From Pseudomonadota bacterium (lineage in GTDB: Bacteria > Pseudomonadota > Gammaproteobacteria > Xanthomonadales > Rhodanobacteraceae), in the NCBI GenBank assembly GCA_021793575.1, contig JAJYSM010000015.1:1-56719 (forward strand): DNA of 56,719 nt, read 5' to 3'. Numbering within the stretch: position 1 is the first letter of the stretch; each line of letters starts with the position of its first letter. The position numbers and the translations under genes are program-made. The notes below the pieces were generated by a model. It was given only the letters and a program-made list of their open reading frames with translations, was not told where the DNA came from and made no database searches. Positions 1 through 56,719 of the stretch are shown in pieces.

Positions 1-36
1 CAGACCTTGCTGGAACTGGATGAGGTTGATGGACAT
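1..36 (-). CDS. Partial transposase, probable IS1595 (ISXO2-like) family, N-terminus only
   Basis: Reading leftwards from an ATG at 36, the first 12 codons give MSINLIQFQQGL and the frame runs off the window edge. This opening closely resembles, from memory, the start of IS1595/ISXO2-like transposases (M-x-x-N-x-I-Q-F-Q-x-G-L). A 6-bp inverted repeat (43-48 with 55-60) sits just upstream of the start. The usual neighbour downstream of nadD in related genomes is rsfS, so an insertion sequence seems to have landed about 100 bases past the nadD stop. Only 12 residues are visible, so the family call is tentative. Confidence 0.5.
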   Translation of the reverse strand, partial: MSINLIQFQQGL

Positions 37-142
37 GACGGTGTCCTCGGTGGAGAGGACGTCATCGTCACCCGCAGGCGTCGCAAATCACGCGACGGCG
101 GGCTGAGGATCAGGGCGAATCAGGTCCGTCGAAGCGGATGGC

Positions 143-775
143 TCAGCGTCGGTAAGGCGCCAGCAGGTCGGGATCATCGAACAGACCCGACGGCAGTTGA
201 TAGCGCGGTTGGCGCCCGGCGGCGATCAGCTCGCGGATGCGCGTGGCGGAGATTTCCAGCGGAGTGACCGACAGGGCGATCAGCTTGCCCGACGGCAATG
301 ATCGCAGCGCGGCGGGATCATCCACCCAGCGCGGGTCCGCTTCGTCTTTCAGCACGTCGGGCAACCCCAGCTGTTCGCCGGGGCGGCTGAGCACGCCGAT
401 ATGCGCCAGCGCGAACAACTGGCGCCAGCCGCGCCAGCCCGGCAGACCGGCAAAGGCATCGGCGCCGAGCAACAGCACCAGCGGGCGATCGCCCTGCTCG
501 GCGCGCAGCTCGATCATGGTATCGACGGTGTAGGACGGCCCGCTGCGTGTCAGCTCGCGCGCATCCAGCACCAGCCGCGACTGTTCGCGCAGCGCCACCT
601 GCAACATGGCTACGCGTTGATTGGCACCGGCGATGGGCGGCGGCCGGTGTGGCGGGATACCCGAAGGCATCATCAGCACCTCGGCATCCAGCAACTCCGA
701 GGCTTCCCACGCCACGCACAGATGACCCAGATGTACCGGGTCGAAGGTGCCGCCGAAGATGGCCAGGGGTTTCAC
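143..775 (-). CDS. nadD: Nicotinate-nucleotide adenylyltransferase
   Basis: NadD adenylates nicotinate mononucleotide to deamido-NAD+ in cytoplasmic NAD biosynthesis. The 210-residue protein opens VKPLAIFGGTFDPVHLGH, carrying the nucleotidyltransferase GxFDPxHxGH signature at residues 8-18, and has the late SATRIRELI motif (the ISSTxIR-type motif) near the C-terminus. I chose the GTG at 775 because it overlaps the holA stop as GTGA and puts the signature at the usual distance from the start. A longer frame from 838 would only add residues that overlap holA. It is the last gene of the leuS-lptE-holA-nadD run, so translational coupling to holA is likely. Length fits the family. Confidence 0.95.
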   Translation of the reverse strand: MKPLAIFGGTFDPVHLGHLCVAWEASELLDAEVLMMPSGIPPHRPPPIAGANQRVAMLQVALREQSRLVLDARELTRSGPSYTVDTMIELRAEQGDRPLVLLLGADAFAGLPGWRGWRQLFALAHIGVLSRPGEQLGLPDVLKDEADPRWVDDPAALRSLPSGKLIALSVTPLEISATRIRELIAAGRQPRYQLPSGLFDDPDLLAPYRR

Positions 776-1782
776 GCCAGCGCCGCGGCGGCGCGCGGCT
801 CGGCGATGGCGGCGATCAGCCGTTCGGCTTCCTGCCACGGGTTGCCGGCCTCACGGCCCTTGGTCATGCGGTCGATGCGCGCGGCGCGCGCCAGGCACTG
901 CAGCCAGTGCTCGCGCGGGGCGCGCCGCAGCGCCTTGCGAAACAGCTGCTCGCGGGCCGGCCACAGGTGTTCGATGCGCACCTGTGCGGCAAGGTCGCTG
1001 GCGTTGGCCAGGCGCAGCGCCAGCTGCAGCTGGTTGACCAGCCAGCCCATCAGCGCAATCAGCTCGTCGCCCTCGGCGCGCAGGCCGGCGAGGATGCGCA
1101 GCGCGCGCGCGCCGTCGCCGGCAAACGCCGCGTCGGTGAGCTTGAACGCGTCGTAGCGGGCGCTGTCGGCGACCAGCGTCTCCATCGCGGCGGCGTCGAT
1201 GCGACCCTGGCCGTGCAGCACGGCGAGCTTGTCGATTTCCTGCGCGGCGGCCAGCAGGTTGCCCTCGACGCGCTCGGCCAGCAGCGCCGTCGCATCCGGC
1301 GTGGCGGACAGCCCGCGCGAGGCTAACCGCGCGCCGATCCAGGCGCCCCATTCGTTCGGCCGCGGCGCATTGAACACCACCATCGCGCCGCTGGCGTCGA
1401 GCTTTTTGCTCCAGGCGCCGTCGTGCTTGCTGCTCCACTCCATCGCGCTGACCAGCAGGGTGACGTCGGGCGGCGGATCGGCGCAGAACGCGGTGATCGC
1501 CTTGGCGCCCTCGGTGCCGGGGCGGCCCGTGGGCAGGCGCAGGTCGATCAACCGGCGGGTGGCGAACAGCGACATGCTGGCGGCGGCGCGGGCCAGGTCG
1601 TTCCAGTCGAAATGCTGGCCGACTTCCAGCACCTCGCGCTCGCTGTAGCCGAGTTTTTTGGCCTGCGCACGCAGCGCGTCGGAGGCTTCCAGCACCAGCA
1701 GTTCCTCGCCGGCGAGCAGGTAGACCGGCGCCAACCGGTCGGCCGCCAACGCCTTCTGCCACTGGCCGGCAGACAGCGGCAT
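772..1782 (-). CDS. holA: DNA polymerase III subunit delta
   Basis: HolA is the clamp-loader delta subunit, which opens the beta sliding clamp during replication. The 336-residue product begins [12 protein letters not shown] and has the HolA N-terminal block APVYLLAGEELLVLEASDAL at about residues 17-36, a degenerate P-loop region typical of delta. Later blocks (DLARAAASMSLFATRRLIDL; EGNLLAAAQEIDKLAVL) match the family pattern. The start ATG overlaps the lptE stop by one base (TGATG) and the stop overlaps nadD by four, so the three are probably translated together. The order lptE-holA-nadD is conserved in gammaproteobacteria. Confidence 0.95.
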   Translation of the reverse strand: MPLSAGQWQKALAADRLAPVYLLAGEELLVLEASDALRAQAKKLGYSEREVLEVGQHFDWNDLARAAASMSLFATRRLIDLRLPTGRPGTEGAKAITAFCADPPPDVTLLVSAMEWSSKHDGAWSKKLDASGAMVVFNAPRPNEWGAWIGARLASRGLSATPDATALLAERVEGNLLAAAQEIDKLAVLHGQGRIDAAAMETLVADSARYDAFKLTDAAFAGDGARALRILAGLRAEGDELIALMGWLVNQLQLALRLANASDLAAQVRIEHLWPAREQLFRKALRRAPREHWLQCLARAARIDRMTKGREAGNPWQEAERLIAAIAEPRAAAALA

Positions 1783-2339
1783 CAGTGCGCGCTGGCGGCG
1801 CTGGCCGGTGCCGCCAGTTGCTGCTTGCCGGCCGCCTGCAGGCGGAACAGGATCGCCTGCACCATGTCGTCGTTGAGGCTGTGCTCGATCTGCTGCACCT
1901 GCGAGGCGTTGCCGACGGTGTTGGTGGCGTCGTAGCTGTATTCGCGCGACATGTCGATGCGCTGATGCGGCACCAGCGCCTTGCCGGCGGTGTCGGTGAG
2001 GTCGAACTGCACCTGGTAATGCACGGCGTACTCGGTGATGCGCACGTAGCCGCCAGCGCTCAGCGTGTCGGTGCTGAAGGCCGCCACCGGCACGCGCAGC
2101 TCGGCGACGCCGGGGCCGGCGTGATCCTCGACGGTGACGCCGGAAGCCGCCAGCGCACGCGTCAGCATGCGCTCCAACTCGCCGCCGCCGTTGACCACCA
2201 GGTGCATGCGCTGCATCGACACTGGCAGGCTGGCGTTCTGGCGCAGATGGAAGCCGCAGGCGCCGAGCGCCAGCGCCGACAGCAGCAGCAGCGAGGCCTG
2301 CAGCAGGCGGGCGATCTTGATGTGGCTCATGGATTTCAT
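1782..2339 (-). CDS. lptE: LPS-assembly lipoprotein LptE
   Basis: LptE plugs the LptD barrel and helps place lipopolysaccharide in the outer leaflet. The 185-residue protein has a short basic start, a hydrophobic stretch and the lipobox LGAC followed by GFHLRQ, the hallmark start of mature LptE. The C-terminal region contains the helix [16 protein letters not shown] seen in the family. ATG at 2339 overlaps the leuS stop (ATGA); an alternative ATG at 2330 would remove three residues without affecting the signal. The Ala-rich tail (APASAASAH) is probably unstructured. Confidence 0.95.
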
Positions 2340-5191
2340 CCTGCGACGATGTTGACGATCTTGCCGGGCACCACGATGACCTTGCGTACGCTCAGGCCTT
2401 GCAGAAAATGCGCCACCTGCGGCTGCGCCAGCGCGGCGGCCTCCGCCTGCTCCTTCGAGGCGCCGGCGGGGAGCTCGATGGTAGCGCGCAACTTGCCGTT
2501 GATCTGCACCGCCAGCGTGGCGCTGTCGCGCACCAACGCGGCCGGATCGGGCTGCGGCCATGGTTGGTCCTCCAGCACGGTCTCGCCATGGCCGAGCACC
2601 TGCCACAGCGCGTGGCTGATGTGCGGCACCACCGGATTGAGCAGCAGCACCATCGCCTCCAGCGCCTCGTGGCGCACCGCGCGGCCCTGCGCGCTCTGGT
2701 CGCTGAACTTGCCCAAAGCGTTCAGCAGCTCCATCAGGGCGGCGATGGCGGTGTTGAACGCGTGGCGGCGGCCGACATCGTCGCCGACCTTCTGGATCGT
2801 CTCGTGCAGCTGGCGGCGCAGCGTCTTCTGGCCCGCGTCCAGCCGCGCGGGATCGACGGCGCCTGCGGCGTCCCCCCATCCGCCTTTGGCACCTTCCCCC
2901 GCAGGCGGGAGAAGGGAAGCGGAGCGGTCTGCGACCGCGGCCTTGATCATCGGGTGATCCGGATTCGCCGCATGCACGGTCACCTCGCGCCAGAAACGCT
3001 TGAGGAAGCGCGCCATGCCCTCGACGCCGGCCTCGCTCCACTCCAGCGACTGCTCCGGCGGCGCGGCGAACATCGAGAACAGCCGCACGGTGTCGGCACC
3101 GTACGTGTCCACCATGGTCTGCGGATCGATGCCGTTGTTCTTCGACTTGGACATCTTCTCGATGCCGCCGATCTGCACCGCGCCGCCGTCCGCGCGCAAG
3201 ACGGCGCCGGTCACGCGGCCGCGCTCGTCGCGCTGCATGTCGACATCGGCCGGGTTGATCCAGTCCTTCGAACCGTCGGCGTGGTCGCGGTAGAACGTCT
3301 CGGCGATCACCATGCCCTGGCACAGCAGGTTCTGCGCCGGCTCGTCGCTGTCGAGCATGCCGGCGTCGCGCATCAGCTTGTGGTACAGGCGGAAGTACAG
3401 CAGGTGCATGATCGCGTGTTCGATACCGCCGACGTACTGGTCGACCGGCAGCCAGTAGTTGGCGCGCGCGTCGATCTGCGTGGGCGCGCCAGGGCTGGTG
3501 TAGCGCGCGTAGTACCAGCTCGACTCCATGAAGGTGTCGAAGGTGTCGGTCTCGCGCTCGGCCGGCTCGCCGCACTGCGGGCAGCGGGTCTGGCGCCATG
3601 CTGGATCAGCCTTGATCGGCGACTGCACGCCGCTGAACGCGACGTCCTCGGGCAGCAGTACCGGCAGCTGGTCTTCCGGCACTGGCACGTCACCGCAGTG
3701 CGCGCAGCGAATCACCGGAATCGGGCAGCCCCAGTAACGCTGGCGGCTGACGCCCCAGTCGCGCAGCCGATAGTTGATGCGACGCACGCCACTGCCGTCG
3801 CGCTCGAGACGCTCGGCCAGCGCATCCAGCGCCTGGCTGAAATCCATGCCGTCGTATTCGCCGGAATTGACCAGCACGCCGCGCGGCGTCCACGCCGCCT
3901 CCTCACGGATGCGCCGCTCGAACGCCTCCACCACGCGGACCGGAGCGGAGATATCCTGCGCGTTGCTGTCGTGACCACTCAGCGCGGCCTGCATGCGATC
4001 GACGCCAACGCCGAGCGACAGGTCGTGGCGGATTTCCCGCAGCGCATCGAGCACCGACGGATCGACGATCACCATCTTGATCGGCAGACTGTATTTCTGC
4101 GCAAACTCCCAGTCGCGCTGGTCGTGCCCCGGCACCGCCATCACCGCGCCGGTGCCGTAGCCCATCAGCACGAAGTTGGCCACCCACACCGGGATAGCCT
4201 CGCCGCTGAGCGGATGGATCGCGCGCAGGCCGGTATCCATGCCGCGCTTTTCCTGGGTTTCGAGTTCCGCCTCGGAGACGCCGCCGTGCCTGAGATCGGC
4301 GATGAAGTCGGCCAGCTGCGGGTTGTCCTGCGCCGCCTGCAGCGCCAGCGGATGTTCGGCAGCGATGGACAGGAAGGTCACCCCCATCAGCGTGTCAGGA
4401 CGGGTGGTGAACACGCTGAGCGGCTCGGCCGCGCCCTCGACCGTGAAGTGGATCTCCAGCCCTTCGCTGCGTCCGATCCAGTTGCGTTGCATGGTCTTGA
4501 CCGCGTCAGGCCAGCCCGGCAGCGTGTCCAAGCCGTCCAGCAACTCCTGCGCGTAGTCGGTGATCTTCACAAACCACTGCGGGATCTCGCGCTTCTCCAC
4601 CACCGCACCGGTGCGCCAGCCGCGACCATCGACCACCTGCTCGTTGGCCAGCACGGTCTGGTCGACCGGATCCCAGTTCACCACCGCGTTCTTGCGGTAG
4701 GCCAGGCCCTTTTTCATCAGCCGCACGAACATCCGCTGCTCGTGCACGTAGTAGTCCGGACGGCAGGTGGCGAACTCGCGCGTCCAGTCGATCGCGTAGC
4801 CGAGCGACTGGAGCTGGCTGCGCATGTGGTCGATGTTGGCGTAGGTCCACCTGGCCGGCGCAGTGCGATTCTTGATCGCGGCGTTCTCGGCCGGCAGGCC
4901 GAACGCATCCCAGCCCATCGGCTGCAGCACGTTCTTGCCTTGCATGCGCTGGTAGCGGCTGATCACGTCGCCGATGGTGTAGTTGCGCACGTGGCCCATG
5001 TGCAGGGCGCCGGACGGGTACGGCAGCATCGAGAGGCAGTAGAACTTCGGCTTGGCCGAGTCCTCCTTCACTTCGTAAGCGTGCCGTGCGTTCCAGTACT
5101 GCTGCGCGGCGGCTTCCACAGCCTGCGGCTGATAGCCGTGCCCGGAGTGGCCGCCCGCCTCGGCGGCATGGGTGTCTTGGATGTCCTGCAT
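2336..5191 (-). CDS. leuS: Leucyl-tRNA synthetase
   Basis: LeuRS charges tRNA-Leu and edits mischarged residues. The class I signatures are intact: HMGH at residues 64-67 and KMSKS at 679-683. The tryptophan-rich [13 protein letters not shown] block and the C-terminal anticodon-binding region are present. From ATG 5191 the protein is 951 residues, long for the family (about 860-880). The excess comes from a hydrophilic N-terminus (about 20 residues), a longer segment in the editing-domain region near residues 370-420 ([20 protein letters not shown]), and an in-frame repeat insertion near residues 755-780. An upstream in-frame extension to 5467 has no family similarity. It heads the leuS-lptE-holA-nadD run. 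Confidence 0.95.
2892..2915. repeat. Palindromic repeat element inside leuS
   Basis: Two 11-base arms (2892-2902 and 2905-2915, one mismatch) form a hairpin of CCTTCTCCCGC type. The surrounding 2865-2925 region encodes [16 protein letters not shown], a low-complexity stretch absent from ordinary LeuRS. This looks like a short GC-rich intergenic-type palindrome (the CCCTCTCCCGC...GCGGGAGAGGG kind common in these genomes) that was inserted without breaking the frame, between the catalytic core and the anticodon-binding domain. Confidence 0.7.
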
Positions 5192-5291
5192 GATTCCGGC
5201 GCCGTGGTGCGGTGAGCGCAAGCCGGCGAAGACCGGCTGCGGGGAACTGATCAGACTAGCCCAGCACAGGCCGGGCGCCAAGCCTGCACGC

Positions 5292-5933
5292 TCAGGATGC
5301 CGGGCACACCGGCACCAGAGCGCTGCCCAGCGCACGGGCCACGCCGGCGATCTGCGCGGCCAGCCGGGCGAGCGCACGCTGGTGGCCCTGCACCAGCGCG
5401 TCGTAGCCAGGTCCCACCGGTTCACGCACGCGACTACTGCAGGCCAGCGCGCCGCCGTGCGCGGCATGCAACATGCGCACGCTCCAGCCGGCCTCGATCA
5501 GCGCATAGCCGCCGAGCTGCGAATCAAAGCGGTGCAGATCCAGCTTGATCCGCAGCAGCGGCCGCTGGTTGTCCGGCAGGCCGCTGAGGTCCTGGCTGTG
5601 CAGCTGGCGCGCCAGGTCGACGGCAAGCGCCCCGCGCACCTCGCTGCCCAGCGGTGCGATCCAGCGCCGGCCTTCGAGCAGCGCCACGCGCTGGCCGCCC
5701 TCGCGCAGCACCAGCTGCGGCACGTCGACCTGCGCCGGCACGCTCACCGGCAGCAGTTCGAACGGCAGCCCCGCCAAGCCCTGATCGGCCGCGGCGACCG
5801 GCGCAGCGGCCGGCGCAGCGGCCGGCTCGGCGGCCGGGGGAATCAAGGTGTAATAGTGCATCGGCGCCGAGGCGCAACCGGCCAGTGCCAGCGCGGCGGC
5901 TGCGCCCAGCAGGCGTGTTGCGGTACGGATCAT
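5292..5933 (-). CDS. pqiC: PqiC-like ABC transport auxiliary lipoprotein
   Basis: The 213-residue protein has a signal sequence ending in the lipobox LAGC, so it should be an outer-membrane lipoprotein facing the periplasm. The mature part holds the DUF330/ABC_trans_aux features MHYYTLIPP at the start and [20 protein letters not shown] followed by RRWIAPLG. In E. coli PqiC forms a ring at the outer membrane that receives the PqiB tube. Its ATG overlaps the pqiB stop (ATGA). A long Ala/Pro linker follows the first strand. A 100-base gap separates it from leuS. Confidence 0.88.
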
Positions 5934-7627
5934 GGCTTGCTCCCGGGCTGCGCCGCCGGGACCGGCGGCGGGCTGGCGGCAGGGGTGGGTTTCGGATCCG
6001 GCCGGCGACCGCGGATCAGCGCCTCCGGGTGGCTGCCCAGATAATCGGTGAGCACTCGCAGCGAGCGCGCCATGCGCTGCAGCTCCTGCAGCGTGCCGTC
6101 CAGGTTCTGCTGCAGCGGCGAGTCACCGGACAGCGCGTCGTTGGCGGTGCCCATGGTTTTGCGCACGCCGTGCAGGGTGCTGCTGACCTCCGGCAGGGTC
6201 TTGCCGTTGACCTGTTTCAGCGTGGCGTGCAGCGCGGCCAGCGTCTGATCCAGGTTGTGGCCGATGCTGTCGAACGGCACCTTGTCGATCTTGGTGACGA
6301 TCTCGGCCAGTTGCTCCTGCAGCTTGTCGAAGCTGCCCGGCACGGTGGGTACGGTGAGCGGCTTGGCGTTGGGGTCGAATGCCACCTGTGGCGCATGCGG
6401 CACGAAATCCAGCGCCACGTAGAGCTGACCGGTGAGCAGGTTGCCGGTGCGCGCCTGCGCGCGCAGGCCGTGCGCCACCAGCGGCCCCATCAGCTGCGCC
6501 AGATCGGGATTCTCGCCGCGCGAGCGCGCCAGCGTCTGCAGCTTCTGGTAGGCACCGCCGAGCCGCTGCGGATAGACCACCGCGCCCACAATCACCGGAA
6601 ACCGCTGCGTCTTCGGGTCGTAGTCGAGCTTGATCGATACCACCTTGCCGATCTCGATGCCGAGAAACTCCACCGGCGCATCCACCGCCAGCCCACGCAC
6701 CGACTGCTCGAAGCGCATGCGGATGTAACGCGGCTCGCCATCCGGCGGCGCCATCGCGGTGGCCCGGTCACCGTACAACTGGTACGAAGTGTGTTCCGCG
6801 GCCGGGGTGGCGTCATGCGGGCCGGGTGGGTCCTGAAACGCCACGCCGCCGGCCAGTACGGTGGCCAGCGACTGCGTGTTGAGCTTGAGGCCGCCGGCGC
6901 CGATGGACAGGTCCACCCCGCTGGCATTCCAGAAGCGCGATGCGCGGGTGACGAAGCGGTCGTTGGGACCATCCACAAAGATGCCCAGCGAGACGCCCTT
7001 GCCGTCCGGATCCAGCTGGTAGGACACCACCCGGCCGACCTGGATATGCCGGAAATACACCGGCGAACCGATGTCCAGCGAGCCAAGATCGTCGCTGTGC
7101 AAGGTGTAACTGCGCCCGGGCGCACCGTGGTTCACCGCTGGCGGCGTCTCCAGCCCCTTGAAACTCTCCTCGGGTTCATCCGAATCGCCCACGTCGGCGC
7201 CAATGAAGGCGCCGGACAGCAGCGTGTCGATGCCGGACACGCCGCCCAGGCCGATGCGCGGGCGCACCACCCAGTAGCGCGTGCCCTTGGTGGCGAAACC
7301 CTCGGCGCTCTTTTCCAGCGCCACCGTGACCAGCACGTGGCTGCGGTCGCCGCTGAGGCGGATCTTGTGCACCCGCCCGATCACCACGCTCTTGTATTTC
7401 ACCGGCGTCTTGCCAGGGTCCAGGCCTTCGGCGCTCTGCAGACTGATGGTGATCTGCGGACCGGCCTGCAGCCAGTAATTGACCACCAGTGACAGCGCCA
7501 CCAGCGCGGCCAGCGCCGGCACCAGCCAGATCAGCGAGGCGTTGAAACGACGCCGCGTCACCACCGGCTGCGGCAGTTCGCTGGGCTCCGGCGGAGCCTG
7601 TGCGGCGCCGTGCTCGTCTTCAGTCAT
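5930..7627 (-). CDS. pqiB: Intermembrane transport protein PqiB, MCE/MlaD repeats
   Basis: About 565 residues with one N-terminal membrane helix (about residues 25-50, LIWLVPALAALVALSLVV) and then several MlaD/MCE domains: PQITISLQSAEGLDPGKTPV, YTLHSDDLGSLDIGSPVYFR and YIRMRFEQSVRGLAVDAPVE mark the starts of three. A helical C-terminal region (KLQEQLAEIVTKIDKVPFDS onward) resembles the needle-forming helices of PqiB. It should span the periplasm and move lipids between membranes. The ATG at 7627 has an AGGG ribosome site and overlaps the upstream pqiA by 8 bases; another ATG at 7642 is possible. Three MCE domains match E. coli PqiB (546 residues). Confidence 0.92.
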   Translation of the reverse strand: MTEDEHGAAQAPPEPSELPQPVVTRRRFNASLIWLVPALAALVALSLVVNYWLQAGPQITISLQSAEGLDPGKTPVKYKSVVIGRVHKIRLSGDRSHVLVTVALEKSAEGFATKGTRYWVVRPRIGLGGVSGIDTLLSGAFIGADVGDSDEPEESFKGLETPPAVNHGAPGRSYTLHSDDLGSLDIGSPVYFRHIQVGRVVSYQLDPDGKGVSLGIFVDGPNDRFVTRASRFWNASGVDLSIGAGGLKLNTQSLATVLAGGVAFQDPPGPHDATPAAEHTSYQLYGDRATAMAPPDGEPRYIRMRFEQSVRGLAVDAPVEFLGIEIGKVVSIKLDYDPKTQRFPVIVGAVVYPQRLGGAYQKLQTLARSRGENPDLAQLMGPLVAHGLRAQARTGNLLTGQLYVALDFVPHAPQVAFDPNAKPLTVPTVPGSFDKLQEQLAEIVTKIDKVPFDSIGHNLDQTLAALHATLKQVNGKTLPEVSSTLHGVRKTMGTANDALSGDSPLQQNLDGTLQELQRMARSLRVLTDYLGSHPEALIRGRRPDPKPTPAASPPPVPAAQPGSKP

Positions 7628-8261
7628 CGGTATCCCTGCCATCCCAGATCAACCGGGGGTCAAAATTCATCGAAGCCAGCATGGTCAACACCACCGTGAG
7701 GCCGAAAAAGATCACGCCGGGCAGCGGCTCGACCCGGCTCAGCACGCTGAAATGCACCAGCGCGGTCAGCAATGACACCACAAACACGTCCAGCATCGAC
7801 CAGTAGCCGATCAACTCCACCAACCGGAACAGTTTGGCGCGCTGCGGCCGCGCCCAGTCGCTGCCGCGCTGGCTGCTCACCAGCAGCGTGCCCAGCACCA
7901 GAAATTTCAGCATCGGCACCACGATGCTGGCGACAAACACGATCACCGCCAGATCCGGCGAGCCCTTGATCCACAGCTCCACCACGCCGCTGAGGATGGT
8001 GTTGTCGTCGATATCGTTGAGGCTGGCGGTGCGCATGATCGGCACCAGGTTGGCCGGCACATACATCAGGAAAGCGGCGATCAGGAGCGCCCAGGTGCGG
8101 GTGTAACTGGCCGGCTTGCGCCGATGCAGCCCCGAGCCGCAGCGCGGGCATACCAGCGCCTGACCCGGCCCCGGCTGGGCAGTGGCCGCGTCGCTGCAGA
8201 CCAGCCCGCACACGTGGCAGGCGATCAGGCCCAGCTCGGTGGCGCGCGGCAGCGCGCTCAT
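7620..8261 (-). CDS. pqiA: Paraquat-inducible protein A, second half-protein
   Basis: A 213-residue inner-membrane protein with an N-terminal zinc-ribbon type pattern (CHVC...CPRC) and four hydrophobic segments, including TWALLIAAFLMYVPANLVPI and the loop GVVELWIKGSPDLAVIVFVA. E. coli PqiA (417 residues) fuses two such units; here they are two adjoining genes, this one matching the C-terminal half (VELIGYWSMLDVFVVSLLTA is the characteristic block). PqiA is the membrane partner of PqiB in lipid trafficking and envelope stress tolerance. The start overlaps the preceding pqiA stop (ATGA). Confidence 0.9.
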   Translation of the reverse strand: MSALPRATELGLIACHVCGLVCSDAATAQPGPGQALVCPRCGSGLHRRKPASYTRTWALLIAAFLMYVPANLVPIMRTASLNDIDDNTILSGVVELWIKGSPDLAVIVFVASIVVPMLKFLVLGTLLVSSQRGSDWARPQRAKLFRLVELIGYWSMLDVFVVSLLTALVHFSVLSRVEPLPGVIFFGLTVVLTMLASMNFDPRLIWDGRDTDD

Positions 8262-8905
8262 CCCGGCGACTCCGGTGTCAGCTCCCACAACTGGCGCAGG
8301 TCGATGCCGGCAAACACAGTGATCAGCAGGGTCAGCACCGCGTAGGCATAGATGCCTGGATCGGTCACCACGTCGAAATACAGGTGGGCCTTGACGATCG
8401 CTACCAGCGCCCCGAGTACGAACACTTCGCTCATCGTCCACGGCCCGATGTAATGCAGGGTTACCATGATCGGCACGAAGCCCGGCGCGCGCCGACCGCG
8501 GCGCGCAAACCACAGCAGCCAGCCGAGCGACAGCATCTTCAGCAGCGGCAGAAAAAACAGTGTGAGCGCCGCCAGCAGCGAAATGATCTGCGCCTGCTGC
8601 CGCCACATCGCGATGATCGTGCCCCACAGCGTGGCGCTGCTGTACTGGCCGTTGAAGCCCAGCGTGACGATCGGCCATACGTTGGCCTGCACGAACATGA
8701 TCATCGCCGTCAGCACCAGCGCCAGCATCGCGTTCAGGCTGAGCGCGTGATGCCGCTCCAGCACCGCGCCGCAGCGCGCGCACTGCGCCACCTGCCCGCG
8801 CGCCAGCGCGTGGCGGCGATGCACCGTGTCGCAGTCCTCGCAGATCTGCAGCACCACGGCAGGCAAGGGTGACGCGCGCTCGATGGGGTGTACCGGGGTC
8901 AGCAT
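8258..8905 (-). CDS. pqiA: Paraquat-inducible protein A, first half-protein
   Basis: A 215-residue protein, first gene of the pqi operon. It carries the paired-cysteine motif CEDC...CARC near residues 23-46 and then four membrane segments, with the family signature HYIGPWTMSEVFVLGALVAI in the second half. It corresponds to the N-terminal half of E. coli PqiA. I start at ATG 8905; the same frame stays open far upstream, but that part lies opposite the thioredoxin gene and has no family similarity. The 129 bases to the divergent thioredoxin gene must hold both promoters. Confidence 0.9.
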   Translation of the reverse strand: MLTPVHPIERASPLPAVVLQICEDCDTVHRRHALARGQVAQCARCGAVLERHHALSLNAMLALVLTAMIMFVQANVWPIVTLGFNGQYSSATLWGTIIAMWRQQAQIISLLAALTLFFLPLLKMLSLGWLLWFARRGRRAPGFVPIMVTLHYIGPWTMSEVFVLGALVAIVKAHLYFDVVTDPGIYAYAVLTLLITVFAGIDLRQLWELTPESPG

Positions 8906-9034
8906 GACGGGATTCTCGCAAATCTGGCCGACGCGAGGTGAACCGCATGTCGACGGCGATGGACTTGTATATGCTCCGCGCTGCCCTGATCTGCTCTGGG
9001 CCCATTCATCCGCAACGCCGCTCTGGAGCATGCC

Positions 9035-9904
9035 GTGACCGCCACCCTCCCCGCCACCCACGTGTTCGACGTGGATCAGCTGAGTTTCGAAGCGGATGTC
9101 CTGCAGGCGTCGCTGCACACGCCGGTGCTGGTGGATTTCTGGGCCACCTGGTGCGAGCCGTGCAAGACGCTCGGACCAATGCTGGAAAAACTGGCCGCCG
9201 AGTACAACGGCGCGTTCCGCCTGGGCAAGGTCGATGTCGACACCCAGCAGGAGCTGGCCGGCATGTTCGGCATCCGCAGCATCCCCACGGTGATGCTGGT
9301 GAAGGACGGCCAGGTGCTCGACGGCTTCACCGGCGCCCTGCCGGAAGGCCAGCTGCGCGAATTCCTGGCGCGCCACGTGCAGCCGCTGGCCGCCGCGGCA
9401 GAGGAGGAGGCGGTGGATGAAGCCGCCGCCGAAACCCCCGAACAGGCCGTGCAGCGCTGGCAGCAGGCGATCGCCGCCGAGCCGGACCAGGCCGCCTTGA
9501 AGCTGGAGCTGGCGCTGGCGCTGATGCGCGCTGGCCAGCTCGCGGCCGCCGAGGCGCAGCTCGTCGCACTGCCCGCCAACCTGGCCACCGATGCGCGCGC
9601 CCAGCGCCTGCGCAGCGAGCTGGATCTGGCCCAGGCGCTGGTCGCAGCGCCCACGCTGGCCGCCCTGCAGCAGCGCGTGCAGGCCGATCCCAGCGACTGG
9701 GAAGCGCGCGACCTGCTCGGCGTGCGGCTGCTGCACGAGGGCGACGCGGCCGGCGGACTGGAGCAGTTCCTCGCGATCCTGCAGCACGCGCGCGACTGGA
9801 ACGGCGGCGCCGGCAAGCAGCGCCTGCTCGCCGCGTTCGCTACGCTCGACGATGCCGAACTGGTCGGCCGCTATCGCCGCAAAATGGCCTCGCTGCTGTT
9901 CTGA
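9035..9904 (+). CDS. ybbN: Thioredoxin-TPR protein, CnoX/YbbN-like
   Basis: The 289-residue protein has an N-terminal thioredoxin domain (residues about 8-115) with the active site WCEPC (Cys40, Cys43) and the cis-proline motif SIPTVMLV. It is followed by an acidic linker and a C-terminal TPR-like helical region (about 130-285) ending in a YRRKMASLLF tail. This is the architecture of CnoX/YbbN chaperedoxin, which holds oxidatively stressed proteins and passes them to GroEL. Both redox cysteines are present here, unlike E. coli CnoX, which lacks a CxxC active site, so reductase activity is expected. Confidence 0.9.
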   Translation: MTATLPATHVFDVDQLSFEADVLQASLHTPVLVDFWATWCEPCKTLGPMLEKLAAEYNGAFRLGKVDVDTQQELAGMFGIRSIPTVMLVKDGQVLDGFTGALPEGQLREFLARHVQPLAAAAEEEAVDEAAAETPEQAVQRWQQAIAAEPDQAALKLELALALMRAGQLAAAEAQLVALPANLATDARAQRLRSELDLAQALVAAPTLAALQQRVQADPSDWEARDLLGVRLLHEGDAAGGLEQFLAILQHARDWNGGAGKQRLLAAFATLDDAELVGRYRRKMASLLF

Positions 9905-9916
9905 GCGAGCGGTGTC

Positions 9917-9997
9917 TGTGGCAGGGGCTTCAGCCCCGATGCCTTTTGCTTCGGCTGCATCAAAGCCAAGGCATCGCGACTGAAGTCGCTCCCACCA
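9917..9997. repeat. REP inverted pair (copy 1)
   Basis: An inverted pair of REP-type units lies between the thioredoxin and DUF4442 genes: a diverged left arm GGGGCTTCAGCCCCGATGCC and a right arm GGCATCGCGACTGAAGTCGC followed by TCCCACC. It shares the core (GCATCGCGACTGAAGTCGCTCCCAC) with the copies at 30281, 32929 and 48817. Such pairs are mobilised by REP-associated tyrosine transposases and can form large hairpins in mRNA, here possibly ending the thioredoxin transcript. Confidence 0.85.
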
Positions 9998-10034
9998 TGG
10001 CATTCGCACCCACCCGCAACGGATTTCAGCACCC

Positions 10035-10487
10035 ATGCGCGCCGCCACCCTTCGCCGCCTGCTCAACCTGTGGCCACCGTTCCTCTGCAACAGCATCCGC
10101 GTGCAGAACCTCAGCGACGACTACACCGAGGCGCAGGTGGTGCTGCGGCTGCGCCCGTGGAACCGCAACTACGTGCGCACCCAGTTCGGCGGCAACCTGT
10201 TCGCGATGACCGATCCGTTCTGGATGTTGCTGGTGATGCATCAGCTGGGCGGCGACTACCTGGTGTGGGACAAGGCCGGCGCGATCGATTTCGTGGCGCC
10301 CGGCCGCAGCGATGTCCATGCGCATTTTCGCCTGCAGCCGCGCGTGGTCGACGAGCTGCGCGCCGCGGCGGCGGACGGCAGCAAAGTGCTGCGCTGGTTC
10401 GAGACCGAGGTGACCACGGCCGAGGGCGAGGTCATCGCGCGCGTGCGCAAGCAACTCTACGTGCGGCTGAAACAGACCCGGCGCTGA
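10035..10487 (+). CDS. DUF4442 hotdog-fold protein
   Basis: A 150-residue soluble protein of the DUF4442 family, a hotdog-fold group related to thioesterases of the PaaI/YiiD type. Family features visible are NRNYVRTQFGGNLFAMTD near residues 37-54 and the ending EVIARVRKQLYVRLK. No catalytic residue has been proven for this family, so the substrate (perhaps an acyl-CoA or acyl-ACP) is unknown. It stands alone between a REP pair and the glycosyltransferase gene. Confidence 0.8.
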   Translation: MRAATLRRLLNLWPPFLCNSIRVQNLSDDYTEAQVVLRLRPWNRNYVRTQFGGNLFAMTDPFWMLLVMHQLGGDYLVWDKAGAIDFVAPGRSDVHAHFRLQPRVVDELRAAAADGSKVLRWFETEVTTAEGEVIARVRKQLYVRLKQTRR

Positions 10488-10518
10488 CGCCGCCATCAGC
10501 GCACCGCACGGATTGCAC

Positions 10519-10524
10519 TAGACT
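10519..10524 (+). promoter_or_regulatory. Possible -10 element for the glycosyltransferase gene
   Basis: TAGACT lies 71 bases before the ATG at 10596 in the short gap after the DUF4442 gene. A TANACT-type hexamer also precedes the ACP gene (47236), the SET-domain gene (34594) and the response regulator (35704). The -35 region is poor, so this rests on the recurring hexamer only. Confidence 0.3.
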
Positions 10525-10595
10525 GCGCCGGCAATGTTGCCCCGTGCCGCACGCGCCGCGGGCGCTATCCACGACCCTGATCCCGAGAACTGCGG

Positions 10596-12296
10596 ATGAA
10601 TCCACCACGCCCGGCCGCGGCCACCACCAACACCGCACCCAGCCTGCGCTCACGACTACTCCAGCCCGCCACCGCGCTGGGCCTCGTCTGGCTGCTGCTG
10701 TGGCTTGCCGGCATCGTGCACCGCGCGCTGGGCGAGCCGGACGAGGGCCGCTACGCCGAGGTGTCGCGCGAGATGTTCGCCAGCGGCCACTGGATCACGC
10801 CGCGGCTGGACGGCTTCAACTTTTTCGACAAGCCGCCGCTGCACTACTGGGCCTCCGCCGTGGCCTACACGGTGTTCGGCGTGCACCCGTGGAGCGCGCG
10901 GCTGTGGTGCGTGCTGTGCGGCCTGCTCTCGATCGCGGCGATCGGCTGGGCCGGCGCGCGCGTGTTCGGGCGCGACGCGGGCGGCTATGCGGCGGCGGTG
11001 CTGGCCAGCTCGATGCTGTTCGTGTTCGCCGGTCATCTCAACACGCTCGACATGGGCGTCACCGCGTTTTTCGCGGTAGCGATGGCGTGCTTCGTGGTGG
11101 CGCAGTTCGACCCGTCGGCGGCGCACCTGCGCACGCGGTTGAATCTGCTGATGTGGGCCGCGCTGGCGCTGGCCGTGCTGTCGAAGGGCCTGATCGGGGT
11201 GGTCTTTCCCGGCATGATCCTGGCCATCTTCATGCTGTGGCAGCGCAGCTGGAGCACGCTGGGCAAGGTCTCGCTGCTGCCCGGCGTGGTGCTGCTGCTG
11301 GTGCTGAGCGCGCCGTGGTTCGTGCTGGTCTCGCGGCTGCACGCGGATTTCTTCGACTACTTCTTCATCCGCGAGCATTTCACCCGCTTCCTGTCCAGCG
11401 TGGACAACCGCGCCAAGCCGCCGGGCTTCTTCCTACCGGTGGTGCTGCTGGGAATCTTCCCGTGGACGCTGATGCTGCCGTGGAGCCGCGCCGGCTGGCG
11501 CGCGATCTACGCCGGCCTGCCGGCGCAGCGGTTCCTGTGGGTGTGGGTGGGCGTGGTGTTCGTGTTTTTCTCGCTCTCGCATTCGCAGCTGCCGTTCTAC
11601 ATCCTGCCGCTGTTCCCGGCGCTGGCGCTGCTGCTGGGACAGGCGCTGGCCGCGCTGCCCACCGCCCTGCTGGCGCGCCGCCTGCGCGGGGTGGCGGGGA
11701 TCGCCGCGGTGGCGGCGGCCGTGCTGCTGGGGATGATCGTGTTCCGGCATGCCCAGGCGGTGGACACGGGCGTGCCCGTGCTGCTCGGCGGCGCAGCGGC
11801 CGCCCTGCTGCTGATCGCGCTGGCCGCCTTCATCGGCACGCGCCTGCTGCGGCGCGAGCAGCGGCGCGGCGCCGTGCATCTGCTGGCGCTGGCGGCGCTG
11901 ACCGGCTGGGTGACGGTGCTGCTGGCGTCGCAGCCGTACGTCGAGCCGCGCTCGGCGGCACCGGCGGCGCGCATCATCAAGCCGCTGCTGGGGCCGCAGA
12001 CCGAAGTGTTCACGGTGCATGCCTACATGGGCGGCCTGGCGTTTTACCTGGAGCGGCTGGTGACCGTGGTGGATGAGCCGCGCGACGACCTGTCGCCCGG
12101 CTTCGCCTCGCGTCCGGACGGCTATATCGCCGACGTCGCCGGCTTCGAGCGGCGCTGGCGCGCCAGCCACGACGCCGTGGCGCTGGTGAAGCCGGCCGAC
12201 CTGGCAAGGTTCCGCCAGGATGCCCTGCCCTTCACCGAGGTGGCCCGCCTCGCCAGCGGCGTGGTGATCCGGCGCGAGCCGGTCGCCGCACCCTGA
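10596..12296 (+). CDS. ArnT-like glycosyltransferase (GT83, PMT family)
   Basis: A 566-residue polytopic membrane protein. The first periplasmic loop holds GEPDEGRYAEVSREMFASG and LDGFNFFDKPPLHYWASAV, the diagnostic block of ArnT/PMT enzymes with the acidic catalytic pair in the DE motif. A dozen or so hydrophobic segments and a soluble C-terminal periplasmic domain follow. ArnT moves 4-amino-4-deoxy-L-arabinose from undecaprenyl phosphate to lipid A; many relatives use other polyprenyl-linked sugars. There is no arnBCADTEF operon around it, so the donor is unknown. The DegT enzyme and small EMR pair at 43.3-45.3 kb could supply or flip a lipid-linked amino sugar, but that is speculation. Confidence 0.88.
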   Translation: MNPPRPAAATTNTAPSLRSRLLQPATALGLVWLLLWLAGIVHRALGEPDEGRYAEVSREMFASGHWITPRLDGFNFFDKPPLHYWASAVAYTVFGVHPWSARLWCVLCGLLSIAAIGWAGARVFGRDAGGYAAAVLASSMLFVFAGHLNTLDMGVTAFFAVAMACFVVAQFDPSAAHLRTRLNLLMWAALALAVLSKGLIGVVFPGMILAIFMLWQRSWSTLGKVSLLPGVVLLLVLSAPWFVLVSRLHADFFDYFFIREHFTRFLSSVDNRAKPPGFFLPVVLLGIFPWTLMLPWSRAGWRAIYAGLPAQRFLWVWVGVVFVFFSLSHSQLPFYILPLFPALALLLGQALAALPTALLARRLRGVAGIAAVAAAVLLGMIVFRHAQAVDTGVPVLLGGAAAALLLIALAAFIGTRLLRREQRRGAVHLLALAALTGWVTVLLASQPYVEPRSAAPAARIIKPLLGPQTEVFTVHAYMGGLAFYLERLVTVVDEPRDDLSPGFASRPDGYIADVAGFERRWRASHDAVALVKPADLARFRQDALPFTEVARLASGVVIRREPVAAP

Positions 12297-12321
12297 CGGC
12301 AGCGGTGCGGGTCGGGTTCGC

Positions 12322-12978
12322 CTACTCCCGCGCGAATCGAGCCACCTCGTCCAGTACCGCCTGCGCGCGCCGGAGGCTGCCACCGACGGCGCTGGCGTCG
12401 AGCCAGCGCGCCAGCGACGCGCGCTGCGGGCGATGCGACCAGCGATGGAACCAGGCGGTGGCCAGCAGGCCCAGCGCACCGATCACCAGCTGGCTCCAGA
12501 TCACCATCGGTGCGGCCACCATGATCTCGCCGCGGCTCAGTACCACCAGCAGCGGTGCGGTCAGGAACCACCACGGCAGGCCGACCACCAGCGCGCCGCC
12601 GACCGCGTAGGTTCGGCGCAAGCGCAGCAGTTGACGCTGGATCGTCAGCACCGGTGCGGCATAGTCGATCTGCGCCACGTGCGCCTGCACCGCCGCACCG
12701 ACCGCGATCAGCCCCACGCAGTAAGCGTGCAGCACCAGGCCCGCGATCAGCACGGCGGGGTCATGCCGGTGGGCGATCCAGATCGGCGCCAGTACCAGCA
12801 GGCCGGCCGCGCCGATCAGCATCTGCACCGCCTGCCCCCATACCAGCGGCCGCAGTCCGCGCCGCAGCTTGTCCAGTCGGCCGTCGCGGAACAGCTGCAG
12901 GCTCAACGCGTGCTGCTGTTCGAGTCGGTGATCGAGTGCCTGCCAGGCCTGCTTCATGTCGTCGAGTTCCATCGTCAT
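12322..12978 (-). CDS. Membrane protein paired with an ECF sigma factor, possible anti-sigma factor
   Basis: The 218-residue product starts MTMELDDMKQAWQALDHRLE, a cytoplasmic helical region of about 50 residues, then has four hydrophobic segments (about 55-75, 85-110, 145-170 and 178-195) and a polar C-terminal tail. It is translationally coupled to the sigma gene (ATGA overlap), the usual place for an anti-sigma factor. It lacks the zinc-binding HxxxCxxC motif of classical ZAS anti-sigma factors. Proteins of this layout are common next to ECF sigma genes in the Xanthomonadales; I know of no tested function. It faces the glycosyltransferase gene with a 25-base gap. Confidence 0.7.
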   Translation of the reverse strand: MTMELDDMKQAWQALDHRLEQQHALSLQLFRDGRLDKLRRGLRPLVWGQAVQMLIGAAGLLVLAPIWIAHRHDPAVLIAGLVLHAYCVGLIAVGAAVQAHVAQIDYAAPVLTIQRQLLRLRRTYAVGGALVVGLPWWFLTAPLLVVLSRGEIMVAAPMVIWSQLVIGALGLLATAWFHRWSHRPQRASLARWLDASAVGGSLRRAQAVLDEVARFARE

Positions 12979-13499
12979 GCTCCCGTGGTTGGCGCGTCGA
13001 GCATCTGCCCGCGCAGGGTCTGTTTGATGCGGCTGAGCTTGGTTGCCACATTGGTTTCGCTGATGCCGAGCACGTCGGCGATCTCGGCGTAGCTGCGGTC
13101 TTCCAGGTACAGCAGGATCAGCGCCCGGTTGAGCGGATCGAGCTGGCCGATGAAGGCGTACAGCGCCTGCAGCCGCGCGTCCGGCTCGGCGACCGGCTCG
13201 CCGCCGATGGTTTCCAGATGGTGCGGCTGCAGCGGCTCGCAGCGGTCGGCGTCGGCCCAGCGCGCGCGCCGCGCCTGCGAAATCGCCACGTTCAGGGCGA
13301 TCCGGTACAGCCAGGTGGAGAACTTCGCGCGCGCCTCGTCGTAGCCGCCGAACGAGCGCCACAGCTGCACGCTGATCTCCTGCACCAGGTCGTCGCGATC
13401 GGCGGCGCTGCGGCTGTACAGGCCGGCCACCTTGAACACGATCCGGCGATGTTCGTGCAGCAGCGCCTCGAAGCGCGGCTGGTGCTGTCGGGCGGTCAT
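12975..13499 (-). CDS. ECF-family RNA polymerase sigma factor
   Basis: A 174-residue sigma factor. Region 2 covers about residues 8-75 (FEALLHEHRRIVFKVAGLYS, then DRDDLVQEISVQLWRSFGGY and the -10 recognition segment FSTWLYRIALNVAISQARR). Region 4 covers about 115-165 (LDPLNRALILLYLEDRSYAE followed by the helix-turn-helix IADVLGISETNVATKLSRIK). It probably directs RNA polymerase to a small stress regulon and is controlled by the membrane protein encoded just downstream. Nothing in the window identifies its targets. Confidence 0.93.
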   Translation of the reverse strand: MTARQHQPRFEALLHEHRRIVFKVAGLYSRSAADRDDLVQEISVQLWRSFGGYDEARAKFSTWLYRIALNVAISQARRARWADADRCEPLQPHHLETIGGEPVAEPDARLQALYAFIGQLDPLNRALILLYLEDRSYAEIADVLGISETNVATKLSRIKQTLRGQMLDAPTTGA

Positions 13500-13866
13500 G
13501 AATGCGACATTCTCCCTGGGTCCATCCCATGATTCGCCGGATCGCGGAAAAAATCACACACACCCAGCGCATCCTGCCGATACGGCCAGCTGATCAGCGC
13601 TCCATCCCGGCTTCGTTCGACGTGAGCGCAGCGAAGCGAATTGGCTCCCACCGTTCGCCCTGAGCGTAGCGAAGCGAAGTCGAAGGGCCGATATTGATGG
13701 TCGATGCCCTTCGACTTCGGCGCTGCGCACCTACGCTCAGGGCGAACGGTAGAGATGAGGTGTTTACGGGCGGCTGAGGTGCGCCGCCGATCAGCTGTGG
13801 CCAGCCACCGCGGCCGGCGTGCGCCGTCCCCTACAATGGCGGACTCCCCATCGTGCGAATCCGCCC
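13500..13866. other. Intergenic region between the sigma factor and DUF502 genes
   Basis: No gene is visible in these 367 bases. The region holds the divergent promoters of the two flanking genes and a long inverted repeat at 13651-13749. A fragment GGCTCCCACC at 13643-13652 resembles the end of the REP units found elsewhere in the window. Confidence 0.6.
13651..13749. repeat. Long inverted repeat, CCGTTCGCCCTGAGCGTAG type
   Basis: The left arm 13651-13687 (CCGTTCGCCCTGAGCGTAGC...GTCGAAGGGC) pairs with the right arm 13706-13749 (GCCCTTCGAC...CTACGCTCAGGGCGAACGG). The outer 19 bases and inner 10 bases are perfectly complementary, with some length difference in between and an 18-base centre. 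This is a second repeat family, distinct from the GTGGGAGCGACTTCAG REP, and only this copy was noticed in the window. Confidence 0.85.
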
Positions 13867-14547
13867 ATGCGACCGCTGCGCTTCAAACGCTACCTGCTGA
13901 CCGGCCTGCTCACCTTCATCCCGCTGTGGGTGACCTGGCTGGTGTTCAAGTTCGTGCTGGGCATGCTGGCCGGCATCGGCGCGCCGCTGGTGGGCGCGCT
14001 GCTCGGTGCGCTGGCGCTGGTGGCGCCGCACGCCGCCGATGCGCTCAACACGGAGTGGCTGAGCTTCGTGCTGGCGCTGCTGATCACGGTGGTAGCGCTG
14101 TACCTGCTGGGCGCGCTGGCGAACCGGGTGATCGGCCAGCGCGTGATCAGCGCGTTCGACGGCCTGCTGGCGCGCATCCCGGTGGTGCAGACGATCTACG
14201 GCGGCACCAAGAAGCTGATGACGGTGCTGCAGAACAAGCCGTCCGGCGTGCAACGGGTGGTGCTGGTGGAGTTTCCCCGCCGGGGCATGCGGGTGGTCGG
14301 TTTCGTCACCCGCGTGATGAGCGAGGACGGCAGCGCGCGCGAGATGGCAGCGGTGTTCATCCCCACCACGCCCAACCCCACCGGCGGCTACCTGGTGGTG
14401 CTGCCGCTGGACGAGCTGACGCCCACCGACTGGACCATGGATCAGGCGATGGCCTTCATCATCTCCGGCGGCGCGGTGGCGCCGGAGTCGCTGCCGGCGA
14501 CGCGTGCGCTGGTGGACGGGTCGCCGCGCAACGCCGCCGTACCCTGA
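13867..14547 (+). CDS. DUF502 family membrane protein
   Basis: A 226-residue inner-membrane protein. An N-terminal hydrophobic segment (YLLTGLLTFIPLWVTWLVFK) and a second at about residues 75-97 (FVLALLITVVALYLLGALAN) are followed by a soluble domain with the DUF502 signatures IPVVQTIYGGTKKLM, VLVEFPRRGMRVVGFVT and VFIPTTPNPTGGYLVVLP. I start at ATG 13867; the longer frame from 13819 lacks family similarity. Function is unknown; the family is often found near aspartyl-tRNA synthetase, which is not the case here. Confidence 0.9.
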   Translation: MRPLRFKRYLLTGLLTFIPLWVTWLVFKFVLGMLAGIGAPLVGALLGALALVAPHAADALNTEWLSFVLALLITVVALYLLGALANRVIGQRVISAFDGLLARIPVVQTIYGGTKKLMTVLQNKPSGVQRVVLVEFPRRGMRVVGFVTRVMSEDGSAREMAAVFIPTTPNPTGGYLVVLPLDELTPTDWTMDQAMAFIISGGAVAPESLPATRALVDGSPRNAAVP

Positions 14548-14573
14548 TTCGAAGCCGCGGCCAGCGCGACCAT

Positions 14574-14620
14574 CCCTGACCTTTGACACTGTACCGCCCG
14601 GCGCCCTTTGGCCTAGCGTG
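14574..14620 (+). promoter_or_regulatory. Conserved upstream element of M13 peptidase gene 1
   Basis: Two blocks, CCCTGACCTTTGACACTGT (14574-14592) and TTTGGCCTAGCGTG (14607-14620), are repeated exactly upstream of the second M13 gene (17316-17361), with 14 bases between them here and 13 there. The first block contains a direct TGAC-N3-TGAC repeat. TTGACA and TAGCGT hexamers are present, but 25 bases apart, too far for a standard sigma-70 promoter. A shared promoter plus activator site is the simplest reading. Confidence 0.6.
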
Positions 14621-14694
14621 GACAGGCTTGGCCGCATGCCAGCAATCCACCTACCCGGCGCCCGGCGGGCGCGATCAGCCATCGAGGGATATCC

Positions 14695-16845
14695 ATGACC
14701 AAGCCGTATCTGAAACCCCTGGCCGTGGCGGTCAGCCTGGCGCTGTCACTGGCCGCCTGCGGCAAAAGCGAGCCGACCACAGACGCTGCGGCGCCGGCCA
14801 AAACCAGCACCGCCGCCGCGCCTGCCGCCGCCGCGCCTGCCGCCGCCGCTACCACCGCAGCCGCCGCCGCGCCGAAAAGCGTGTTCGATGTCGGCGAGCT
14901 GGGGCCGGCCGCCGAGGCATGCCAGAACTTCAACACCTTCGTCAACGCCAAGTGGGTCAAGGCCAACCCGATCCCTGCCGATCAGACCGTGTGGGGCTCC
15001 TTCAGCGAACTGCGCGAAAAGAGCCTGAAGGACCAGCACCAGCTGGTCGACAGCGCCGAGAAGAACGCCGCCAGCGCCAAGCCCGGCTCGATCGAGCAGC
15101 AGATCGGCTACCTCTACCACTCCGGCATGGACATGGACGCCCGCAACAAGGCCGGCGACGACCCGATCAAGCCGACCCTGGCCTCGATCGACGCGCTGAA
15201 GTCCAACAAGGACATCCCCGCCTGGCTCGACCAGTCCTTCGCCAAGGGTGACGGCGCAGTGTTCCGCTTCGGCGCCGGCGCCGACTTCCATGATGCCAAG
15301 ATGCAGATCGCCTACGCCGAGCAGGGCGGCCTGGGCCTGCCCACGCCGGACTACTATCTGAAGCCCGCGTACAAGGACATCCGCGCGGCCTACGTGAAGT
15401 ACCTGGCCAAGCTTTTTGCGCTGAGCGGCAGCCCTGCCGCCGATGCCGAAAAGCAGGCGGAGCTGACCCTGAAGTTCGAGACCAGCCTGGCGCAGCACTC
15501 GGTGCCGCGGGTGGAAATGCGCAAGCCGGAAAACCAGTACCACTTCGTCTCGCTGGCCGAGGCCGACAAGGTGATGCCGCACTTCGACTGGAACGCTTTC
15601 TTCAAGACCCAGGGTGTCACCGTCGACAAGGGCTTCTCGCTGTCGCAGCCGAAGTTCTTCAAGGAGATGGACACGCTGATCGCCAGCGCACCGCTGGCCG
15701 AATGGAAGGCCTACCTCAAGGCGCACACCCTTTCCAGCGCCGCCAAGGCGCTGTCCGAGCCGTTCGTGGACGCCTCGTTCGACTTTTACGGCAAGACGCT
15801 CACCGGCCAGCCCGAGCAGCAGCCGCAGTGGAAGCGCGCGCTGGCCGCCGTCAACGGCGCCATGGGCGAGGCGCTGGGCGAGCTCTATGTGGCCAAGTAC
15901 TTCCCGCCCGAGGCCAAGCAGCGGGCCGAGGAGCTGGTGCACAACATCCGCCAGGCGCTCAAGCAGCGCATCGAGAACCTCGACTGGATGAGCGCCGAGA
16001 CCAAGCAGAAGGCGCTGGAGAAGTGGTCCAAGTTCCTGCCCAAGATCGGCTACCCGGAAAAGTGGCGTGACTGGTCGGGCCTCAGCATCACTCCGGACAA
16101 CTACTACGCCAACCTGCAGGCGGCGTCGAAGTTCAACTACGACTACGACATCGCCAAGATCGGCAAGCCCACCGACCGGCAGGACTGGGGCATGACGCCG
16201 CAGACGGTGAACGCCTACTACAACCCCACCGACAACACGATCAACTTCCCGGCCGCGATCCTGCAGCCGCCGTTCTTCGACGCCAAGGCGGACGACGCCA
16301 TCAACTACGGCGGCATCGGCGCAGTGATCGGGCACGAGTCCAGCCATGGCTTCGACGACCAGGGCAGCCAGTTCGACGGCGACGGCAACCTCGACAACTG
16401 GTGGACGCCGCAGGACAAGAAGCAGTTCGACGCCCGCACCGACGTGCTGGTGAAGCAGTTCGACGACTACGTGCCGCTGCCCGACCACCCGGACCTGCAT
16501 GTCAACGGCCGGCTGACCCTGGGCGAGAACATCGCCGATCTCGGTGGCCTCAACATCGCCTACGACGCCCTGCAGACCGCGCTGAAGAAGGACCCGGCCG
16601 AGGCGGCGCAGAAGATCGACGGCTATACCGAGGACCAGCGCTTCTTCATGAACTGGGCCCGCATCTGGCGCGGCGACATCCGCGAGAAGGCGCAGATGGT
16701 CTACCTCAATGCCGATCCGCACTCGCCGATGCAGTTCCGCGCGATCGGCGCGCCGTCCAACATGCCGGCCTTTGCCAGCGCATTCCAGTGCAAGCCCGGC
16801 GACCCGATGGTGCGCCCCGCCGACAAGCAGGTGAAGATCTGGTAA
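14695..16845 (+). CDS. M13 (neprilysin/PepO-like) metallopeptidase, lipoprotein
   Basis: A 716-residue zinc endopeptidase that should be anchored in the envelope. The start MTKPYLKPLAVAVSLALSL leads to the lipobox LAAC, then an Ala/Thr/Pro linker of about 40 residues. The N-terminal M13 domain follows, then NAYYN, the zinc motif HESSH (residues 547-551), and GENIADLGGLNIAYDAL with the third ligand Glu. The C-terminus CKPGDPMVRPADKQVKIW is the family ending. M13 enzymes cut small peptides. The gene has a paralogue at 17455 with the same upstream element, and a hairpin terminator follows. Confidence 0.93.
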   Translation: MTKPYLKPLAVAVSLALSLAACGKSEPTTDAAAPAKTSTAAAPAAAAPAAAATTAAAAAPKSVFDVGELGPAAEACQNFNTFVNAKWVKANPIPADQTVWGSFSELREKSLKDQHQLVDSAEKNAASAKPGSIEQQIGYLYHSGMDMDARNKAGDDPIKPTLASIDALKSNKDIPAWLDQSFAKGDGAVFRFGAGADFHDAKMQIAYAEQGGLGLPTPDYYLKPAYKDIRAAYVKYLAKLFALSGSPAADAEKQAELTLKFETSLAQHSVPRVEMRKPENQYHFVSLAEADKVMPHFDWNAFFKTQGVTVDKGFSLSQPKFFKEMDTLIASAPLAEWKAYLKAHTLSSAAKALSEPFVDASFDFYGKTLTGQPEQQPQWKRALAAVNGAMGEALGELYVAKYFPPEAKQRAEELVHNIRQALKQRIENLDWMSAETKQKALEKWSKFLPKIGYPEKWRDWSGLSITPDNYYANLQAASKFNYDYDIAKIGKPTDRQDWGMTPQTVNAYYNPTDNTINFPAAILQPPFFDAKADDAINYGGIGAVIGHESSHGFDDQGSQFDGDGNLDNWWTPQDKKQFDARTDVLVKQFDDYVPLPDHPDLHVNGRLTLGENIADLGGLNIAYDALQTALKKDPAEAAQKIDGYTEDQRFFMNWARIWRGDIREKAQMVYLNADPHSPMQFRAIGAPSNMPAFASAFQCKPGDPMVRPADKQVKIW

Positions 16846-16878
16846 GTCGCACGCGCTGAATCGGCAACCTGCCGCAAC

Positions 16879-16907
16879 GGAACCCCGCATCCTCTATGTG
16901 GGGTTCC
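16879..16907 (+). terminator. Hairpin terminator after M13 gene 1
   Basis: An 11-base stem, GGAACCCCGCA with TGTGGGGTTCC (one G:T pair), and a 7-base loop, followed by a short TTGTG rather than a full T run. It lies 34 bases after the stop codon. Confidence 0.55.
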
Positions 16908-16959
16908 TTGTGACGCTTGGCCTCATGCAGAGCACTGATCGCCACGCAACAGCCTGGCT

Positions 16960-16983
16960 CTGAAACTGAGGCTGAAACTGAGG
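16960..16983. repeat. 12-base tandem duplication before the orphan higA
   Basis: CTGAAACTGAGG occurs twice in direct succession (16960-16971 and 16972-16983), ending 8 bases before the ATG of the orphan HigA gene. It covers the space where the ribosome binding site would be. Confidence 0.8.
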
Positions 16984-16991
16984 CACACTCC

Positions 16992-17270
16992 ATGATCAAG
17001 CACCCCTTACATCCCGGAACGATCCTGCTCGAAGACGTCCTCACCCCATTGGGGCTTGGCGTGTCCGATGCCGCGGAGCGGCTGGGCGTGGCTCGGGTGA
17101 CGCTCTCGCGCATTCTCAACGGACGCGCGGGCATCAGCGCACAAGTAGCGATCCGTCTCGAAAAGGCTGGTGCCGGAAAGGCTGCAACCTGGATCAATCT
17201 GCAGGCGGCTTACGACCTTTCCCAAGTCCGGCCGGCCGACATCAAAGACGTCAGGTCGCTCGCCGCGTAA
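16992..17270 (+). CDS. HigA/VapI-like XRE antitoxin, no adjacent toxin
   Basis: A 92-residue helix-turn-helix protein of the HigA family: HPGTILLEDVLTPLGL at the N-terminus, the HTH AAERLGVARVTLSRILNGRA (about residues 28-47), and the family ending INLQAAYDLSQVR. HigA normally follows a higB toxin gene, but the 146 bases upstream hold only a terminator and a 12-base tandem repeat, and M13 gene 2 is downstream. It is either an orphan transcription repressor or the survivor of a lost module. The frame is open from 16917, but ATG 16992 fits the family start. Confidence 0.88.
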   Translation: MIKHPLHPGTILLEDVLTPLGLGVSDAAERLGVARVTLSRILNGRAGISAQVAIRLEKAGAGKAATWINLQAAYDLSQVRPADIKDVRSLAA

Positions 17271-17315
17271 GTGGTAAAAGCCGGCGCATCAGCTGCCGCT
17301 TGGCGCACGCCGTCC

Positions 17316-17361
17316 CCCTGACCTTTGACACTGTCTGGGCCGTGGGGTTTGGCCTAGCGTG
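17316..17361 (+). promoter_or_regulatory. Conserved upstream element of M13 peptidase gene 2
   Basis: Second copy of the two-block element (CCCTGACCTTTGACACTGT at 17316-17334 and TTTGGCCTAGCGTG at 17348-17361). It lies 93 bases before the ATG at 17455, against 74 bases for the first copy. The flanking and central bases differ, so the blocks have been kept while the rest drifted, which argues for a regulatory role. Confidence 0.6.
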
Positions 17362-17454
17362 AGCAGTTATGGTCGCCGGCGGAACCACCGTCCGAAAGCC
17401 GCCAGTCATTCATCCGCACCCGCCCGCAGGGCAACACCACACAGAGGGATATCC

Positions 17455-19611
17455 ATGAGCAAGCCGTATCTGAAGCCGCTGGCGCTGGCCGTCAGCCTGG
17501 CGCTGTCACTCGCCGCCTGCGGCAAGCAGGAACCGGCGGCCGCGCCGCCCGCGCCGGCCCCGACCGCCAGCAGCGCGCCCGCGCCCGCGCCCGCACCCGC
17601 CGCCACCACAGCTACCGCCGCGGCTGATGCCGGCAAGAGCATCTTCGACGTCAGCGAGCTCGATCCGAAGATCAATGCCTGCCAGGACTTCAACGGCTTC
17701 GTCAACGACAAGTGGGTCGCCGCCAACCCGATCCCGGCCGACCAGACCAGCTGGGGTGCCTTCAACAAGCTGGCCGAGGACAGCCTCAACACCCAGCACA
17801 CCATCGTCGAGGCCGCGGCCAAGAACGCCGCCACCGCCAAGCCCGGCTCGATCGAGCAGCAGATCGGCTACCTGTACCAGTCCGGCATGAACGACGCGGC
17901 CATCGAAAAGGCCGGCTTCGACCCGATCAAACCCAAGCTGGCCGAAATCGACGGCCTGAAGAACAGCGCCGGCATCGTCGACTTCCTCGACAAGAGCTAC
18001 GCCGAGGGCGACGGCATGGTGTTCGGCTTCGGCTCCGGCGCCGACTTCCACGACGCCACCAAACAGATCGGCTATGCGATGGAAGGCGGCCTCGGCCTGC
18101 CGACCAAGGACTACTACACCAAGCCGGAATACAAGAGCCTGCGTGACGCCTACGTCGCCTATATCGCCAGGACGCTGGAGCTGACCGGCGTGTCCGCCGC
18201 CGATGCCAAGACCCAGGCCGCCGCGGTGATGAAGTTCGAAACCGCCCTGGCCGCCGCCTCGCTGGCGCCCACCGAAATGCGCAACCTGGACAACCAGTAC
18301 CACTTCGTCAGCGTCGCGGCCGCCGACAAGGTCACGCCGAACTTCAGCTGGCAGAAGTTCTTCAAGACGCAGGGAGTCACCATCGACAAGGGCTTCTCGC
18401 TGTCGCAGCCGAAGTTCTTCGCCGAGTTCAACAAGCTGTTGACCAGCGCGCCGGTATCCGAGTGGCAGGCGTATCTGCGCTTCCACACCATCGACGACGC
18501 CTCCAGCGCGCTGTCGGAAAACTTCCGCGCCAACAAGTTCGACTTCTACGGCAAGACCCTGGCCGGCCAGCCGCAGCAGAAACCGCGTTGGAAGCAGGTG
18601 CTCAGCGCGGTCAACGGAGCGATGGGCATGGGCCTGGGCGAACTCTATGTGGCCAAGGTATTCACGCCGGAAGCCAAGCAGCGCGCCGAGGAGCTGGTAA
18701 CCAACGTGCGCGATGCGCTGAAGAACCGCATCGAGAACCTCGACTGGATGAGTGCCGCCACCAAGGCCAAGGCGATCGAGAAATGGAACAAGTTCCTGCC
18801 CAAGATCGGCTATCCGGACAAGGGCGAGTGGCGTGACTGGAGCGGCCTGAACATCACGCCGGACAACTACTACGCCAACCTGCAGGCGGCGGCGAAGTTC
18901 AACTACGACTACGACATCGCCCACATCGGCAAGCCCACCGACCGCAAGGAATGGGGCATGACCCCGCAGACGGTGAACGCCTATTACGACCCGAGCACCA
19001 ACACCATCAACTTCCCGGCCGCGATCCTGCAGCCGCCGTTCTTCGACGCCAAGGCGGACGACGCCATCAATTACGGCGGCATCGGTGCGGTGATCGGTCA
19101 CGAGTCCAGCCATGGCTTCGACGACCAGGGCAGTCAGTTCGATGGCGACGGCAACAAGGTCAACTGGTGGACCAAGCAGGACAAGCAGCAGTTCGACGCG
19201 CGTACCGCCAAGCTGGTGCAGCAGTTCGACGCCTACACGCCGATCAAGGACAAGCCCGACCTGCACGTCAACGGCAAGCTGACCCTGGGCGAGAACATCG
19301 CCGACCTGGGCGGCCTCAACATCGCCTATGACGCCCTGCAGACCGCGATGAAGAAGGATCCGGCCGAAGCCTCGGAGAAGATCGGCGGCTACACCGAAGA
19401 CCAGCGCTTCTTCCTCAACTGGGCGCGCGTGTGGCGCGGCAGCATGCGCGAGAAGACGGCGATCCTGCGTCTGAACGTGGATCCGCACTCGCCGATGGCG
19501 CTGCGCGCGATGGGTGCGCCGTCCAACATGCCGGCCTTTGCCAGCGCGTTCCAGTGCAAGGCCGGTGACGCGATGGTGCGCCCCGCCGACAAGCAGGTGA
19601 AGATCTGGTAA
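17455..19611 (+). CDS. M13 (neprilysin/PepO-like) metallopeptidase, lipoprotein, paralogue
   Basis: A 718-residue paralogue of the 14695 gene. Signal peptide (MSKPYLKPLALAVSLALSL, lipobox LAAC), low-complexity Ala/Pro linker, NAYYD, zinc motif HESSH starting at residue 549, GENIADLGGLNIAYDAL and the ending CKAGDAMVRPADKQVKIW are all shared. Much of the catalytic half is identical, while the N-terminal half differs more. I start at ATG 17455 because it opens the signal peptide; the frame extends to 17359 without a plausible signal. The tandem copies probably arose by duplication and may differ in peptide preference. Confidence 0.93.
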   Translation: MSKPYLKPLALAVSLALSLAACGKQEPAAAPPAPAPTASSAPAPAPAPAATTATAAADAGKSIFDVSELDPKINACQDFNGFVNDKWVAANPIPADQTSWGAFNKLAEDSLNTQHTIVEAAAKNAATAKPGSIEQQIGYLYQSGMNDAAIEKAGFDPIKPKLAEIDGLKNSAGIVDFLDKSYAEGDGMVFGFGSGADFHDATKQIGYAMEGGLGLPTKDYYTKPEYKSLRDAYVAYIARTLELTGVSAADAKTQAAAVMKFETALAAASLAPTEMRNLDNQYHFVSVAAADKVTPNFSWQKFFKTQGVTIDKGFSLSQPKFFAEFNKLLTSAPVSEWQAYLRFHTIDDASSALSENFRANKFDFYGKTLAGQPQQKPRWKQVLSAVNGAMGMGLGELYVAKVFTPEAKQRAEELVTNVRDALKNRIENLDWMSAATKAKAIEKWNKFLPKIGYPDKGEWRDWSGLNITPDNYYANLQAAAKFNYDYDIAHIGKPTDRKEWGMTPQTVNAYYDPSTNTINFPAAILQPPFFDAKADDAINYGGIGAVIGHESSHGFDDQGSQFDGDGNKVNWWTKQDKQQFDARTAKLVQQFDAYTPIKDKPDLHVNGKLTLGENIADLGGLNIAYDALQTAMKKDPAEASEKIGGYTEDQRFFLNWARVWRGSMREKTAILRLNVDPHSPMALRAMGAPSNMPAFASAFQCKAGDAMVRPADKQVKIW

Positions 19612-19655
19612 CACGCGACAATTGAATGCCGCGCGATCTGCGCGGCACCCAGGCA

Positions 19656-19688
19656 AAGCCCCCGCATGCCCATGCGGGGGCTTTTTTA
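19656..19688 (+). terminator. Rho-independent terminator after M13 gene 2
   Basis: A perfect 13-base stem, AAGCCCCCGCATG with CATGCGGGGGCTT, with a 2-base centre, followed by TTTTT. It begins 45 bases after the peptidase stop codon and should end that transcript. Confidence 0.9.
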
Positions 19689-19995
19689 TCGACAACGCGC
19701 CTGTGCTTGTGCAGCCGGACAGATCGCCCATCACGTTCAGCAATCAGCACGGCGACAACGATTGCCAGTTCATCGGGCTTGCAACGAACGAATGGCAGAA
19801 CAGCGTGCGCAAGAAAACACTCTCCATCCTCGCGACCCGGCCATTTTTCGTGACCGGCGGTAACAAAAATCCGATGAGCGGTAGCCTGTCACAGGATCAT
19901 ATCGCAATAACTTGCATTCATCTGGCAGTCATGTTGTTGGCCTGATTGTGGCTGCACAAGGGCACTTCAGGCATTCGACGCTTCATACAAACTCA

Positions 19996-20024
19996 TTGTC
20001 AATGCGCGACAAGAGTGCTAGGGA
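19996..20024 (+). promoter_or_regulatory. Putative sigma-70 promoter of the minor pilin operon
   Basis: TTGTCA (19996-20001) and TAGGGA (20019-20024) are 17 bases apart, giving a start site about 65 bases before the fimT ATG. The -10 match is weak. A GG-N10-GC pattern at 19937-19955 could instead be a sigma-54 site. Confidence 0.4.
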
Positions 20025-20096
20025 AATCACAAAAATCCGCCATTGCTCGACCGGCAACAACTTGCTGCTCGGCACCCGACAGGGGGGTGCAAATTC

Positions 20097-20693
20097 ATGA
20101 ACGAGATACGCGCGCGCGACAGGGTGAACCCGCTACGTGCGCAGCGCGGGCCGACCACCGGATTCACGCTGATCGAGCTGATGGTCACGCTTGCCGTGGC
20201 CGGCGTGCTGGCGGCGATCGCCATTCCCAGCTATCGCACCTTCATGCTCAACGTGCGGCGTGACTCGGTGGTGGATGCGCTGGTCGCCTCACTGCACTAC
20301 GCCCGAAACCAGGCGTTGAACCTCGATCAGAACACCACCCTGTGTGCAGGCACCCCCGGCATCAGCTGCACCGGCGGCAGCTGGGCTACTGGCTGGGAAG
20401 TGGTGCAGGCGCAGCCGTCCGCCGCGTCGGTGGTGCTGACCACCCATGTGCTGCAAGCCACCTCCAGCGTACCCGCACTCACCGCCGTCAACGGCAGTAG
20501 CGGATTGCAGTTCACCGGCAACGGCCTGGTAACTTTCGTCCCGGCGCTTGCCGGCGGCATCGAGCTCCTCAAGGTATGCGATTCGCGCGGTGCCGCTTCG
20601 GCGCGCGCGGTAGAGATCAATCGGGCCGGCTATGTCCAGTCCTCCGCCAAACCTGGCAAGGCACCTGATGGCAGCGCACTGGTATGTCCGTGA
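20097..20693 (+). CDS. fimT: Type IV pilus minor pseudopilin FimT/FimU (GspH family)
   Basis: A 198-residue prepilin. A long leader ends at the PilD site TTG/FTLIELMVTLAVAGVLAA, with Glu5 and the N-methylated Phe1 expected. A soluble GspH domain follows, with four cysteines (LCAGTPGISC early, then KVCDS, and the last two residues CP). Minor pilins of this group prime pilus assembly and in related bacteria FimT binds DNA for uptake. The ATG at 20097 follows a GGGGGG tract. It is the first gene of the fimT-pilV-pilW-pilX-pilY1-x-pilE operon. Confidence 0.88.
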   Translation: MNEIRARDRVNPLRAQRGPTTGFTLIELMVTLAVAGVLAAIAIPSYRTFMLNVRRDSVVDALVASLHYARNQALNLDQNTTLCAGTPGISCTGGSWATGWEVVQAQPSAASVVLTTHVLQATSSVPALTAVNGSSGLQFTGNGLVTFVPALAGGIELLKVCDSRGAASARAVEINRAGYVQSSAKPGKAPDGSALVCP

Positions 20694-20704
20694 TCCGGGA
20701 ATCC

Positions 20705-21223
20705 ATGACCATGAAACAGACGATCCGCGGTTTCACCCTGATCGAAGTCATGATCGCGATGCTGGTGATGTCACTGGGGCTGCTGGGCATTGCCGCAACG
20801 CTCGTTACCGCCATGCACAGCGCGACATCCAACTACCTCAAGCAGCAGGCGGTGCAGACGACCTACGACATGGCCGATCGCATGCGCTCCAATTTCAAGG
20901 CGGCATCGACGCCCAACTCCAGCAACCCCTATATCGTCGCGCTCACCCCGCCCGCTGCAGGCACACCGAGCCCCGACTGCAGCGCCACCACCTGCACGCC
21001 GGCGAACATGGCGGCCTATGACGTATGGCAATGGCAGACGGCGTTGAAAAACGATCTGCCCGGCGGCCTCGGCTCGATCAGCGTCGTGCCCGATCCGGCA
21101 ACCAACACAAGGGCACAGGTGACGATCACCGTGCAGTGGAGCGACCAGCCGGCGCAGGCAACCTTCAACAACCCCGCAACGGCCGCCACCCCCGTCACAT
21201 TCAGCGTGATCACCCAACTATGA
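20705..21223 (+). CDS. pilV: Type IV pilus modification protein PilV
   Basis: A 172-residue minor pilin with leader MTMKQTIRG and mature start FTLIEVMIAMLVMSLGLLG, the PilV signature. The soluble part includes SNYLKQQAVQTTYDMADRMR, shared by PilV proteins, and a C-terminal VTFSVITQL. An in-frame ATG at 20684, overlapping the fimT stop, would add seven residues; I prefer 20705 for the shorter leader and the GGGA upstream. PilV joins PilW, PilX and PilY1 in the initiation complex at the pilus tip. Confidence 0.88.
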   Translation: MTMKQTIRGFTLIEVMIAMLVMSLGLLGIAATLVTAMHSATSNYLKQQAVQTTYDMADRMRSNFKAASTPNSSNPYIVALTPPAAGTPSPDCSATTCTPANMAAYDVWQWQTALKNDLPGGLGSISVVPDPATNTRAQVTITVQWSDQPAQATFNNPATAATPVTFSVITQL

Positions 21224-22272
21224 AATCCCGCACTGCAGGTTTCGGACTTATCGAACTGATGATTGCCATGGGGCTGGGCCTGCTGGTGCTGGCCGGCGTG
21301 CTGGTGATTTTCCTGGCGCAACGACAGGCGTACCAGAACTCCACCTCGCAGGCGCTGATCCAGGATGCCGACAATGCGCTGTCGGCCATCATCACACCCG
21401 TAGTACGAGGCGCCGGCTTCACTGGCTGCGGCACCATCGGCAACGGCGTGGTGACCTATGTCGCCTCGCGCAACACCCCACTGACGTTCGACACCAGCAG
21501 CGCCGTCAAGGGTTTCGAAGCATCCAGCATGCCGGCCACGATTGTCGATGGCGCAGCCAACGACACTGCGGTGGGCGACTGGACACCGACACTCGACGCC
21601 TCGTTCCTGACCGCAGGCGGCGTGGAGCAAGGCAGCGACGTGCTGGTACTTATCGGCGCACCGCCTGGCGCCTCGCCGGTTGGAATGATGAGTTTCGGGG
21701 CGGGGCTGATCAAGGTGAACGACTCCAGCGGAATTACCAATACGCGGCAGATGGTGGCCCTGTCTGATTGCGGCAAAAGCTCGATCTTCGAGATCAATCC
21801 GGCTGCGAGCAACAATCTTGCCTACACCCTGGGACCCAACGGCACGCCGGTGTATCCGTCCGGCTCGCAGGTGATCCAGATCCAGCAAACCGCGTTCTTC
21901 GTGGCCACAACAACTGCCGGCCAGAGTGCGCTGTTCCAAGGGGTAATGACGATGCCTTCGGGAGGCAGCGCAGCGAACGCCAAGTGGGCAATCAGCGCAA
22001 TCGTACCCGGGGTCATCAACATGCAGGTGCTTTACGGCATCGGCGTGAATGGCCAGACCACGCAATACGTCAATGCCGGCGCAGTGACCAACTGGGGCGC
22101 CGTGACCAGCGTGCGACTGGGCTTTCTGATCGAGGGCAACCAGGCATCGAGTACTGCCGCCACCAACCAGACCGCCTTCAAGCTGTTCAACACGGCGCTG
22201 ACCGTACCGATGGACTCGCGGCTGCGGCACACCTATTACATGACCGTGAACACACGGAACACAACGCTATGA
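21220..22272 (+). CDS. pilW: Type IV pilus assembly protein PilW
   Basis: A 350-residue minor pilin. The short leader MKSRTAG is followed by FGLIELMIAMGLGLLVLAGV, with Glu5 in place. The large C-terminal domain includes GAGFTGCGTIGNG, typical of PilW, and ends in DSRLRHTYYMTVNTRNTTL. It overlaps pilV and pilX by four bases each (ATGA), so the pilins are translationally coupled. It should link PilV and PilX in the tip complex. Confidence 0.88.
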   Translation: MKSRTAGFGLIELMIAMGLGLLVLAGVLVIFLAQRQAYQNSTSQALIQDADNALSAIITPVVRGAGFTGCGTIGNGVVTYVASRNTPLTFDTSSAVKGFEASSMPATIVDGAANDTAVGDWTPTLDASFLTAGGVEQGSDVLVLIGAPPGASPVGMMSFGAGLIKVNDSSGITNTRQMVALSDCGKSSIFEINPAASNNLAYTLGPNGTPVYPSGSQVIQIQQTAFFVATTTAGQSALFQGVMTMPSGGSAANAKWAISAIVPGVINMQVLYGIGVNGQTTQYVNAGAVTNWGAVTSVRLGFLIEGNQASSTAATNQTAFKLFNTALTVPMDSRLRHTYYMTVNTRNTTL

Positions 22273-22793
22273 ACCTGTCCTTCACTCGCCGCACCCGCAT
22301 GCAAACACGAACCCGCGGCATCGTGCTGCCCACCGTGCTGATCATGCTGCTGATACTTTCAGTGGCTTCGGTGGTCATCGTGGAACAGATCAGCACGCAG
22401 ACCCGCATGGCCGGCAACAGCGCCAATGCGGCGATGTCGTTGCAGGTGGCCGAGGCGGTTCTGCAGACGGCTACTGGCAAAATTCTCGCAGGCGCCTACA
22501 GCGAAGCCCAGTACCGTGCCAATGCAGGCGGCCTGTATTTCTTCCGCGCTTCCAACTACAGCCCTCTCATAAAGTTGCCGTGGCAAACCGCGGCCGGCTG
22601 GGCGAGTGCCATCCCTGTGAACAAGATCAATGCCATCACCGACCGCACCACTGTTCGCCAATACATGATTGAGGAGCTGCCCGCCGTGGTCAGCCCCGGC
22701 GGCAGCACGCAGAAGGCCTACCGTATCACCGCTCGCGTCATCGGCCAGGGCGGACAGGGCAGCGTGATGCTGCAGACCCTCTACAAACTGTGA
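22269..22793 (+). CDS. pilX: Type IV pilus assembly protein PilX
   Basis: A 174-residue minor pilin. Leader residues up to RTRG are followed by IVLPTVLIMLLILSVASVVI; the mature protein lacks Glu5, as expected for PilX/GspK-type tip subunits. The next block, TRMAGNSANAAMSLQVAEAV, is the PilX signature. The C-terminus YRITARVIGQGGQGSVMLQT is conserved in the family. Start and stop overlap the neighbours by a few bases. Confidence 0.87.
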   Translation: MNLSFTRRTRMQTRTRGIVLPTVLIMLLILSVASVVIVEQISTQTRMAGNSANAAMSLQVAEAVLQTATGKILAGAYSEAQYRANAGGLYFFRASNYSPLIKLPWQTAAGWASAIPVNKINAITDRTTVRQYMIEELPAVVSPGGSTQKAYRITARVIGQGGQGSVMLQTLYKL

Positions 22794-22816
22794 CCACGAA
22801 CCACAGGCAGCCATCC

Positions 22817-25800
22817 ATGAACAAGCTCACGCCATCCGCCTCACGACCGCTGTCGTCAATCCTTGGCACCGCCGCCGCCGTGTTGCTGATCGGTCTGGCG
22901 AACCTGCATTCAGGCGTGGCACTCGCCGGTCCGGTGACGCAGCCGATCTCGCAGGTACCACTGACCACGGTGGTCGCCAACCATCCGCAGATCCTGCTGG
23001 CGGTCGGCAACTCCGAGTCGATGGACGGCATCCTGTCCGGCGCCATCATGACCGGCTCGGGTTCGCTGGGCAGTTCGCTGTCCTCGCTCAGCAATTCCAG
23101 CTCGCCGACCAACTACACGATCCCGACTGGATTCACCCCGCCGAAAACCCCGGCTGCCGTGGGCGTCGCACCCTACACGGTCAGTTCCGGCGGCACCTTG
23201 TATGACAACGGCCCCAGTCGATTGAATGTCGCCAAGGCTGGCATCGCCGCGATCCTCAATCAGTACATGCAGTCTGCCGACTTTGCGCTGATGGACTACC
23301 GGACCACGTCGGGCATTTCGCTTTACCAGACATGGGTGTACTACATGTCGCCCAACGGCGGCTTCACGTTCACCAATACCGCGCCGGTTGCCGGAACGCC
23401 CTACGTCAGCAATCCCTGCTTCAACTACTCAATTGCTTCCTCGCTGGTAAACAGCAATTGCGATGACATCAACAACAGCGGCCTCTATTCAGTTGATATC
23501 AGTGCATACAGCTACATGCTTATCCAAGCTTCCAGCGACGATCCGAACATTAACGACGTGCTCTATACGGGCGGCGGCTTTCCCGGCATCTTCGTTTCCT
23601 ACAACGGACCCTCGCCGGCCAACCCGTATACCGCTTATACCCTTGGCCAGTACAACAGCAACCTGGCGAACATTCTGTCCAGCTATTCCAGTACCTCGCC
23701 GAACATCGGCGGATGGGGCACTTACCCAACCAATGCCGGCTACATACCGTTCTCGCCCCAGGTGATGTACTCCCAGCGCGGCTTCGGCTACGGCGCAAGC
23801 ACTTCATCCACCACGGGCACCACGGTGGTGGGCATGACTTCGGCCATCGTGCCGCCTGCCACCGCGCCGAACTCATCGACGATCGCAGCAGCGATAGCGA
23901 AATTCACCCCCTACCTGGCTCCGGAAACCAACAATTCAGGCACCAAGGAAATCAAATCCCTGGGTGGACAGTCGGCGCTACCCGCGCTGCTGGCGGGGGC
24001 TGCGGTCGAATTGCAAAAGGTCAAACCCGCTGCCACCACTTCCGGCTGCGCCACCAAGCAATACGTGGTGCTGATCACCGACGGGCTGCCCACCCAGGAT
24101 TTGAGTGGTGGCGCCTGGCCACCGCTGGGCAGCGCCAGCGCGGCACCTACGCCCAACGGTTTCGGCGTAAGCGCCGCGTATAACCCTGACGGCTCGCTGG
24201 CTCCCGCCAACTCAACCACCAACAACGATCAGGCGATGATCGATACCATCGCCAAGATCAACGCACTGAAAACCGCCGGCGTGGAAACCTACGTGATTGG
24301 CCTGGGTGCAGGCGTCGACCCCACCCAGAATCCCGAGGCCGCCAAGGCGCTGCACGCCATGGCGGTGGCCGGTGCCACCGGCAGCGACTACCTCCCTGCC
24401 ACCAGCCCGACGGCACTGGTCAACGCACTGGGCCAAGTGCTGACGCAAGTGCTGGCCAAGAACATCTCCACCAGCTCGGCTGCCGCCAACTCGACCAGCT
24501 TGAATACCGGCGCGCAGGTCTACCAGGCCACCTTCAGCTCCGTTGACTGGAGCGGGGATCTGTCCGAATACGCGATCGACCCGACCACGGCGATTATCGC
24601 CAGCACTCCCACCTGGAGTGCTCAGGCACAACTCGACAGCAACGGCTGGGGCAGCCGCCACATTGCCACCTGGGACCCGTATGCCTCCACGCCGACAGGC
24701 GTGCCCTTCCAGTGGGCCAACCTTTCGTCCACCCTGCAGACGCAACTGGCGGTGTCGCCCACCGGCGCCACCGATACCGGCCCCAACCGGCTGAACTATT
24801 TGCGCGGCAGCCATGCGCTGGAGCAAAGCCAGACCAATGGCATCTACCGCAATCGTGCGCATCTGCTCGGCGACGTGGCCGACAGCTCCCCCACCTATGT
24901 CAGTGTGCCCGCGGCGTCCTATCCGGATGCATCGTACGACGCCTTTGTCACCACCTACAGCTCACGCACGCCGATGATCTACTTCGGTGCCAATGACGGC
25001 ATGCTGCATGGTGTAGATGCCACCAGCGGCAACGAGACGATGGCTTTCATCCCGAACGGCGTGTTCGCCAACCTGCCCAAGCTCACCAACCCGCTGTACA
25101 ACCAGAATCACCGGTTCTTCGTGGATGGCTCACCACAGACACGCGACGTGCTGCTCGCCGACGGCTACTGGCACACTCTGCTGGTGGGCGGTGAGAATGC
25201 TGGCGGCAAGAGCATCTATGCGCTGGATGTCACCAATCCGAGCGGGTTCACCAGTGACGCGAGCATTGCCAGCGCAGTGAAATGGGAGTTCACCGATGCC
25301 GACATGGGGTTGAGCTTCAGCACTCCGGCCATCGTGCGTTCCAACGCGGTCACCGTGACGGATGCCGCCAGCGGCACCAAGACAAATGGGTTTGCAGTGC
25401 TGTTCGGCAATGGCTACAACAGCAGCACCGGCGATGCGATTTTCTATGCCGTGGATGCCTCCAACGGGACACTGCTGCGCAAGATCGACCTTTGCAAGGT
25501 GGTGCCGTCGGCCTGCAACGCCACCACACCGAACGGGCTTTCCAGCATCACGGCGGCCAACTCCAGCGGCGTACTCGGCATACCCGAGGACATGGCCTAC
25601 GCCGGCGACCTGCAGGGCAACCTGTGGGCGATCGACATGAGCAGCTCGAACCCCATCAAATGGACAGCCACGCTGCTGTTCCAGGCGCGCGATGGCAGCG
25701 GCAACCCGCAGCCGATCACCACCGCGCCAGCGCTGACACCGAATCCGAATTTCCCGGTGGCCCTGGGTTTGATGGCATTTTTCGGCACCGGCCAGCTGCT

Positions 25801-26446
25801 GACCGCGAGCGATCTCACCAATACCCAGCCCCAGACTTTCTACGGCGTGTGGGACAACACGCTTGACCTGGCAAGTTACACCACGCCGATCCCGGCACCA
25901 CCGTATACGCGCGCCAACCTGCAGAGTCAGACGATTTCGATCGACACCAGCGGATCGGTACCGGTAGTGCAGTCGACCAACAACCCGGTCAACCTCACCT
26001 ATGCCGCGTTCACCTCGCCGGCCCTGGCGACCCAGGAGGGCTGGTATTTCGATCTGACCGCACTCAACAGCACGCAGGAGTCCGCGCGTTCGGTCACCAA
26101 TCCCCAAGTGCAAAACGGCGGCGTGGTGTTCACCACCAATGCACTGTCCAGTTCGGCCTGTGCCGTTGGTGGCGCGTCGTACCTGATGAATGTCAAATAC
26201 GACAGCGGCGGTCCGTTCGCCCAACCCGCCATCGGCTTGAGTGGCGGCATAAACATCGGTAGTGGAACGGTAAGCGGCAAGAACCCGACCGGCGTATTCA
26301 TCGGCAACGGCTACAGCTCGGCACCGACTACCGTCAAGAGCAGTGCCGGCACCAATGTGCAGATCATCAGTACCGCAACCGGCCTGAAGGTCGTGCCCAC
26401 CATTGGCAATCAATCCGGCCGCGTCGGCTGGTGGCAAGTGCAATGA
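22817..26446 (+). CDS. pilY1: Type IV pilus tip adhesin/biogenesis factor PilY1
   Basis: A protein of about 1209 residues with a signal peptide (hydrophobic stretch ILGTAAAVLLIGLANL). The N-terminal half holds a von Willebrand A-like region, from NHPQILLAVGNSESMDGILS to KQYVVLITDGLPTQDLSGG. The first MIDAS aspartate (DxSxS) appears as Gly in VGNSES. The C-terminal half is the PilY1 beta-propeller, beginning near MIYFGANDGMLHGVDATSGN and containing AYAGDLQGNLWAIDMSSS. PilY1 sits at the pilus tip, promotes extension and senses surfaces. ATG 22817 has an AGGCAG site; a GTG at 22790 overlapping the pilX stop is possible. Confidence 0.93.
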   Translation: MNKLTPSASRPLSSILGTAAAVLLIGLANLHSGVALAGPVTQPISQVPLTTVVANHPQILLAVGNSESMDGILSGAIMTGSGSLGSSLSSLSNSSSPTNYTIPTGFTPPKTPAAVGVAPYTVSSGGTLYDNGPSRLNVAKAGIAAILNQYMQSADFALMDYRTTSGISLYQTWVYYMSPNGGFTFTNTAPVAGTPYVSNPCFNYSIASSLVNSNCDDINNSGLYSVDISAYSYMLIQASSDDPNINDVLYTGGGFPGIFVSYNGPSPANPYTAYTLGQYNSNLANILSSYSSTSPNIGGWGTYPTNAGYIPFSPQVMYSQRGFGYGASTSSTTGTTVVGMTSAIVPPATAPNSSTIAAAIAKFTPYLAPETNNSGTKEIKSLGGQSALPALLAGAAVELQKVKPAATTSGCATKQYVVLITDGLPTQDLSGGAWPPLGSASAAPTPNGFGVSAAYNPDGSLAPANSTTNNDQAMIDTIAKINALKTAGVETYVIGLGAGVDPTQNPEAAKALHAMAVAGATGSDYLPATSPTALVNALGQVLTQVLAKNISTSSAAANSTSLNTGAQVYQATFSSVDWSGDLSEYAIDPTTAIIASTPTWSAQAQLDSNGWGSRHIATWDPYASTPTGVPFQWANLSSTLQTQLAVSPTGATDTGPNRLNYLRGSHALEQSQTNGIYRNRAHLLGDVADSSPTYVSVPAASYPDASYDAFVTTYSSRTPMIYFGANDGMLHGVDATSGNETMAFIPNGVFANLPKLTNPLYNQNHRFFVDGSPQTRDVLLADGYWHTLLVGGENAGGKSIYALDVTNPSGFTSDASIASAVKWEFTDADMGLSFSTPAIVRSNAVTVTDAASGTKTNGFAVLFGNGYNSSTGDAIFYAVDASNGTLLRKIDLCKVVPSACNATTPNGLSSITAANSSGVLGIPEDMAYAGDLQGNLWAIDMSSSNPIKWTATLLFQARDGSGNPQPITTAPALTPNPNFPVALGLMAFFGTGQLLTASDLTNTQPQTFYGVWDNTLDLASYTTPIPAPPYTRANLQSQTISIDTSGSVPVVQSTNNPVNLTYAAFTSPALATQEGWYFDLTALNSTQESARSVTNPQVQNGGVVFTTNALSSSACAVGGASYLMNVKYDSGGPFAQPAIGLSGGINIGSGTVSGKNPTGVFIGNGYSSAPTTVKSSAGTNVQIISTATGLKVVPTIGNQSGRVGWWQVQ

Positions 26447-26748
26447 GGAATCAGACCATGAAACTCGTAAGCTGTTCAGTGCTGCTTGCAACGCTTGCTA
26501 TCTGCACCGGTGCGATCGCCAGCGCGGTGGCCCCCAGTGTGACCGGCACCGTGGCGGGAGTCAGCCCGCGCGGCACCGATACCCAGGTCGCGATGAACGG
26601 CCACACCTACACGATAACCACCCACACCCGATCCGCGGGCGCGGCCGGAACCTTGCAACCCGGGCAGAAGGTGACGTTCTATCTGTCCAGCGATGGCCAC
26701 ACGGTGCTCATGACCCATGCCGATGCCCCGCATGCAACACACCCCTGA
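26443..26748 (+). CDS. Small secreted protein of unknown function in the pilus operon
   Basis: A 101-residue product (or 96 from ATG 26458) whose start overlaps the pilY1 stop (ATGA). The N-terminus, MKLVSCSVLLATLAICTGAI, is a clear signal peptide with cleavage likely around ASA. The mature part of about 75 residues looks all-beta: VTGTVAGVSPRGTDTQVAMN, then HTYTITTHTRSAGAAGTLQP and KVTFYLSSDGHTVLMTHADA. This could be a small barrel, but I do not recognise a family. Its position between pilY1 and pilE, in the same short-spaced operon, suggests a periplasmic role in pilus assembly. Confidence 0.7.
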   Translation: MRNQTMKLVSCSVLLATLAICTGAIASAVAPSVTGTVAGVSPRGTDTQVAMNGHTYTITTHTRSAGAAGTLQPGQKVTFYLSSDGHTVLMTHADAPHATHP

Positions 26749-26761
26749 CAGGCAGCGGATC

Positions 26762-27244
26762 ATGCAGACCAAGCACCCCCGACAGCTATCCACCGGCTTC
26801 ACCCTGATTGAACTGATGATCGTGGTGGTGATCATCGCGATCCTTGCCGCCATCGCAGTGCCCAGTTATCTCAAGTACGTGATGAAGGGCCGCCGCTCGG
26901 ATGCGCTGGCGGCGCTGACCATGGATCAGGGCATCCTGGAGCGCTGCTACGCGCAGACCTTCGACTACAGCAAGGTCACTGTGCCAAGCAGCGGCTGCGG
27001 CAGCCTGAGTACCACCGCGCCCAATCTCTCGCCAAAAAAGAACTACGACGTGACGCTGACTTTTCCGACCCCCGCCAGCACCGGCGCGGGAGCCACCTCC
27101 TACACCCTCGATGCGACCCCGGCTGCCGGCTCGCCGCAGATGAACGATACCCAGTGCTGGCATATCTCTCTGACCAGCGCAAATGTACGTCAAGCGAAAG
27201 ATAGTGGTGGCGTCGACCAGACCTCGACATGCTGGCAGCAGTGA
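26762..27244 (+). CDS. pilE: Type IV pilin PilE (pilin-like protein)
   Basis: A 160-residue prepilin: leader MQTKHPRQLSTG, then FTLIELMIVVVIIAILAAIA with Glu5, and VPSYLKYVMKGRRSDA after the helix. The globular part has cysteine pairs (ILERCYAQ with SSGCGS; CWHISL with STCWQQ) in the positions seen in the PilE/ComP-like minor pilins that close this operon in the Xanthomonadales. It is shorter than a typical major pilin only by its compact domain. A terminator follows directly. Confidence 0.88.
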   Translation: MQTKHPRQLSTGFTLIELMIVVVIIAILAAIAVPSYLKYVMKGRRSDALAALTMDQGILERCYAQTFDYSKVTVPSSGCGSLSTTAPNLSPKKNYDVTLTFPTPASTGAGATSYTLDATPAAGSPQMNDTQCWHISLTSANVRQAKDSGGVDQTSTCWQQ

Positions 27245-27250
27245 GCTGAA

Positions 27251-27280
27251 CCCCTCTCCCGACGGGAGAGGGGCTTTTCG
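27251..27280 (+). terminator. Rho-independent terminator of the pilus operon
   Basis: A stem of CCCCTCTCCC with GGGAGAGGGG around GAC, followed by CTTTTC, starting six bases after the pilE stop. It should end the fimT-pilE transcript. Confidence 0.88.
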
Positions 27281-27378
27281 TAGCTGTACGTCAGCACCCA
27301 TCAGGAAGCTGCATGGCTGTTCCCACCGCGTGCCTGCGAGGCGGATAATTGCCGCCCCTGTAGTCACGCGGCGGCGCA

Positions 27379-30252
27379 ATGTTCGTACCTGGTCAACGCT
27401 GGATCTCCTCTGCCGAACCCGAGCTGGGCCTGGGCACCGTGCTGCGTGTCGAAGGGCGCGGGGTGCAGGTGTTGTTTGCCAAGGCCGGCGTGCTGCGCCC
27501 CTACGCGATCGACTCGGCGCCGCTGCTGCGCGCCGAGTTTCGTGCCGGGCAGCGGGTGGCCGGCAAGGGCCTCGCGTTTCTGGTGGAGCGAGTGGAGATT
27601 CGCGACGGCCTGCTGATCTATCGCGGCGAGGGCCGCGAGCTGGAGGAAGGTCAGCTCGACGACGAGCAGAGCGTCAGCCAGGCCGACGATCGCCTGATCG
27701 GCGGCCGCACCGACCCGGTGGCGCAGTTCGAGCTGCGACTGGAAGGCCTGCAGCGACGCGCCAGGGCGCGTCGCTCGCCGGCATGGGGGCTCGGTGCGGC
27801 GCGCATCGGGCTGGTACCACACCAGCTCCGGGTGGCCGGCATCGCGGCGGCGCGACGGCCGCCGCGGGTGCTGCTGGCCGACGAGGTGGGACTGGGCAAG
27901 ACCATCGAGGCGGGCATGATCATCGCCCGCCAGCTCGCCACCGGCCGCGCCTCGCGCGTGCTGCTGCTGCTGCCCGACACGCTGGTGTATCAGTGGTTCG
28001 TCGAGCTGCTGCGCCGCTTCAACCTCAGCTTTGCGATCTATGACGAAGAGCGCTGCGAGGCGCTGAACCAAAGTAACGCCGAGCCTGACCAGGTAATGCA
28101 GTCCTCCGGCAACGCCGGCAATCCGTTCGAGGACGAGCAGTTGGTGATCGCCGACTTCGGCTTTCTGGAAAGCTCGCCAAAGTACGCCGCGCAGCTGCTG
28201 GCGGCGCCGTGGGACTTGCTGGTGGTCGACGAGGCGCACCACCTGGCCTGGTCGCCGGAAGCGGCCAGCCCGCGCTATGCGATGGTGGCGCAGCTGGCGG
28301 CGGCGATCCCCGGCGTGATCCTGCTTACCGCCACGCCTGAGCAGCTTGGCCGCAGCGGCCACTTCGCCCGCCTGCGCCTGCTCGACCCGCAGCGCTATCA
28401 TGATCTGGATGGCTATCTGGCCGAGGCCGACGCCTATCAGGCGCTGTCGAAAATCGCCGACAAGCTGCTCGACGGCGAACCGCTCGGCGCGGCCGATCGC
28501 GAGGCGCTCGCCGAGGCGTTTCACGGCGACGCGACGCTCACCGCGCGGCTGACCGACACCAGCGCACCGGCCAACGCGCGTGCACTGCTGGCGGCCCTGA
28601 TCGACCGCCACGGCACTGGCCGCGCCATGTTCCGCAACCGGCGCGCCAGCATCGGCGGCTTTCCCCGGCGCGTACCCGAATGGCATCTGCTGCCGGCCGA
28701 CGCGCTGGACGAAGGTGCGCGCCAATCGCTGCTGGCCGAGTTCCACGCCGACATCCAGCAGCCGCCGGCGCTGGTCGAGGTGGACTACGCCAGCGACCCG
28801 CGCATCGAGCTGCTGATCCACCTGCTCGACCAGCACCCGCAGGACAAATTCCTGCTGATCTGCCGCAGCCAGGCCAAGGTGCTGGCGCTGGAGGACGCCC
28901 TGCGCACGCGCAGCGGTGTGGGCGTGGCACGCTTCCACGAGGGCCTGGGCATCATCCAGCGCGACCGCAACGCGGCGTTTTTCGCCCAGCCCGACGGCGC
29001 GCGCCTGCTGCTGTGCTCGGAGATCGGTTCGGAAGGCCGCAACTTCCAGTTCGCGCACCGGCTGGTGCTGTGGGATCTGCCGCTCGATCCGGACCTGCTC
29101 GAACAGCGGATCGGCCGGCTCGACCGCATCGGCCAGCGACACGACATCCACATCCATATCCTTGCCGTGGCCGACAGCGCCCAGCACGTGCTGGCGCGCT
29201 GGTACGACGAAGGCGTCGATGCGTTTCGCAGCAGCCCGGCCGATGGCCGCGAGCTGCTGCGCCGCTACGCCGAGCCGCTGGCGCGGCTGGCCGACGAACA
29301 CGCGCGCGGCGACGACAACCGCGACCAGGAGCTGGACGCGCTGCTGGCCGATACGCGCGCCAGCCATCAGCAGATGGCCGAGCTGATGCGCGCCGGCCGC
29401 GATCATCTGCTGGAGCTGGCCGCCAGCCGCGACCTGCATGCCGACGAATTGCAGCAGGCGTTTGCCCGCGACGACCAGGACCCCGGCCGCGACGCGTTCG
29501 TGCAGCGCCTGCTGGAAGCATTCGGCATCCACGCCGAGGAGCTTGGCGGCCAGGTACTGCTGCTGGACCCGCAATACCTCTCCACCGATGCGCTGCCCGG
29601 CTTCGCCGAGGGTCCGCAGTCAGTCACCTTCGCGCGCGACGTGGCGCTGGCGCGCGAGGAGCTGCCGCTGCTGCGGCTGGATCATCCGCTGGTGGCCGGC
29701 GCGCTGGATCTGGCGCTGTCCGGCGAGCAGGGCAACGCCGCGTTCATGGTCGACGACGCGCTGCCGCCGCGCACCGCCCTGCTGCAATGCGTCTACCTGC
29801 TGGAATGCGTGGCGCATCGCCGGCTCGACGCCGAGCGGTTTTTGCCGGCGCTGCCGATCGTGGTCACGCTGGACACCCGACTGGCCGAACGCTCCGATTT
29901 CGCGCCCAGCGAGATCGCCCTGCGCAAGGCCGGCGACCGCAATATCGAGGTGGCGCGCTATCGCAAGTTCCTCGGCAAGCTGGTGCCGCCGATGCTCGAA
30001 CGCAGCGAGGCGCTGGCCAGCGTCCGCGCGCAGGCGAGCATCGGCGAGGCGCTGGCGCTGGCCAGCGCCGAACTGGACGCGGAGCTGTCGCGGCTGGTGG
30101 CGCTGCGCGCGGTGAATCCCGCGGTCAGCGCGGCGGAAGTCACCGCGGTGAGCGATGAGCGGTCCGCCTTGCTGGTCGCACTGCCGCAGTCGCGGCTGCG
30201 GCTGGACGCGGTGCGCTTCGTGGTCAGCGCGGATTTCCTCGCACTGCGTTAG
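27379..30252 (+). CDS. rapA: RNA polymerase-associated ATPase RapA (HepA), SNF2 family
   Basis: A 957-residue SWI2/SNF2 ATPase that recycles RNA polymerase after transcription. The N-terminal Tudor-like domains open MFVPGQRWISSAEPELGLGT. The helicase core has Walker A ADEVGLGKTIEAG (Lys174), DEAHH (Asp284 onward), the LTATPEQLGR motif, and the second lobe with ICRSQAKVLALEDAL, SEIGSEGRNFQFA and the RIGRLDRIGQRHDI arginine-finger motif. The C-terminal region matches RapA. Length is close to E. coli RapA (968). It stands alone between a terminator and a REP cluster. Confidence 0.96.
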   Translation: MFVPGQRWISSAEPELGLGTVLRVEGRGVQVLFAKAGVLRPYAIDSAPLLRAEFRAGQRVAGKGLAFLVERVEIRDGLLIYRGEGRELEEGQLDDEQSVSQADDRLIGGRTDPVAQFELRLEGLQRRARARRSPAWGLGAARIGLVPHQLRVAGIAAARRPPRVLLADEVGLGKTIEAGMIIARQLATGRASRVLLLLPDTLVYQWFVELLRRFNLSFAIYDEERCEALNQSNAEPDQVMQSSGNAGNPFEDEQLVIADFGFLESSPKYAAQLLAAPWDLLVVDEAHHLAWSPEAASPRYAMVAQLAAAIPGVILLTATPEQLGRSGHFARLRLLDPQRYHDLDGYLAEADAYQALSKIADKLLDGEPLGAADREALAEAFHGDATLTARLTDTSAPANARALLAALIDRHGTGRAMFRNRRASIGGFPRRVPEWHLLPADALDEGARQSLLAEFHADIQQPPALVEVDYASDPRIELLIHLLDQHPQDKFLLICRSQAKVLALEDALRTRSGVGVARFHEGLGIIQRDRNAAFFAQPDGARLLLCSEIGSEGRNFQFAHRLVLWDLPLDPDLLEQRIGRLDRIGQRHDIHIHILAVADSAQHVLARWYDEGVDAFRSSPADGRELLRRYAEPLARLADEHARGDDNRDQELDALLADTRASHQQMAELMRAGRDHLLELAASRDLHADELQQAFARDDQDPGRDAFVQRLLEAFGIHAEELGGQVLLLDPQYLSTDALPGFAEGPQSVTFARDVALAREELPLLRLDHPLVAGALDLALSGEQGNAAFMVDDALPPRTALLQCVYLLECVAHRRLDAERFLPALPIVVTLDTRLAERSDFAPSEIALRKAGDRNIEVARYRKFLGKLVPPMLERSEALASVRAQASIGEALALASAELDAELSRLVALRAVNPAVSAAEVTAVSDERSALLVALPQSRLRLDAVRFVVSADFLALR

Positions 30253-30280
30253 GCGCGCGCCCTGTGCGCGATGCTTTTTT

Positions 30281-30406
30281 TGTGGGAGCGACTTCAGTCG
30301 CGATGCCTTTGCTCTGATGCTGCATCAAGTCAAAGGCATCGCGGCTGAAGCCGCTCCCACAAGAACCGCTCCCACAAGAGCCGCTCCCATCAAAGCCGCT
30401 CCCACC
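30281..30406. repeat. REP inverted pair with extra tandem half-units (copy 2)
   Basis: A full REP pair (GTGGGAGCGACTTCAGTCGC at 30282-30301 and its mate ending near 30360) is followed by a 15-base tandem series: CCGCTCCCACAAGAA (30351-30365), CCGCTCCCACAAGAG (30366-30380), CCGCTCCCATCAAAG (30381-30395) and CCGCTCCCACC (30396-30406). It fills the gap between the convergent rapA and rhomboid genes, where it may also serve as a two-way terminator. Confidence 0.9.
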
Positions 30407-30414
30407 GTTTACGC

Positions 30415-31065
30415 TCAGCGCAGCAGGCGCCGCTTCGGCTTCAGCGGCAGCCGCCCGCGCCAGTACTGGATCAGCACGATACCGCCGAGCATGCCGCCGA
30501 GGTGGGCGAAATGCGCCACGCCGGCCTCGGTGCCGGTCACCCCCATCACCAGCTCGACCACGGCATAGCCGGTGACGAACAGCCACGCCGGCATCGGCAG
30601 CGGCAGGAACATCAGCATGACCTTCTCGTGCGGATACAGCATGCCGAACGCCAGCAGCAGACCAAAGATCGCCCCCGAAGCGCCCAGCGTGGGGTAAAAG
30701 CCGTGGGTGAACCACTGCACCACCAGCAGCTGCGCCACCGCGGCGGTAACGGCGCAGACGAAGTAGTACACCAGAAAATTGCGCGCGCCGAAGGTGCGCT
30801 CGATCGTCCCGCCAAACATGTACAGCGCGATCATGTTGAACAGGATGTGCGGGATGCCGCCGTGCAGGAACGCGTAGGTGATCAGCTGCCACGGCCGAAA
30901 GCCGATCGAGACCACTCCCTGGCCGGCCTGAAACAGGTGATCAGGCCCCCACGGCCACAGCGCGAAATACTGCAGGATGACATCGCCCATCACCTGCTGC
31001 AGCAGGAAGATGACGATATTCGCGATCAGCAGGTTGCGCGTGACGGGCGGCAAATCAAAAGGCAT
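30415..31065 (-). CDS. Rhomboid family intramembrane serine protease
   Basis: A 216-residue, six-helix membrane protease. The catalytic serine is in GASGAIFG (Ser130) and the catalytic histidine in HFAHLGG (His188). The HxxxN oxyanion motif is HILFN (His73, Asn77) and the L1-loop motif is GTIERTFGARNFL. Rhomboids cut membrane proteins within or near their transmembrane segments. I start at ATG 31065, which opens a normal helix-1 leader (MPFDLPPVTRNLLIANIVIF); the frame runs to 31167 without similarity. Confidence 0.93.
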   Translation of the reverse strand: MPFDLPPVTRNLLIANIVIFLLQQVMGDVILQYFALWPWGPDHLFQAGQGVVSIGFRPWQLITYAFLHGGIPHILFNMIALYMFGGTIERTFGARNFLVYYFVCAVTAAVAQLLVVQWFTHGFYPTLGASGAIFGLLLAFGMLYPHEKVMLMFLPLPMPAWLFVTGYAVVELVMGVTGTEAGVAHFAHLGGMLGGIVLIQYWRGRLPLKPKRRLLR

Positions 31066-31205
31066 CGGGTTGGTTCCGGAGGGCTGACAGCAAGCGTAAC
31101 CAGGGTGCCGCGCCCGCACCATCCGGCAGACGCTGCCAGACGGCACCGCGGTGGCTGCGGCGTGCATCGGCAGACCGCGACGACCACCGATCGTTCAGCG
31201 CGCAC

Positions 31206-31232
31206 CAAAGCAAAAGCCGCCTGGCGGCGGCT
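31206..31232 (-). terminator. Terminator of the NlpC/P60 gene
   Basis: On the minus strand a perfect 7-base stem AGCCGCC/GGCGGCT with a four-base loop is followed by TTTGCTTTGG. It lies about 30 bases after the stop of the NlpC/P60 gene. Confidence 0.65.
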
Positions 31233-31260
31233 CGCGGTAACTGCGGCGGCAGCACGTGAC

Positions 31261-31986
31261 TCAGCCGTTGTTGGCCACCATCGCCATCGCCTCGGGCCGC
31301 TTGGCGCCAACGAAATGCTTGGCCCAATAGGCCTCGTCGAGGCTGGATATCTGCACGGATTTGCCGGTGGTGGGCGAATGGATGAACTGGCCGTCGGCAA
31401 TGTAAATGCCCACATGCGAAATGCGCCGCCGGCCGTGGGTGTGGAAGAACACCAGATCACCCGGCTTCATGTCGGCGCGCTTGACCTTGAGCCCGGCCAG
31501 AAACTGCGAAGCGGAATTGGTCGGCAGCTGCATGCCGATCGCGTGGGCAAATACGTAGCGGACAAAGCCGCTGCAATCAAAGCCGGTAGCGGGATTGTGA
31601 CCACCGCGCACGTAGCGGATATCGCGCAGCTTCATCGCCAGCGCGATCAGCGCCTTGCGCAGATCGGTGACGTTTTCGGTGCCGTCGGCGCTGACCGCAG
31701 GGGCTGGCTCGGCGGCCTGACCAGCATCGGCCGCGGTGGCTGTACCGCTGTCCAGACCGGCGCTGAGCTGCTCACCCTGCACAGACAGGGCATCGGCGTC
31801 GCCGGGGCTGCTGGACTGCGCGAGCATCGGCGAAGAATTGAAAATCGGCAGCTGGTTCAGCACCTGGCGGGAGCTGTTGGCAATCAGCGGCGCATCAAGG
31901 GAAACCGCGGATTTGGCCTGCAGCGCACCGGACAGCAGCAGCGCGGAAACGAAAATGGCCGGAACAGAGAATTGCTTGATGGGCAT
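31261..31986 (-). CDS. C40 family (NlpC/P60) peptidoglycan hydrolase
   Basis: A 241-residue exported protein. A signal peptide (MPIKQFSVPAIFVSALLLSG, cleavage near ALQA) and a disordered linker to about residue 105 precede the NlpC/P60 domain. Catalytic residues are in GFDCSGFVRYVF (Cys138), ISHVGIYI (His191) and the polar FIHSP (His203). Such enzymes cut peptide cross-links in the cell wall. The layout matches the MepS/Spr-like group but without a lipobox. It has its own terminator and stands alone. Confidence 0.92.
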   Translation of the reverse strand: MPIKQFSVPAIFVSALLLSGALQAKSAVSLDAPLIANSSRQVLNQLPIFNSSPMLAQSSSPGDADALSVQGEQLSAGLDSGTATAADAGQAAEPAPAVSADGTENVTDLRKALIALAMKLRDIRYVRGGHNPATGFDCSGFVRYVFAHAIGMQLPTNSASQFLAGLKVKRADMKPGDLVFFHTHGRRRISHVGIYIADGQFIHSPTTGKSVQISSLDEAYWAKHFVGAKRPEAMAMVANNG

Positions 31987-32164
31987 GCGGCATGGATCCG
32001 TCGTGGTTCACAGGATGGGCCGCCTGCAAAGCTGACGACGTGACCGAGGTGTGAACTTAACAAGAAGGTGCCGGCGGTATGTTCGATTGAGGTTAACTGA
32101 ACCCCGTCGTTTCAAAAAACCGGAACAGGCCCCACACTCCCTTCCAACAGATTGATCCGGTTCA

Positions 32165-32890
32165 TCAAACGTGGGAATCGGCGGTCTCCGGCGCCGCCCG
32201 GCTGCCGAAGATCGCGCTGCCGATGCGCACCTCGGTGGCGCCCTCGGCGATGGCCAGCGCGAAGTCGCCGCTCATGCCCATCGACAGCCGGGGCAGCGCA
32301 TGCCCCTGCGCCTGCGCCGCCTGATCGCGCAGCTCGCGCAGGCGGCGGAAGCAGCCACGCACCACGGCCGCATCGGTCGACTGGGTCGCCAGCGTCATCA
32401 GGCCGCGCACGCGCAGCGTGTCAAAGTGACGCAGGGTGTTCAGCAACGCCGGCAGCTGTGCCGGCGGCAAGCCGAATTTGCTCGGCTCGCTGGAGGTCTT
32501 GACCTGCACCAGCACATCGATGGCGCGGCCTTCGTGCTGCAGCCGTCGATGCAGCGCCTCGGCCAGCTCCATCCGGTCCAGCGACTGCACCTCGTCGACC
32601 AGCCGCGCCACGTCCTTGACCTTGTTGGTCTGCAGGTGGCCAATCATCACCCAGCGGATGTCACAATCGGCCAGCAATGGCGACTTGTCGCGAATCTCCT
32701 GCACCTTGTTCTCGCCGAAGCGGCGCAGCCCCAGTGCGGTGGCGGCGCGGATCACGCCGGCGCCGAAGGTCTTGCTCACCGGCAGGATGCTGACCCCGGC
32801 CGGATCGCGCCCCGCCGCGCGGCAGGCGTCATCCACGCGCCCGCGAACCTGCGCCCAGTGGGCGGCCAGCAGTGTGCTGTCGGTGCTCAT
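32165..32890 (-). CDS. yggS: YggS family pyridoxal phosphate homeostasis protein
   Basis: A 241-residue PLP-binding protein with a fold-type III barrel. The cofactor lysine lies in LPVSKTFGAGVIRAA. FGENKVQEIRDKSP, WVMIGHLQTNKVKDVA, VQVKTSSEPSKFGLP, RGLMTLA and LSMGMSGDFALAIAEGATEV with the RIGSAIFG ending are all family blocks. It controls free PLP levels. The order in many gammaproteobacteria (pilT-yggS-proC) is not preserved here. ATG 32890 is chosen; the frame continues into a REP element upstream. Confidence 0.95.
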   Translation of the reverse strand: MSTDSTLLAAHWAQVRGRVDDACRAAGRDPAGVSILPVSKTFGAGVIRAATALGLRRFGENKVQEIRDKSPLLADCDIRWVMIGHLQTNKVKDVARLVDEVQSLDRMELAEALHRRLQHEGRAIDVLVQVKTSSEPSKFGLPPAQLPALLNTLRHFDTLRVRGLMTLATQSTDAAVVRGCFRRLRELRDQAAQAQGHALPRLSMGMSGDFALAIAEGATEVRIGSAIFGSRAAPETADSHV

Positions 32891-32928
32891 GCAAACCTCG
32901 AACATCTGAAATCGCGACAAAGAATCCG

Positions 32929-33029
32929 GTGGGAGCGACTTCAGTCGCGATGCTCTTGCTTTGATGTATGCCGAAGAGCAAGAGCATCGCGACTGAAGTC
33001 GCTCCCACCACTGAAGTCGCTCCCACCAC
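32929..33029. repeat. REP inverted pair with 18-base tandem (copy 3)
   Basis: GGTGGGAGCGACTTCAGTCG (32929-32948) pairs with GCGACTGAAGTCGCTCCCACC (32989-33009). CTGAAGTCGCTCCCACCA is then repeated directly (32993-33010 and 33011-33028). It lies between the M20 peptidase stop and the yggS start, both on the minus strand. Confidence 0.9.
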
Positions 33030-33061
33030 ACTGCAGTCGCCCACTGCGGCCTTTGCTGCTC

Positions 33062-34486
<1,425 letters not shown>

Positions 34487-34593
34487 AGGCAGACTCCAGC
34501 GAATTCAGACCGTCATTGTATCAGCGCGTCTCGCGGGCACGCCCGCGCGCCCGGACGGCAGGCGCCCCGGTCACCCGTGGCGGGCGCTTGGGG

Positions 34594-34599
34594 TACACT
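34594..34599 (+). promoter_or_regulatory. Possible -10 element for the SET-domain gene
   Basis: TACACT, 29 bases before the ATG at 34629, fits the TANACT pattern seen before other genes here. No good -35 hexamer is visible. Confidence 0.3.
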
Positions 34600-34628
34600 C
34601 GCGCGCGTCGCACTGCCGCCACCTCGCC

Positions 34629-35102
34629 ATGATCCTGCCGCGCTATCACGTTGCCGCCTCGTCCATCCCGGGCGCCGGGCAGGGACTGTTTCTGGATGAA
34701 CCGGTGGCCGCCGGTCGCGTCATCACCGCGCCGGACGCCATCGAGCGCACCTTTCGCCATGCCGACATCAGCGCGTCGCCGGAGCTGCGCGCCCAGTTCC
34801 ACGCCAGCGCGCGCTGGTTCGAGGACCGTTACACCATCTCGCCTGACTGGCCGGACGAGTGCTACATCAACCACAGTTTCACGCCAAACGGCCTGTGGCA
34901 CCTGGGCTTCGTGTTTGCGCTGGCCGAACTGCCTGCCGGCACCGAAATCACAGTGGACTACCGCCACCTGCTGCCGCCCGGCGAGGCCGAGGACTTTGTC
35001 GATGCGGCCACTGGTGAGACAATCACTGGCTTGTCCTGGTCCGACAGCCTTGCCGGCAGTACCCGCGCACTGGCCGAACTGCTGGATACCACCCACCGCT
35101 GA
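34629..35102 (+). CDS. SET domain protein
   Basis: A 157-residue stand-alone SET domain. The N-terminal SIPGAGQGLFLDEPVAAGRV, the cofactor-binding ECYINHSFTPN (NHS motif) and the ITVDYRHLLPP ending (the GEExxxDY-type motif) are all present. SET proteins move a methyl group from S-adenosylmethionine to protein lysine; small bacterial ones have few known targets. A post-SET zinc site is absent. The next gene begins five bases after its stop, so the two are probably co-transcribed. Confidence 0.88.
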   Translation: MILPRYHVAASSIPGAGQGLFLDEPVAAGRVITAPDAIERTFRHADISASPELRAQFHASARWFEDRYTISPDWPDECYINHSFTPNGLWHLGFVFALAELPAGTEITVDYRHLLPPGEAEDFVDAATGETITGLSWSDSLAGSTRALAELLDTTHR

Positions 35103-35107
35103 ATGTG

Positions 35108-35647
35108 ATGTCCGATATTCCCACCCTCGAAACACCGCGCCTGCGCCTGACTGCGCTGACGGAACAGCATTTCAACGACTACGCCGCGATGCTGGCCGAT
35201 GCGGACAGCACGCGCTGGATCGGCGATGGCCAGCCGCTGGATCGCACCAACGCCTGGCGCTCGCTGGCGATGCTGCTCGGCCACTGGCAGCTGCGCGGCT
35301 GCGGCATGTGGGCGCTGGAGCTGAAGGCCAGCGGCGAGTTCATCGGCCGCGCCGGCCTGATGTACCCCGAGGGCTGGCCGGATCTGGAGCTGGGCTGGAT
35401 GCTCAAGCCCGGCCATCGGCACCACGGCTACGCCACCGAAGCGGGCGCCGCAGTACTCGATTTCGCCTGGGGCGAGCTGCACGCGCCGCGCGTGATCAGC
35501 CTGGTGCGGATCGGCAACGAGGCGTCCGACCGGGTCGCCGAGCGGTTGGGTGGCGAGCATATCGAGGACATGGATTTCTACGGCAGCCACAACCACGTGT
35601 TTGCCTACTACCCGCCGCATCGCGAGCGCCGGCAGGCCTGGGCCTGA
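35108..35647 (+). CDS. GNAT family N-acetyltransferase (RimJ/RimL-like)
   Basis: A 179-residue acetyltransferase of the Acetyltransf_3 group. The start TLETPRLRLTALTEQHFNDY is the RimJ/RimL-type opening, and the acetyl-CoA motif region is LELGWMLKPGHRHHGYATEA, followed by RVISLVRIGNEASDRVAERL. The GHRHHGYA segment is the R/QxxGxG/A loop equivalent. The substrate cannot be told; family members acetylate protein N-termini, antibiotics or small amines. ATG 35108 is preferred over the adjacent GTG at 35105. Confidence 0.9.
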   Translation: MSDIPTLETPRLRLTALTEQHFNDYAAMLADADSTRWIGDGQPLDRTNAWRSLAMLLGHWQLRGCGMWALELKASGEFIGRAGLMYPEGWPDLELGWMLKPGHRHHGYATEAGAAVLDFAWGELHAPRVISLVRIGNEASDRVAERLGGEHIEDMDFYGSHNHVFAYYPPHRERRQAWA

Positions 35648-35739
35648 GAGGCCGGGCGGACGCGGACCGGCTCCGATCAGGCCGCGTTCCGCCACCGAAC
35701 CGCTAAACTGCGGCCCTGCCACCGTCGACCGGAAACCCC

Positions 35740-36441
35740 ATGCGCATCCTGCTGGCCGAGGACGATCCTTCCATCGCCGAAGGCATCTGTGCGTCGCTGC
35801 GCCATGGCGGCCATGCGGTGGACCATGTGGCCAGCGGCAACCAGGCCGACAGCGCCCTGCACGATAACAATTACGACCTGCTGGTGCTGGATCTGGGCCT
35901 GCCTGGGCTGGACGGCAGCGAGGTGCTGCGGCGCCTGCGCGGCCGCGGCGGCAGCCTACCGGTGCTGGTGGTGACCGCCCGCGATGGCCTGCCCGAGCGC
36001 GTGCGCGTGCTCGACCTGGGCGCCGACGATTATCTGGTGAAGCCGTTTGCGCTGTCCGAATTCGAGGCGCGCGTGCGCGCGCTGCTGCGGCGGGCGAACA
36101 GCCAGGGCATGCCGGAGATGCAGCTGGGCCGGTTGCGGCTGGATCTTCCCGGCCACCGCGTGTGGATCGAGCAGACGCCGCTGGAACTCACCGCCCGTGA
36201 ATTCGGTCTGTTGGAGGCGCTTGCGCTGCGCGCCGACCGGGTCACCAGTCGGGCGCAGCTGATCGAGGCACTCTGCGACTGGGATCAGGAATTGACCGAC
36301 AACGGGCTGGACATCGCGATCCACCGACTGCGCCGCAAGCTGCACGGCAGCGGCACCGGCGTGCGCACGATCCGCGGCCTGGGCTACCTGCTGGAAGAAG
36401 CCGAACCCGCCGCCGAGGATTCCACTGGCGATCCGGCATGA
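35740..36441 (+). CDS. Two-component response regulator, OmpR family
   Basis: A 233-residue regulator. The receiver domain (1-115) has the acidic pair EDD (residues 7-9), phospho-acceptor Asp51 in LLVLDLGLPGLDG, and Lys101 in DDYLVKPF. The winged-helix output domain (about 125-220) includes LELTAREFGLLEALA and the recognition helix region LDIAIHRLRRKLHG with TIRGLGYLL. It resembles the QseB/TctD subgroup. The kinase gene overlaps its stop by four bases. Its place next to an efflux operon suggests that operon as a target. TAAACT at 35704-35709 may be its -10 element. Confidence 0.95.
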   Translation: MRILLAEDDPSIAEGICASLRHGGHAVDHVASGNQADSALHDNNYDLLVLDLGLPGLDGSEVLRRLRGRGGSLPVLVVTARDGLPERVRVLDLGADDYLVKPFALSEFEARVRALLRRANSQGMPEMQLGRLRLDLPGHRVWIEQTPLELTAREFGLLEALALRADRVTSRAQLIEALCDWDQELTDNGLDIAIHRLRRKLHGSGTGVRTIRGLGYLLEEAEPAAEDSTGDPA

Positions 36442-37838
36442 GCGGCCTGCGCCCCAGCCTGCGCCGGCGGCTGCTGCTGTTTCTGCTGATTCCGATGGCC
36501 GCGCTGCTGGTGCTGGATGCAGGACTGACCTACGGCGTGGCACTGAGCTACGCCAACCGCGTGCACGACCGCGATCTCAGCGACGATGCGCTGACCCTGG
36601 CGAAGATGCTGGGCAACGCGCAGCTGGGCAGCGAACTGTCGCCGCAGGCACGCTTCCTGCTCGAATACGACCCGGTCGGGCACAGCTATTTCAGCGTGCG
36701 CAGCAGTCAGCGCGGCCTGCTCGCGGGCAACCCGCAGCTGCCACAGCCGGCGCATGCTCCACCGCTGGATGCGGCGCCGATGCTGTTCGACACCCAGCTG
36801 GGCAAACACGTCCTGCGCGCGGCCACCATTCACACGCTGGCGCATCGCGGTCCTGGCGACAGCCTCACCATCACGGTGGCTGAAACCCTGCGCGACCGTC
36901 ATCAGCAGGCGCGCGAGATCCTGCTGCTGGCCACGGTGATGCAGACCTTGTTGCTGATCTGCGTGCTGTCGCTGGTGTGGTTCGGGGTCAATCACGGGCT
37001 GCGCGTGCTCGATCCGCTGACCGCCCGGCTCGCCGCCCGCTCGCACGAGCTGACGCCGATCGGGCGCGACGACGTGCCGCAGGAAATCCTGCCGCTGACG
37101 CGCACCATCGACGCCCTGTTCGGTCGCCTGCGCAGCATGCTGGCGCTGCACGACCGCTTCATCGCCGACGCCGCGCACCAGCTGCGCACGCCGCTGGCGG
37201 GGCTGAGCCTGCACGTCGAGCGGGCGCTGGCCGATCCGCGCCCGGAGACGGTGGCCGACGCGCTGGCGCACATCCACCGGCTGACCCAGCGCGCAGCGCG
37301 CACGTCGTCGCAGCTGCTGGCGCTGACCCGCGCCCAGGCCGCGCCTGTGGATGCGGTGGATCGCAGCCTGCTGGATCTGAGCCGGCTGATTCCGGAGGCG
37401 GTTTCGCTGCGCGTGCATGAGGCGCTGGTCGCCGGCGTGGATCTCGGCTACCAGGGGCCGCAGCAGCCGCTGTACATCATCGGCGACGCTGCCTGCGTGC
37501 ACGATCTGCTGGACAACCTGATCGACAACAGCATCCGCTACGCCGGCCGCGGCAGCAGCGTCACCGTCACCCTGCAGCCGCACGTCAATGGCGGCGTCAG
37601 CCTCAGCGTGGAAGACGACGGTCCGGGCGTGCCGCCCGCCCTGCTGCCGCGTCTGAGCGAACGCTTTTTCCGCGCCCCCGGCAGCAGCGAGGACGGCAGC
37701 GGGCTGGGGCTGGCGATCGTGCAGCGGATCGCCGAACGGCATCACGCCGAGGTGATCCACCAGCTCGGCGAAGTGCGCGGCCTGTGCGTGGAGGTGCGCT
37801 TCCCGGCGGCACCGCCCGCCGCGACGCGAACCACATGA
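36438..37838 (+). CDS. Sensor histidine kinase, TctE/QseC type
   Basis: A 466-residue membrane kinase. The first membrane helix is near residues 12-33 (LLLFLLIPMAALLVLDAGLT), a periplasmic domain of about 130 residues (2CSK_N-like, with YDPVGHSYFSVRSSQRGLL) follows, and the second helix is at about 160-180. The H-box FIADAAHQLRTPLAGL carries phospho-acceptor His247. The ATPase lobe shows DLLDNLIDNSIRYAG, VEDDGPGVPP and GSGLGLAIVQRIAERH. The tricarboxylate-sensor-like input domain hints at a small-molecule signal. It is co-transcribed with the regulator. Confidence 0.94.
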   Translation: MSGLRPSLRRRLLLFLLIPMAALLVLDAGLTYGVALSYANRVHDRDLSDDALTLAKMLGNAQLGSELSPQARFLLEYDPVGHSYFSVRSSQRGLLAGNPQLPQPAHAPPLDAAPMLFDTQLGKHVLRAATIHTLAHRGPGDSLTITVAETLRDRHQQAREILLLATVMQTLLLICVLSLVWFGVNHGLRVLDPLTARLAARSHELTPIGRDDVPQEILPLTRTIDALFGRLRSMLALHDRFIADAAHQLRTPLAGLSLHVERALADPRPETVADALAHIHRLTQRAARTSSQLLALTRAQAAPVDAVDRSLLDLSRLIPEAVSLRVHEALVAGVDLGYQGPQQPLYIIGDAACVHDLLDNLIDNSIRYAGRGSSVTVTLQPHVNGGVSLSVEDDGPGVPPALLPRLSERFFRAPGSSEDGSGLGLAIVQRIAERHHAEVIHQLGEVRGLCVEVRFPAAPPAATRTT

Positions 37839-38009
37839 GGCATTCCGTCACGACAGTCGCACACGCTGCATGTACGCTTGCACGGATGAAGTCTTGCGTC
37901 TGCGTCCGTTCTCCCCACAATAACCGACGATCCCGCCGTGGCCGCGCTCCGCGATGACCGTCACCCATACCCACCTGGCGTCGCAACGCCGGGTCATCGC
38001 CCTGGAAAG

Positions 38010-39488
38010 ATGCAGACCGTGTCAGTTCGCCCATTGAGCAACCCAGCCTTCGGCAATCTGCTGCGCGGCGGCCTGATCGGCCTGCTGCTCGGCACGCTGG
38101 CGGGCTGCGCCGCACCGCTGCCTCGGCTCAAGCCGCCACTGCCCGCGCAGTGGCAGCATGCGATCGCCTCCGATCCGGCCAAGCCCACCGATCTGCACGG
38201 CTGGTGGCACGCATTCGGCGATCCGCAGCTCGATGCGCTGGTCGATCGCGCACTCACCGACAATCTGGATGTGGCGCAGGCGGTCGAGCGGCTGCGCGGC
38301 GTGCGCGCGATGCAGCGGCGCGCGCATGCGCGCTACCTGCCGAAGCTCGATTTCAACACCAACCAGGCGATCGACCCGGATGCCAGTGCTTCGTTCTTCG
38401 ACGTCGGCTTCGACTCAACCTGGGAACTGGGCGTGTTCGGCCGCGCCGAGGGCACCCGGCGTGAATCGCAGGGCGCGCTGGATGCCAGCGTCGCCGACCT
38501 GCGCGCCGCGCAGGTCTCGCTGGTGGCCGAGGTGGTGCGCGAGTGGATCGACCTGCGCACCGCGCAGCAGCAGGCGCAGCTGCTGGCGCAGATCAGCCAC
38601 GCCCGCCAGCAGGACTGGCAGCTGCTGCAGGTGCGCGAGCGTCTGCAGCTGATCGCACCGGCCGCGGTAGACCAGGCGCAGGCCGCGTTCGCCCAGGCCG
38701 AGGCGGCGCTGGCGGCACCGCGTCAGGCGATCAATGCCAGCGCGCAGCAGCTGGCCGTGCTGCTGGGCCGGAACCATCCCGACCCGGCCTGGCTGCAGCC
38801 CGGCAAGCCGCCCGAGCTGGGCGCCTGGCAGCTCGACGGCACACCGGCCGAGCTGCTGCGCACGCGGCCGGAAATCGCTCGCGCCGAGGCGGACGTGCTG
38901 AGCAGTGCCGGTGAGCTGGCGCTGGCGCATGCCAACCTCTATCCCAGCGTGGGGCTGGGCGCGTCGCTGGTGTGGGCGACCGATCTCAACAACAACCGCA
39001 GGCGCACCGTCTCCAACGGCCTGATTTCGGCCGGCCCCATGCTGGATATCCCGCTGTTCGACTGGGGCATGCGGCTGGCCGCCGAGCATGCCAAGGACCA
39101 CCAGCTCAAAGCCAGCGTGCTGGCCTACCGGCAGGCCGTGCTGCGCGGCGTGGCCGAGGTGGAAACCGCGCTCGGCAGCCTCGATCAGCAGCAGCAGCGT
39201 GAACAGCACAGCCGGCTCGCCTGGCAGGCCTTGCAGCGCTCCGATCGCGCCGTGCAGACCCGCGTCGACCTGCGCCTGAGCAGCCCGCTGGATCGCGTGC
39301 AGAGCCAGCTCGCCGCCGACCAGGCTGCGATCGAACTGGCCGACGCCCGCGCCGCCCACAGCCTGGCCTACGTGGCGCTGTTCAAGGCACTGGGCGGCGC
39401 GCCGCTGCCAGCGAACGAAGCGCCGCCAGCGGCCGCCGCATCCACCCCCGCAGCGGCCACGGTGCCGGCCGCCGGGACGCAGCGCTGA
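38010..39488 (+). CDS. Outer-membrane efflux lipoprotein (NodT/OprM family)
   Basis: A 492-residue TolC-type channel lipoprotein. A signal ending in the lipobox LAGC precedes WWHAFGDPQLDALVDRALTD, the standard start of the first repeat. The second repeat is marked by RTRPEIARAEADVLSSAGEL and LDIPLFDWGMRLAAEHAKDH. A Pro/Ala-rich tail ends the protein. It should form the outer-membrane exit of a tripartite pump with the ABC permease/ATPase and HlyD-like adaptor encoded next. ATG 38010 has a GGAAAG site. Its stop overlaps the permease start (TGATG). Confidence 0.92.
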   Translation: MQTVSVRPLSNPAFGNLLRGGLIGLLLGTLAGCAAPLPRLKPPLPAQWQHAIASDPAKPTDLHGWWHAFGDPQLDALVDRALTDNLDVAQAVERLRGVRAMQRRAHARYLPKLDFNTNQAIDPDASASFFDVGFDSTWELGVFGRAEGTRRESQGALDASVADLRAAQVSLVAEVVREWIDLRTAQQQAQLLAQISHARQQDWQLLQVRERLQLIAPAAVDQAQAAFAQAEAALAAPRQAINASAQQLAVLLGRNHPDPAWLQPGKPPELGAWQLDGTPAELLRTRPEIARAEADVLSSAGELALAHANLYPSVGLGASLVWATDLNNNRRRTVSNGLISAGPMLDIPLFDWGMRLAAEHAKDHQLKASVLAYRQAVLRGVAEVETALGSLDQQQQREQHSRLAWQALQRSDRAVQTRVDLRLSSPLDRVQSQLAADQAAIELADARAAHSLAYVALFKALGGAPLPANEAPPAAAASTPAAATVPAAGTQR

Positions 39489-40618
39489 TGGTGGCCCTGG
39501 CGCGCAAGACGCTGATCTACGAATGGCGGCGCTTTCTGCCGGCGATGCTGGCGGTGGGTTTCGCCGGGCTGCTGCAGCTGCTGCAGATCGCGCTGGTGCT
39601 GGGCATCTTCGGTAGCACCAGCCTGTACATCACCGGCTCGTCGGCCGACGTGTGGGTCGGCTACCCCGGCACCCAGAGCGTGGGTCAGGGCCGCTCGATC
39701 GACGCCGACGTGGCGTCGCGCATCCTGATGGATCCCGCGGTCGAGCGCGTGGAGCAATACCTGTGGGTCGACGGCGACTGGCGCGGCCCGCGCGAAACCG
39801 GCGGCCTGTCGGTGTTCGTCTCCGGCATCGACCCGAGCGCGAACGGCCTGATGTTTTCCAAGGCGCTGCCACCGGACTTGCGCCAACGGCTGGCCGAGCC
39901 CGATGCGATCATCGTGGACCGCTCCGACCTGCAACAGCTGGGCGTCAGCCTCGGCCAGCGCGCCACCATCAACGGTCATGCGGTGCGGGTGGTCGGCATC
40001 AGCAAGGGGCTGCGCGCGCTCGGCGGCGTCAACGTGCTGTGCTCGCTGGAAACCGCGCGGCGGATCGACAACGATCCCACCGACAACGGCCCCACCTACC
40101 TGGTGGCCAAGCTGCGCGATCCGGCCCAGGCCGACGCGGTTGCCGCACGCCTGCGCGGCGACACTGCGTTCGGCCCGTACACCACATGGAGTGCCAGCGA
40201 TTTTGCCAGCCGCTCCGTGCGCTACTGGATGTTCGATACCGGCGCGGGCGCCGGTGTGCTGTTTCTGGCCGGCATTGTGTTTCTGGTCGGTGCGGTGATC
40301 ACCAGCCAGACCCTGATTGCCGCGGTGAACGGCTCGGTGCTGGAGTACGCCACGCTCAACGCGCTGGGCGTGGGCGTGGCGGCGCTGCGCCGGGTGGTGC
40401 TGGAACAGGCCTTCTGGGTAGGCGCACTGGGACTGCTCGGCGCCGGTCTGCTCGGCATCGTGCTGCTGTTGCTCGCGCGCAGCCAGAACGTGCCGGTGGT
40501 GCTGAACCTGCCGGCGGCGCTGGCCTGCATTGCGCTGGTGATGGGGCTGGCCGCCGTATCCGGGCTGGCCGCCATGCGCAGCCTGCGCCGCGCCGATCCT
40601 GCCACGCTGCTGAGATAA
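39488..40618 (+). CDS. ABC transporter permease, FtsX/DevC-like
   Basis: A 376-residue permease with an N-terminal membrane helix (PAMLAVGFAGLLQLLQIALV), a periplasmic domain of about 200 residues (ITGSSADVWVGYPGTQSVGQ onward), and three C-terminal helices (about 250-275, 310-330 and 340-360), ending SLRRADPATLLR. This is the MacB/FtsX type-VII-like fold, closest in layout to DevC of DevBCA exporters, which lack a fused ATPase. Such systems drive substrates from the periplasm through a TolC channel rather than pumping them across the inner membrane. Confidence 0.9.
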   Translation: MVALARKTLIYEWRRFLPAMLAVGFAGLLQLLQIALVLGIFGSTSLYITGSSADVWVGYPGTQSVGQGRSIDADVASRILMDPAVERVEQYLWVDGDWRGPRETGGLSVFVSGIDPSANGLMFSKALPPDLRQRLAEPDAIIVDRSDLQQLGVSLGQRATINGHAVRVVGISKGLRALGGVNVLCSLETARRIDNDPTDNGPTYLVAKLRDPAQADAVAARLRGDTAFGPYTTWSASDFASRSVRYWMFDTGAGAGVLFLAGIVFLVGAVITSQTLIAAVNGSVLEYATLNALGVGVAALRRVVLEQAFWVGALGLLGAGLLGIVLLLLARSQNVPVVLNLPAALACIALVMGLAAVSGLAAMRSLRRADPATLLR

Positions 40619-40623
40619 CCGGG

Positions 40624-41376
40624 ATGCCGACTGCCAGCGCCATCGAATCCACCGTCCAACCCGCCCTGCGCGCCGAGGCCGTATGCAAGGCCTTCGTCTC
40701 CGGCCGGCAGCGCACGCAGGTGCTGGCCGGGCTCTCGCTCAGCATCAATGCCGCCGAGCTGACGCTGATCTCCGGCCCCTCCGGCTGCGGCAAGAGCACC
40801 CTGCTGGCGGTGCTCAGCGGGCTGCAGAAGATCGACAGCGGGCGCGTGCTGGCGCTCGGCAGCGAGCTGGGCCAGCTCGACCTGCGCGCGCTGGAACGCT
40901 TCCGCCTGCAGCACACCGGCTTCGTGTTCCAGGGCTTCAACCTGTTTCCCGCGCTGAACGCGTTCGAGCAGGTCGAGTTGCCGCTGAGCCATATGGGCAT
41001 GTCGCGCGACGAGGCGCGCGCGCGCGCGCGTCGCTCACTGGAAGAAGTCGGTCTGGCCCATCGCATGAAGCTGCGGCCGTCCGAGTTGTCCGGTGGCGAG
41101 AAGCAGCGCGTGGCGATCGCCCGCGCGCTGGCGAAGGAGCCGGAGCTGCTGTTCGCCGACGAGCCGACCAGCGCGCTGGACGCCGCCAACGGGCAAATGA
41201 TCATCGACATCCTGCACCGCATCGCCCACACGCATGGCACCACCGTGCTGTGCGTGAGCCACGATCCCCGCCTCGTCATTCACGCCGACCGCGTGCTGGC
41301 GATGGAAGACGGCCGCATCCTCAGCGACCGGCGCAACCATGCGCCGATCATCGACAGCAAGGAAATCCCCTCATGA
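40624..41376 (+). CDS. ABC transporter ATP-binding protein, MacB/DevA-like
   Basis: A 250-residue ATPase. Walker A is GPSGCGKSTLLAVLSG, the Q-loop FVFQGFNLFPALNAFEQ, the signature motif LSGGEKQRVAIARAL, Walker B ELLFADEPTSALD, and the H-loop VLCVSHDPRL. These features and the gene order place it in the LolD/MacB/DevA group that partners FtsX-like permeases. It starts five bases after the permease and its stop overlaps the adaptor start (ATGA). Confidence 0.95.
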   Translation: MPTASAIESTVQPALRAEAVCKAFVSGRQRTQVLAGLSLSINAAELTLISGPSGCGKSTLLAVLSGLQKIDSGRVLALGSELGQLDLRALERFRLQHTGFVFQGFNLFPALNAFEQVELPLSHMGMSRDEARARARRSLEEVGLAHRMKLRPSELSGGEKQRVAIARALAKEPELLFADEPTSALDAANGQMIIDILHRIAHTHGTTVLCVSHDPRLVIHADRVLAMEDGRILSDRRNHAPIIDSKEIPS

Positions 41377-42353
41377 AGCCGCCCCTCATGCAAGCGCCCG
41401 CAGCGCATCGGTCATCGCCGACGCGGGCCACGCTGACGACGCGCTCGCTGCGGCTCGGCTGCATCGCCCTGACGACGGCGTGGCTGCTGGCAGGCTGCTC
41501 GAAGCAGCCAGCGACGACGCCCGCCGCGGCGACCGTGCCCAGCCCGGCCTACGCCGCGGTGGCGCGTGGCAAGGTCGACATCGAAGGCGGCCTGCTGTCG
41601 CTGTCGATGCCGCGCGAAGGCACGCTGAGCAAGGTCACCGTGCACGAGGGCGACCGCGTCAAGCAGGGTCAGCTGCTGGCCATGCTCGACCCCGAGCCGG
41701 CCAGGCTGGCCGTCGGTGCGGCCCAGGCCGCGCTGCAGCAGTCGCAGGCACAGCTGGAGCTGGTCGCGATCAAGCAGGTCGCCGCCAGGCAGCGTGCCCA
41801 GCGGCTGCAGGCCGCGGTGGCCGCCGGCGCCGGCGATGGCCAGAGCGCCGACGATGCGCGTGAACTGGCGGCGCAGCTCGACGCCGAGGAAGCCGCTGGC
41901 CGCGCCGCCATCAGCATGGCCACCCAGAAACTGGCCGAAGCGCGCTACGAGTTGAAGCAGCGCAGTCTGCTGGCGCCGTTCGACGCCGAGGTCGTGCACG
42001 TGATGGCGCAGCCCGGTGCCAGCGTTTCGCCCAGCTCCGGTCCGCTGTTCACCCTGCTGCCGGACAAGCCGCGCATCGTTCGCGCCGAACTCAACGAGAG
42101 TTTTGTCGGCGTGATCCATCCGGGCATGCACGCCGAGGTGGTGGCCAACAGCGACAACCAGTCGGCGCACTGGAGCGCACATGTGCTGCGCATCGGCGCG
42201 ATCTACGGGCCGGCCACGCTGGATAACGATCCGCAGGTCCGCGCCAACGCGCGCACGGTGGAATGCGTGCTGGCCTTCGACCAGCCGCAGCACCTGCGCA
42301 TCGGCCAGCGCGTGGTGGTGCGCTTCGACGCCAGCGCCCCCCCGAAAGACTGA
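41373..42353 (+). CDS. HlyD/RND-type periplasmic adaptor, predicted lipoprotein
   Basis: A 326-residue membrane-fusion protein. The N-terminus has a hydrophobic stretch ending in the lipobox LLAGC, so it is probably a lipoprotein rather than helix-anchored. The lipoyl half (SMPREGTLSKVTVHEGDRVK) is followed by a long alpha-helical hairpin (about 105-190) and the second lipoyl half (APFDAEVVHVMAQPGASVSP). The beta-barrel region ends in LRIGQRVVVRFD. It links the ABC permease to the outer-membrane channel. Confidence 0.9.
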   Translation: MKPPLMQAPAAHRSSPTRATLTTRSLRLGCIALTTAWLLAGCSKQPATTPAAATVPSPAYAAVARGKVDIEGGLLSLSMPREGTLSKVTVHEGDRVKQGQLLAMLDPEPARLAVGAAQAALQQSQAQLELVAIKQVAARQRAQRLQAAVAAGAGDGQSADDARELAAQLDAEEAAGRAAISMATQKLAEARYELKQRSLLAPFDAEVVHVMAQPGASVSPSSGPLFTLLPDKPRIVRAELNESFVGVIHPGMHAEVVANSDNQSAHWSAHVLRIGAIYGPATLDNDPQVRANARTVECVLAFDQPQHLRIGQRVVVRFDASAPPKD

Positions 42354-42425
42354 GGAAACCGCGCCCTGCCACGCTTTCCGGCAATGTGAGCCGCCGTGGC
42401 GGCTCCTCCTGCACAGGGCTACGGC

Positions 42426-43262
42426 GTGATTCAGCAGACCGATTTTTTCTTCGAGGGTGGACGCAGCGGCGTGCTGCTGATCCACGGCCTCACCGGCACG
42501 CCGATGGAAATGCGCCTGCTCGGCAAGGGCCTGAACCGCGCCGGTTTCACCGTGCATGGCATGCAGCTGGCCGGCCACTGCGGCAATGTCGAGGATCTGC
42601 TCGCCACCGGCTGGCGCGACTGGTATGCCAGCGTCGAGCAGGCGGCCGATGAACTTTTGCACAAGGTCGATCACCTGTTCGTCGGTGGCCTGTCGATGGG
42701 CGCGCTGCTGGCGCTGAAGCTGGCCGCGGACCGGCCGCAGCAGATCGCCGGCGTGGGCGTGTATGGCGCCACCTTCCGCTACGACGGCTGGAGCATCCCG
42801 CGGCTGGCGCGGCTGGCATTCATGCTGCCGCTGCTGAAAAAGCTCGGCATCGGCCGCGGGCGCAGCTTCATGGAGCAGCCGCCCTACGGCATCCGCGACG
42901 AGCGCCTGCGCGCGCAGATCAGCACCGCCATGCTCAGCGGCGACAGCGCTGCGGCCGGGCTGCCCGGCAACCCGTGGTACTCGCTCGCCGAGCTGTACGG
43001 CCTGGCCGCCGAAGTCCGCCGTCAGCTGCCGCAGGTGACCGCGCCGTGCCTGGTCGCACACGCCAGCGAGGACGACGTGGCCAGTCTCAGGAACGCCGAG
43101 CTGGTGGTGCGCGAAGTCAGCGCGCCGGCCGAGCTGCTGCTGCTCAAGGACAGCTACCACATGATCACCATCGACCGCGAACGGCGCACCCTGATCGAAC
43201 GCTCGGCGGCGTTTTTCGACAGCATCGCGGCCGCCGATACCATCCAGCGCGTCGCCGCCTGA
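42426..43262 (+). CDS. Alpha/beta hydrolase, carboxylesterase/lipase-like
   Basis: A 278-residue serine hydrolase. GVLLIHGLTGTPMEMRLLG gives the oxyanion HG motif, the nucleophile elbow is GGLSMGALLAL, the acid is in AHASEDDVAS, and the histidine in KDSYHMITIDRERR. The pattern resembles the Est30/monoacylglycerol lipase group, which favours short acyl chains. The GTG at 42426 has an AGGG site; a GTG at 42396 would add ten residues. Within this operon it might release or trim an acyl product, or act as a type II thioesterase for the ACP encoded at 47.3 kb. The last two ideas are inference. Confidence 0.88.
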   Translation: MIQQTDFFFEGGRSGVLLIHGLTGTPMEMRLLGKGLNRAGFTVHGMQLAGHCGNVEDLLATGWRDWYASVEQAADELLHKVDHLFVGGLSMGALLALKLAADRPQQIAGVGVYGATFRYDGWSIPRLARLAFMLPLLKKLGIGRGRSFMEQPPYGIRDERLRAQISTAMLSGDSAAAGLPGNPWYSLAELYGLAAEVRRQLPQVTAPCLVAHASEDDVASLRNAELVVREVSAPAELLLLKDSYHMITIDRERRTLIERSAAFFDSIAAADTIQRVAA

Positions 43263-43264
43263 GC

Positions 43265-43642
43265 ATGCCGGCAGCCCCTGCCATCACCCACCTGGTCGCC
43301 GGCCTGTGGCTGTTGAACGTATTGATCGACACCGGCGGCCAGTTGGCCTTCAAGGCCGCCGCCGGCGATCCCCACGCCGGTGACGGGCTCGCCCGCTGGA
43401 AGCACATGGCGGCGCGGCCGTGGCTGTGGCTGGGGGTGGGCTGCTATGCGATCGAGTTTCTGGTGTGGATCGCCTTCCTGTCGCTGATCCCGCTGTCGGA
43501 GGGCGTGCTGCTGGGCTCGATCAACATCGTGGCGATCATGGTCGCCGGGCGCTTCCTGTTCGGCGAAAAGCTCACCCGCCTGCGCGTGGCCGGCATCGTG
43601 CTGGTCACCCTGGGCGTGGCCATCGTGGGGCTCGGCGGATGA
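43265..43642 (+). CDS. Small EamA/EMR membrane protein, subunit 1
   Basis: A 125-residue, four-helix membrane protein of the drug/metabolite transporter superfamily, with LWLLNVLIDTGGQLAFKAAA in helix 1, the FLSLIPLSEGVLLGSINIVA loop-helix and a last helix LRVAGIVLVTLGVAIVGLGG. It is half the size of a normal EamA protein and overlaps a second such gene, so a heterodimer is likely, as for ArnE/ArnF, which flip undecaprenyl-linked aminoarabinose, or EbrAB-type pumps. It starts two bases after the hydrolase stop. Confidence 0.85.
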   Translation: MPAAPAITHLVAGLWLLNVLIDTGGQLAFKAAAGDPHAGDGLARWKHMAARPWLWLGVGCYAIEFLVWIAFLSLIPLSEGVLLGSINIVAIMVAGRFLFGEKLTRLRVAGIVLVTLGVAIVGLGG

Positions 43643-44046
43643 AACGCGGCTATTTCTATCTGTTCGGTTTCCTGCTGCTGATGGGCTTCGACACGCTGGC
43701 GCAGGTCAGCTTCAAGTACGCCGGCACCCAGGCGCTGCCGGTGGCGGCCAGCCTGGCGTGGGTGCTGCGGGTGTTCGGCCAGCCCTGGGTGTACGGCGCG
43801 GTGATCGGCTACATCGGCGCGTTCTTCACCTGGATGAGCCTGCTCAAGCACGCCCCGATCGGGCCGGCCTTCGCCGCCTCGCATCTGGAAGTGGTGTCGG
43901 TGATGCTGTTGTCGGTGTGGCTGTTCGACGAGCACCTCACTGCGCCGCGCGTGCTGGGCGCCATCGCGATCATCGCCGGCATCGTCTGCCTGGGCCTGGC
44001 CGAGAGTCGCGAGCACGTGGCCGAGACCGGCTCGGCGCAGGCCTGA
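43639..44046 (+). CDS. Small EamA/EMR membrane protein, subunit 2
   Basis: A 135-residue, four-helix partner of the preceding protein (ATGA overlap). It has GFLLLMGFDTLAQVSFKYAG in helix 1, with a conserved QxSFK block, WMSLLKHAPIGPAFAASHLE before helix 3, and VLGAIAIIAGIVCLGLAESR at the end. The two share the membrane layout but little sequence, as expected of a heteromeric small transporter. The likely cargo is a lipid-linked or amphipathic intermediate of this locus, which is an inference from context. Confidence 0.85.
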   Translation: MKRGYFYLFGFLLLMGFDTLAQVSFKYAGTQALPVAASLAWVLRVFGQPWVYGAVIGYIGAFFTWMSLLKHAPIGPAFAASHLEVVSVMLLSVWLFDEHLTAPRVLGAIAIIAGIVCLGLAESREHVAETGSAQA

Positions 44047-44066
44047 GCCCGCGCTACGCTGCATCC

Positions 44067-45275
44067 ATGCTGCCCCTGCGCCACCACGAGCTGCCTCCCA
44101 CCGCCGGCCTGCCGCTGCAGCTGGCCGACCTGCGGCCGGGCCCGGCCACGCTGGCCAGCGAACTGGCCGCTCAGCTGGACGTGCCTGCTCTGCAGCTGGA
44201 ATGCTCCGGCAGCGCCTGCCTGCTGATCGCGCTGCTCACGCTGCGCGCGCTGCAACCGCAGCGCCGCCGCGTAGTGGTGCCGGCGTACAACTGCCCGCTG
44301 GTCGCCATAGCAGTGCGCCAGGCCGGGCTGGAGCTGCAGCTGTGCGATCTGCGCCCCGGCCACTACGACATGGACCCGGCCGCGCTGCGCGTCGCCTGCG
44401 ACGAGCGCACGCTGGCGATCCTGCCCACCCATCTGGCCGGCCGCGTGGCCGATGTCGCCGACGCCGTGGCGGTGGCGCGCCGCGTGGGCGCGTACGTGAT
44501 CGAGGACGCCGCGCAGGCGCTCGGCGCGCGTCAGGCCGGGGCCAGCGTGGGCCTGCTCGGCGACGTCGGATTTTTCAGCTTGGCTGCCGGCAAGGGGCTG
44601 TCGATCTACGAGGGCGGCCTGCTGCTGGCGCGCGACCCCGAACTGCGCGAACAGCTCGCACGCACCGCGGCGCGCCACGTGCCGCGCCGCTTTGCGTGGG
44701 AGTGCCGGCGCAGCATCGAGCTGCTCGGCTATGCCGCCCTGTATCGTCCCGGCGGCCTGCGGCTGGCCTACGGCGCGCCGCTGCGTCGCGCGCTGCGCCG
44801 GGGCGATGCGGTCGCCGCGGTGGGCGACGATTTCCCGCTGACCCTGCCGCTGCATCGGGTCGGCCGCTGGCGCTCGGCGGTCGGCACCCGCGCCGCCGTG
44901 CGCCTGCCCGCCTTCATCGGGCAGCTCGCCGCGCAGGCGCAGCGACGGCTGCCGCGATTGCGCCGGATCGCCGGCATCCAGGTGATGGACGACCCCGCCG
45001 ATGCCCGCGGCACCTGGCCGTTTTTCCTGCTGCTGCTGCCCGACGAAAAGCGCCGGGACGCCGCGCTGGCGCAGCTGTGGCAGAGCGGCCTGGGCGTCAG
45101 CCGGCTGTTCATCCACGCCCTGCCCGACTACGCCTACCTGGCCGGCGTGGTGCCGCCGCAGCCAATGCCCCACGCGCGCGACTTCGCCGCCCGCAGCCTC
45201 AGCATCAGCAACAGCCTGTGGCTGATCGACGAGGATTTCGAGGCGGTCTGCGGTGTGCTGGCAGCGGTGCTTTGA
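44067..45275 (+). CDS. DegT/DnrJ/EryC1/StrS-family PLP aminotransferase
   Basis: A 402-residue fold-type I PLP enzyme. SGSACLLIALLTLRALQPQR leads into VVVPAYNCPLVAIAV (the PxYxC block), IEDAAQALGAR carries the cofactor Asp, and the Schiff-base lysine is Lys176 in SLAAGKGLSIYEGG. This resembles sugar aminotransferases (ArnB, PseC, perosamine synthases), though the lysine context (AAGKG) differs from the usual SxKxLxxGxGG. The substrate is unknown. It ends the efflux operon; the stop lies one base from the stop of the facing UPF0489-type gene. Confidence 0.88.
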   Translation: MLPLRHHELPPTAGLPLQLADLRPGPATLASELAAQLDVPALQLECSGSACLLIALLTLRALQPQRRRVVVPAYNCPLVAIAVRQAGLELQLCDLRPGHYDMDPAALRVACDERTLAILPTHLAGRVADVADAVAVARRVGAYVIEDAAQALGARQAGASVGLLGDVGFFSLAAGKGLSIYEGGLLLARDPELREQLARTAARHVPRRFAWECRRSIELLGYAALYRPGGLRLAYGAPLRRALRRGDAVAAVGDDFPLTLPLHRVGRWRSAVGTRAAVRLPAFIGQLAAQAQRRLPRLRRIAGIQVMDDPADARGTWPFFLLLLPDEKRRDAALAQLWQSGLGVSRLFIHALPDYAYLAGVVPPQPMPHARDFAARSLSISNSLWLIDEDFEAVCGVLAAVL

Positions 45276-45276
45276 A

Positions 45277-46158
45277 TCAGCGAGACCGCGCCCCGATCGC
45301 CGCCAGCAGCTGCAGATTCAACGCATGCTGCTGCGTCTGCCAGCCGACCAGCTGGGCGGGATCGATCGCCGGCTGTTCGTCCATCGCGGAGAGTCGGCGC
45401 TTCCACCAGCTCTGGTACTGGTAGTGCGAGACCTCGCCGTTGATGTCGCTGCCGATCAGGCCGTGACGCAGGCTGGCGATCAGCGCCAGCGCATGTTCGG
45501 TCAGCAGCTGCCCTTGATCCCAGTTGGTGTGCGCCACTTCCGCTGCAAACACGTCCTTGTCGATGCTGAGGTAGCTGGGTGCAGTCTGCGCGCGCTGCAA
45601 TTCGACGAACGCGTCGACCAGTGCCGCCGGCGTGTCGAAGCCGCGGAACGCGTGCCCCAGGCCGAGCCGGCGCGCCCAGCCGGTGTCCACGCCGATGTTC
45701 CAGTAGGTCAGCCGGCCGCGCAGCAGCGGGGTGAGGTAGTTCTCCCACGCATGGCCGCCGCCGATGTCGGCCGAGGTGATGCCCAGCACATGTACGTGGC
45801 TGACCATCGGCAACGCAGCTACGCGGCGCACCCACGAGCCGCAGTGCACGCCAAACGGAAAGCGCATGTTGTCGGGGTGGTTGTCCAGCACCACGACCTG
45901 GAATCTTGTGCCCGGTTGCAGCCTGGCGATCAGCGGCCAGCTGAGGTGGTGGAAGTCGCCGCTGCCGGTGAACACGGTGCCGTACTGCGCCGGCAGCAGC
46001 TCGTCCAGCATCGTGCGGAAGCGCCGCAGGGTCGCCAGCGAGCAGCCGAAGCGGATCGACTCCTGCCAGTGTTCCAGCGGCAGCACCAGCCGATCCGGCA
46101 GCGGCCCGACCGAGCGGTCGATGTCCAGCACCACGGGGCGATGCGGCAACTCATTCAT
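45277..46158 (-). CDS. UPF0489/ureohydrolase-like metal hydrolase
   Basis: A 293-residue protein with the metal-site pattern of the arginase/deacetylase superfamily: GSGDFHHLSW (residues 66-75), the DxHxD motif VVVLDNHPDNM (Asp92, His94, Asp96), SYLSIDKDVF (Asp200, Asp202) and GLIGSDINGE near residue 245. This matches the UPF0489 group (C5orf22-like), some of which are now called peptide arginases. A manganese-dependent guanidine or amide hydrolase is expected. It overlaps the upstream GNAT-like gene by 8 bases. With no precursor peptide visible, the substrate may be a small molecule made by the locus. Confidence 0.75.
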   Translation of the reverse strand: MNELPHRPVVLDIDRSVGPLPDRLVLPLEHWQESIRFGCSLATLRRFRTMLDELLPAQYGTVFTGSGDFHHLSWPLIARLQPGTRFQVVVLDNHPDNMRFPFGVHCGSWVRRVAALPMVSHVHVLGITSADIGGGHAWENYLTPLLRGRLTYWNIGVDTGWARRLGLGHAFRGFDTPAALVDAFVELQRAQTAPSYLSIDKDVFAAEVAHTNWDQGQLLTEHALALIASLRHGLIGSDINGEVSHYQYQSWWKRRLSAMDEQPAIDPAQLVGWQTQQHALNLQLLAAIGARSR

Positions 46159-47218
46159 CGGCGGACTCCTGCGCCTGCCATTGGCGATCGCTTTCGAAAT
46201 GCCCGCCGAGCCGGCGCAGCAGCGCGCGCAGCAGCGGGTTGCGCGCATACACCGCGTGGCGAGTGAAAGTCATCCGCGCGCCGAGGAAGGATTTCACTTC
46301 CGGGTCGGTCCAGCCGGCCACGTAATGGCTGAGGCCGCGCTGCCGCGCGTGGTCGAGATTGTGCATCCAGCTGACGAAATACAGGTTGTGCTGGCGCGCC
46401 TGCGGGTAGGCAAAACCCACGTACTTGTCGACCAGCTTGCCGCCGTATTCGTAGCAGAGGTTCCAGCCGATCATCTGCCCGGCGTGGCGATACACGAACA
46501 CCACCCCGCCGCTGTCGGCGTCCTGCAGCAGCGCCTGGAAAAACGCTGCGCTGAGACGGTCGAAGTGGATCTCGCTTTGCGCGTAGACGTTGTCGAACAA
46601 CGCGTAGAACTCGGCCAGCGTGGCCGCGCTGGCGAAACGCGGGTCGCCGGTGCGCACCGTCTCGATCTCCAGCTCGGCGCGCGAACGCAGCTTGCGCCGG
46701 ATGTTCTTGCGCCGCCCCGAAGAGAGCCGCGCCAGATACTCATCGTCCGAGCCGAAGTCGATCGGCACCCACGCCAGCGCCTGGCCTTCCAGCAGCACGT
46801 AGCCCGCCGCCGCGCAGGCGCTGGCGAAGGCGCGCGCGTGGCCGTTGTCGACATCAGTCAGCAGCGGCGAATCCTGCGCGATGTCCTTCACGATCAGCAG
46901 CCGGCATTCGCGTCCGTAGGCGGCCTTCAGCCCCTGCGCCAGCGCGGTCGGCGTGATCGCAGCGGGCAGCGGCGCGTATTCGGACACGGTGGTGCCGGCA
47001 AAGCGCGTGCGCCAGCGCAGCAGGCGACCCCACCAACGGTACAGCGGCAGGCCGGTGACGCGCCGGCGCAGCGCATCGTCGGCGGTGGTCAGCAGATCGA
47101 ACGGCGCGGCGAAGGTCGGCATGCCCTGCGGCGACAGCTCCACGGCAAAGTCCAGCGGCGGCTGCGCCATGAAGTGCGCCAGCAGCGCATCGGGTTCCAG
47201 TTGTGAAATGAAAGGCAT
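46151..47218 (-). CDS. FemAB/GNAT-like acyl- or aminoacyl-transferase (Acetyltransf_6)
   Basis: A 355-residue protein of the peptidogalycan-biosynthesis/Acetyltransf_6 type. The C-terminal GNAT half includes LARLSSGRRKNIRRKLRSRA, EFYALFDNVYAQSEIHFDRL, GVVFVYRHAGQMIGWNLCYE and KLVDKYVGFAYPQARQHNLY, the last being typical of FemAB-like transferases. The ending TRHAVYARNPLLRALLRRLG is basic. Substrates of this family include aminoacyl-tRNA and acyl-ACP or acyl-CoA. Its divergent placement next to an ACP gene makes an acyl-ACP donor attractive. ATG 47218 is used; the frame is open to 47257. Confidence 0.8.
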   Translation of the reverse strand: MPFISQLEPDALLAHFMAQPPLDFAVELSPQGMPTFAAPFDLLTTADDALRRRVTGLPLYRWWGRLLRWRTRFAGTTVSEYAPLPAAITPTALAQGLKAAYGRECRLLIVKDIAQDSPLLTDVDNGHARAFASACAAAGYVLLEGQALAWVPIDFGSDDEYLARLSSGRRKNIRRKLRSRAELEIETVRTGDPRFASAATLAEFYALFDNVYAQSEIHFDRLSAAFFQALLQDADSGGVVFVYRHAGQMIGWNLCYEYGGKLVDKYVGFAYPQARQHNLYFVSWMHNLDHARQRGLSHYVAGWTDPEVKSFLGARMTFTRHAVYARNPLLRALLRRLGGHFESDRQWQAQESADE

Positions 47219-47283
47219 AAGTAAGCGAGTTTGCCTAGACTGGGCGATAGATGACACTGTCGATTGCTGCCAAGGACCTCGCC
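47219..47283. promoter_or_regulatory. Shared promoter region between GNAT-like and ACP genes
   Basis: This 65-base gap separates two divergent starts and must hold both promoters. For the ACP side, TAGACT (47236-47241) is a plausible -10 element with an AAGGA site (47274-47278) before the ATG. For the GNAT side, TTGGCA and TATCGC lie 18 bases apart. GACACTGTC, a 9-base palindrome at 47255-47263, could be an operator. Co-regulation of the two units is implied. Confidence 0.4.
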
Positions 47284-47556
47284 ATGAACGATACGACCGA
47301 ACAACAGGTATTCGAGATCATCGCCAAGCAGGCCAAGATCCCGGTGGAAAACATCAAGCCCGAGTCCACCCTGAAGGATCTGGGGGTGGCGTCGCTGGAA
47401 GCAATCGAGGTGATCTTCGACATCGAGGAGCATTTCAACATCACCTTCCCCGACCAGCAGGGCGCCAACTTCGACACCGACACGGCGCAGAGCTTGGTCG
47501 ATGCGGTGCGCCAGGGGCTGGCCGCCAAGGCCGCCGCGGGCGAAGGATCGAAGTAA
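47284..47556 (+). CDS. Stand-alone acyl carrier protein
   Basis: A 90-residue acidic carrier. The phosphopantetheine serine is Ser37 in LGVASLEAIEVIFDIEEHFN, followed by ITFPDQQGANFDTDTAQSLV. The motif is VASLE rather than the DSLDxVE of housekeeping AcpP, marking it as a dedicated carrier. ATG 47284 follows AAGGA at a good distance; an upstream ATG at 47251 would add 11 residues. The stop overlaps the ketosynthase start (TAATG), so the pair is made together. Confidence 0.92.
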   Translation: MNDTTEQQVFEIIAKQAKIPVENIKPESTLKDLGVASLEAIEVIFDIEEHFNITFPDQQGANFDTDTAQSLVDAVRQGLAAKAAAGEGSK

Positions 47557-48788
47557 TGCGCAACCCCACGATGCGGCGCGTCGCGATCACCGGCATGGGC
47601 GCGATCAGCCCGCTCGGCGTGGGCGCCGAGGCGCTGTGGCAGGGCCTGCGCGAGGGCCGCAGTGCGATCGGCCCGCTGCGCCACCCGGATGCCGGGCGGC
47701 TGCGCGTGAAGATCGCCGCGCAGGTGCCGGCCAATTTCGATCCGGCCGCACAGATCGACGAGCGCACCCTGCCGCTGCTCGACCGCACCTCGGAGTTCGC
47801 GCTGCACGCCGCGCGCGAGGCGATCACGCAGTCCGGGCTGGATTTCAGCCGCAACGAACTGGGCCTGCGCACCGCCGTGATCGTCGGCACCGGCGTCGGC
47901 GGCGAGACCACCCAGGACGAACAGAGCCGACGGCTGTACGCGGACAACGCCACCCGCGTGCACCCGTTGTCCATCGTGCGGTTGATGACGAACGCCTCGG
48001 CAAGCCAGATCAGCATCGCCTGGGGCCTGCGCGGGCCGACCTTCGCGGTCGCCAGCGCCTGCGCCTCGGCCAACCACGCGATCATCCAGGCGGCGCAGAT
48101 GATCCGCTACGGGCTGGCCGATGTGGCGATTGCCGGCGGCACCGAGGCATGTCTGACCTACGGCGCGCTGCGCGCATGGGAAGCGATGCGCGTGCTGGCC
48201 GACGATACCTGCCGCCCGTTCAGCGCCAACCGTCACGGACTGGTGCTCGGCGAGGGCGCCGGCATCTTCGTGCTGGAATCGATGGAGCATGCGCAGGCGC
48301 GCGGCGCGGTGATCTTGGCCGAGCTGGCCGGCACCGGCATGACCGCCGACGCCACCGACATCGTGATGCCCAGCGCCACCGGCGCCGCTGCCGCGATGAC
48401 GCAGGCGCTGGCCGATGCCGGCCTGACCGCGCAGGATGTGGACTACATCAACGCCCACGGCACCGGCACCCAGGCCAACGACGTCACCGAGACGAAGGCC
48501 ATCCGGCTCGCGTTCGGTGCGCATGCCGATCGTCTCGCTGTGTCGTCGACCAAGTCGATGCATGGACATGCGCTGGGCGCCTCCGGCGCGCTGGAGCTGG
48601 TGGCGGTGGTCGGCGCGCTGCGCGACAGCGCGGTGCCGCCGACCGCGAATCTGGATCAGCCCGATCCCGCCTGCGATCTGGACTACGTGCCCAACGTGGC
48701 GCGCGACATGCCGGTGCGCGCCGCGCTGAGCAACTCGTTTGCCTTCGGCGGACTCAACGCGGTGCTGGCTCTGAAGCGCGCACCGTAA
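47556..48788 (+). CDS. Beta-ketoacyl-ACP synthase (FabF-like ketosynthase)
   Basis: A 410-residue KAS II-type condensing enzyme with a complete Cys-His-His triad: Cys169 in AVASACASANHAI, His301 in YINAHGTGTQAND and His338 in SMHGHALGASGALE. The GMGAISPLGVGAEALWQGLR start and the NSFAFGGLNAVL ending are family features. It should extend an acyl chain on the adjoining ACP by malonyl condensation. No ketoreductase, dehydratase, acyltransferase or ligase is nearby, so either the beta-keto product is used directly or housekeeping Fab enzymes finish the cycle. Confidence 0.94.
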   Translation: MRNPTMRRVAITGMGAISPLGVGAEALWQGLREGRSAIGPLRHPDAGRLRVKIAAQVPANFDPAAQIDERTLPLLDRTSEFALHAAREAITQSGLDFSRNELGLRTAVIVGTGVGGETTQDEQSRRLYADNATRVHPLSIVRLMTNASASQISIAWGLRGPTFAVASACASANHAIIQAAQMIRYGLADVAIAGGTEACLTYGALRAWEAMRVLADDTCRPFSANRHGLVLGEGAGIFVLESMEHAQARGAVILAELAGTGMTADATDIVMPSATGAAAAMTQALADAGLTAQDVDYINAHGTGTQANDVTETKAIRLAFGAHADRLAVSSTKSMHGHALGASGALELVAVVGALRDSAVPPTANLDQPDPACDLDYVPNVARDMPVRAALSNSFAFGGLNAVLALKRAP

Positions 48789-48816
48789 AAACGCTGCGCC
48801 CGCAGGAGCGCAACCC

Positions 48817-48890
48817 TGTGGAAGCGGCTTCAGCCGCGATGCTTTTTCCACCAGGATCCGAAAGCATCGCGGCTGAAGCCGCTCCCACAA
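48817..48890. repeat. REP inverted pair (copy 4)
   Basis: TGTGGAAGCGGCTTCAGCCG (48817-48836, with GATGC after) pairs with GCATCGCGGCTGAAGCCGCT (48864-48883, then CCCACA). It lies between the convergent ketosynthase and aminotransferase genes and probably ends both transcripts. Confidence 0.9.
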
Positions 48891-48941
48891 AAAAGTGCGC
48901 GCATACCACCAGGGTGTGCTCGACAGGGGCCGCTTTCAGGA

Positions 48942-50342
48942 TCAGCCCTTCTTGGCCTTGGTCAGCAGCTGGTCGAGCAGACTGATCGCCAGGTCGATTT
49001 CTTCGTGGGTGATGTTGAGCGACGGCGCGAACGTGATCACGTTCTTGTACCAGCCGCCCACGTCCAGCACGAGGCCGATCTTCTTGCCGTTGTGCTCGAG
49101 GTCGCCGGCCAGGCCGATGTCGACCATCGTGTCCAGCAGCGCCTTGTTCGGCGTGAAGCCGTCATCGGTGCAGATCTCGGCGCGCAGGGCGAGACCGAGG
49201 CCGTCGACGTCGCCGATTTCCTTGTGCCGCTTCTGCAGGTCGCGCAGGCCGTCGAGGAAGTGCGCGCCCTTCTCCGGCACGGTGCGCTCGTAGTCGAGCT
49301 CGTAGCCCATCTTGATCACTTCGAGACCGAGCGCGGTGCCCAGCGGATTGGAGTTGAACGTCGAGTGGGTGGAGCCCGGCGGGAAGATCGTGGGGTTGAT
49401 CAGTTCCTCGCGCGCCCACAGCCCGGACAGCGGATTGAGGCCGTTGGTGAGTGCCTTGCCGAATACCACCACGTCCGGCGTCACGCCGAAATGCTCAATT
49501 GACCACAGCTTGCCGGTGCGCCAGAAACCCATCTGGATCTCGTCCACCACCATCAGGATGCCGTACTGGTCGAGCACCTTCTTCAGGTCCTTGAAGAAGT
49601 TCATCGGCGGGATCACGTAGCCGCCGGTGCCCTGGATCGGCTCGATATAGAACGCCGCGTATTCACACTGGTTGGTCTTCGGGTCCCACACGCCGTTGTA
49701 TTCGGTCTCGAACAGGCGCGCGAACTGGTTCACGCAGCTGTCGGAGTATTCCTCCGCCGTCATGCCCTTGGGCCGGCGGAACGGGTACGGGAACGGCAGG
49801 AACATCGCGCGCTCGCCGAAGTGACCGAAGCGGCGGCGGTAGCGGTAACTGGAGGTGATCGCCGAGGCGCCGAGCGTGCGGCCGTGATAGCCGCCCTCGA
49901 AGGCGAACATCAGGCTCTTGCCGTGCTTGTAGTTGCGCACCAGCTTGAGCGAATCCTCGATCGCCTGCGCGCCGCCCACGTTGAAATGCACGCGACCGTC
50001 GAGGCCGAACTTCCTCTTCGCATCCAGCGCCACCGTCTTGGCCAGCTCGATGCGGGTCTGGTGCAGGTACTGGCTGGCGACCTGCGGCAGGCGGTCGATC
50101 TGCTCCTTCAGCACATTGTTGAGGCGCTGGTTGCCGTAGCCGAAGTTGACCGCCGAATACCACATCTGCAGGTCGAGGAACGGCGTGCCGGCCGTGTCGT
50201 ACATGTAGCTGCCTTCGCCGTGGCGAAAGATCTTCGGCGGGTCGACGTAGTGGACGGTGTCGCCAAAGGAGCTGTACTTCGCTTCGTCGGCGAGCAGCTG
50301 CGCGTCGTCGATGAAGCCGGCGGCGGTCTTGTCGATTTTCAT
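48942..50342 (-). CDS. Class III PLP aminotransferase
   Basis: A 466-residue fold-type I aminotransferase. Cofactor motifs are HFNVGGAQAIEDSLKLVRNY, FEGGYHGRTLGASAIT, VVDEIQMGFWRTGK (cofactor Asp) and Lys296 in VVFGKALTNGLNPLSG. Class III enzymes use omega-amines and amino acids such as ornithine, diaminobutyrate or beta-alanine. It may make the amine part of the product of this locus or convert a keto or aldehyde intermediate. The ATG at 50342 fits the family; the frame continues upstream into the phosphatase gene region. Confidence 0.92.
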   Translation of the reverse strand: MKIDKTAAGFIDDAQLLADEAKYSSFGDTVHYVDPPKIFRHGEGSYMYDTAGTPFLDLQMWYSAVNFGYGNQRLNNVLKEQIDRLPQVASQYLHQTRIELAKTVALDAKRKFGLDGRVHFNVGGAQAIEDSLKLVRNYKHGKSLMFAFEGGYHGRTLGASAITSSYRYRRRFGHFGERAMFLPFPYPFRRPKGMTAEEYSDSCVNQFARLFETEYNGVWDPKTNQCEYAAFYIEPIQGTGGYVIPPMNFFKDLKKVLDQYGILMVVDEIQMGFWRTGKLWSIEHFGVTPDVVVFGKALTNGLNPLSGLWAREELINPTIFPPGSTHSTFNSNPLGTALGLEVIKMGYELDYERTVPEKGAHFLDGLRDLQKRHKEIGDVDGLGLALRAEICTDDGFTPNKALLDTMVDIGLAGDLEHNGKKIGLVLDVGGWYKNVITFAPSLNITHEEIDLAISLLDQLLTKAKKG

Positions 50343-50397
50343 GCGGTGATCCGGGGAGGGAAATTGGGGCAGAAGTGAACGATGGAGCTGGCGTGGC

Positions 50398-51120
50398 TCA
50401 AGCGGCGGCCGGCTCGTGATGGCGATGGCTGGCCAGACTGCCGTCGAGCAGCTTCGGCAGGAACTCCAATGCATCCTCGAAACCGGTGATCGGCACGTAG
50501 TCGATGCCGGCGGCGCGGCAATGCTCGATCAGGCGGTGCTTGGCAAACACGAAATCGACGCGGTCGGCGGCGCAGAAATCCGAGGCACCGTCGCCGATCA
50601 GGAGGGTCTTGGTAGCCCCGGCGGCACGCGCCTGCGCCACGCAGGCGCACTTGCAGGTGCCGCTGCGGCAACCTTCGGCCTGGAACGGCGAGGTCAGCTG
50701 CCACTGCTTCGGCGGCTCGGCCGGCGCCAGGTGGTTGGCCGCCAGCGGCAGGTCGTCCAGCCCGTAGCGACCGAGAATCTGGTGGATCGCGTAGTCGAGG
50801 CCGTCGCTGACCACGCGAATCGGCACGTTCAGCGCGCGCGCCTTCGCCACGAAGCCCGGAAACGCGTGATCGATCCACAGCCCGGCCAAGTGCGCGTCCA
50901 GCTGCGGGCGCGTCATCTGCAGCAGATCGACCTGGCCCGACATGCACTCGCGCGAGCCGATGCGACCGGCGCGCCAGTCCTGCTCCAGCACTTCCCAGCC
51001 GGGCCGGCCGAAGCGGTCGAGCAGCGAGTCGATCACGTCCTCGACGGAGATGGTGCCGTCGAAATCACACAGGATGGTCCAGCCGGACGCAGGCATCGGC
51101 AACTCGTTCGTGAGATTCAT
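50398..51120 (-). CDS. HAD-IB phosphatase, SerB/MtnX-like
   Basis: A 240-residue HAD phosphatase. Motif I is ILCDFDGTISVEDVIDSLLD (nucleophile Asp and acid Asp), motif II VPIRVVSDGLDYAI, and motif III with IV LLIGDGASDFCAA. A Cys-rich cap segment (GCRSGTCKCACV) resembles the CxxC-type segment of MtnX-like enzymes. Substrates could be phosphoserine, a phosphorylated ketose or phosphocholine-like compounds. It precedes the class III aminotransferase by 55 bases on the same strand, so they are probably one operon; together they could turn a phosphorylated keto compound into an amino alcohol. Confidence 0.9.
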   Translation of the reverse strand: MNLTNELPMPASGWTILCDFDGTISVEDVIDSLLDRFGRPGWEVLEQDWRAGRIGSRECMSGQVDLLQMTRPQLDAHLAGLWIDHAFPGFVAKARALNVPIRVVSDGLDYAIHQILGRYGLDDLPLAANHLAPAEPPKQWQLTSPFQAEGCRSGTCKCACVAQARAAGATKTLLIGDGASDFCAADRVDFVFAKHRLIEHCRAAGIDYVPITGFEDALEFLPKLLDGSLASHRHHEPAAA

Positions 51121-51236
51121 GCGTGCAAGGTTAGAAAGCCTGTCTTTCGGCCTCCTTTCCCTCTCAGAACGGTGGCTGAGCAAGTCACGCCGCCGCATCA
51201 CACGAAGCACACCGTAAGCCCTTATGCTGCTGCTCC

Positions 51237-52043
51237 ATGAGTTCTCGCCGCACGCCGCCCCGCCCCATCCGCCCACGCTGGCCGCTGCTCTCGATCAGCA
51301 TGGCGGCGTGCCTGCTGTGGGCATCGGCCAGCGCGGCTGCCGAGCGCAGCCCGCTGATGCTGACGGTCGGCGCCGGCGTGCAGCGCCAGGGCACCTGGTT
51401 GGGTGCCAAAGGCATGCGCAGCGAGGCCCTTCCCTACCTCGACGTGGAGTGGGCGAATCACGTCAGCCTGTCCACGGTGGACGGGCTGCAGGTGGATTTC
51501 ATCCATGGCAAGGCCCTGCACGGCGGCATCTACGGCGATTACCAGTGGGGACGTACGCGCGAAGAGCTGGGTGCACTCGGCGGCACCGTCACCGCGCTGC
51601 CGCCGCGCTTCAATCTTGGCGGCTACCTCGAATGGCAGCTCACCGATCAGTTCGACCTCGGCACCGACCTCAGCCACGACATCAACGGCGCCGGCGGCTA
51701 CCTCAGCATCTACGCCGAATGGGACCTGCCCTCCATGGGCGTGGTCGAGCACTCCCTGCAACTGCGCTGGCAGGCGCTGAACAATGCGGCGATGAACCGC
51801 AACTTCGGCCTCAATTCCAGCCAGGCCAGCATGCTCAAGACGGACGCCTGGGACCCCGGCGCCGGCAGCGAGCTGGCCACACTGGAGTACGACGTGTTCG
51901 TGCCCACCAACCTGCACACCGGCCTGGCGCTGGGCCTGGTCTACGGACGCCTGCTCGGCAAGGCCGGCAACAGCCCGCTGGTGACCCGCTTCGGTTCGCG
52001 CCGGCAGCTCTCCGAATCGCTGGCGTTCGTGTATCACCTGTAA
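51237..52043 (+). CDS. MipA/OmpV-like outer-membrane protein
   Basis: A 268-residue exported protein with a twin-Arg-rich start and hydrophobic core LLSISMAACLLWASASAAAE (cleavage near ASAAA). The mature chain alternates polar and hydrophobic residues in beta-strands, with the MipA-type blocks LPYLDVEWANHVSLSTVDGL, GIYGDYQWGRTREELGALGG and SLQLRWQALNNAAMNRNFGL, and a terminal strand LSESLAFVYHL. It should be a small outer-membrane barrel. TATGCT nine bases before the ATG suggests a very short leader. It is divergent from the phosphatase gene. Confidence 0.75.
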   Translation: MSSRRTPPRPIRPRWPLLSISMAACLLWASASAAAERSPLMLTVGAGVQRQGTWLGAKGMRSEALPYLDVEWANHVSLSTVDGLQVDFIHGKALHGGIYGDYQWGRTREELGALGGTVTALPPRFNLGGYLEWQLTDQFDLGTDLSHDINGAGGYLSIYAEWDLPSMGVVEHSLQLRWQALNNAAMNRNFGLNSSQASMLKTDAWDPGAGSELATLEYDVFVPTNLHTGLALGLVYGRLLGKAGNSPLVTRFGSRRQLSESLAFVYHL

Positions 52044-52056
52044 GCGCTGCACGATC

Positions 52057-52087
52057 CGGGCGCCGCTTCAAAAACAAGCGGCGCCCG
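52057..52087 (+). terminator. Strong hairpin after the MipA-like gene
   Basis: A perfect 12-base stem, CGGGCGCCGCTT with AAGCGGCGCCCG, with loop CAAAAAC, beginning 14 bases after the stop codon. No T tract follows, so termination may be only partial. Confidence 0.6.
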
Positions 52088-52188
52088 CAGCCACAGGCTC
52101 GTAATCGATTGACCCGATGCGCACAGCGTGATCGGATCGGCCCGGTCTGTTCGGCCAGTTCCACATCCCGGCGCGAGGGCTGTCGGGC

Positions 52189-52527
52189 TTGACCAGCGCC
52201 AGATCCTGCGGGGTACCTGTGTCCGTGGACAGCACCGCATCGGTCGCTACGAACATCGCGATCCGGGATGCCAACGTGGGGCTCATGGCGGACCATGCAG
52301 ACAGCGAGGCACCCGCCGCGCGGCAGGCTGCCCACTATCGCGCCCTGATTTGCCAGCGCCTGGACGAACAGCAGCTCGCCGAGCTGCGCCCGCACACCCG
52401 GCAGCAGCGCGCCGGGGGCAGCGATCGCTTGCGCCAACAGATCGAAGCGCTGACCTGGCGAGCGGCGGGAGCCAGGTCTCGCGGCAGGCCACGCAAGCTA
52501 CCCATCGCGCCGGGAAAATGGACCTGA
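52189..52527 (+). pseudogene. Remnant of a REP-associated tyrosine transposase (RAYT), C-terminal part
   Basis: The last 65 or so residues of this frame (AHYRALICQRLDEQQLAELR, then HTRQQRAGGSDRLRQQIEAL and the tail GRPRK) look like the C-terminal region of Y1-type RAYT transposases, recognised by the AYRxLF, LGSxRFxxxIE and RGRPRK-like blocks. The catalytic N-terminal HUH domain is missing; the 145 bases between the MipA-like gene and this frame hold none of it, so the gene is truncated. Bases 52517-52605 after it carry an imperfect repeat of GACCTGACCCTTTT type. It is a probable fossil of the enzyme that spread the REP pairs in this window. Confidence 0.6.
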
Positions 52528-52623
52528 CCCTTTTTCGTACCCTTTTCGCCCCAGGTCTTCTTGCTTGAAAAGGGCACTTTGGCCCTGACCCTCTTGAGCT
52601 GAGACTCCGTCCAGCAGCTGGCC

Positions 52624-53379
52624 ATGTTCAACCGACTCCGAAACTGGCGCGTACAGCGCATCGTCGCCCGGCGCCCCATCGCCGAACCGCTGTGGCGAGA
52701 CGCGCTGCAGCGCTGTGCCCCGACGCGCCGGCTGGGCGCGTCCGATCAGGCTACGCTGCGCGTGCTGGCCACGCTGTTCCTGGAGCGCAAGTCGCTGGAG
52801 CCGACCCAGGGTTTGCAGCTTGATGACGCCGACCGCGTCCTGCTCGCCACCCATGCTTGCGTACCCATCCTGAAACTGGGCCTGGACTGGTACGACGGTT
52901 GGCACAGCGTCATCGTGTACCCGGACGCGTTCATTCCACGTCGACCAAAAGTCGATGCCGCCGGGGTGGTGCATCAAAGCGACTCCCTGCTGGCCGGTGA
53001 GGCGTGGGGGCGCGGCCCGGTGATCCTGTCGTGGGCGGATGTGCTGAATACCGGCAGGAAGCCGGGGCACAACGTGGTCATCCACGAAATGGCACACAAG
53101 CTCGACATGCTCAACGGCGACGCCAACGGCTTCCCGCCCCTGCACCGGCGCATGGATCGCCGCGTGTGGACGCGGGTCTTCTCAAGCGCGTGGGATCGCC
53201 TGAAGGACGAGCAACGCAACGGGCTCGACTTGCCGATGGACCCGTACGCGCTCGAAAGCCCGGCCGAGTTTTTCGCGGTGGCCAGCGAGCAATTCTTCGA
53301 GGCACCGGCTAACTTGCGCCAGCACTTGCCGGACGTCTATCGGCAGCTTGAGCAGTTTTACCGGCAGCACCCGTTCTGA
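52624..53379 (+). CDS. mtfA: M90 zinc peptidase MtfA (Mlc titration factor A)
   Basis: A 251-residue metallopeptidase. The zinc motif is HEMAHKLD (HEMAH at residues 154-158) in a block NVVIHEMAHKLDMLNGDANG, and the third ligand region is YALESPAEFFAVASEQFFEA. In E. coli MtfA binds the repressor Mlc and so influences glucose transport; the wider family acts as aminopeptidase. Family members are 250-270 residues, as here. It follows the RAYT remnant by about 100 bases. Confidence 0.94.
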   Translation: MFNRLRNWRVQRIVARRPIAEPLWRDALQRCAPTRRLGASDQATLRVLATLFLERKSLEPTQGLQLDDADRVLLATHACVPILKLGLDWYDGWHSVIVYPDAFIPRRPKVDAAGVVHQSDSLLAGEAWGRGPVILSWADVLNTGRKPGHNVVIHEMAHKLDMLNGDANGFPPLHRRMDRRVWTRVFSSAWDRLKDEQRNGLDLPMDPYALESPAEFFAVASEQFFEAPANLRQHLPDVYRQLEQFYRQHPF

Positions 53380-53531
53380 GTGGCGCGTGCCCGAGCACCC
53401 GACTCGGCCTGTGCGACCGGCCGCATCACAACGGGGCGGCTTGCAGGGAAAGTGCGCCCTGCCCTTGGCTCCTGCAGTCAGCTGCCGCTTCGGCAACAAT
53501 GGCAGCGACATCCACCCCAGGAATCCGCTCC

Positions 53532-53897
53532 ATGATCCAGCGTTTCGATACCGGCCCGCGCATGTCCGAAATGGCCGTCCACAATGGCGTGGCATATCTT
53601 GCCGGGCAAGTGGCCGCGGACTCAGGCGCCGACATCGCCGGTCAGACCGCGCAGGTGCTGCATGCCATCGACGCGCTGTTGCTGCGGGCCGCGACCGACA
53701 AAACCCATATCCTGCGCGCGGAAATCTTCCTCGCCGACATGGCCGATTTCGACAGCATGAACGAAGCCTGGGCCCGATGGGTGCCGCAAGGCGCGACGCC
53801 GGCACGGGCCACCGTGCAAGCCAGGCTGGCCCGGCCCGACTGGAAAATCGAGATCGTGATCACCGCCGCCGTGCCGAACCGGGACGCAGAAAGTTGA
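53532..53897 (+). CDS. RidA (YjgF/YER057c) family protein
   Basis: A 121-residue protein of the RidA superfamily with the opening RFDTGPRMSEMAVHNGVAYL, AGQVAADSGADIAGQTAQVL and the ending ARLARPDWKIEIVITAAVP. The active arginine of true RidA (RxxVxV) is not conserved in that form; the PDWKIEI sequence is typical of the Rid subfamily once annotated as translation-initiation inhibitors. Rid enzymes speed the breakdown of reactive enamines and imines made by PLP enzymes. The frame from 53499 has 11 extra residues; ATG 53532 matches family starts. Confidence 0.88.
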   Translation: MIQRFDTGPRMSEMAVHNGVAYLAGQVAADSGADIAGQTAQVLHAIDALLLRAATDKTHILRAEIFLADMADFDSMNEAWARWVPQGATPARATVQARLARPDWKIEIVITAAVPNRDAES

Positions 53898-54055
53898 GCG
53901 ACACGAAAAGCGGTCGATTGTGCATGCGCTGCATCCTGCGTTGCCGATACCGCGCGCGACCCGTCGCCAGGATACCGGGCGCCCCGACCACGCTGACCCG
54001 GGCGGCGAAACCGTGACCCCTGTTTGTGTTGAGTACAACGCGGGGCACGCGCTGC

Positions 54056-54083
54056 CGGGGCGGGCCAAACACCGCCCGCCCCG
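54056..54083. terminator. Hairpin between convergent RidA-family and VOC genes
   Basis: A perfect 9-base stem, CGGGGCGGG with CCCGCCCCG, and a 10-base loop, without a T tract on either side. It lies nine bases past the VOC stop on the minus strand. Confidence 0.4.
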
Positions 54084-54091
54084 CGATGGTC

Positions 54092-54484
54092 TTACTCCCC
54101 GCGATACAGCGCGCAGAGCTTGTTGCCGTCGGGGTCACGCACGTAGGCCAGGTGCAACGCGCCCAGCGGACTCTTGCGCAGACCGGGCGCAGCCTCGATC
54201 GAGGTGCCACCGTTGGCCACGGCGACTTCATGGAACTGCTGTACCTGCTCGGGCGACGTGCACTTGAAGCCCACCGTGCCGCCGTTCGCATGCGTGGCCG
54301 CCTGGCTGTTGATCGGCTCGCTGACGCAGAACGTGCTGCCGTCATGCCGATAGAACAGGCGCATATGTCCGCTGCCTGCCTCGTTGCGCATCGCCTCGCC
54401 GGCGCCGACGACGGCCAGCACTGCGTCATAGAAACGCTTCGACCGCTCGATATCGTTTGAACCCACCATGACGTGACTGAACAT
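54092..54484 (-). CDS. VOC (glyoxalase/bleomycin-resistance) family protein
   Basis: A 130-residue protein of the vicinal oxygen chelate fold. It opens MFSHVMVGSNDIERSKRFYD, has FKCTSPEQVQQFHEVAVANG in the middle and ends HLAYVRDPDGNKLCALYRGE, the standard paired beta-alpha-beta-beta-beta units. Likely metal ligands are the first His and a late acidic residue. Members include lactoylglutathione lyases and resistance proteins, and the substrate is not predictable from sequence alone. Confidence 0.92.
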   Translation of the reverse strand: MFSHVMVGSNDIERSKRFYDAVLAVVGAGEAMRNEAGSGHMRLFYRHDGSTFCVSEPINSQAATHANGGTVGFKCTSPEQVQQFHEVAVANGGTSIEAAPGLRKSPLGALHLAYVRDPDGNKLCALYRGE

Positions 54485-54685
54485 GACATTGCTCCGGGAT
54501 TGCCGGCGAGGTGCCGGCGGTGGAAGAGAGTTGGAAGGACGAGCGGCGAGTACAAGAAGTGTGAGCCTTATTTTCCCATCAGCTCACGAAGCACGATACC
54601 TTGCGTGGAGCGGCACCGAACGGCGGCCTCGCGCAAAATCAAGCGCGCGCGAACCTGACCCGCATTTGCCCCGGCCGCTTTTTCG

Positions 54686-55819
54686 TCACGCCATGATGCG
54701 GGCAAGCGCATCGTCCAGCCGCTGTACCGCGCCGTCGACATCCTTGAGCTTGTCGAGACCGAACAGGCCAAGCCGGAACGTCTTGAAGTCAGCGGGCTCG
54801 TCGCAGGCCAGCGGAATGCCGGCAGCAATCTGCAGGCCTTGGGCGACAAACGCACTGCCATTGTGGATGGCGTCGCGGTCGGTGTAGCTCACCACCACGC
54901 CGGGCGCCTGAAAGCCTTCGGCAGCGACGCTGGGCAGACCACGCCGAGCCAGCAAGGCGCGCACCTTCCGCCCCAGCTCGCATTGCGCATCGCGCGCCTG
55001 CTCCAGCCCCATGGCCATGGTTTCGACCATGGCGTCGCGCAGTTGCACCAGCGCATCGGTGGGCATCGTGGCGTGGTAGGCAAAACCACCGTTCTCGTAG
55101 GCCAGCATGACGGCACGCCATTTCGCCAGATCCAGCGTGAAGCTGGAGCTTTGCGTGGTCTTCAGGCGCGCCTCCGCGGCCGCCGAAAGCATGATCATGG
55201 CTGCACACGGCGTCGCGCTCCAGGTTTTCTGCGGGGCCGACAGCAAGATATCCACACCGATCCGCGGCATGTCGACCCACAGCGCGCCGCTGGCGATGCA
55301 ATCGAGTACAAACAGGCCACCGTGGGCGTGGACAGCGGTTGCCACGGCTTGCAGATAGCCATCCGGCAGCAGCATGCCGGACGAGGTTTCCACGTGTGCC
55401 GCAAACACCAGATCAGGCTTGCCTTCGACAATGCTGGCGATCACTTCATCCAGCGGTGGCGGCACAAACGGGGCCTGGTGTGCGGCATGGCTCGGGCGCG
55501 CCTTGAGCACGGTGGTGTGCGCAGGAATCCTGCCGACCTCGAAGATCTGGCTCCAGCGATAGCTGAACCAGCCATTGCGGATGATCAACACATTTTTGTC
55601 GTGGGCGAATTGACGCGCCACGGATTCCATGCCGGCCGTACCGCCGCCGGGCACCAGCGCGACGGCGTGGGCGTGGTAGGTCGTTTTCAGATGATTCGAC
55701 AGGTCGCGCATGACCTGTTGAAAGCGTTGCGACATATGGTTGAGCGCGCGGTCGGTGAACACCACCGAATATTCGCGCAGACCCTTCGGATCAACGCCAG
55801 CGGATGAGTCGGCATGCAT
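54686..55819 (-). CDS. Class V PLP aminotransferase
   Basis: A 377-residue fold-type I enzyme. The Gly-rich block LVPGGGTAGMESVARQFAHD, the cofactor Asp in LFVLDCIASGALWVDMPRIG, and the Schiff-base Lys198 in LLSAPQKTWSATP mark the alanine-glyoxylate/2-aminoethylphosphonate transaminase group. The natural donor and acceptor are not clear. The start ATG 55819 follows a 14-base tandem repeat (55832-55860); an upstream in-frame ATG at 55879 is possible but adds a poor leader. It stands alone between a VOC gene and higBA. Confidence 0.9.
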   Translation of the reverse strand: MHADSSAGVDPKGLREYSVVFTDRALNHMSQRFQQVMRDLSNHLKTTYHAHAVALVPGGGTAGMESVARQFAHDKNVLIIRNGWFSYRWSQIFEVGRIPAHTTVLKARPSHAAHQAPFVPPPLDEVIASIVEGKPDLVFAAHVETSSGMLLPDGYLQAVATAVHAHGGLFVLDCIASGALWVDMPRIGVDILLSAPQKTWSATPCAAMIMLSAAAEARLKTTQSSSFTLDLAKWRAVMLAYENGGFAYHATMPTDALVQLRDAMVETMAMGLEQARDAQCELGRKVRALLARRGLPSVAAEGFQAPGVVVSYTDRDAIHNGSAFVAQGLQIAAGIPLACDEPADFKTFRLGLFGLDKLKDVDGAVQRLDDALARIMA

Positions 55820-55831
55820 GGTTTTTGCCTG

Positions 55832-55860
55832 GTTGCAGAAAAGGGGTTGCAGAAAAGGGG
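55832..55860. repeat. 14-base tandem repeat upstream of the class V aminotransferase
   Basis: GTTGCAGAAAAGGGG occurs at 55832-55846 and again at 55846-55860 (period 14, one shared base). On the gene strand these read as CCCCTTTTCTGCAAC and lie 13-41 bases before the start codon, where promoter or ribosome-binding signals would be. Slippage here could change expression. Confidence 0.75.
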
Positions 55861-55915
55861 GCGGGTTCATTTTCCTCAAACTGTCTCACTCCAGGATCCC
55901 GCGAGCACCCGCGCC

Positions 55916-56206
55916 TCACGCTGCAACCCGTTCAATCCGCTCGACAGCACTGCCGAGTGCGCGGTGCGCCTCTTCCAGATCGTAATCTGCCTGAAGCCCC
56001 AACCAGAAGCGTTCACTGGTCCCCAATGCAAGCGCCAGACGCACCGCGGTATCCGCGGATACACCGCGCTTGCCGAGCACGATTTCGTTGATGCGGCGCG
56101 GCGGCACGCCAGCAGCGCGCGCCAAGGCGTTCTGGCTGATGCCCATGGGCGTCAGAAACTCCTCAAGCAGCACTTCGCCGGGATGGATGTTGGGCAGGCT
56201 CTTCAT
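55916..56206 (-). CDS. higA: HigA antitoxin
   Basis: A 96-residue XRE-family antitoxin: NIHPGEVLLEEFLTPMGISQ at the start, helix-turn-helix ALARAAGVPPRRINEIVLGK, then ERFWLGLQADYDLEEAHRAL, a typical HigA pattern. It follows higB by 16 bases on the same strand. It should neutralise HigB and bind the operator upstream of higB. I chose ATG 56206; the frame to 56260 overlaps the toxin end. Confidence 0.95.
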   Translation of the reverse strand: MKSLPNIHPGEVLLEEFLTPMGISQNALARAAGVPPRRINEIVLGKRGVSADTAVRLALALGTSERFWLGLQADYDLEEAHRALGSAVERIERVAA

Positions 56207-56222
56207 GATCGACTCGATGATG

Positions 56223-56504
56223 TCAGTGGTAATCGACGATTTCCACGTCGTGGGCGTCACCGTCAGTCCAACGGAAGCAGATGCGCCATTGATCGTTAAC
56301 CCGGATGCTGTGCTGGCCTTTGCGTTGCCCCTTCAGGGCTTCGAGCCGATTGGCCGGAGGAATGCGCAGATCATCCAGCACGGAGGCGTTGCCCAGCATG
56401 CGCAGTTTGCGTCGTGCCACGGATTGGATATCGGCAGGCAGGCGCCTGGAAGGCGTTCCGCCCCAGATCTTTTCCGCTTCCTTGTCGGCAAAGCTCCTGA
56501 TCAC
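56223..56504 (-). CDS. higB: HigB (RelE-type) mRNA interferase toxin
   Basis: A 93-residue toxin of the HigB/RelE fold. Family features are MIRSFADKEAEKIWGG at the start, RLEALKGQRKGQHSIRVNDQ then WRICFRWTDGDAHDVEIVDY with the final His. Such toxins cut mRNA on the ribosome. The start is GTG at 56504, with the promoter -10 element seven bases upstream, so the message is probably leaderless. As in most HigBA modules, the toxin gene comes first. Confidence 0.95.
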   Translation of the reverse strand: MIRSFADKEAEKIWGGTPSRRLPADIQSVARRKLRMLGNASVLDDLRIPPANRLEALKGQRKGQHSIRVNDQWRICFRWTDGDAHDVEIVDYH

Positions 56505-56510
56505 GGACCA

Positions 56511-56547
56511 ACCATAACGCTACCCGTCATATGACGCAAGGCGTCAT
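56511..56547 (-). promoter_or_regulatory. higBA promoter and operator
   Basis: Reading the minus strand, TTGCGT (56539-56534) and TATGGT (56516-56511) are 17 bases apart, and the higB GTG starts about where transcription would begin. Overlapping palindromes lie in and just upstream of the spacer: CGTCATATGACG (56525-56536) and ATGACGC-AAG-GCGTCAT (56531-56547). The three half-sites are a good match for dimeric HigA binding and autoregulation. Confidence 0.75.
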
Positions 56548-56719
56548 CGACAGCGACATGTTGGCGACCAGCAGGTGGCGGCAATGGTCAGGTCTAGCAG
56601 CCTGTCGGGCTTGAGATCGGCGCAGCGCCCCTCTGCGCACCAAGCAGGCAAATCGCACCAACGGGGTGCGAAAACAGGGGCATCCGTCGCCACTTTCGCC
56701 GAAACGAACGGATTTCCGG

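What the first reader, a model, noticed from the sequence alone, without database searches (positions are those of the whole stretch)
35740..52043. Candidate undescribed biosynthesis-and-export locus: ACP, ketosynthase, three kinds of PLP/hydrolase enzymes and a tripartite pump
Seen in sequence: a two-component system, then a tight eight-gene operon (outer-membrane lipoprotein, ABC permease and ATPase, adaptor, alpha/beta hydrolase, two small EMR proteins, DegT enzyme), then UPF0489-like and FemAB-like genes, an ACP and ketosynthase, a class III aminotransferase, a HAD-IB phosphatase and an outer-membrane barrel. Known for the families: ACP and ketosynthase make acyl chains, DegT and class III enzymes make amines, FemAB-like enzymes acylate or aminoacylate, and MacB/DevC-type pumps export periplasmic amphiphiles. 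Inference: the locus makes and exports an acylated amine or amino-sugar lipid. I know of no characterised pathway with this set.
Basis: partly seen in the sequence, partly recalled or inferred. Interest (0 to 1): 0.82.

Follow-up and report, generated by a model that had tools for sequence, protein, structure and literature searches.

The report
Conserved, unstudied envelope amine-lipid gene system
A block of about 17 neighbouring genes in a bacterium is a real, widely conserved and apparently unstudied system that probably builds an amine-decorated lipid and pumps it to the cell surface, and its most interesting part is an enzyme pair that could turn arginine into ornithine on that lipid.

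Summary
The gene set is really there (35740-52043) and is kept together far beyond the window's family. Of 147 family genomes, 62 carry orthologues of all six tested parts and 24 carry none. The set recurs in some Xanthomonadaceae, in Comamonas, Delftia and Pigmentiphaga, and on plasmids of Rhizobiaceae, Roseomonas and Xanthomonas sacchari.

Comparison changes the reading. The ketosynthase/ACP is not the core: its orthologue is missing from 15 of 18 relatives outside the family. What recurs is a HAD phosphatase, a class III PLP enzyme, a ureohydrolase (arginase fold, mislabelled UPF0489), a FemAB/MprF-like transferase, a serine hydrolase, two EamA half-transporters, often a two-component system, and a tripartite ABC pump and/or MipA. 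Acyl-tailoring genes differ by lineage: KS+ACP, cyclopropane synthase, desaturase, MBOAT.

Best explanation: an envelope aminolipid pathway in which FemAB transfers arginine and the ureohydrolase converts it to ornithine. The set and its linkage are shown; product, tRNA use and Arg-to-Orn are inferred. An amino-sugar lipid is not supported. My searches found no description of the set.

The parts
35740..36441 (+). OmpR-type response regulator; best NCBIfam scores PmrA/TctD/QseB, all below cut-off
   Evidence: linked regulators in L162, L165, L152 and on Rhizobiaceae plasmids
36438..37838 (+). sensor histidine kinase with 2CSK_N sensor domain
38010..39488 (+). outer-membrane efflux lipoprotein (NodT/TolC type)
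   Evidence: OEP PF02321; outer_NodT above cut-off, 217.3 vs 210.05
39488..40618 (+). ABC permease with MacB-type periplasmic domain plus FtsX domain; DevC-like but below DevC cut-off
   Evidence: 110 of 147 family genomes
40624..41376 (+). ABC ATPase, DevA/LolD/MacB type
41373..42353 (+). periplasmic adaptor, probably a lipoprotein (HlyD/RND-MFP type)
   Evidence: lipobox read by eye
42426..43262 (+). alpha/beta serine hydrolase (Hydrolase_4), GLSMG nucleophile motif intact
   Evidence: 122 of 147 family genomes
43265..43642 (+). small EamA/SMR half-transporter 1 (weak ArnE/ArnF similarity)
43639..44046 (+). small EamA/SMR half-transporter 2 (weak ArnF/EmrE similarity)
44067..45275 (+). DegT-family PLP enzyme; PLP lysine kept; only the N-terminal half matches DegT
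   Evidence: 93 of 147 family genomes
46151..47218 (-). FemAB-like transferase; model closest to MprF, FemX and aminoacyl-tRNA peptide synthases
   Evidence: found with the ureohydrolase in 112 of 112 loci chosen by the ureohydrolase
47284..47556 (+). dedicated acyl carrier protein (attachment serine invariant in 24 aligned)
47556..48788 (+). FabF-type ketosynthase with Cys-His-His; accessory module
48942..50342 (-). class III PLP enzyme (aminotransferase or racemase family)
50398..51120 (-). MtnX-like HAD-IB phosphatase (TIGR01489 above cut-off)
51237..52043 (+). MipA/OmpV outer-membrane barrel; heads the pump operon in L165 and ends 7 of 9 rhizobial loci

Best explanation
The block is a conserved system, often linked to two-component regulators, that makes and exports an amine-bearing amphiphile of the envelope. 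Proposed working: (1) the class III PLP enzyme and the HAD phosphatase supply a small amino (alcohol) head group. (2) An acyl chain is supplied by the cell's fatty-acid synthase and tailored by whatever the lineage carries: KS+ACP here, cyclopropane synthase, desaturase or MBOAT elsewhere. (3) The FemAB/MprF-like enzyme transfers an amino acid, proposed to be arginine from Arg-tRNA, onto the amphiphile. (4) The ureohydrolase removes urea, leaving ornithine, an amino acid that the genetic code cannot deliver. (5) The serine hydrolase trims or recycles acyl groups. (6) The paired EamA half-transporters flip the product and the ABC-adaptor-OM pump, with MipA, moves it outward. Shown: gene set, catalytic motifs, predicted folds, adjacency, co-inheritance, spread. 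Inferred: every chemical step, the product, and the order.
For: Co-inheritance in the family: ureohydrolase with DegT 85 both / 1 / 8 / 53 neither; KS with hydrolase 114/1/8/24; permease with hydrolase 109/1/13/24; 24 of 147 genomes lack all six. FemAB and ureohydrolase lie together in 112 of 112 non-redundant loci (chosen by the ureohydrolase), 109 of them adjacent on one strand; 98 of 100 genomes with the ureohydrolase have FemAB. The ureohydrolase metal ligands are invariant from Rhodanobacter to Rhizobium; the model's nearest folds are proclavaminate amidinohydrolase, metformin hydrolase, agmatinase and arginase. The FemAB model's nearest folds are the MprF synthase domain, FemX and aminoacyl-tRNA-dependent peptide synthases; 2 of 29 members weakly match the arginyl-tRNA-protein transferase domain. 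The core recurs with different acyl-tailoring genes. In Agrobacterium one run encodes HAD, PLP enzyme, ureohydrolase, EamA, hydrolase, FemAB, EamA and all four pump parts. Precedent: arginase-family enzymes make ornithine residues inside peptides (PMC12707348, PMC10028609; passages read).
Against: No step has biochemical evidence. FemAB-fold proteins can use other donors, and the ATE_C match is weak (2 of 29, best E 0.008). Seven g25 genomes have FemAB without a detected ureohydrolase. Eleven genomes have hydrolase, KS, permease and class III enzyme with no DegT, ureohydrolase or FemAB (in the one read, G017, the EamA pair, ACP, HAD and other pump genes are there too), so aminoacylation cannot be the whole function. 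14 of 86 genomes with the ureohydrolase lack the class III orthologue. Two-component genes are in only 26-29 of 86 full-length loci. MprF-type enzymes carry a flippase domain that this protein lacks (recalled). The lipid nature rests on neighbours, not on a measured product.
Confidence: 0.4

Rival explanations
1. Acyl-ACP-dependent N-acyl amine or amino-acid lipid: KS and ACP make a dedicated acyl-ACP, and the FemAB-like protein is an N-acyltransferase that attaches it to an amine made by the PLP enzymes (as the FeeM/FeeL pair does; recalled).
For: ACP and KS are in the same roughly 20 kb locus as FemAB in 62 of 86 full-length loci; KS and hydrolase are co-inherited 114/1/8/24; catalytic motifs kept in most orthologues.
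Against: The KS orthologue is absent from 15 of 18 genomes outside the family that have the ureohydrolase (some are MAGs), and 11 family genomes have KS without FemAB, ureohydrolase or DegT. FemAB's steadiest partner is the ureohydrolase.
Confidence: 0.22
2. Non-lipid guanidino or amine natural product (dipeptide-like metabolite or antibiotic) made by FemAB-type amide formation and ureohydrolysis and expelled by the pump.
For: Foldseek neighbours include aminoacyl-tRNA-dependent peptide synthases and proclavaminate amidinohydrolase; plasmid carriage and tripartite pump suit a secreted metabolite.
Against: Acyl-tailoring genes accompany the core in several lineages; presence in 10 of 11 searched genomes of the window's genus suits an envelope component better than a niche antibiotic.
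Confidence: 0.18
3. Amino-sugar (Arn-like) modification of lipid A or undecaprenyl lipids: DegT acts as ArnB and the EamA pair as ArnE/ArnF.
For: Weak ArnE/ArnF hits of the EamA pair and DegT family assignment; PmrA is the top regulator model; an ArnT-like protein lies about 27 kb away in the window.
Against: No ArnA/C/D equivalents at the locus; no sugar-nucleotide or glycosyltransferase family among the scanned recurring neighbours of 40 loci; no DegT annotated in the 9 Rhizobiaceae regions read nor found in 54 of 147 family genomes; all Arn and PmrA scores are far below cut-offs.
Confidence: 0.1
4. Several independent neighbouring operons (pump, TCS, PLP+HAD, lipid genes) that share a location only by common descent.
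For: Modules are separated in several genera.
Against: They co-occur even when separated and are found assembled in one locus in other orders and on plasmids.
Confidence: 0.08

Closest known systems
MprF / aminoacyl-phosphatidylglycerol synthases
   Same: FemAB model's top Foldseek hit is an MprF synthase domain; would aminoacylate a lipid
   Different: No fused flippase domain; separate EamA pair and ABC pump; paired with a ureohydrolase, which I know of in no MprF system (recalled)
Peptide arginases of UPF0489/PF12640 (OspR, BipC)
   Same: Ureohydrolase superfamily enzyme in a biosynthetic locus; DxHxD and metal ligands kept; would make Orn from Arg within a larger molecule
   Different: [quoted passage not shown] PF12640 matched by 1 of 29 at E 0.13; I did not search for a precursor peptide
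DevBCA-type glycolipid exporter / MacAB-TolC
   Same: DevC-like permease, DevA-like ATPase, adaptor and TolC-like OM factor in one operon (function of DevBCA recalled)
   Different: Scores below the DevA/B/C cut-offs; permease not fused to ATPase as in MacB
ArnBCADTEF polymyxin-resistance pathway
   Same: DegT enzyme, paired small EamA proteins, PmrA-like regulator
   Different: Nucleotide-sugar and transferase steps absent from the locus
Type II FAS/PKS initiation (FabF/ACP)
   Same: KS and ACP intact, FabF-like
   Different: Dedicated but accessory; KS orthologue missing from 15 of 18 relatives outside the family

Membership tests
UPF0489 / PF12640 peptide arginases | match to Pfam PF12640 | tested here: not met
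   1 of 29 members, E 0.13
[quoted passage not shown]
   GSGDFHH and SIDKDVF instead; motifs as given in PMC10028609 and PMC12703449
Ureohydrolase (arginase/agmatinase) superfamily | metal-coordinating His/Asp residues | tested here: met
   D92, H94, D96, D200, D202 and H70/H71 invariant in 29, 35 and 11 aligned sequences; aligned with arginase 6vsu
Ureohydrolase (arginase/agmatinase) superfamily | alpha/beta arginase fold | tested here: met
   predicted model pLDDT 90; the 50 listed hits are arginases, agmatinases and related hydrolases, best E 1.1e-7, TM about 0.4-0.6
Ureohydrolase (arginase/agmatinase) superfamily | Pfam PF00491 at gathering score | tested here: inconclusive
   29 of 29 match at E<=1; the window protein scores 21.0 against 22
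Ureohydrolase (arginase/agmatinase) superfamily | urea-releasing activity | not testable with these tools
   needs enzyme assay
FemABX / MprF aminoacyl-tRNA transferases | double-GNAT FemABX fold | tested here: met
   predicted model pLDDT 91; top Foldseek hits MprF, FemX, Sbb17/Sba18
FemABX / MprF aminoacyl-tRNA transferases | no conserved CoA P-loop (Q/RxxGxG/A) | tested here: inconclusive
   pattern in 9 of 36 sequences, 8 at about position 231-240 and 1 at 301; not conserved
FemABX / MprF aminoacyl-tRNA transferases | use of aminoacyl-tRNA | not testable with these tools
   needs assay
DevBCA-type ABC exporter | scores above DevA/DevB/DevC cut-offs | tested here: not met
   216.2/295.8, 54.8/129, 84.0/290.35 bits
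Tripartite ABC exporter (works like) | separate ATPase, MacB_PCD/FtsX permease, adaptor, OM factor in one operon | tested here: met
Arn amino-sugar pathway | nucleotide-sugar and transferase genes (ArnA/C/D/T) in the locus | tested here: not met
   none among locus genes or the scanned recurring neighbours; an ArnT-like protein lies about 27 kb away, its linkage not tested

The most novel reading that the evidence does not exclude
Bacteria of at least two proteobacterial classes, some on plasmids predicted to be conjugative, carry a dedicated system that arginylates a membrane amphiphile from Arg-tRNA with a stand-alone FemAB enzyme and then hydrolyses the lipid-linked arginine to ornithine with a lipid-acting ureohydrolase, before export by a tripartite pump. 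It would be a new route to ornithine-headed lipids, independent of OlsAB/OlsF (recalled), and, as far as I know, the first ureohydrolase that acts on a lipid.
Probability: 0.25. Interest if true: 0.9.

Novelty: new variant of a known kind. Interest (0 to 1): 0.72.

Why it matters
A multi-gene system whose ureohydrolase is present in 21 of 26 sampled genera of one family, and which also occurs in rhizobia, Agrobacterium, Comamonas and Roseomonas, appears to have no described function. If it makes an ornithyl or other aminoacyl lipid, it adds an unknown determinant of surface charge and envelope chemistry, extends ureohydrolases from free metabolites and peptides to lipids, and shows such a pathway carried on plasmids. 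The presence/absence pattern across 147 genomes gives natural knock-outs for comparative lipidomics.

Tried and rejected
UPF0489 assignment: rejected. KS/ACP as the core: rejected. Amino-sugar lipid: not supported; of 13 unlabelled neighbour families present in 4 or more of 40 loci, I scanned 11 and found no sugar-nucleotide or glycosyltransferase family (one phosphodiester glycosidase, in 4 loci); the other two look like antisense frames and were not scanned. Phage-defence reading: no PADLOC hit for 10 proteins. The order-wide draw found the ureohydrolase in 28 of 151 genomes, in families f1 and f2 only, and the class-wide draw in 1 of 274. PDB searches for DegT and the class III enzyme gave only broad family matches; the nearest for the class III enzyme include amino-acid racemases, so 'aminotransferase' is itself uncertain. 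The FemAB profile found no PDB chain by sequence. Fisher tests ignore phylogeny and thresholds differ by gene, so I do not use the p-values.

Literature searched in the open-access library only. For PMC12707348, PMC10028609 and PMC12703449 I saw passages only; the other papers only as listings with abstract starts.
Full report
Observation. The window is one whole contig (C105) of a 3.2 Mb assembly. The eight-gene + strand run from the outer-membrane lipoprotein (38010) to DegT (45275) has gaps of -4 to +72 bases. The ureohydrolase and FemAB genes overlap by 8 bases, ACP and KS by 1. Motifs for KS (Cys, His, Lys-His), ACP serine, PLP lysines, HAD DxD and hydrolase GLSMG are present in the window proteins. 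In the orthologue sets of that call they are present in most members (for example KS Cys motif 37 of 39, DegT lysine 59 of 59, HAD DxD 29 of 32, class III lysine 11 of 12).

Correction. The 'UPF0489-like' protein is a divergent ureohydrolase. All 29 aligned homologues match Arginase PF00491 at E<=1 (the window protein at 21.0 bits, just under the 22-bit gathering score) and 1 of 29 matches UPF0489 at E 0.13. It has GSGDFHH, DNHPD and SIDKDVF where UPF0489 peptide arginases have EEH(N/H)EAF, DxHxD and LDIDLDYFSC (motifs from passages of PMC10028609 and PMC12703449). The D-x-H-x-D and D-x-D metal ligands and the GSGDFHH histidines are invariant among 11 sequences from Rhodanobacter-type to Rhizobium and Roseomonas and align with arginase 6vsu. 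A model (pLDDT 90) is closest to proclavaminate amidinohydrolase, agmatinases, metformin hydrolase and arginase. RefSeq records name it arginase or arginase family protein on several plasmids.

FemAB partner. It matches FemAB_like PF04339 in 29 of 29 and, weakly, the arginyl-tRNA-protein transferase domain in 2 of 29 (best E 0.008). That domain is also found in leucyl-transferases (recalled), so it does not identify the amino acid. Its model (pLDDT 91) is nearest to MprF synthase domains, FemX and aminoacyl-tRNA-dependent peptide synthases; human ATE1 is at rank 42. FemAB and ureohydrolase are the tightest pair: both in 112 of 112 non-redundant loci (selected by the ureohydrolase), adjacent on one strand in 109 and separated by two genes of the same run in the other three (126 loci before removal of redundancy). 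In whole genomes FemAB (profile, E<=1e-30) occurs in 105 of 147 and the ureohydrolase (single protein, E<=1e-10) in 100; 98 have both. The two with ureohydrolase only have it within about 1.4 kb of a contig start. The seven with FemAB only are all g25; around FemAB in six of them no ureohydrolase was found by profile; the seventh, G025, was not examined.

Co-inheritance in the family. The same 147 genomes were searched for six proteins: ureohydrolase 86 close plus 14 distant, DegT 93, class III enzyme 96, permease 110, KS 115, hydrolase 122. 62 have all six and 24 have none. Close ureohydrolase/DegT: 85 both, 1 and 8 alone, 53 neither. KS/hydrolase: 114, 1, 8, 24. KS/permease: 109, 6, 1, 31. 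Class III/hydrolase: 96, 0, 26, 25. Ureohydrolase/class III is looser: 72, 14, 24, 37. Parts co-occur even when split, for example ureohydrolase and DegT about 42-56 kb apart in six g11 genomes. The class III enzyme and permease lie within 10 kb in 70 of 84. These counts ignore phylogeny and use a different E-value limit for each gene.

Modules. Of 86 non-redundant loci of about 20 kb around the ureohydrolase, 86 have FemAB, 68 each EamA, 66 DegT, 65 hydrolase, 62 ACP and KS, 53 class III, 51 HAD, 36-38 the pump genes, 26 RR, 29 HK, 25 MipA. Eleven genomes have KS, hydrolase, permease and class III without DegT, ureohydrolase or FemAB; in the one read (G017) hydrolase-EamA-EamA-ACP-KS form one run and the pump, HAD and class III another. 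Two g25 genomes have EamA-EamA-DegT-hydrolase-ACP-KS. L165 shows MipA heading the pump operon beside HAD and class III. One Xanthomonadaceae locus (L152) is a single + strand run hydrolase-EamA-EamA-DegT-HAD-class III-FemAB-ureohydrolase behind the two-component genes.

Beyond the family. In an order-wide draw the ureohydrolase was in 28 of 151 genomes, only in f1 and f2. In Comamonas and Delftia (L146, L137) the pump, HAD, hydrolase, EamA pair, DegT, ureohydrolase, FemAB and class III enzyme sit together with a cyclopropane-fatty-acid synthase (Pfam CMAS, E 8.8e-90 and 9.6e-86). Of 18 genomes outside the family that have the ureohydrolase (11 reached through loci titled Comamonas, Delftia, Pigmentiphaga, other Burkholderiales or plain Proteobacteria, several of them MAGs; 7 Xanthomonadaceae), the KS orthologue (67-68% identity) is in 3; 14 others show only 37-45% paralogues and one nothing at the limit. 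The permease orthologue (53-61%) is in 17. On plasmids the ureohydrolase has hits in 46 records and FemAB in 44; I read 13 regions. All 9 Rhizobiaceae regions (two from one strain) have HAD, class III, arginase, EamA (called permease in two), hydrolase, FemAB/GNAT, EamA in that order with two-component genes; a desaturase lies within 6 of them, a cyclopropane synthase follows in 4, MipA follows in 7, and the two others (Agrobacterium) have TolC, permease, ATPase and adaptor there instead. X. sacchari carries nearly the whole window-type set on a plasmid, without MipA and with the permease match in two pieces. Bartonella has class III-FemAB-ureohydrolase with an MBOAT acyltransferase nearby but no other core gene in the stretch read. 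Aureimonas and Roseomonas have a variant with another class III enzyme and a sigma-54 regulator.

Reading. The recurring part is an amine-handling and transport core; the acyl-tailoring genes change with the lineage. This argues for a lipid or lipid-like product and against KS/ACP as the defining step. FemAB plus ureohydrolase suggests aminoacylation with arginine and conversion to ornithine, which tRNA cannot deliver. This parallels peptide arginases, which do it within peptides (passages read). The class III enzyme (nearest solved relatives include amino-acid racemases) with HAD may supply an amino-alcohol head group. The hydrolase could trim acyl groups, and the EamA pair and pump would export. 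All chemistry is inference. The genomes without FemAB/ureohydrolase show that this decoration is optional.

Known or not. Searches of the open-access library found no paper on this gene combination. Subscription papers and preprints were not searchable, so a description may exist elsewhere.

Noticed in passing
window 14695-16845 and 17359-19611: Two tandem M13-family metallopeptidases, 73% identical, with a small helix-turn-helix protein gene (16917-17270) between them.
   Followed up: partly
window 10596-12296: ArnT-like glycosyltransferase (Arnt_C E 3e-22) about 27 kb from the locus; possible link to an Arn-like pathway not tested across genomes.
   Followed up: no
window 20043-27244: Type IV minor pilin block (GspH-like, PilY1, ComP-like pilin) in a lower-GC stretch of the window (about 0.59-0.64 per kb), perhaps acquired.
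   Followed up: no
L128 10818-18762: In a Pigmentiphaga genome a cyanophycin synthetase-like gene and a DUF1854/ABC pair lie between the ureohydrolase and DegT; cyanophycin contains arginine (recalled).
   Followed up: no
L056 7079-9521 and L174 14900-17422: An MBOAT acyltransferase with a partner gene lies next to the ureohydrolase in two distant lineages (L056: Pfam MBOAT E 8.9e-33, partner without a Pfam match; L174: annotated).
   Followed up: partly
L165 14992-18081 (similar genes in L162): The two-component genes adjoin PepSY_TM, DUF4198 and ApbE genes, which suggests a link of the regulator to a second, perhaps iron or redox related, gene set.
   Followed up: partly
L175 19597-21987: In the X. 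sacchari plasmid record the permease and OM factor match in two pieces each and no permease is annotated; possibly a broken pump.
   Followed up: no
G146 and 23 other genomes: One genome of the window's own genus (G146) and 23 others show none of the six tested parts at the limits used: possible clean losses suited to comparative lipidomics.
   Followed up: partly
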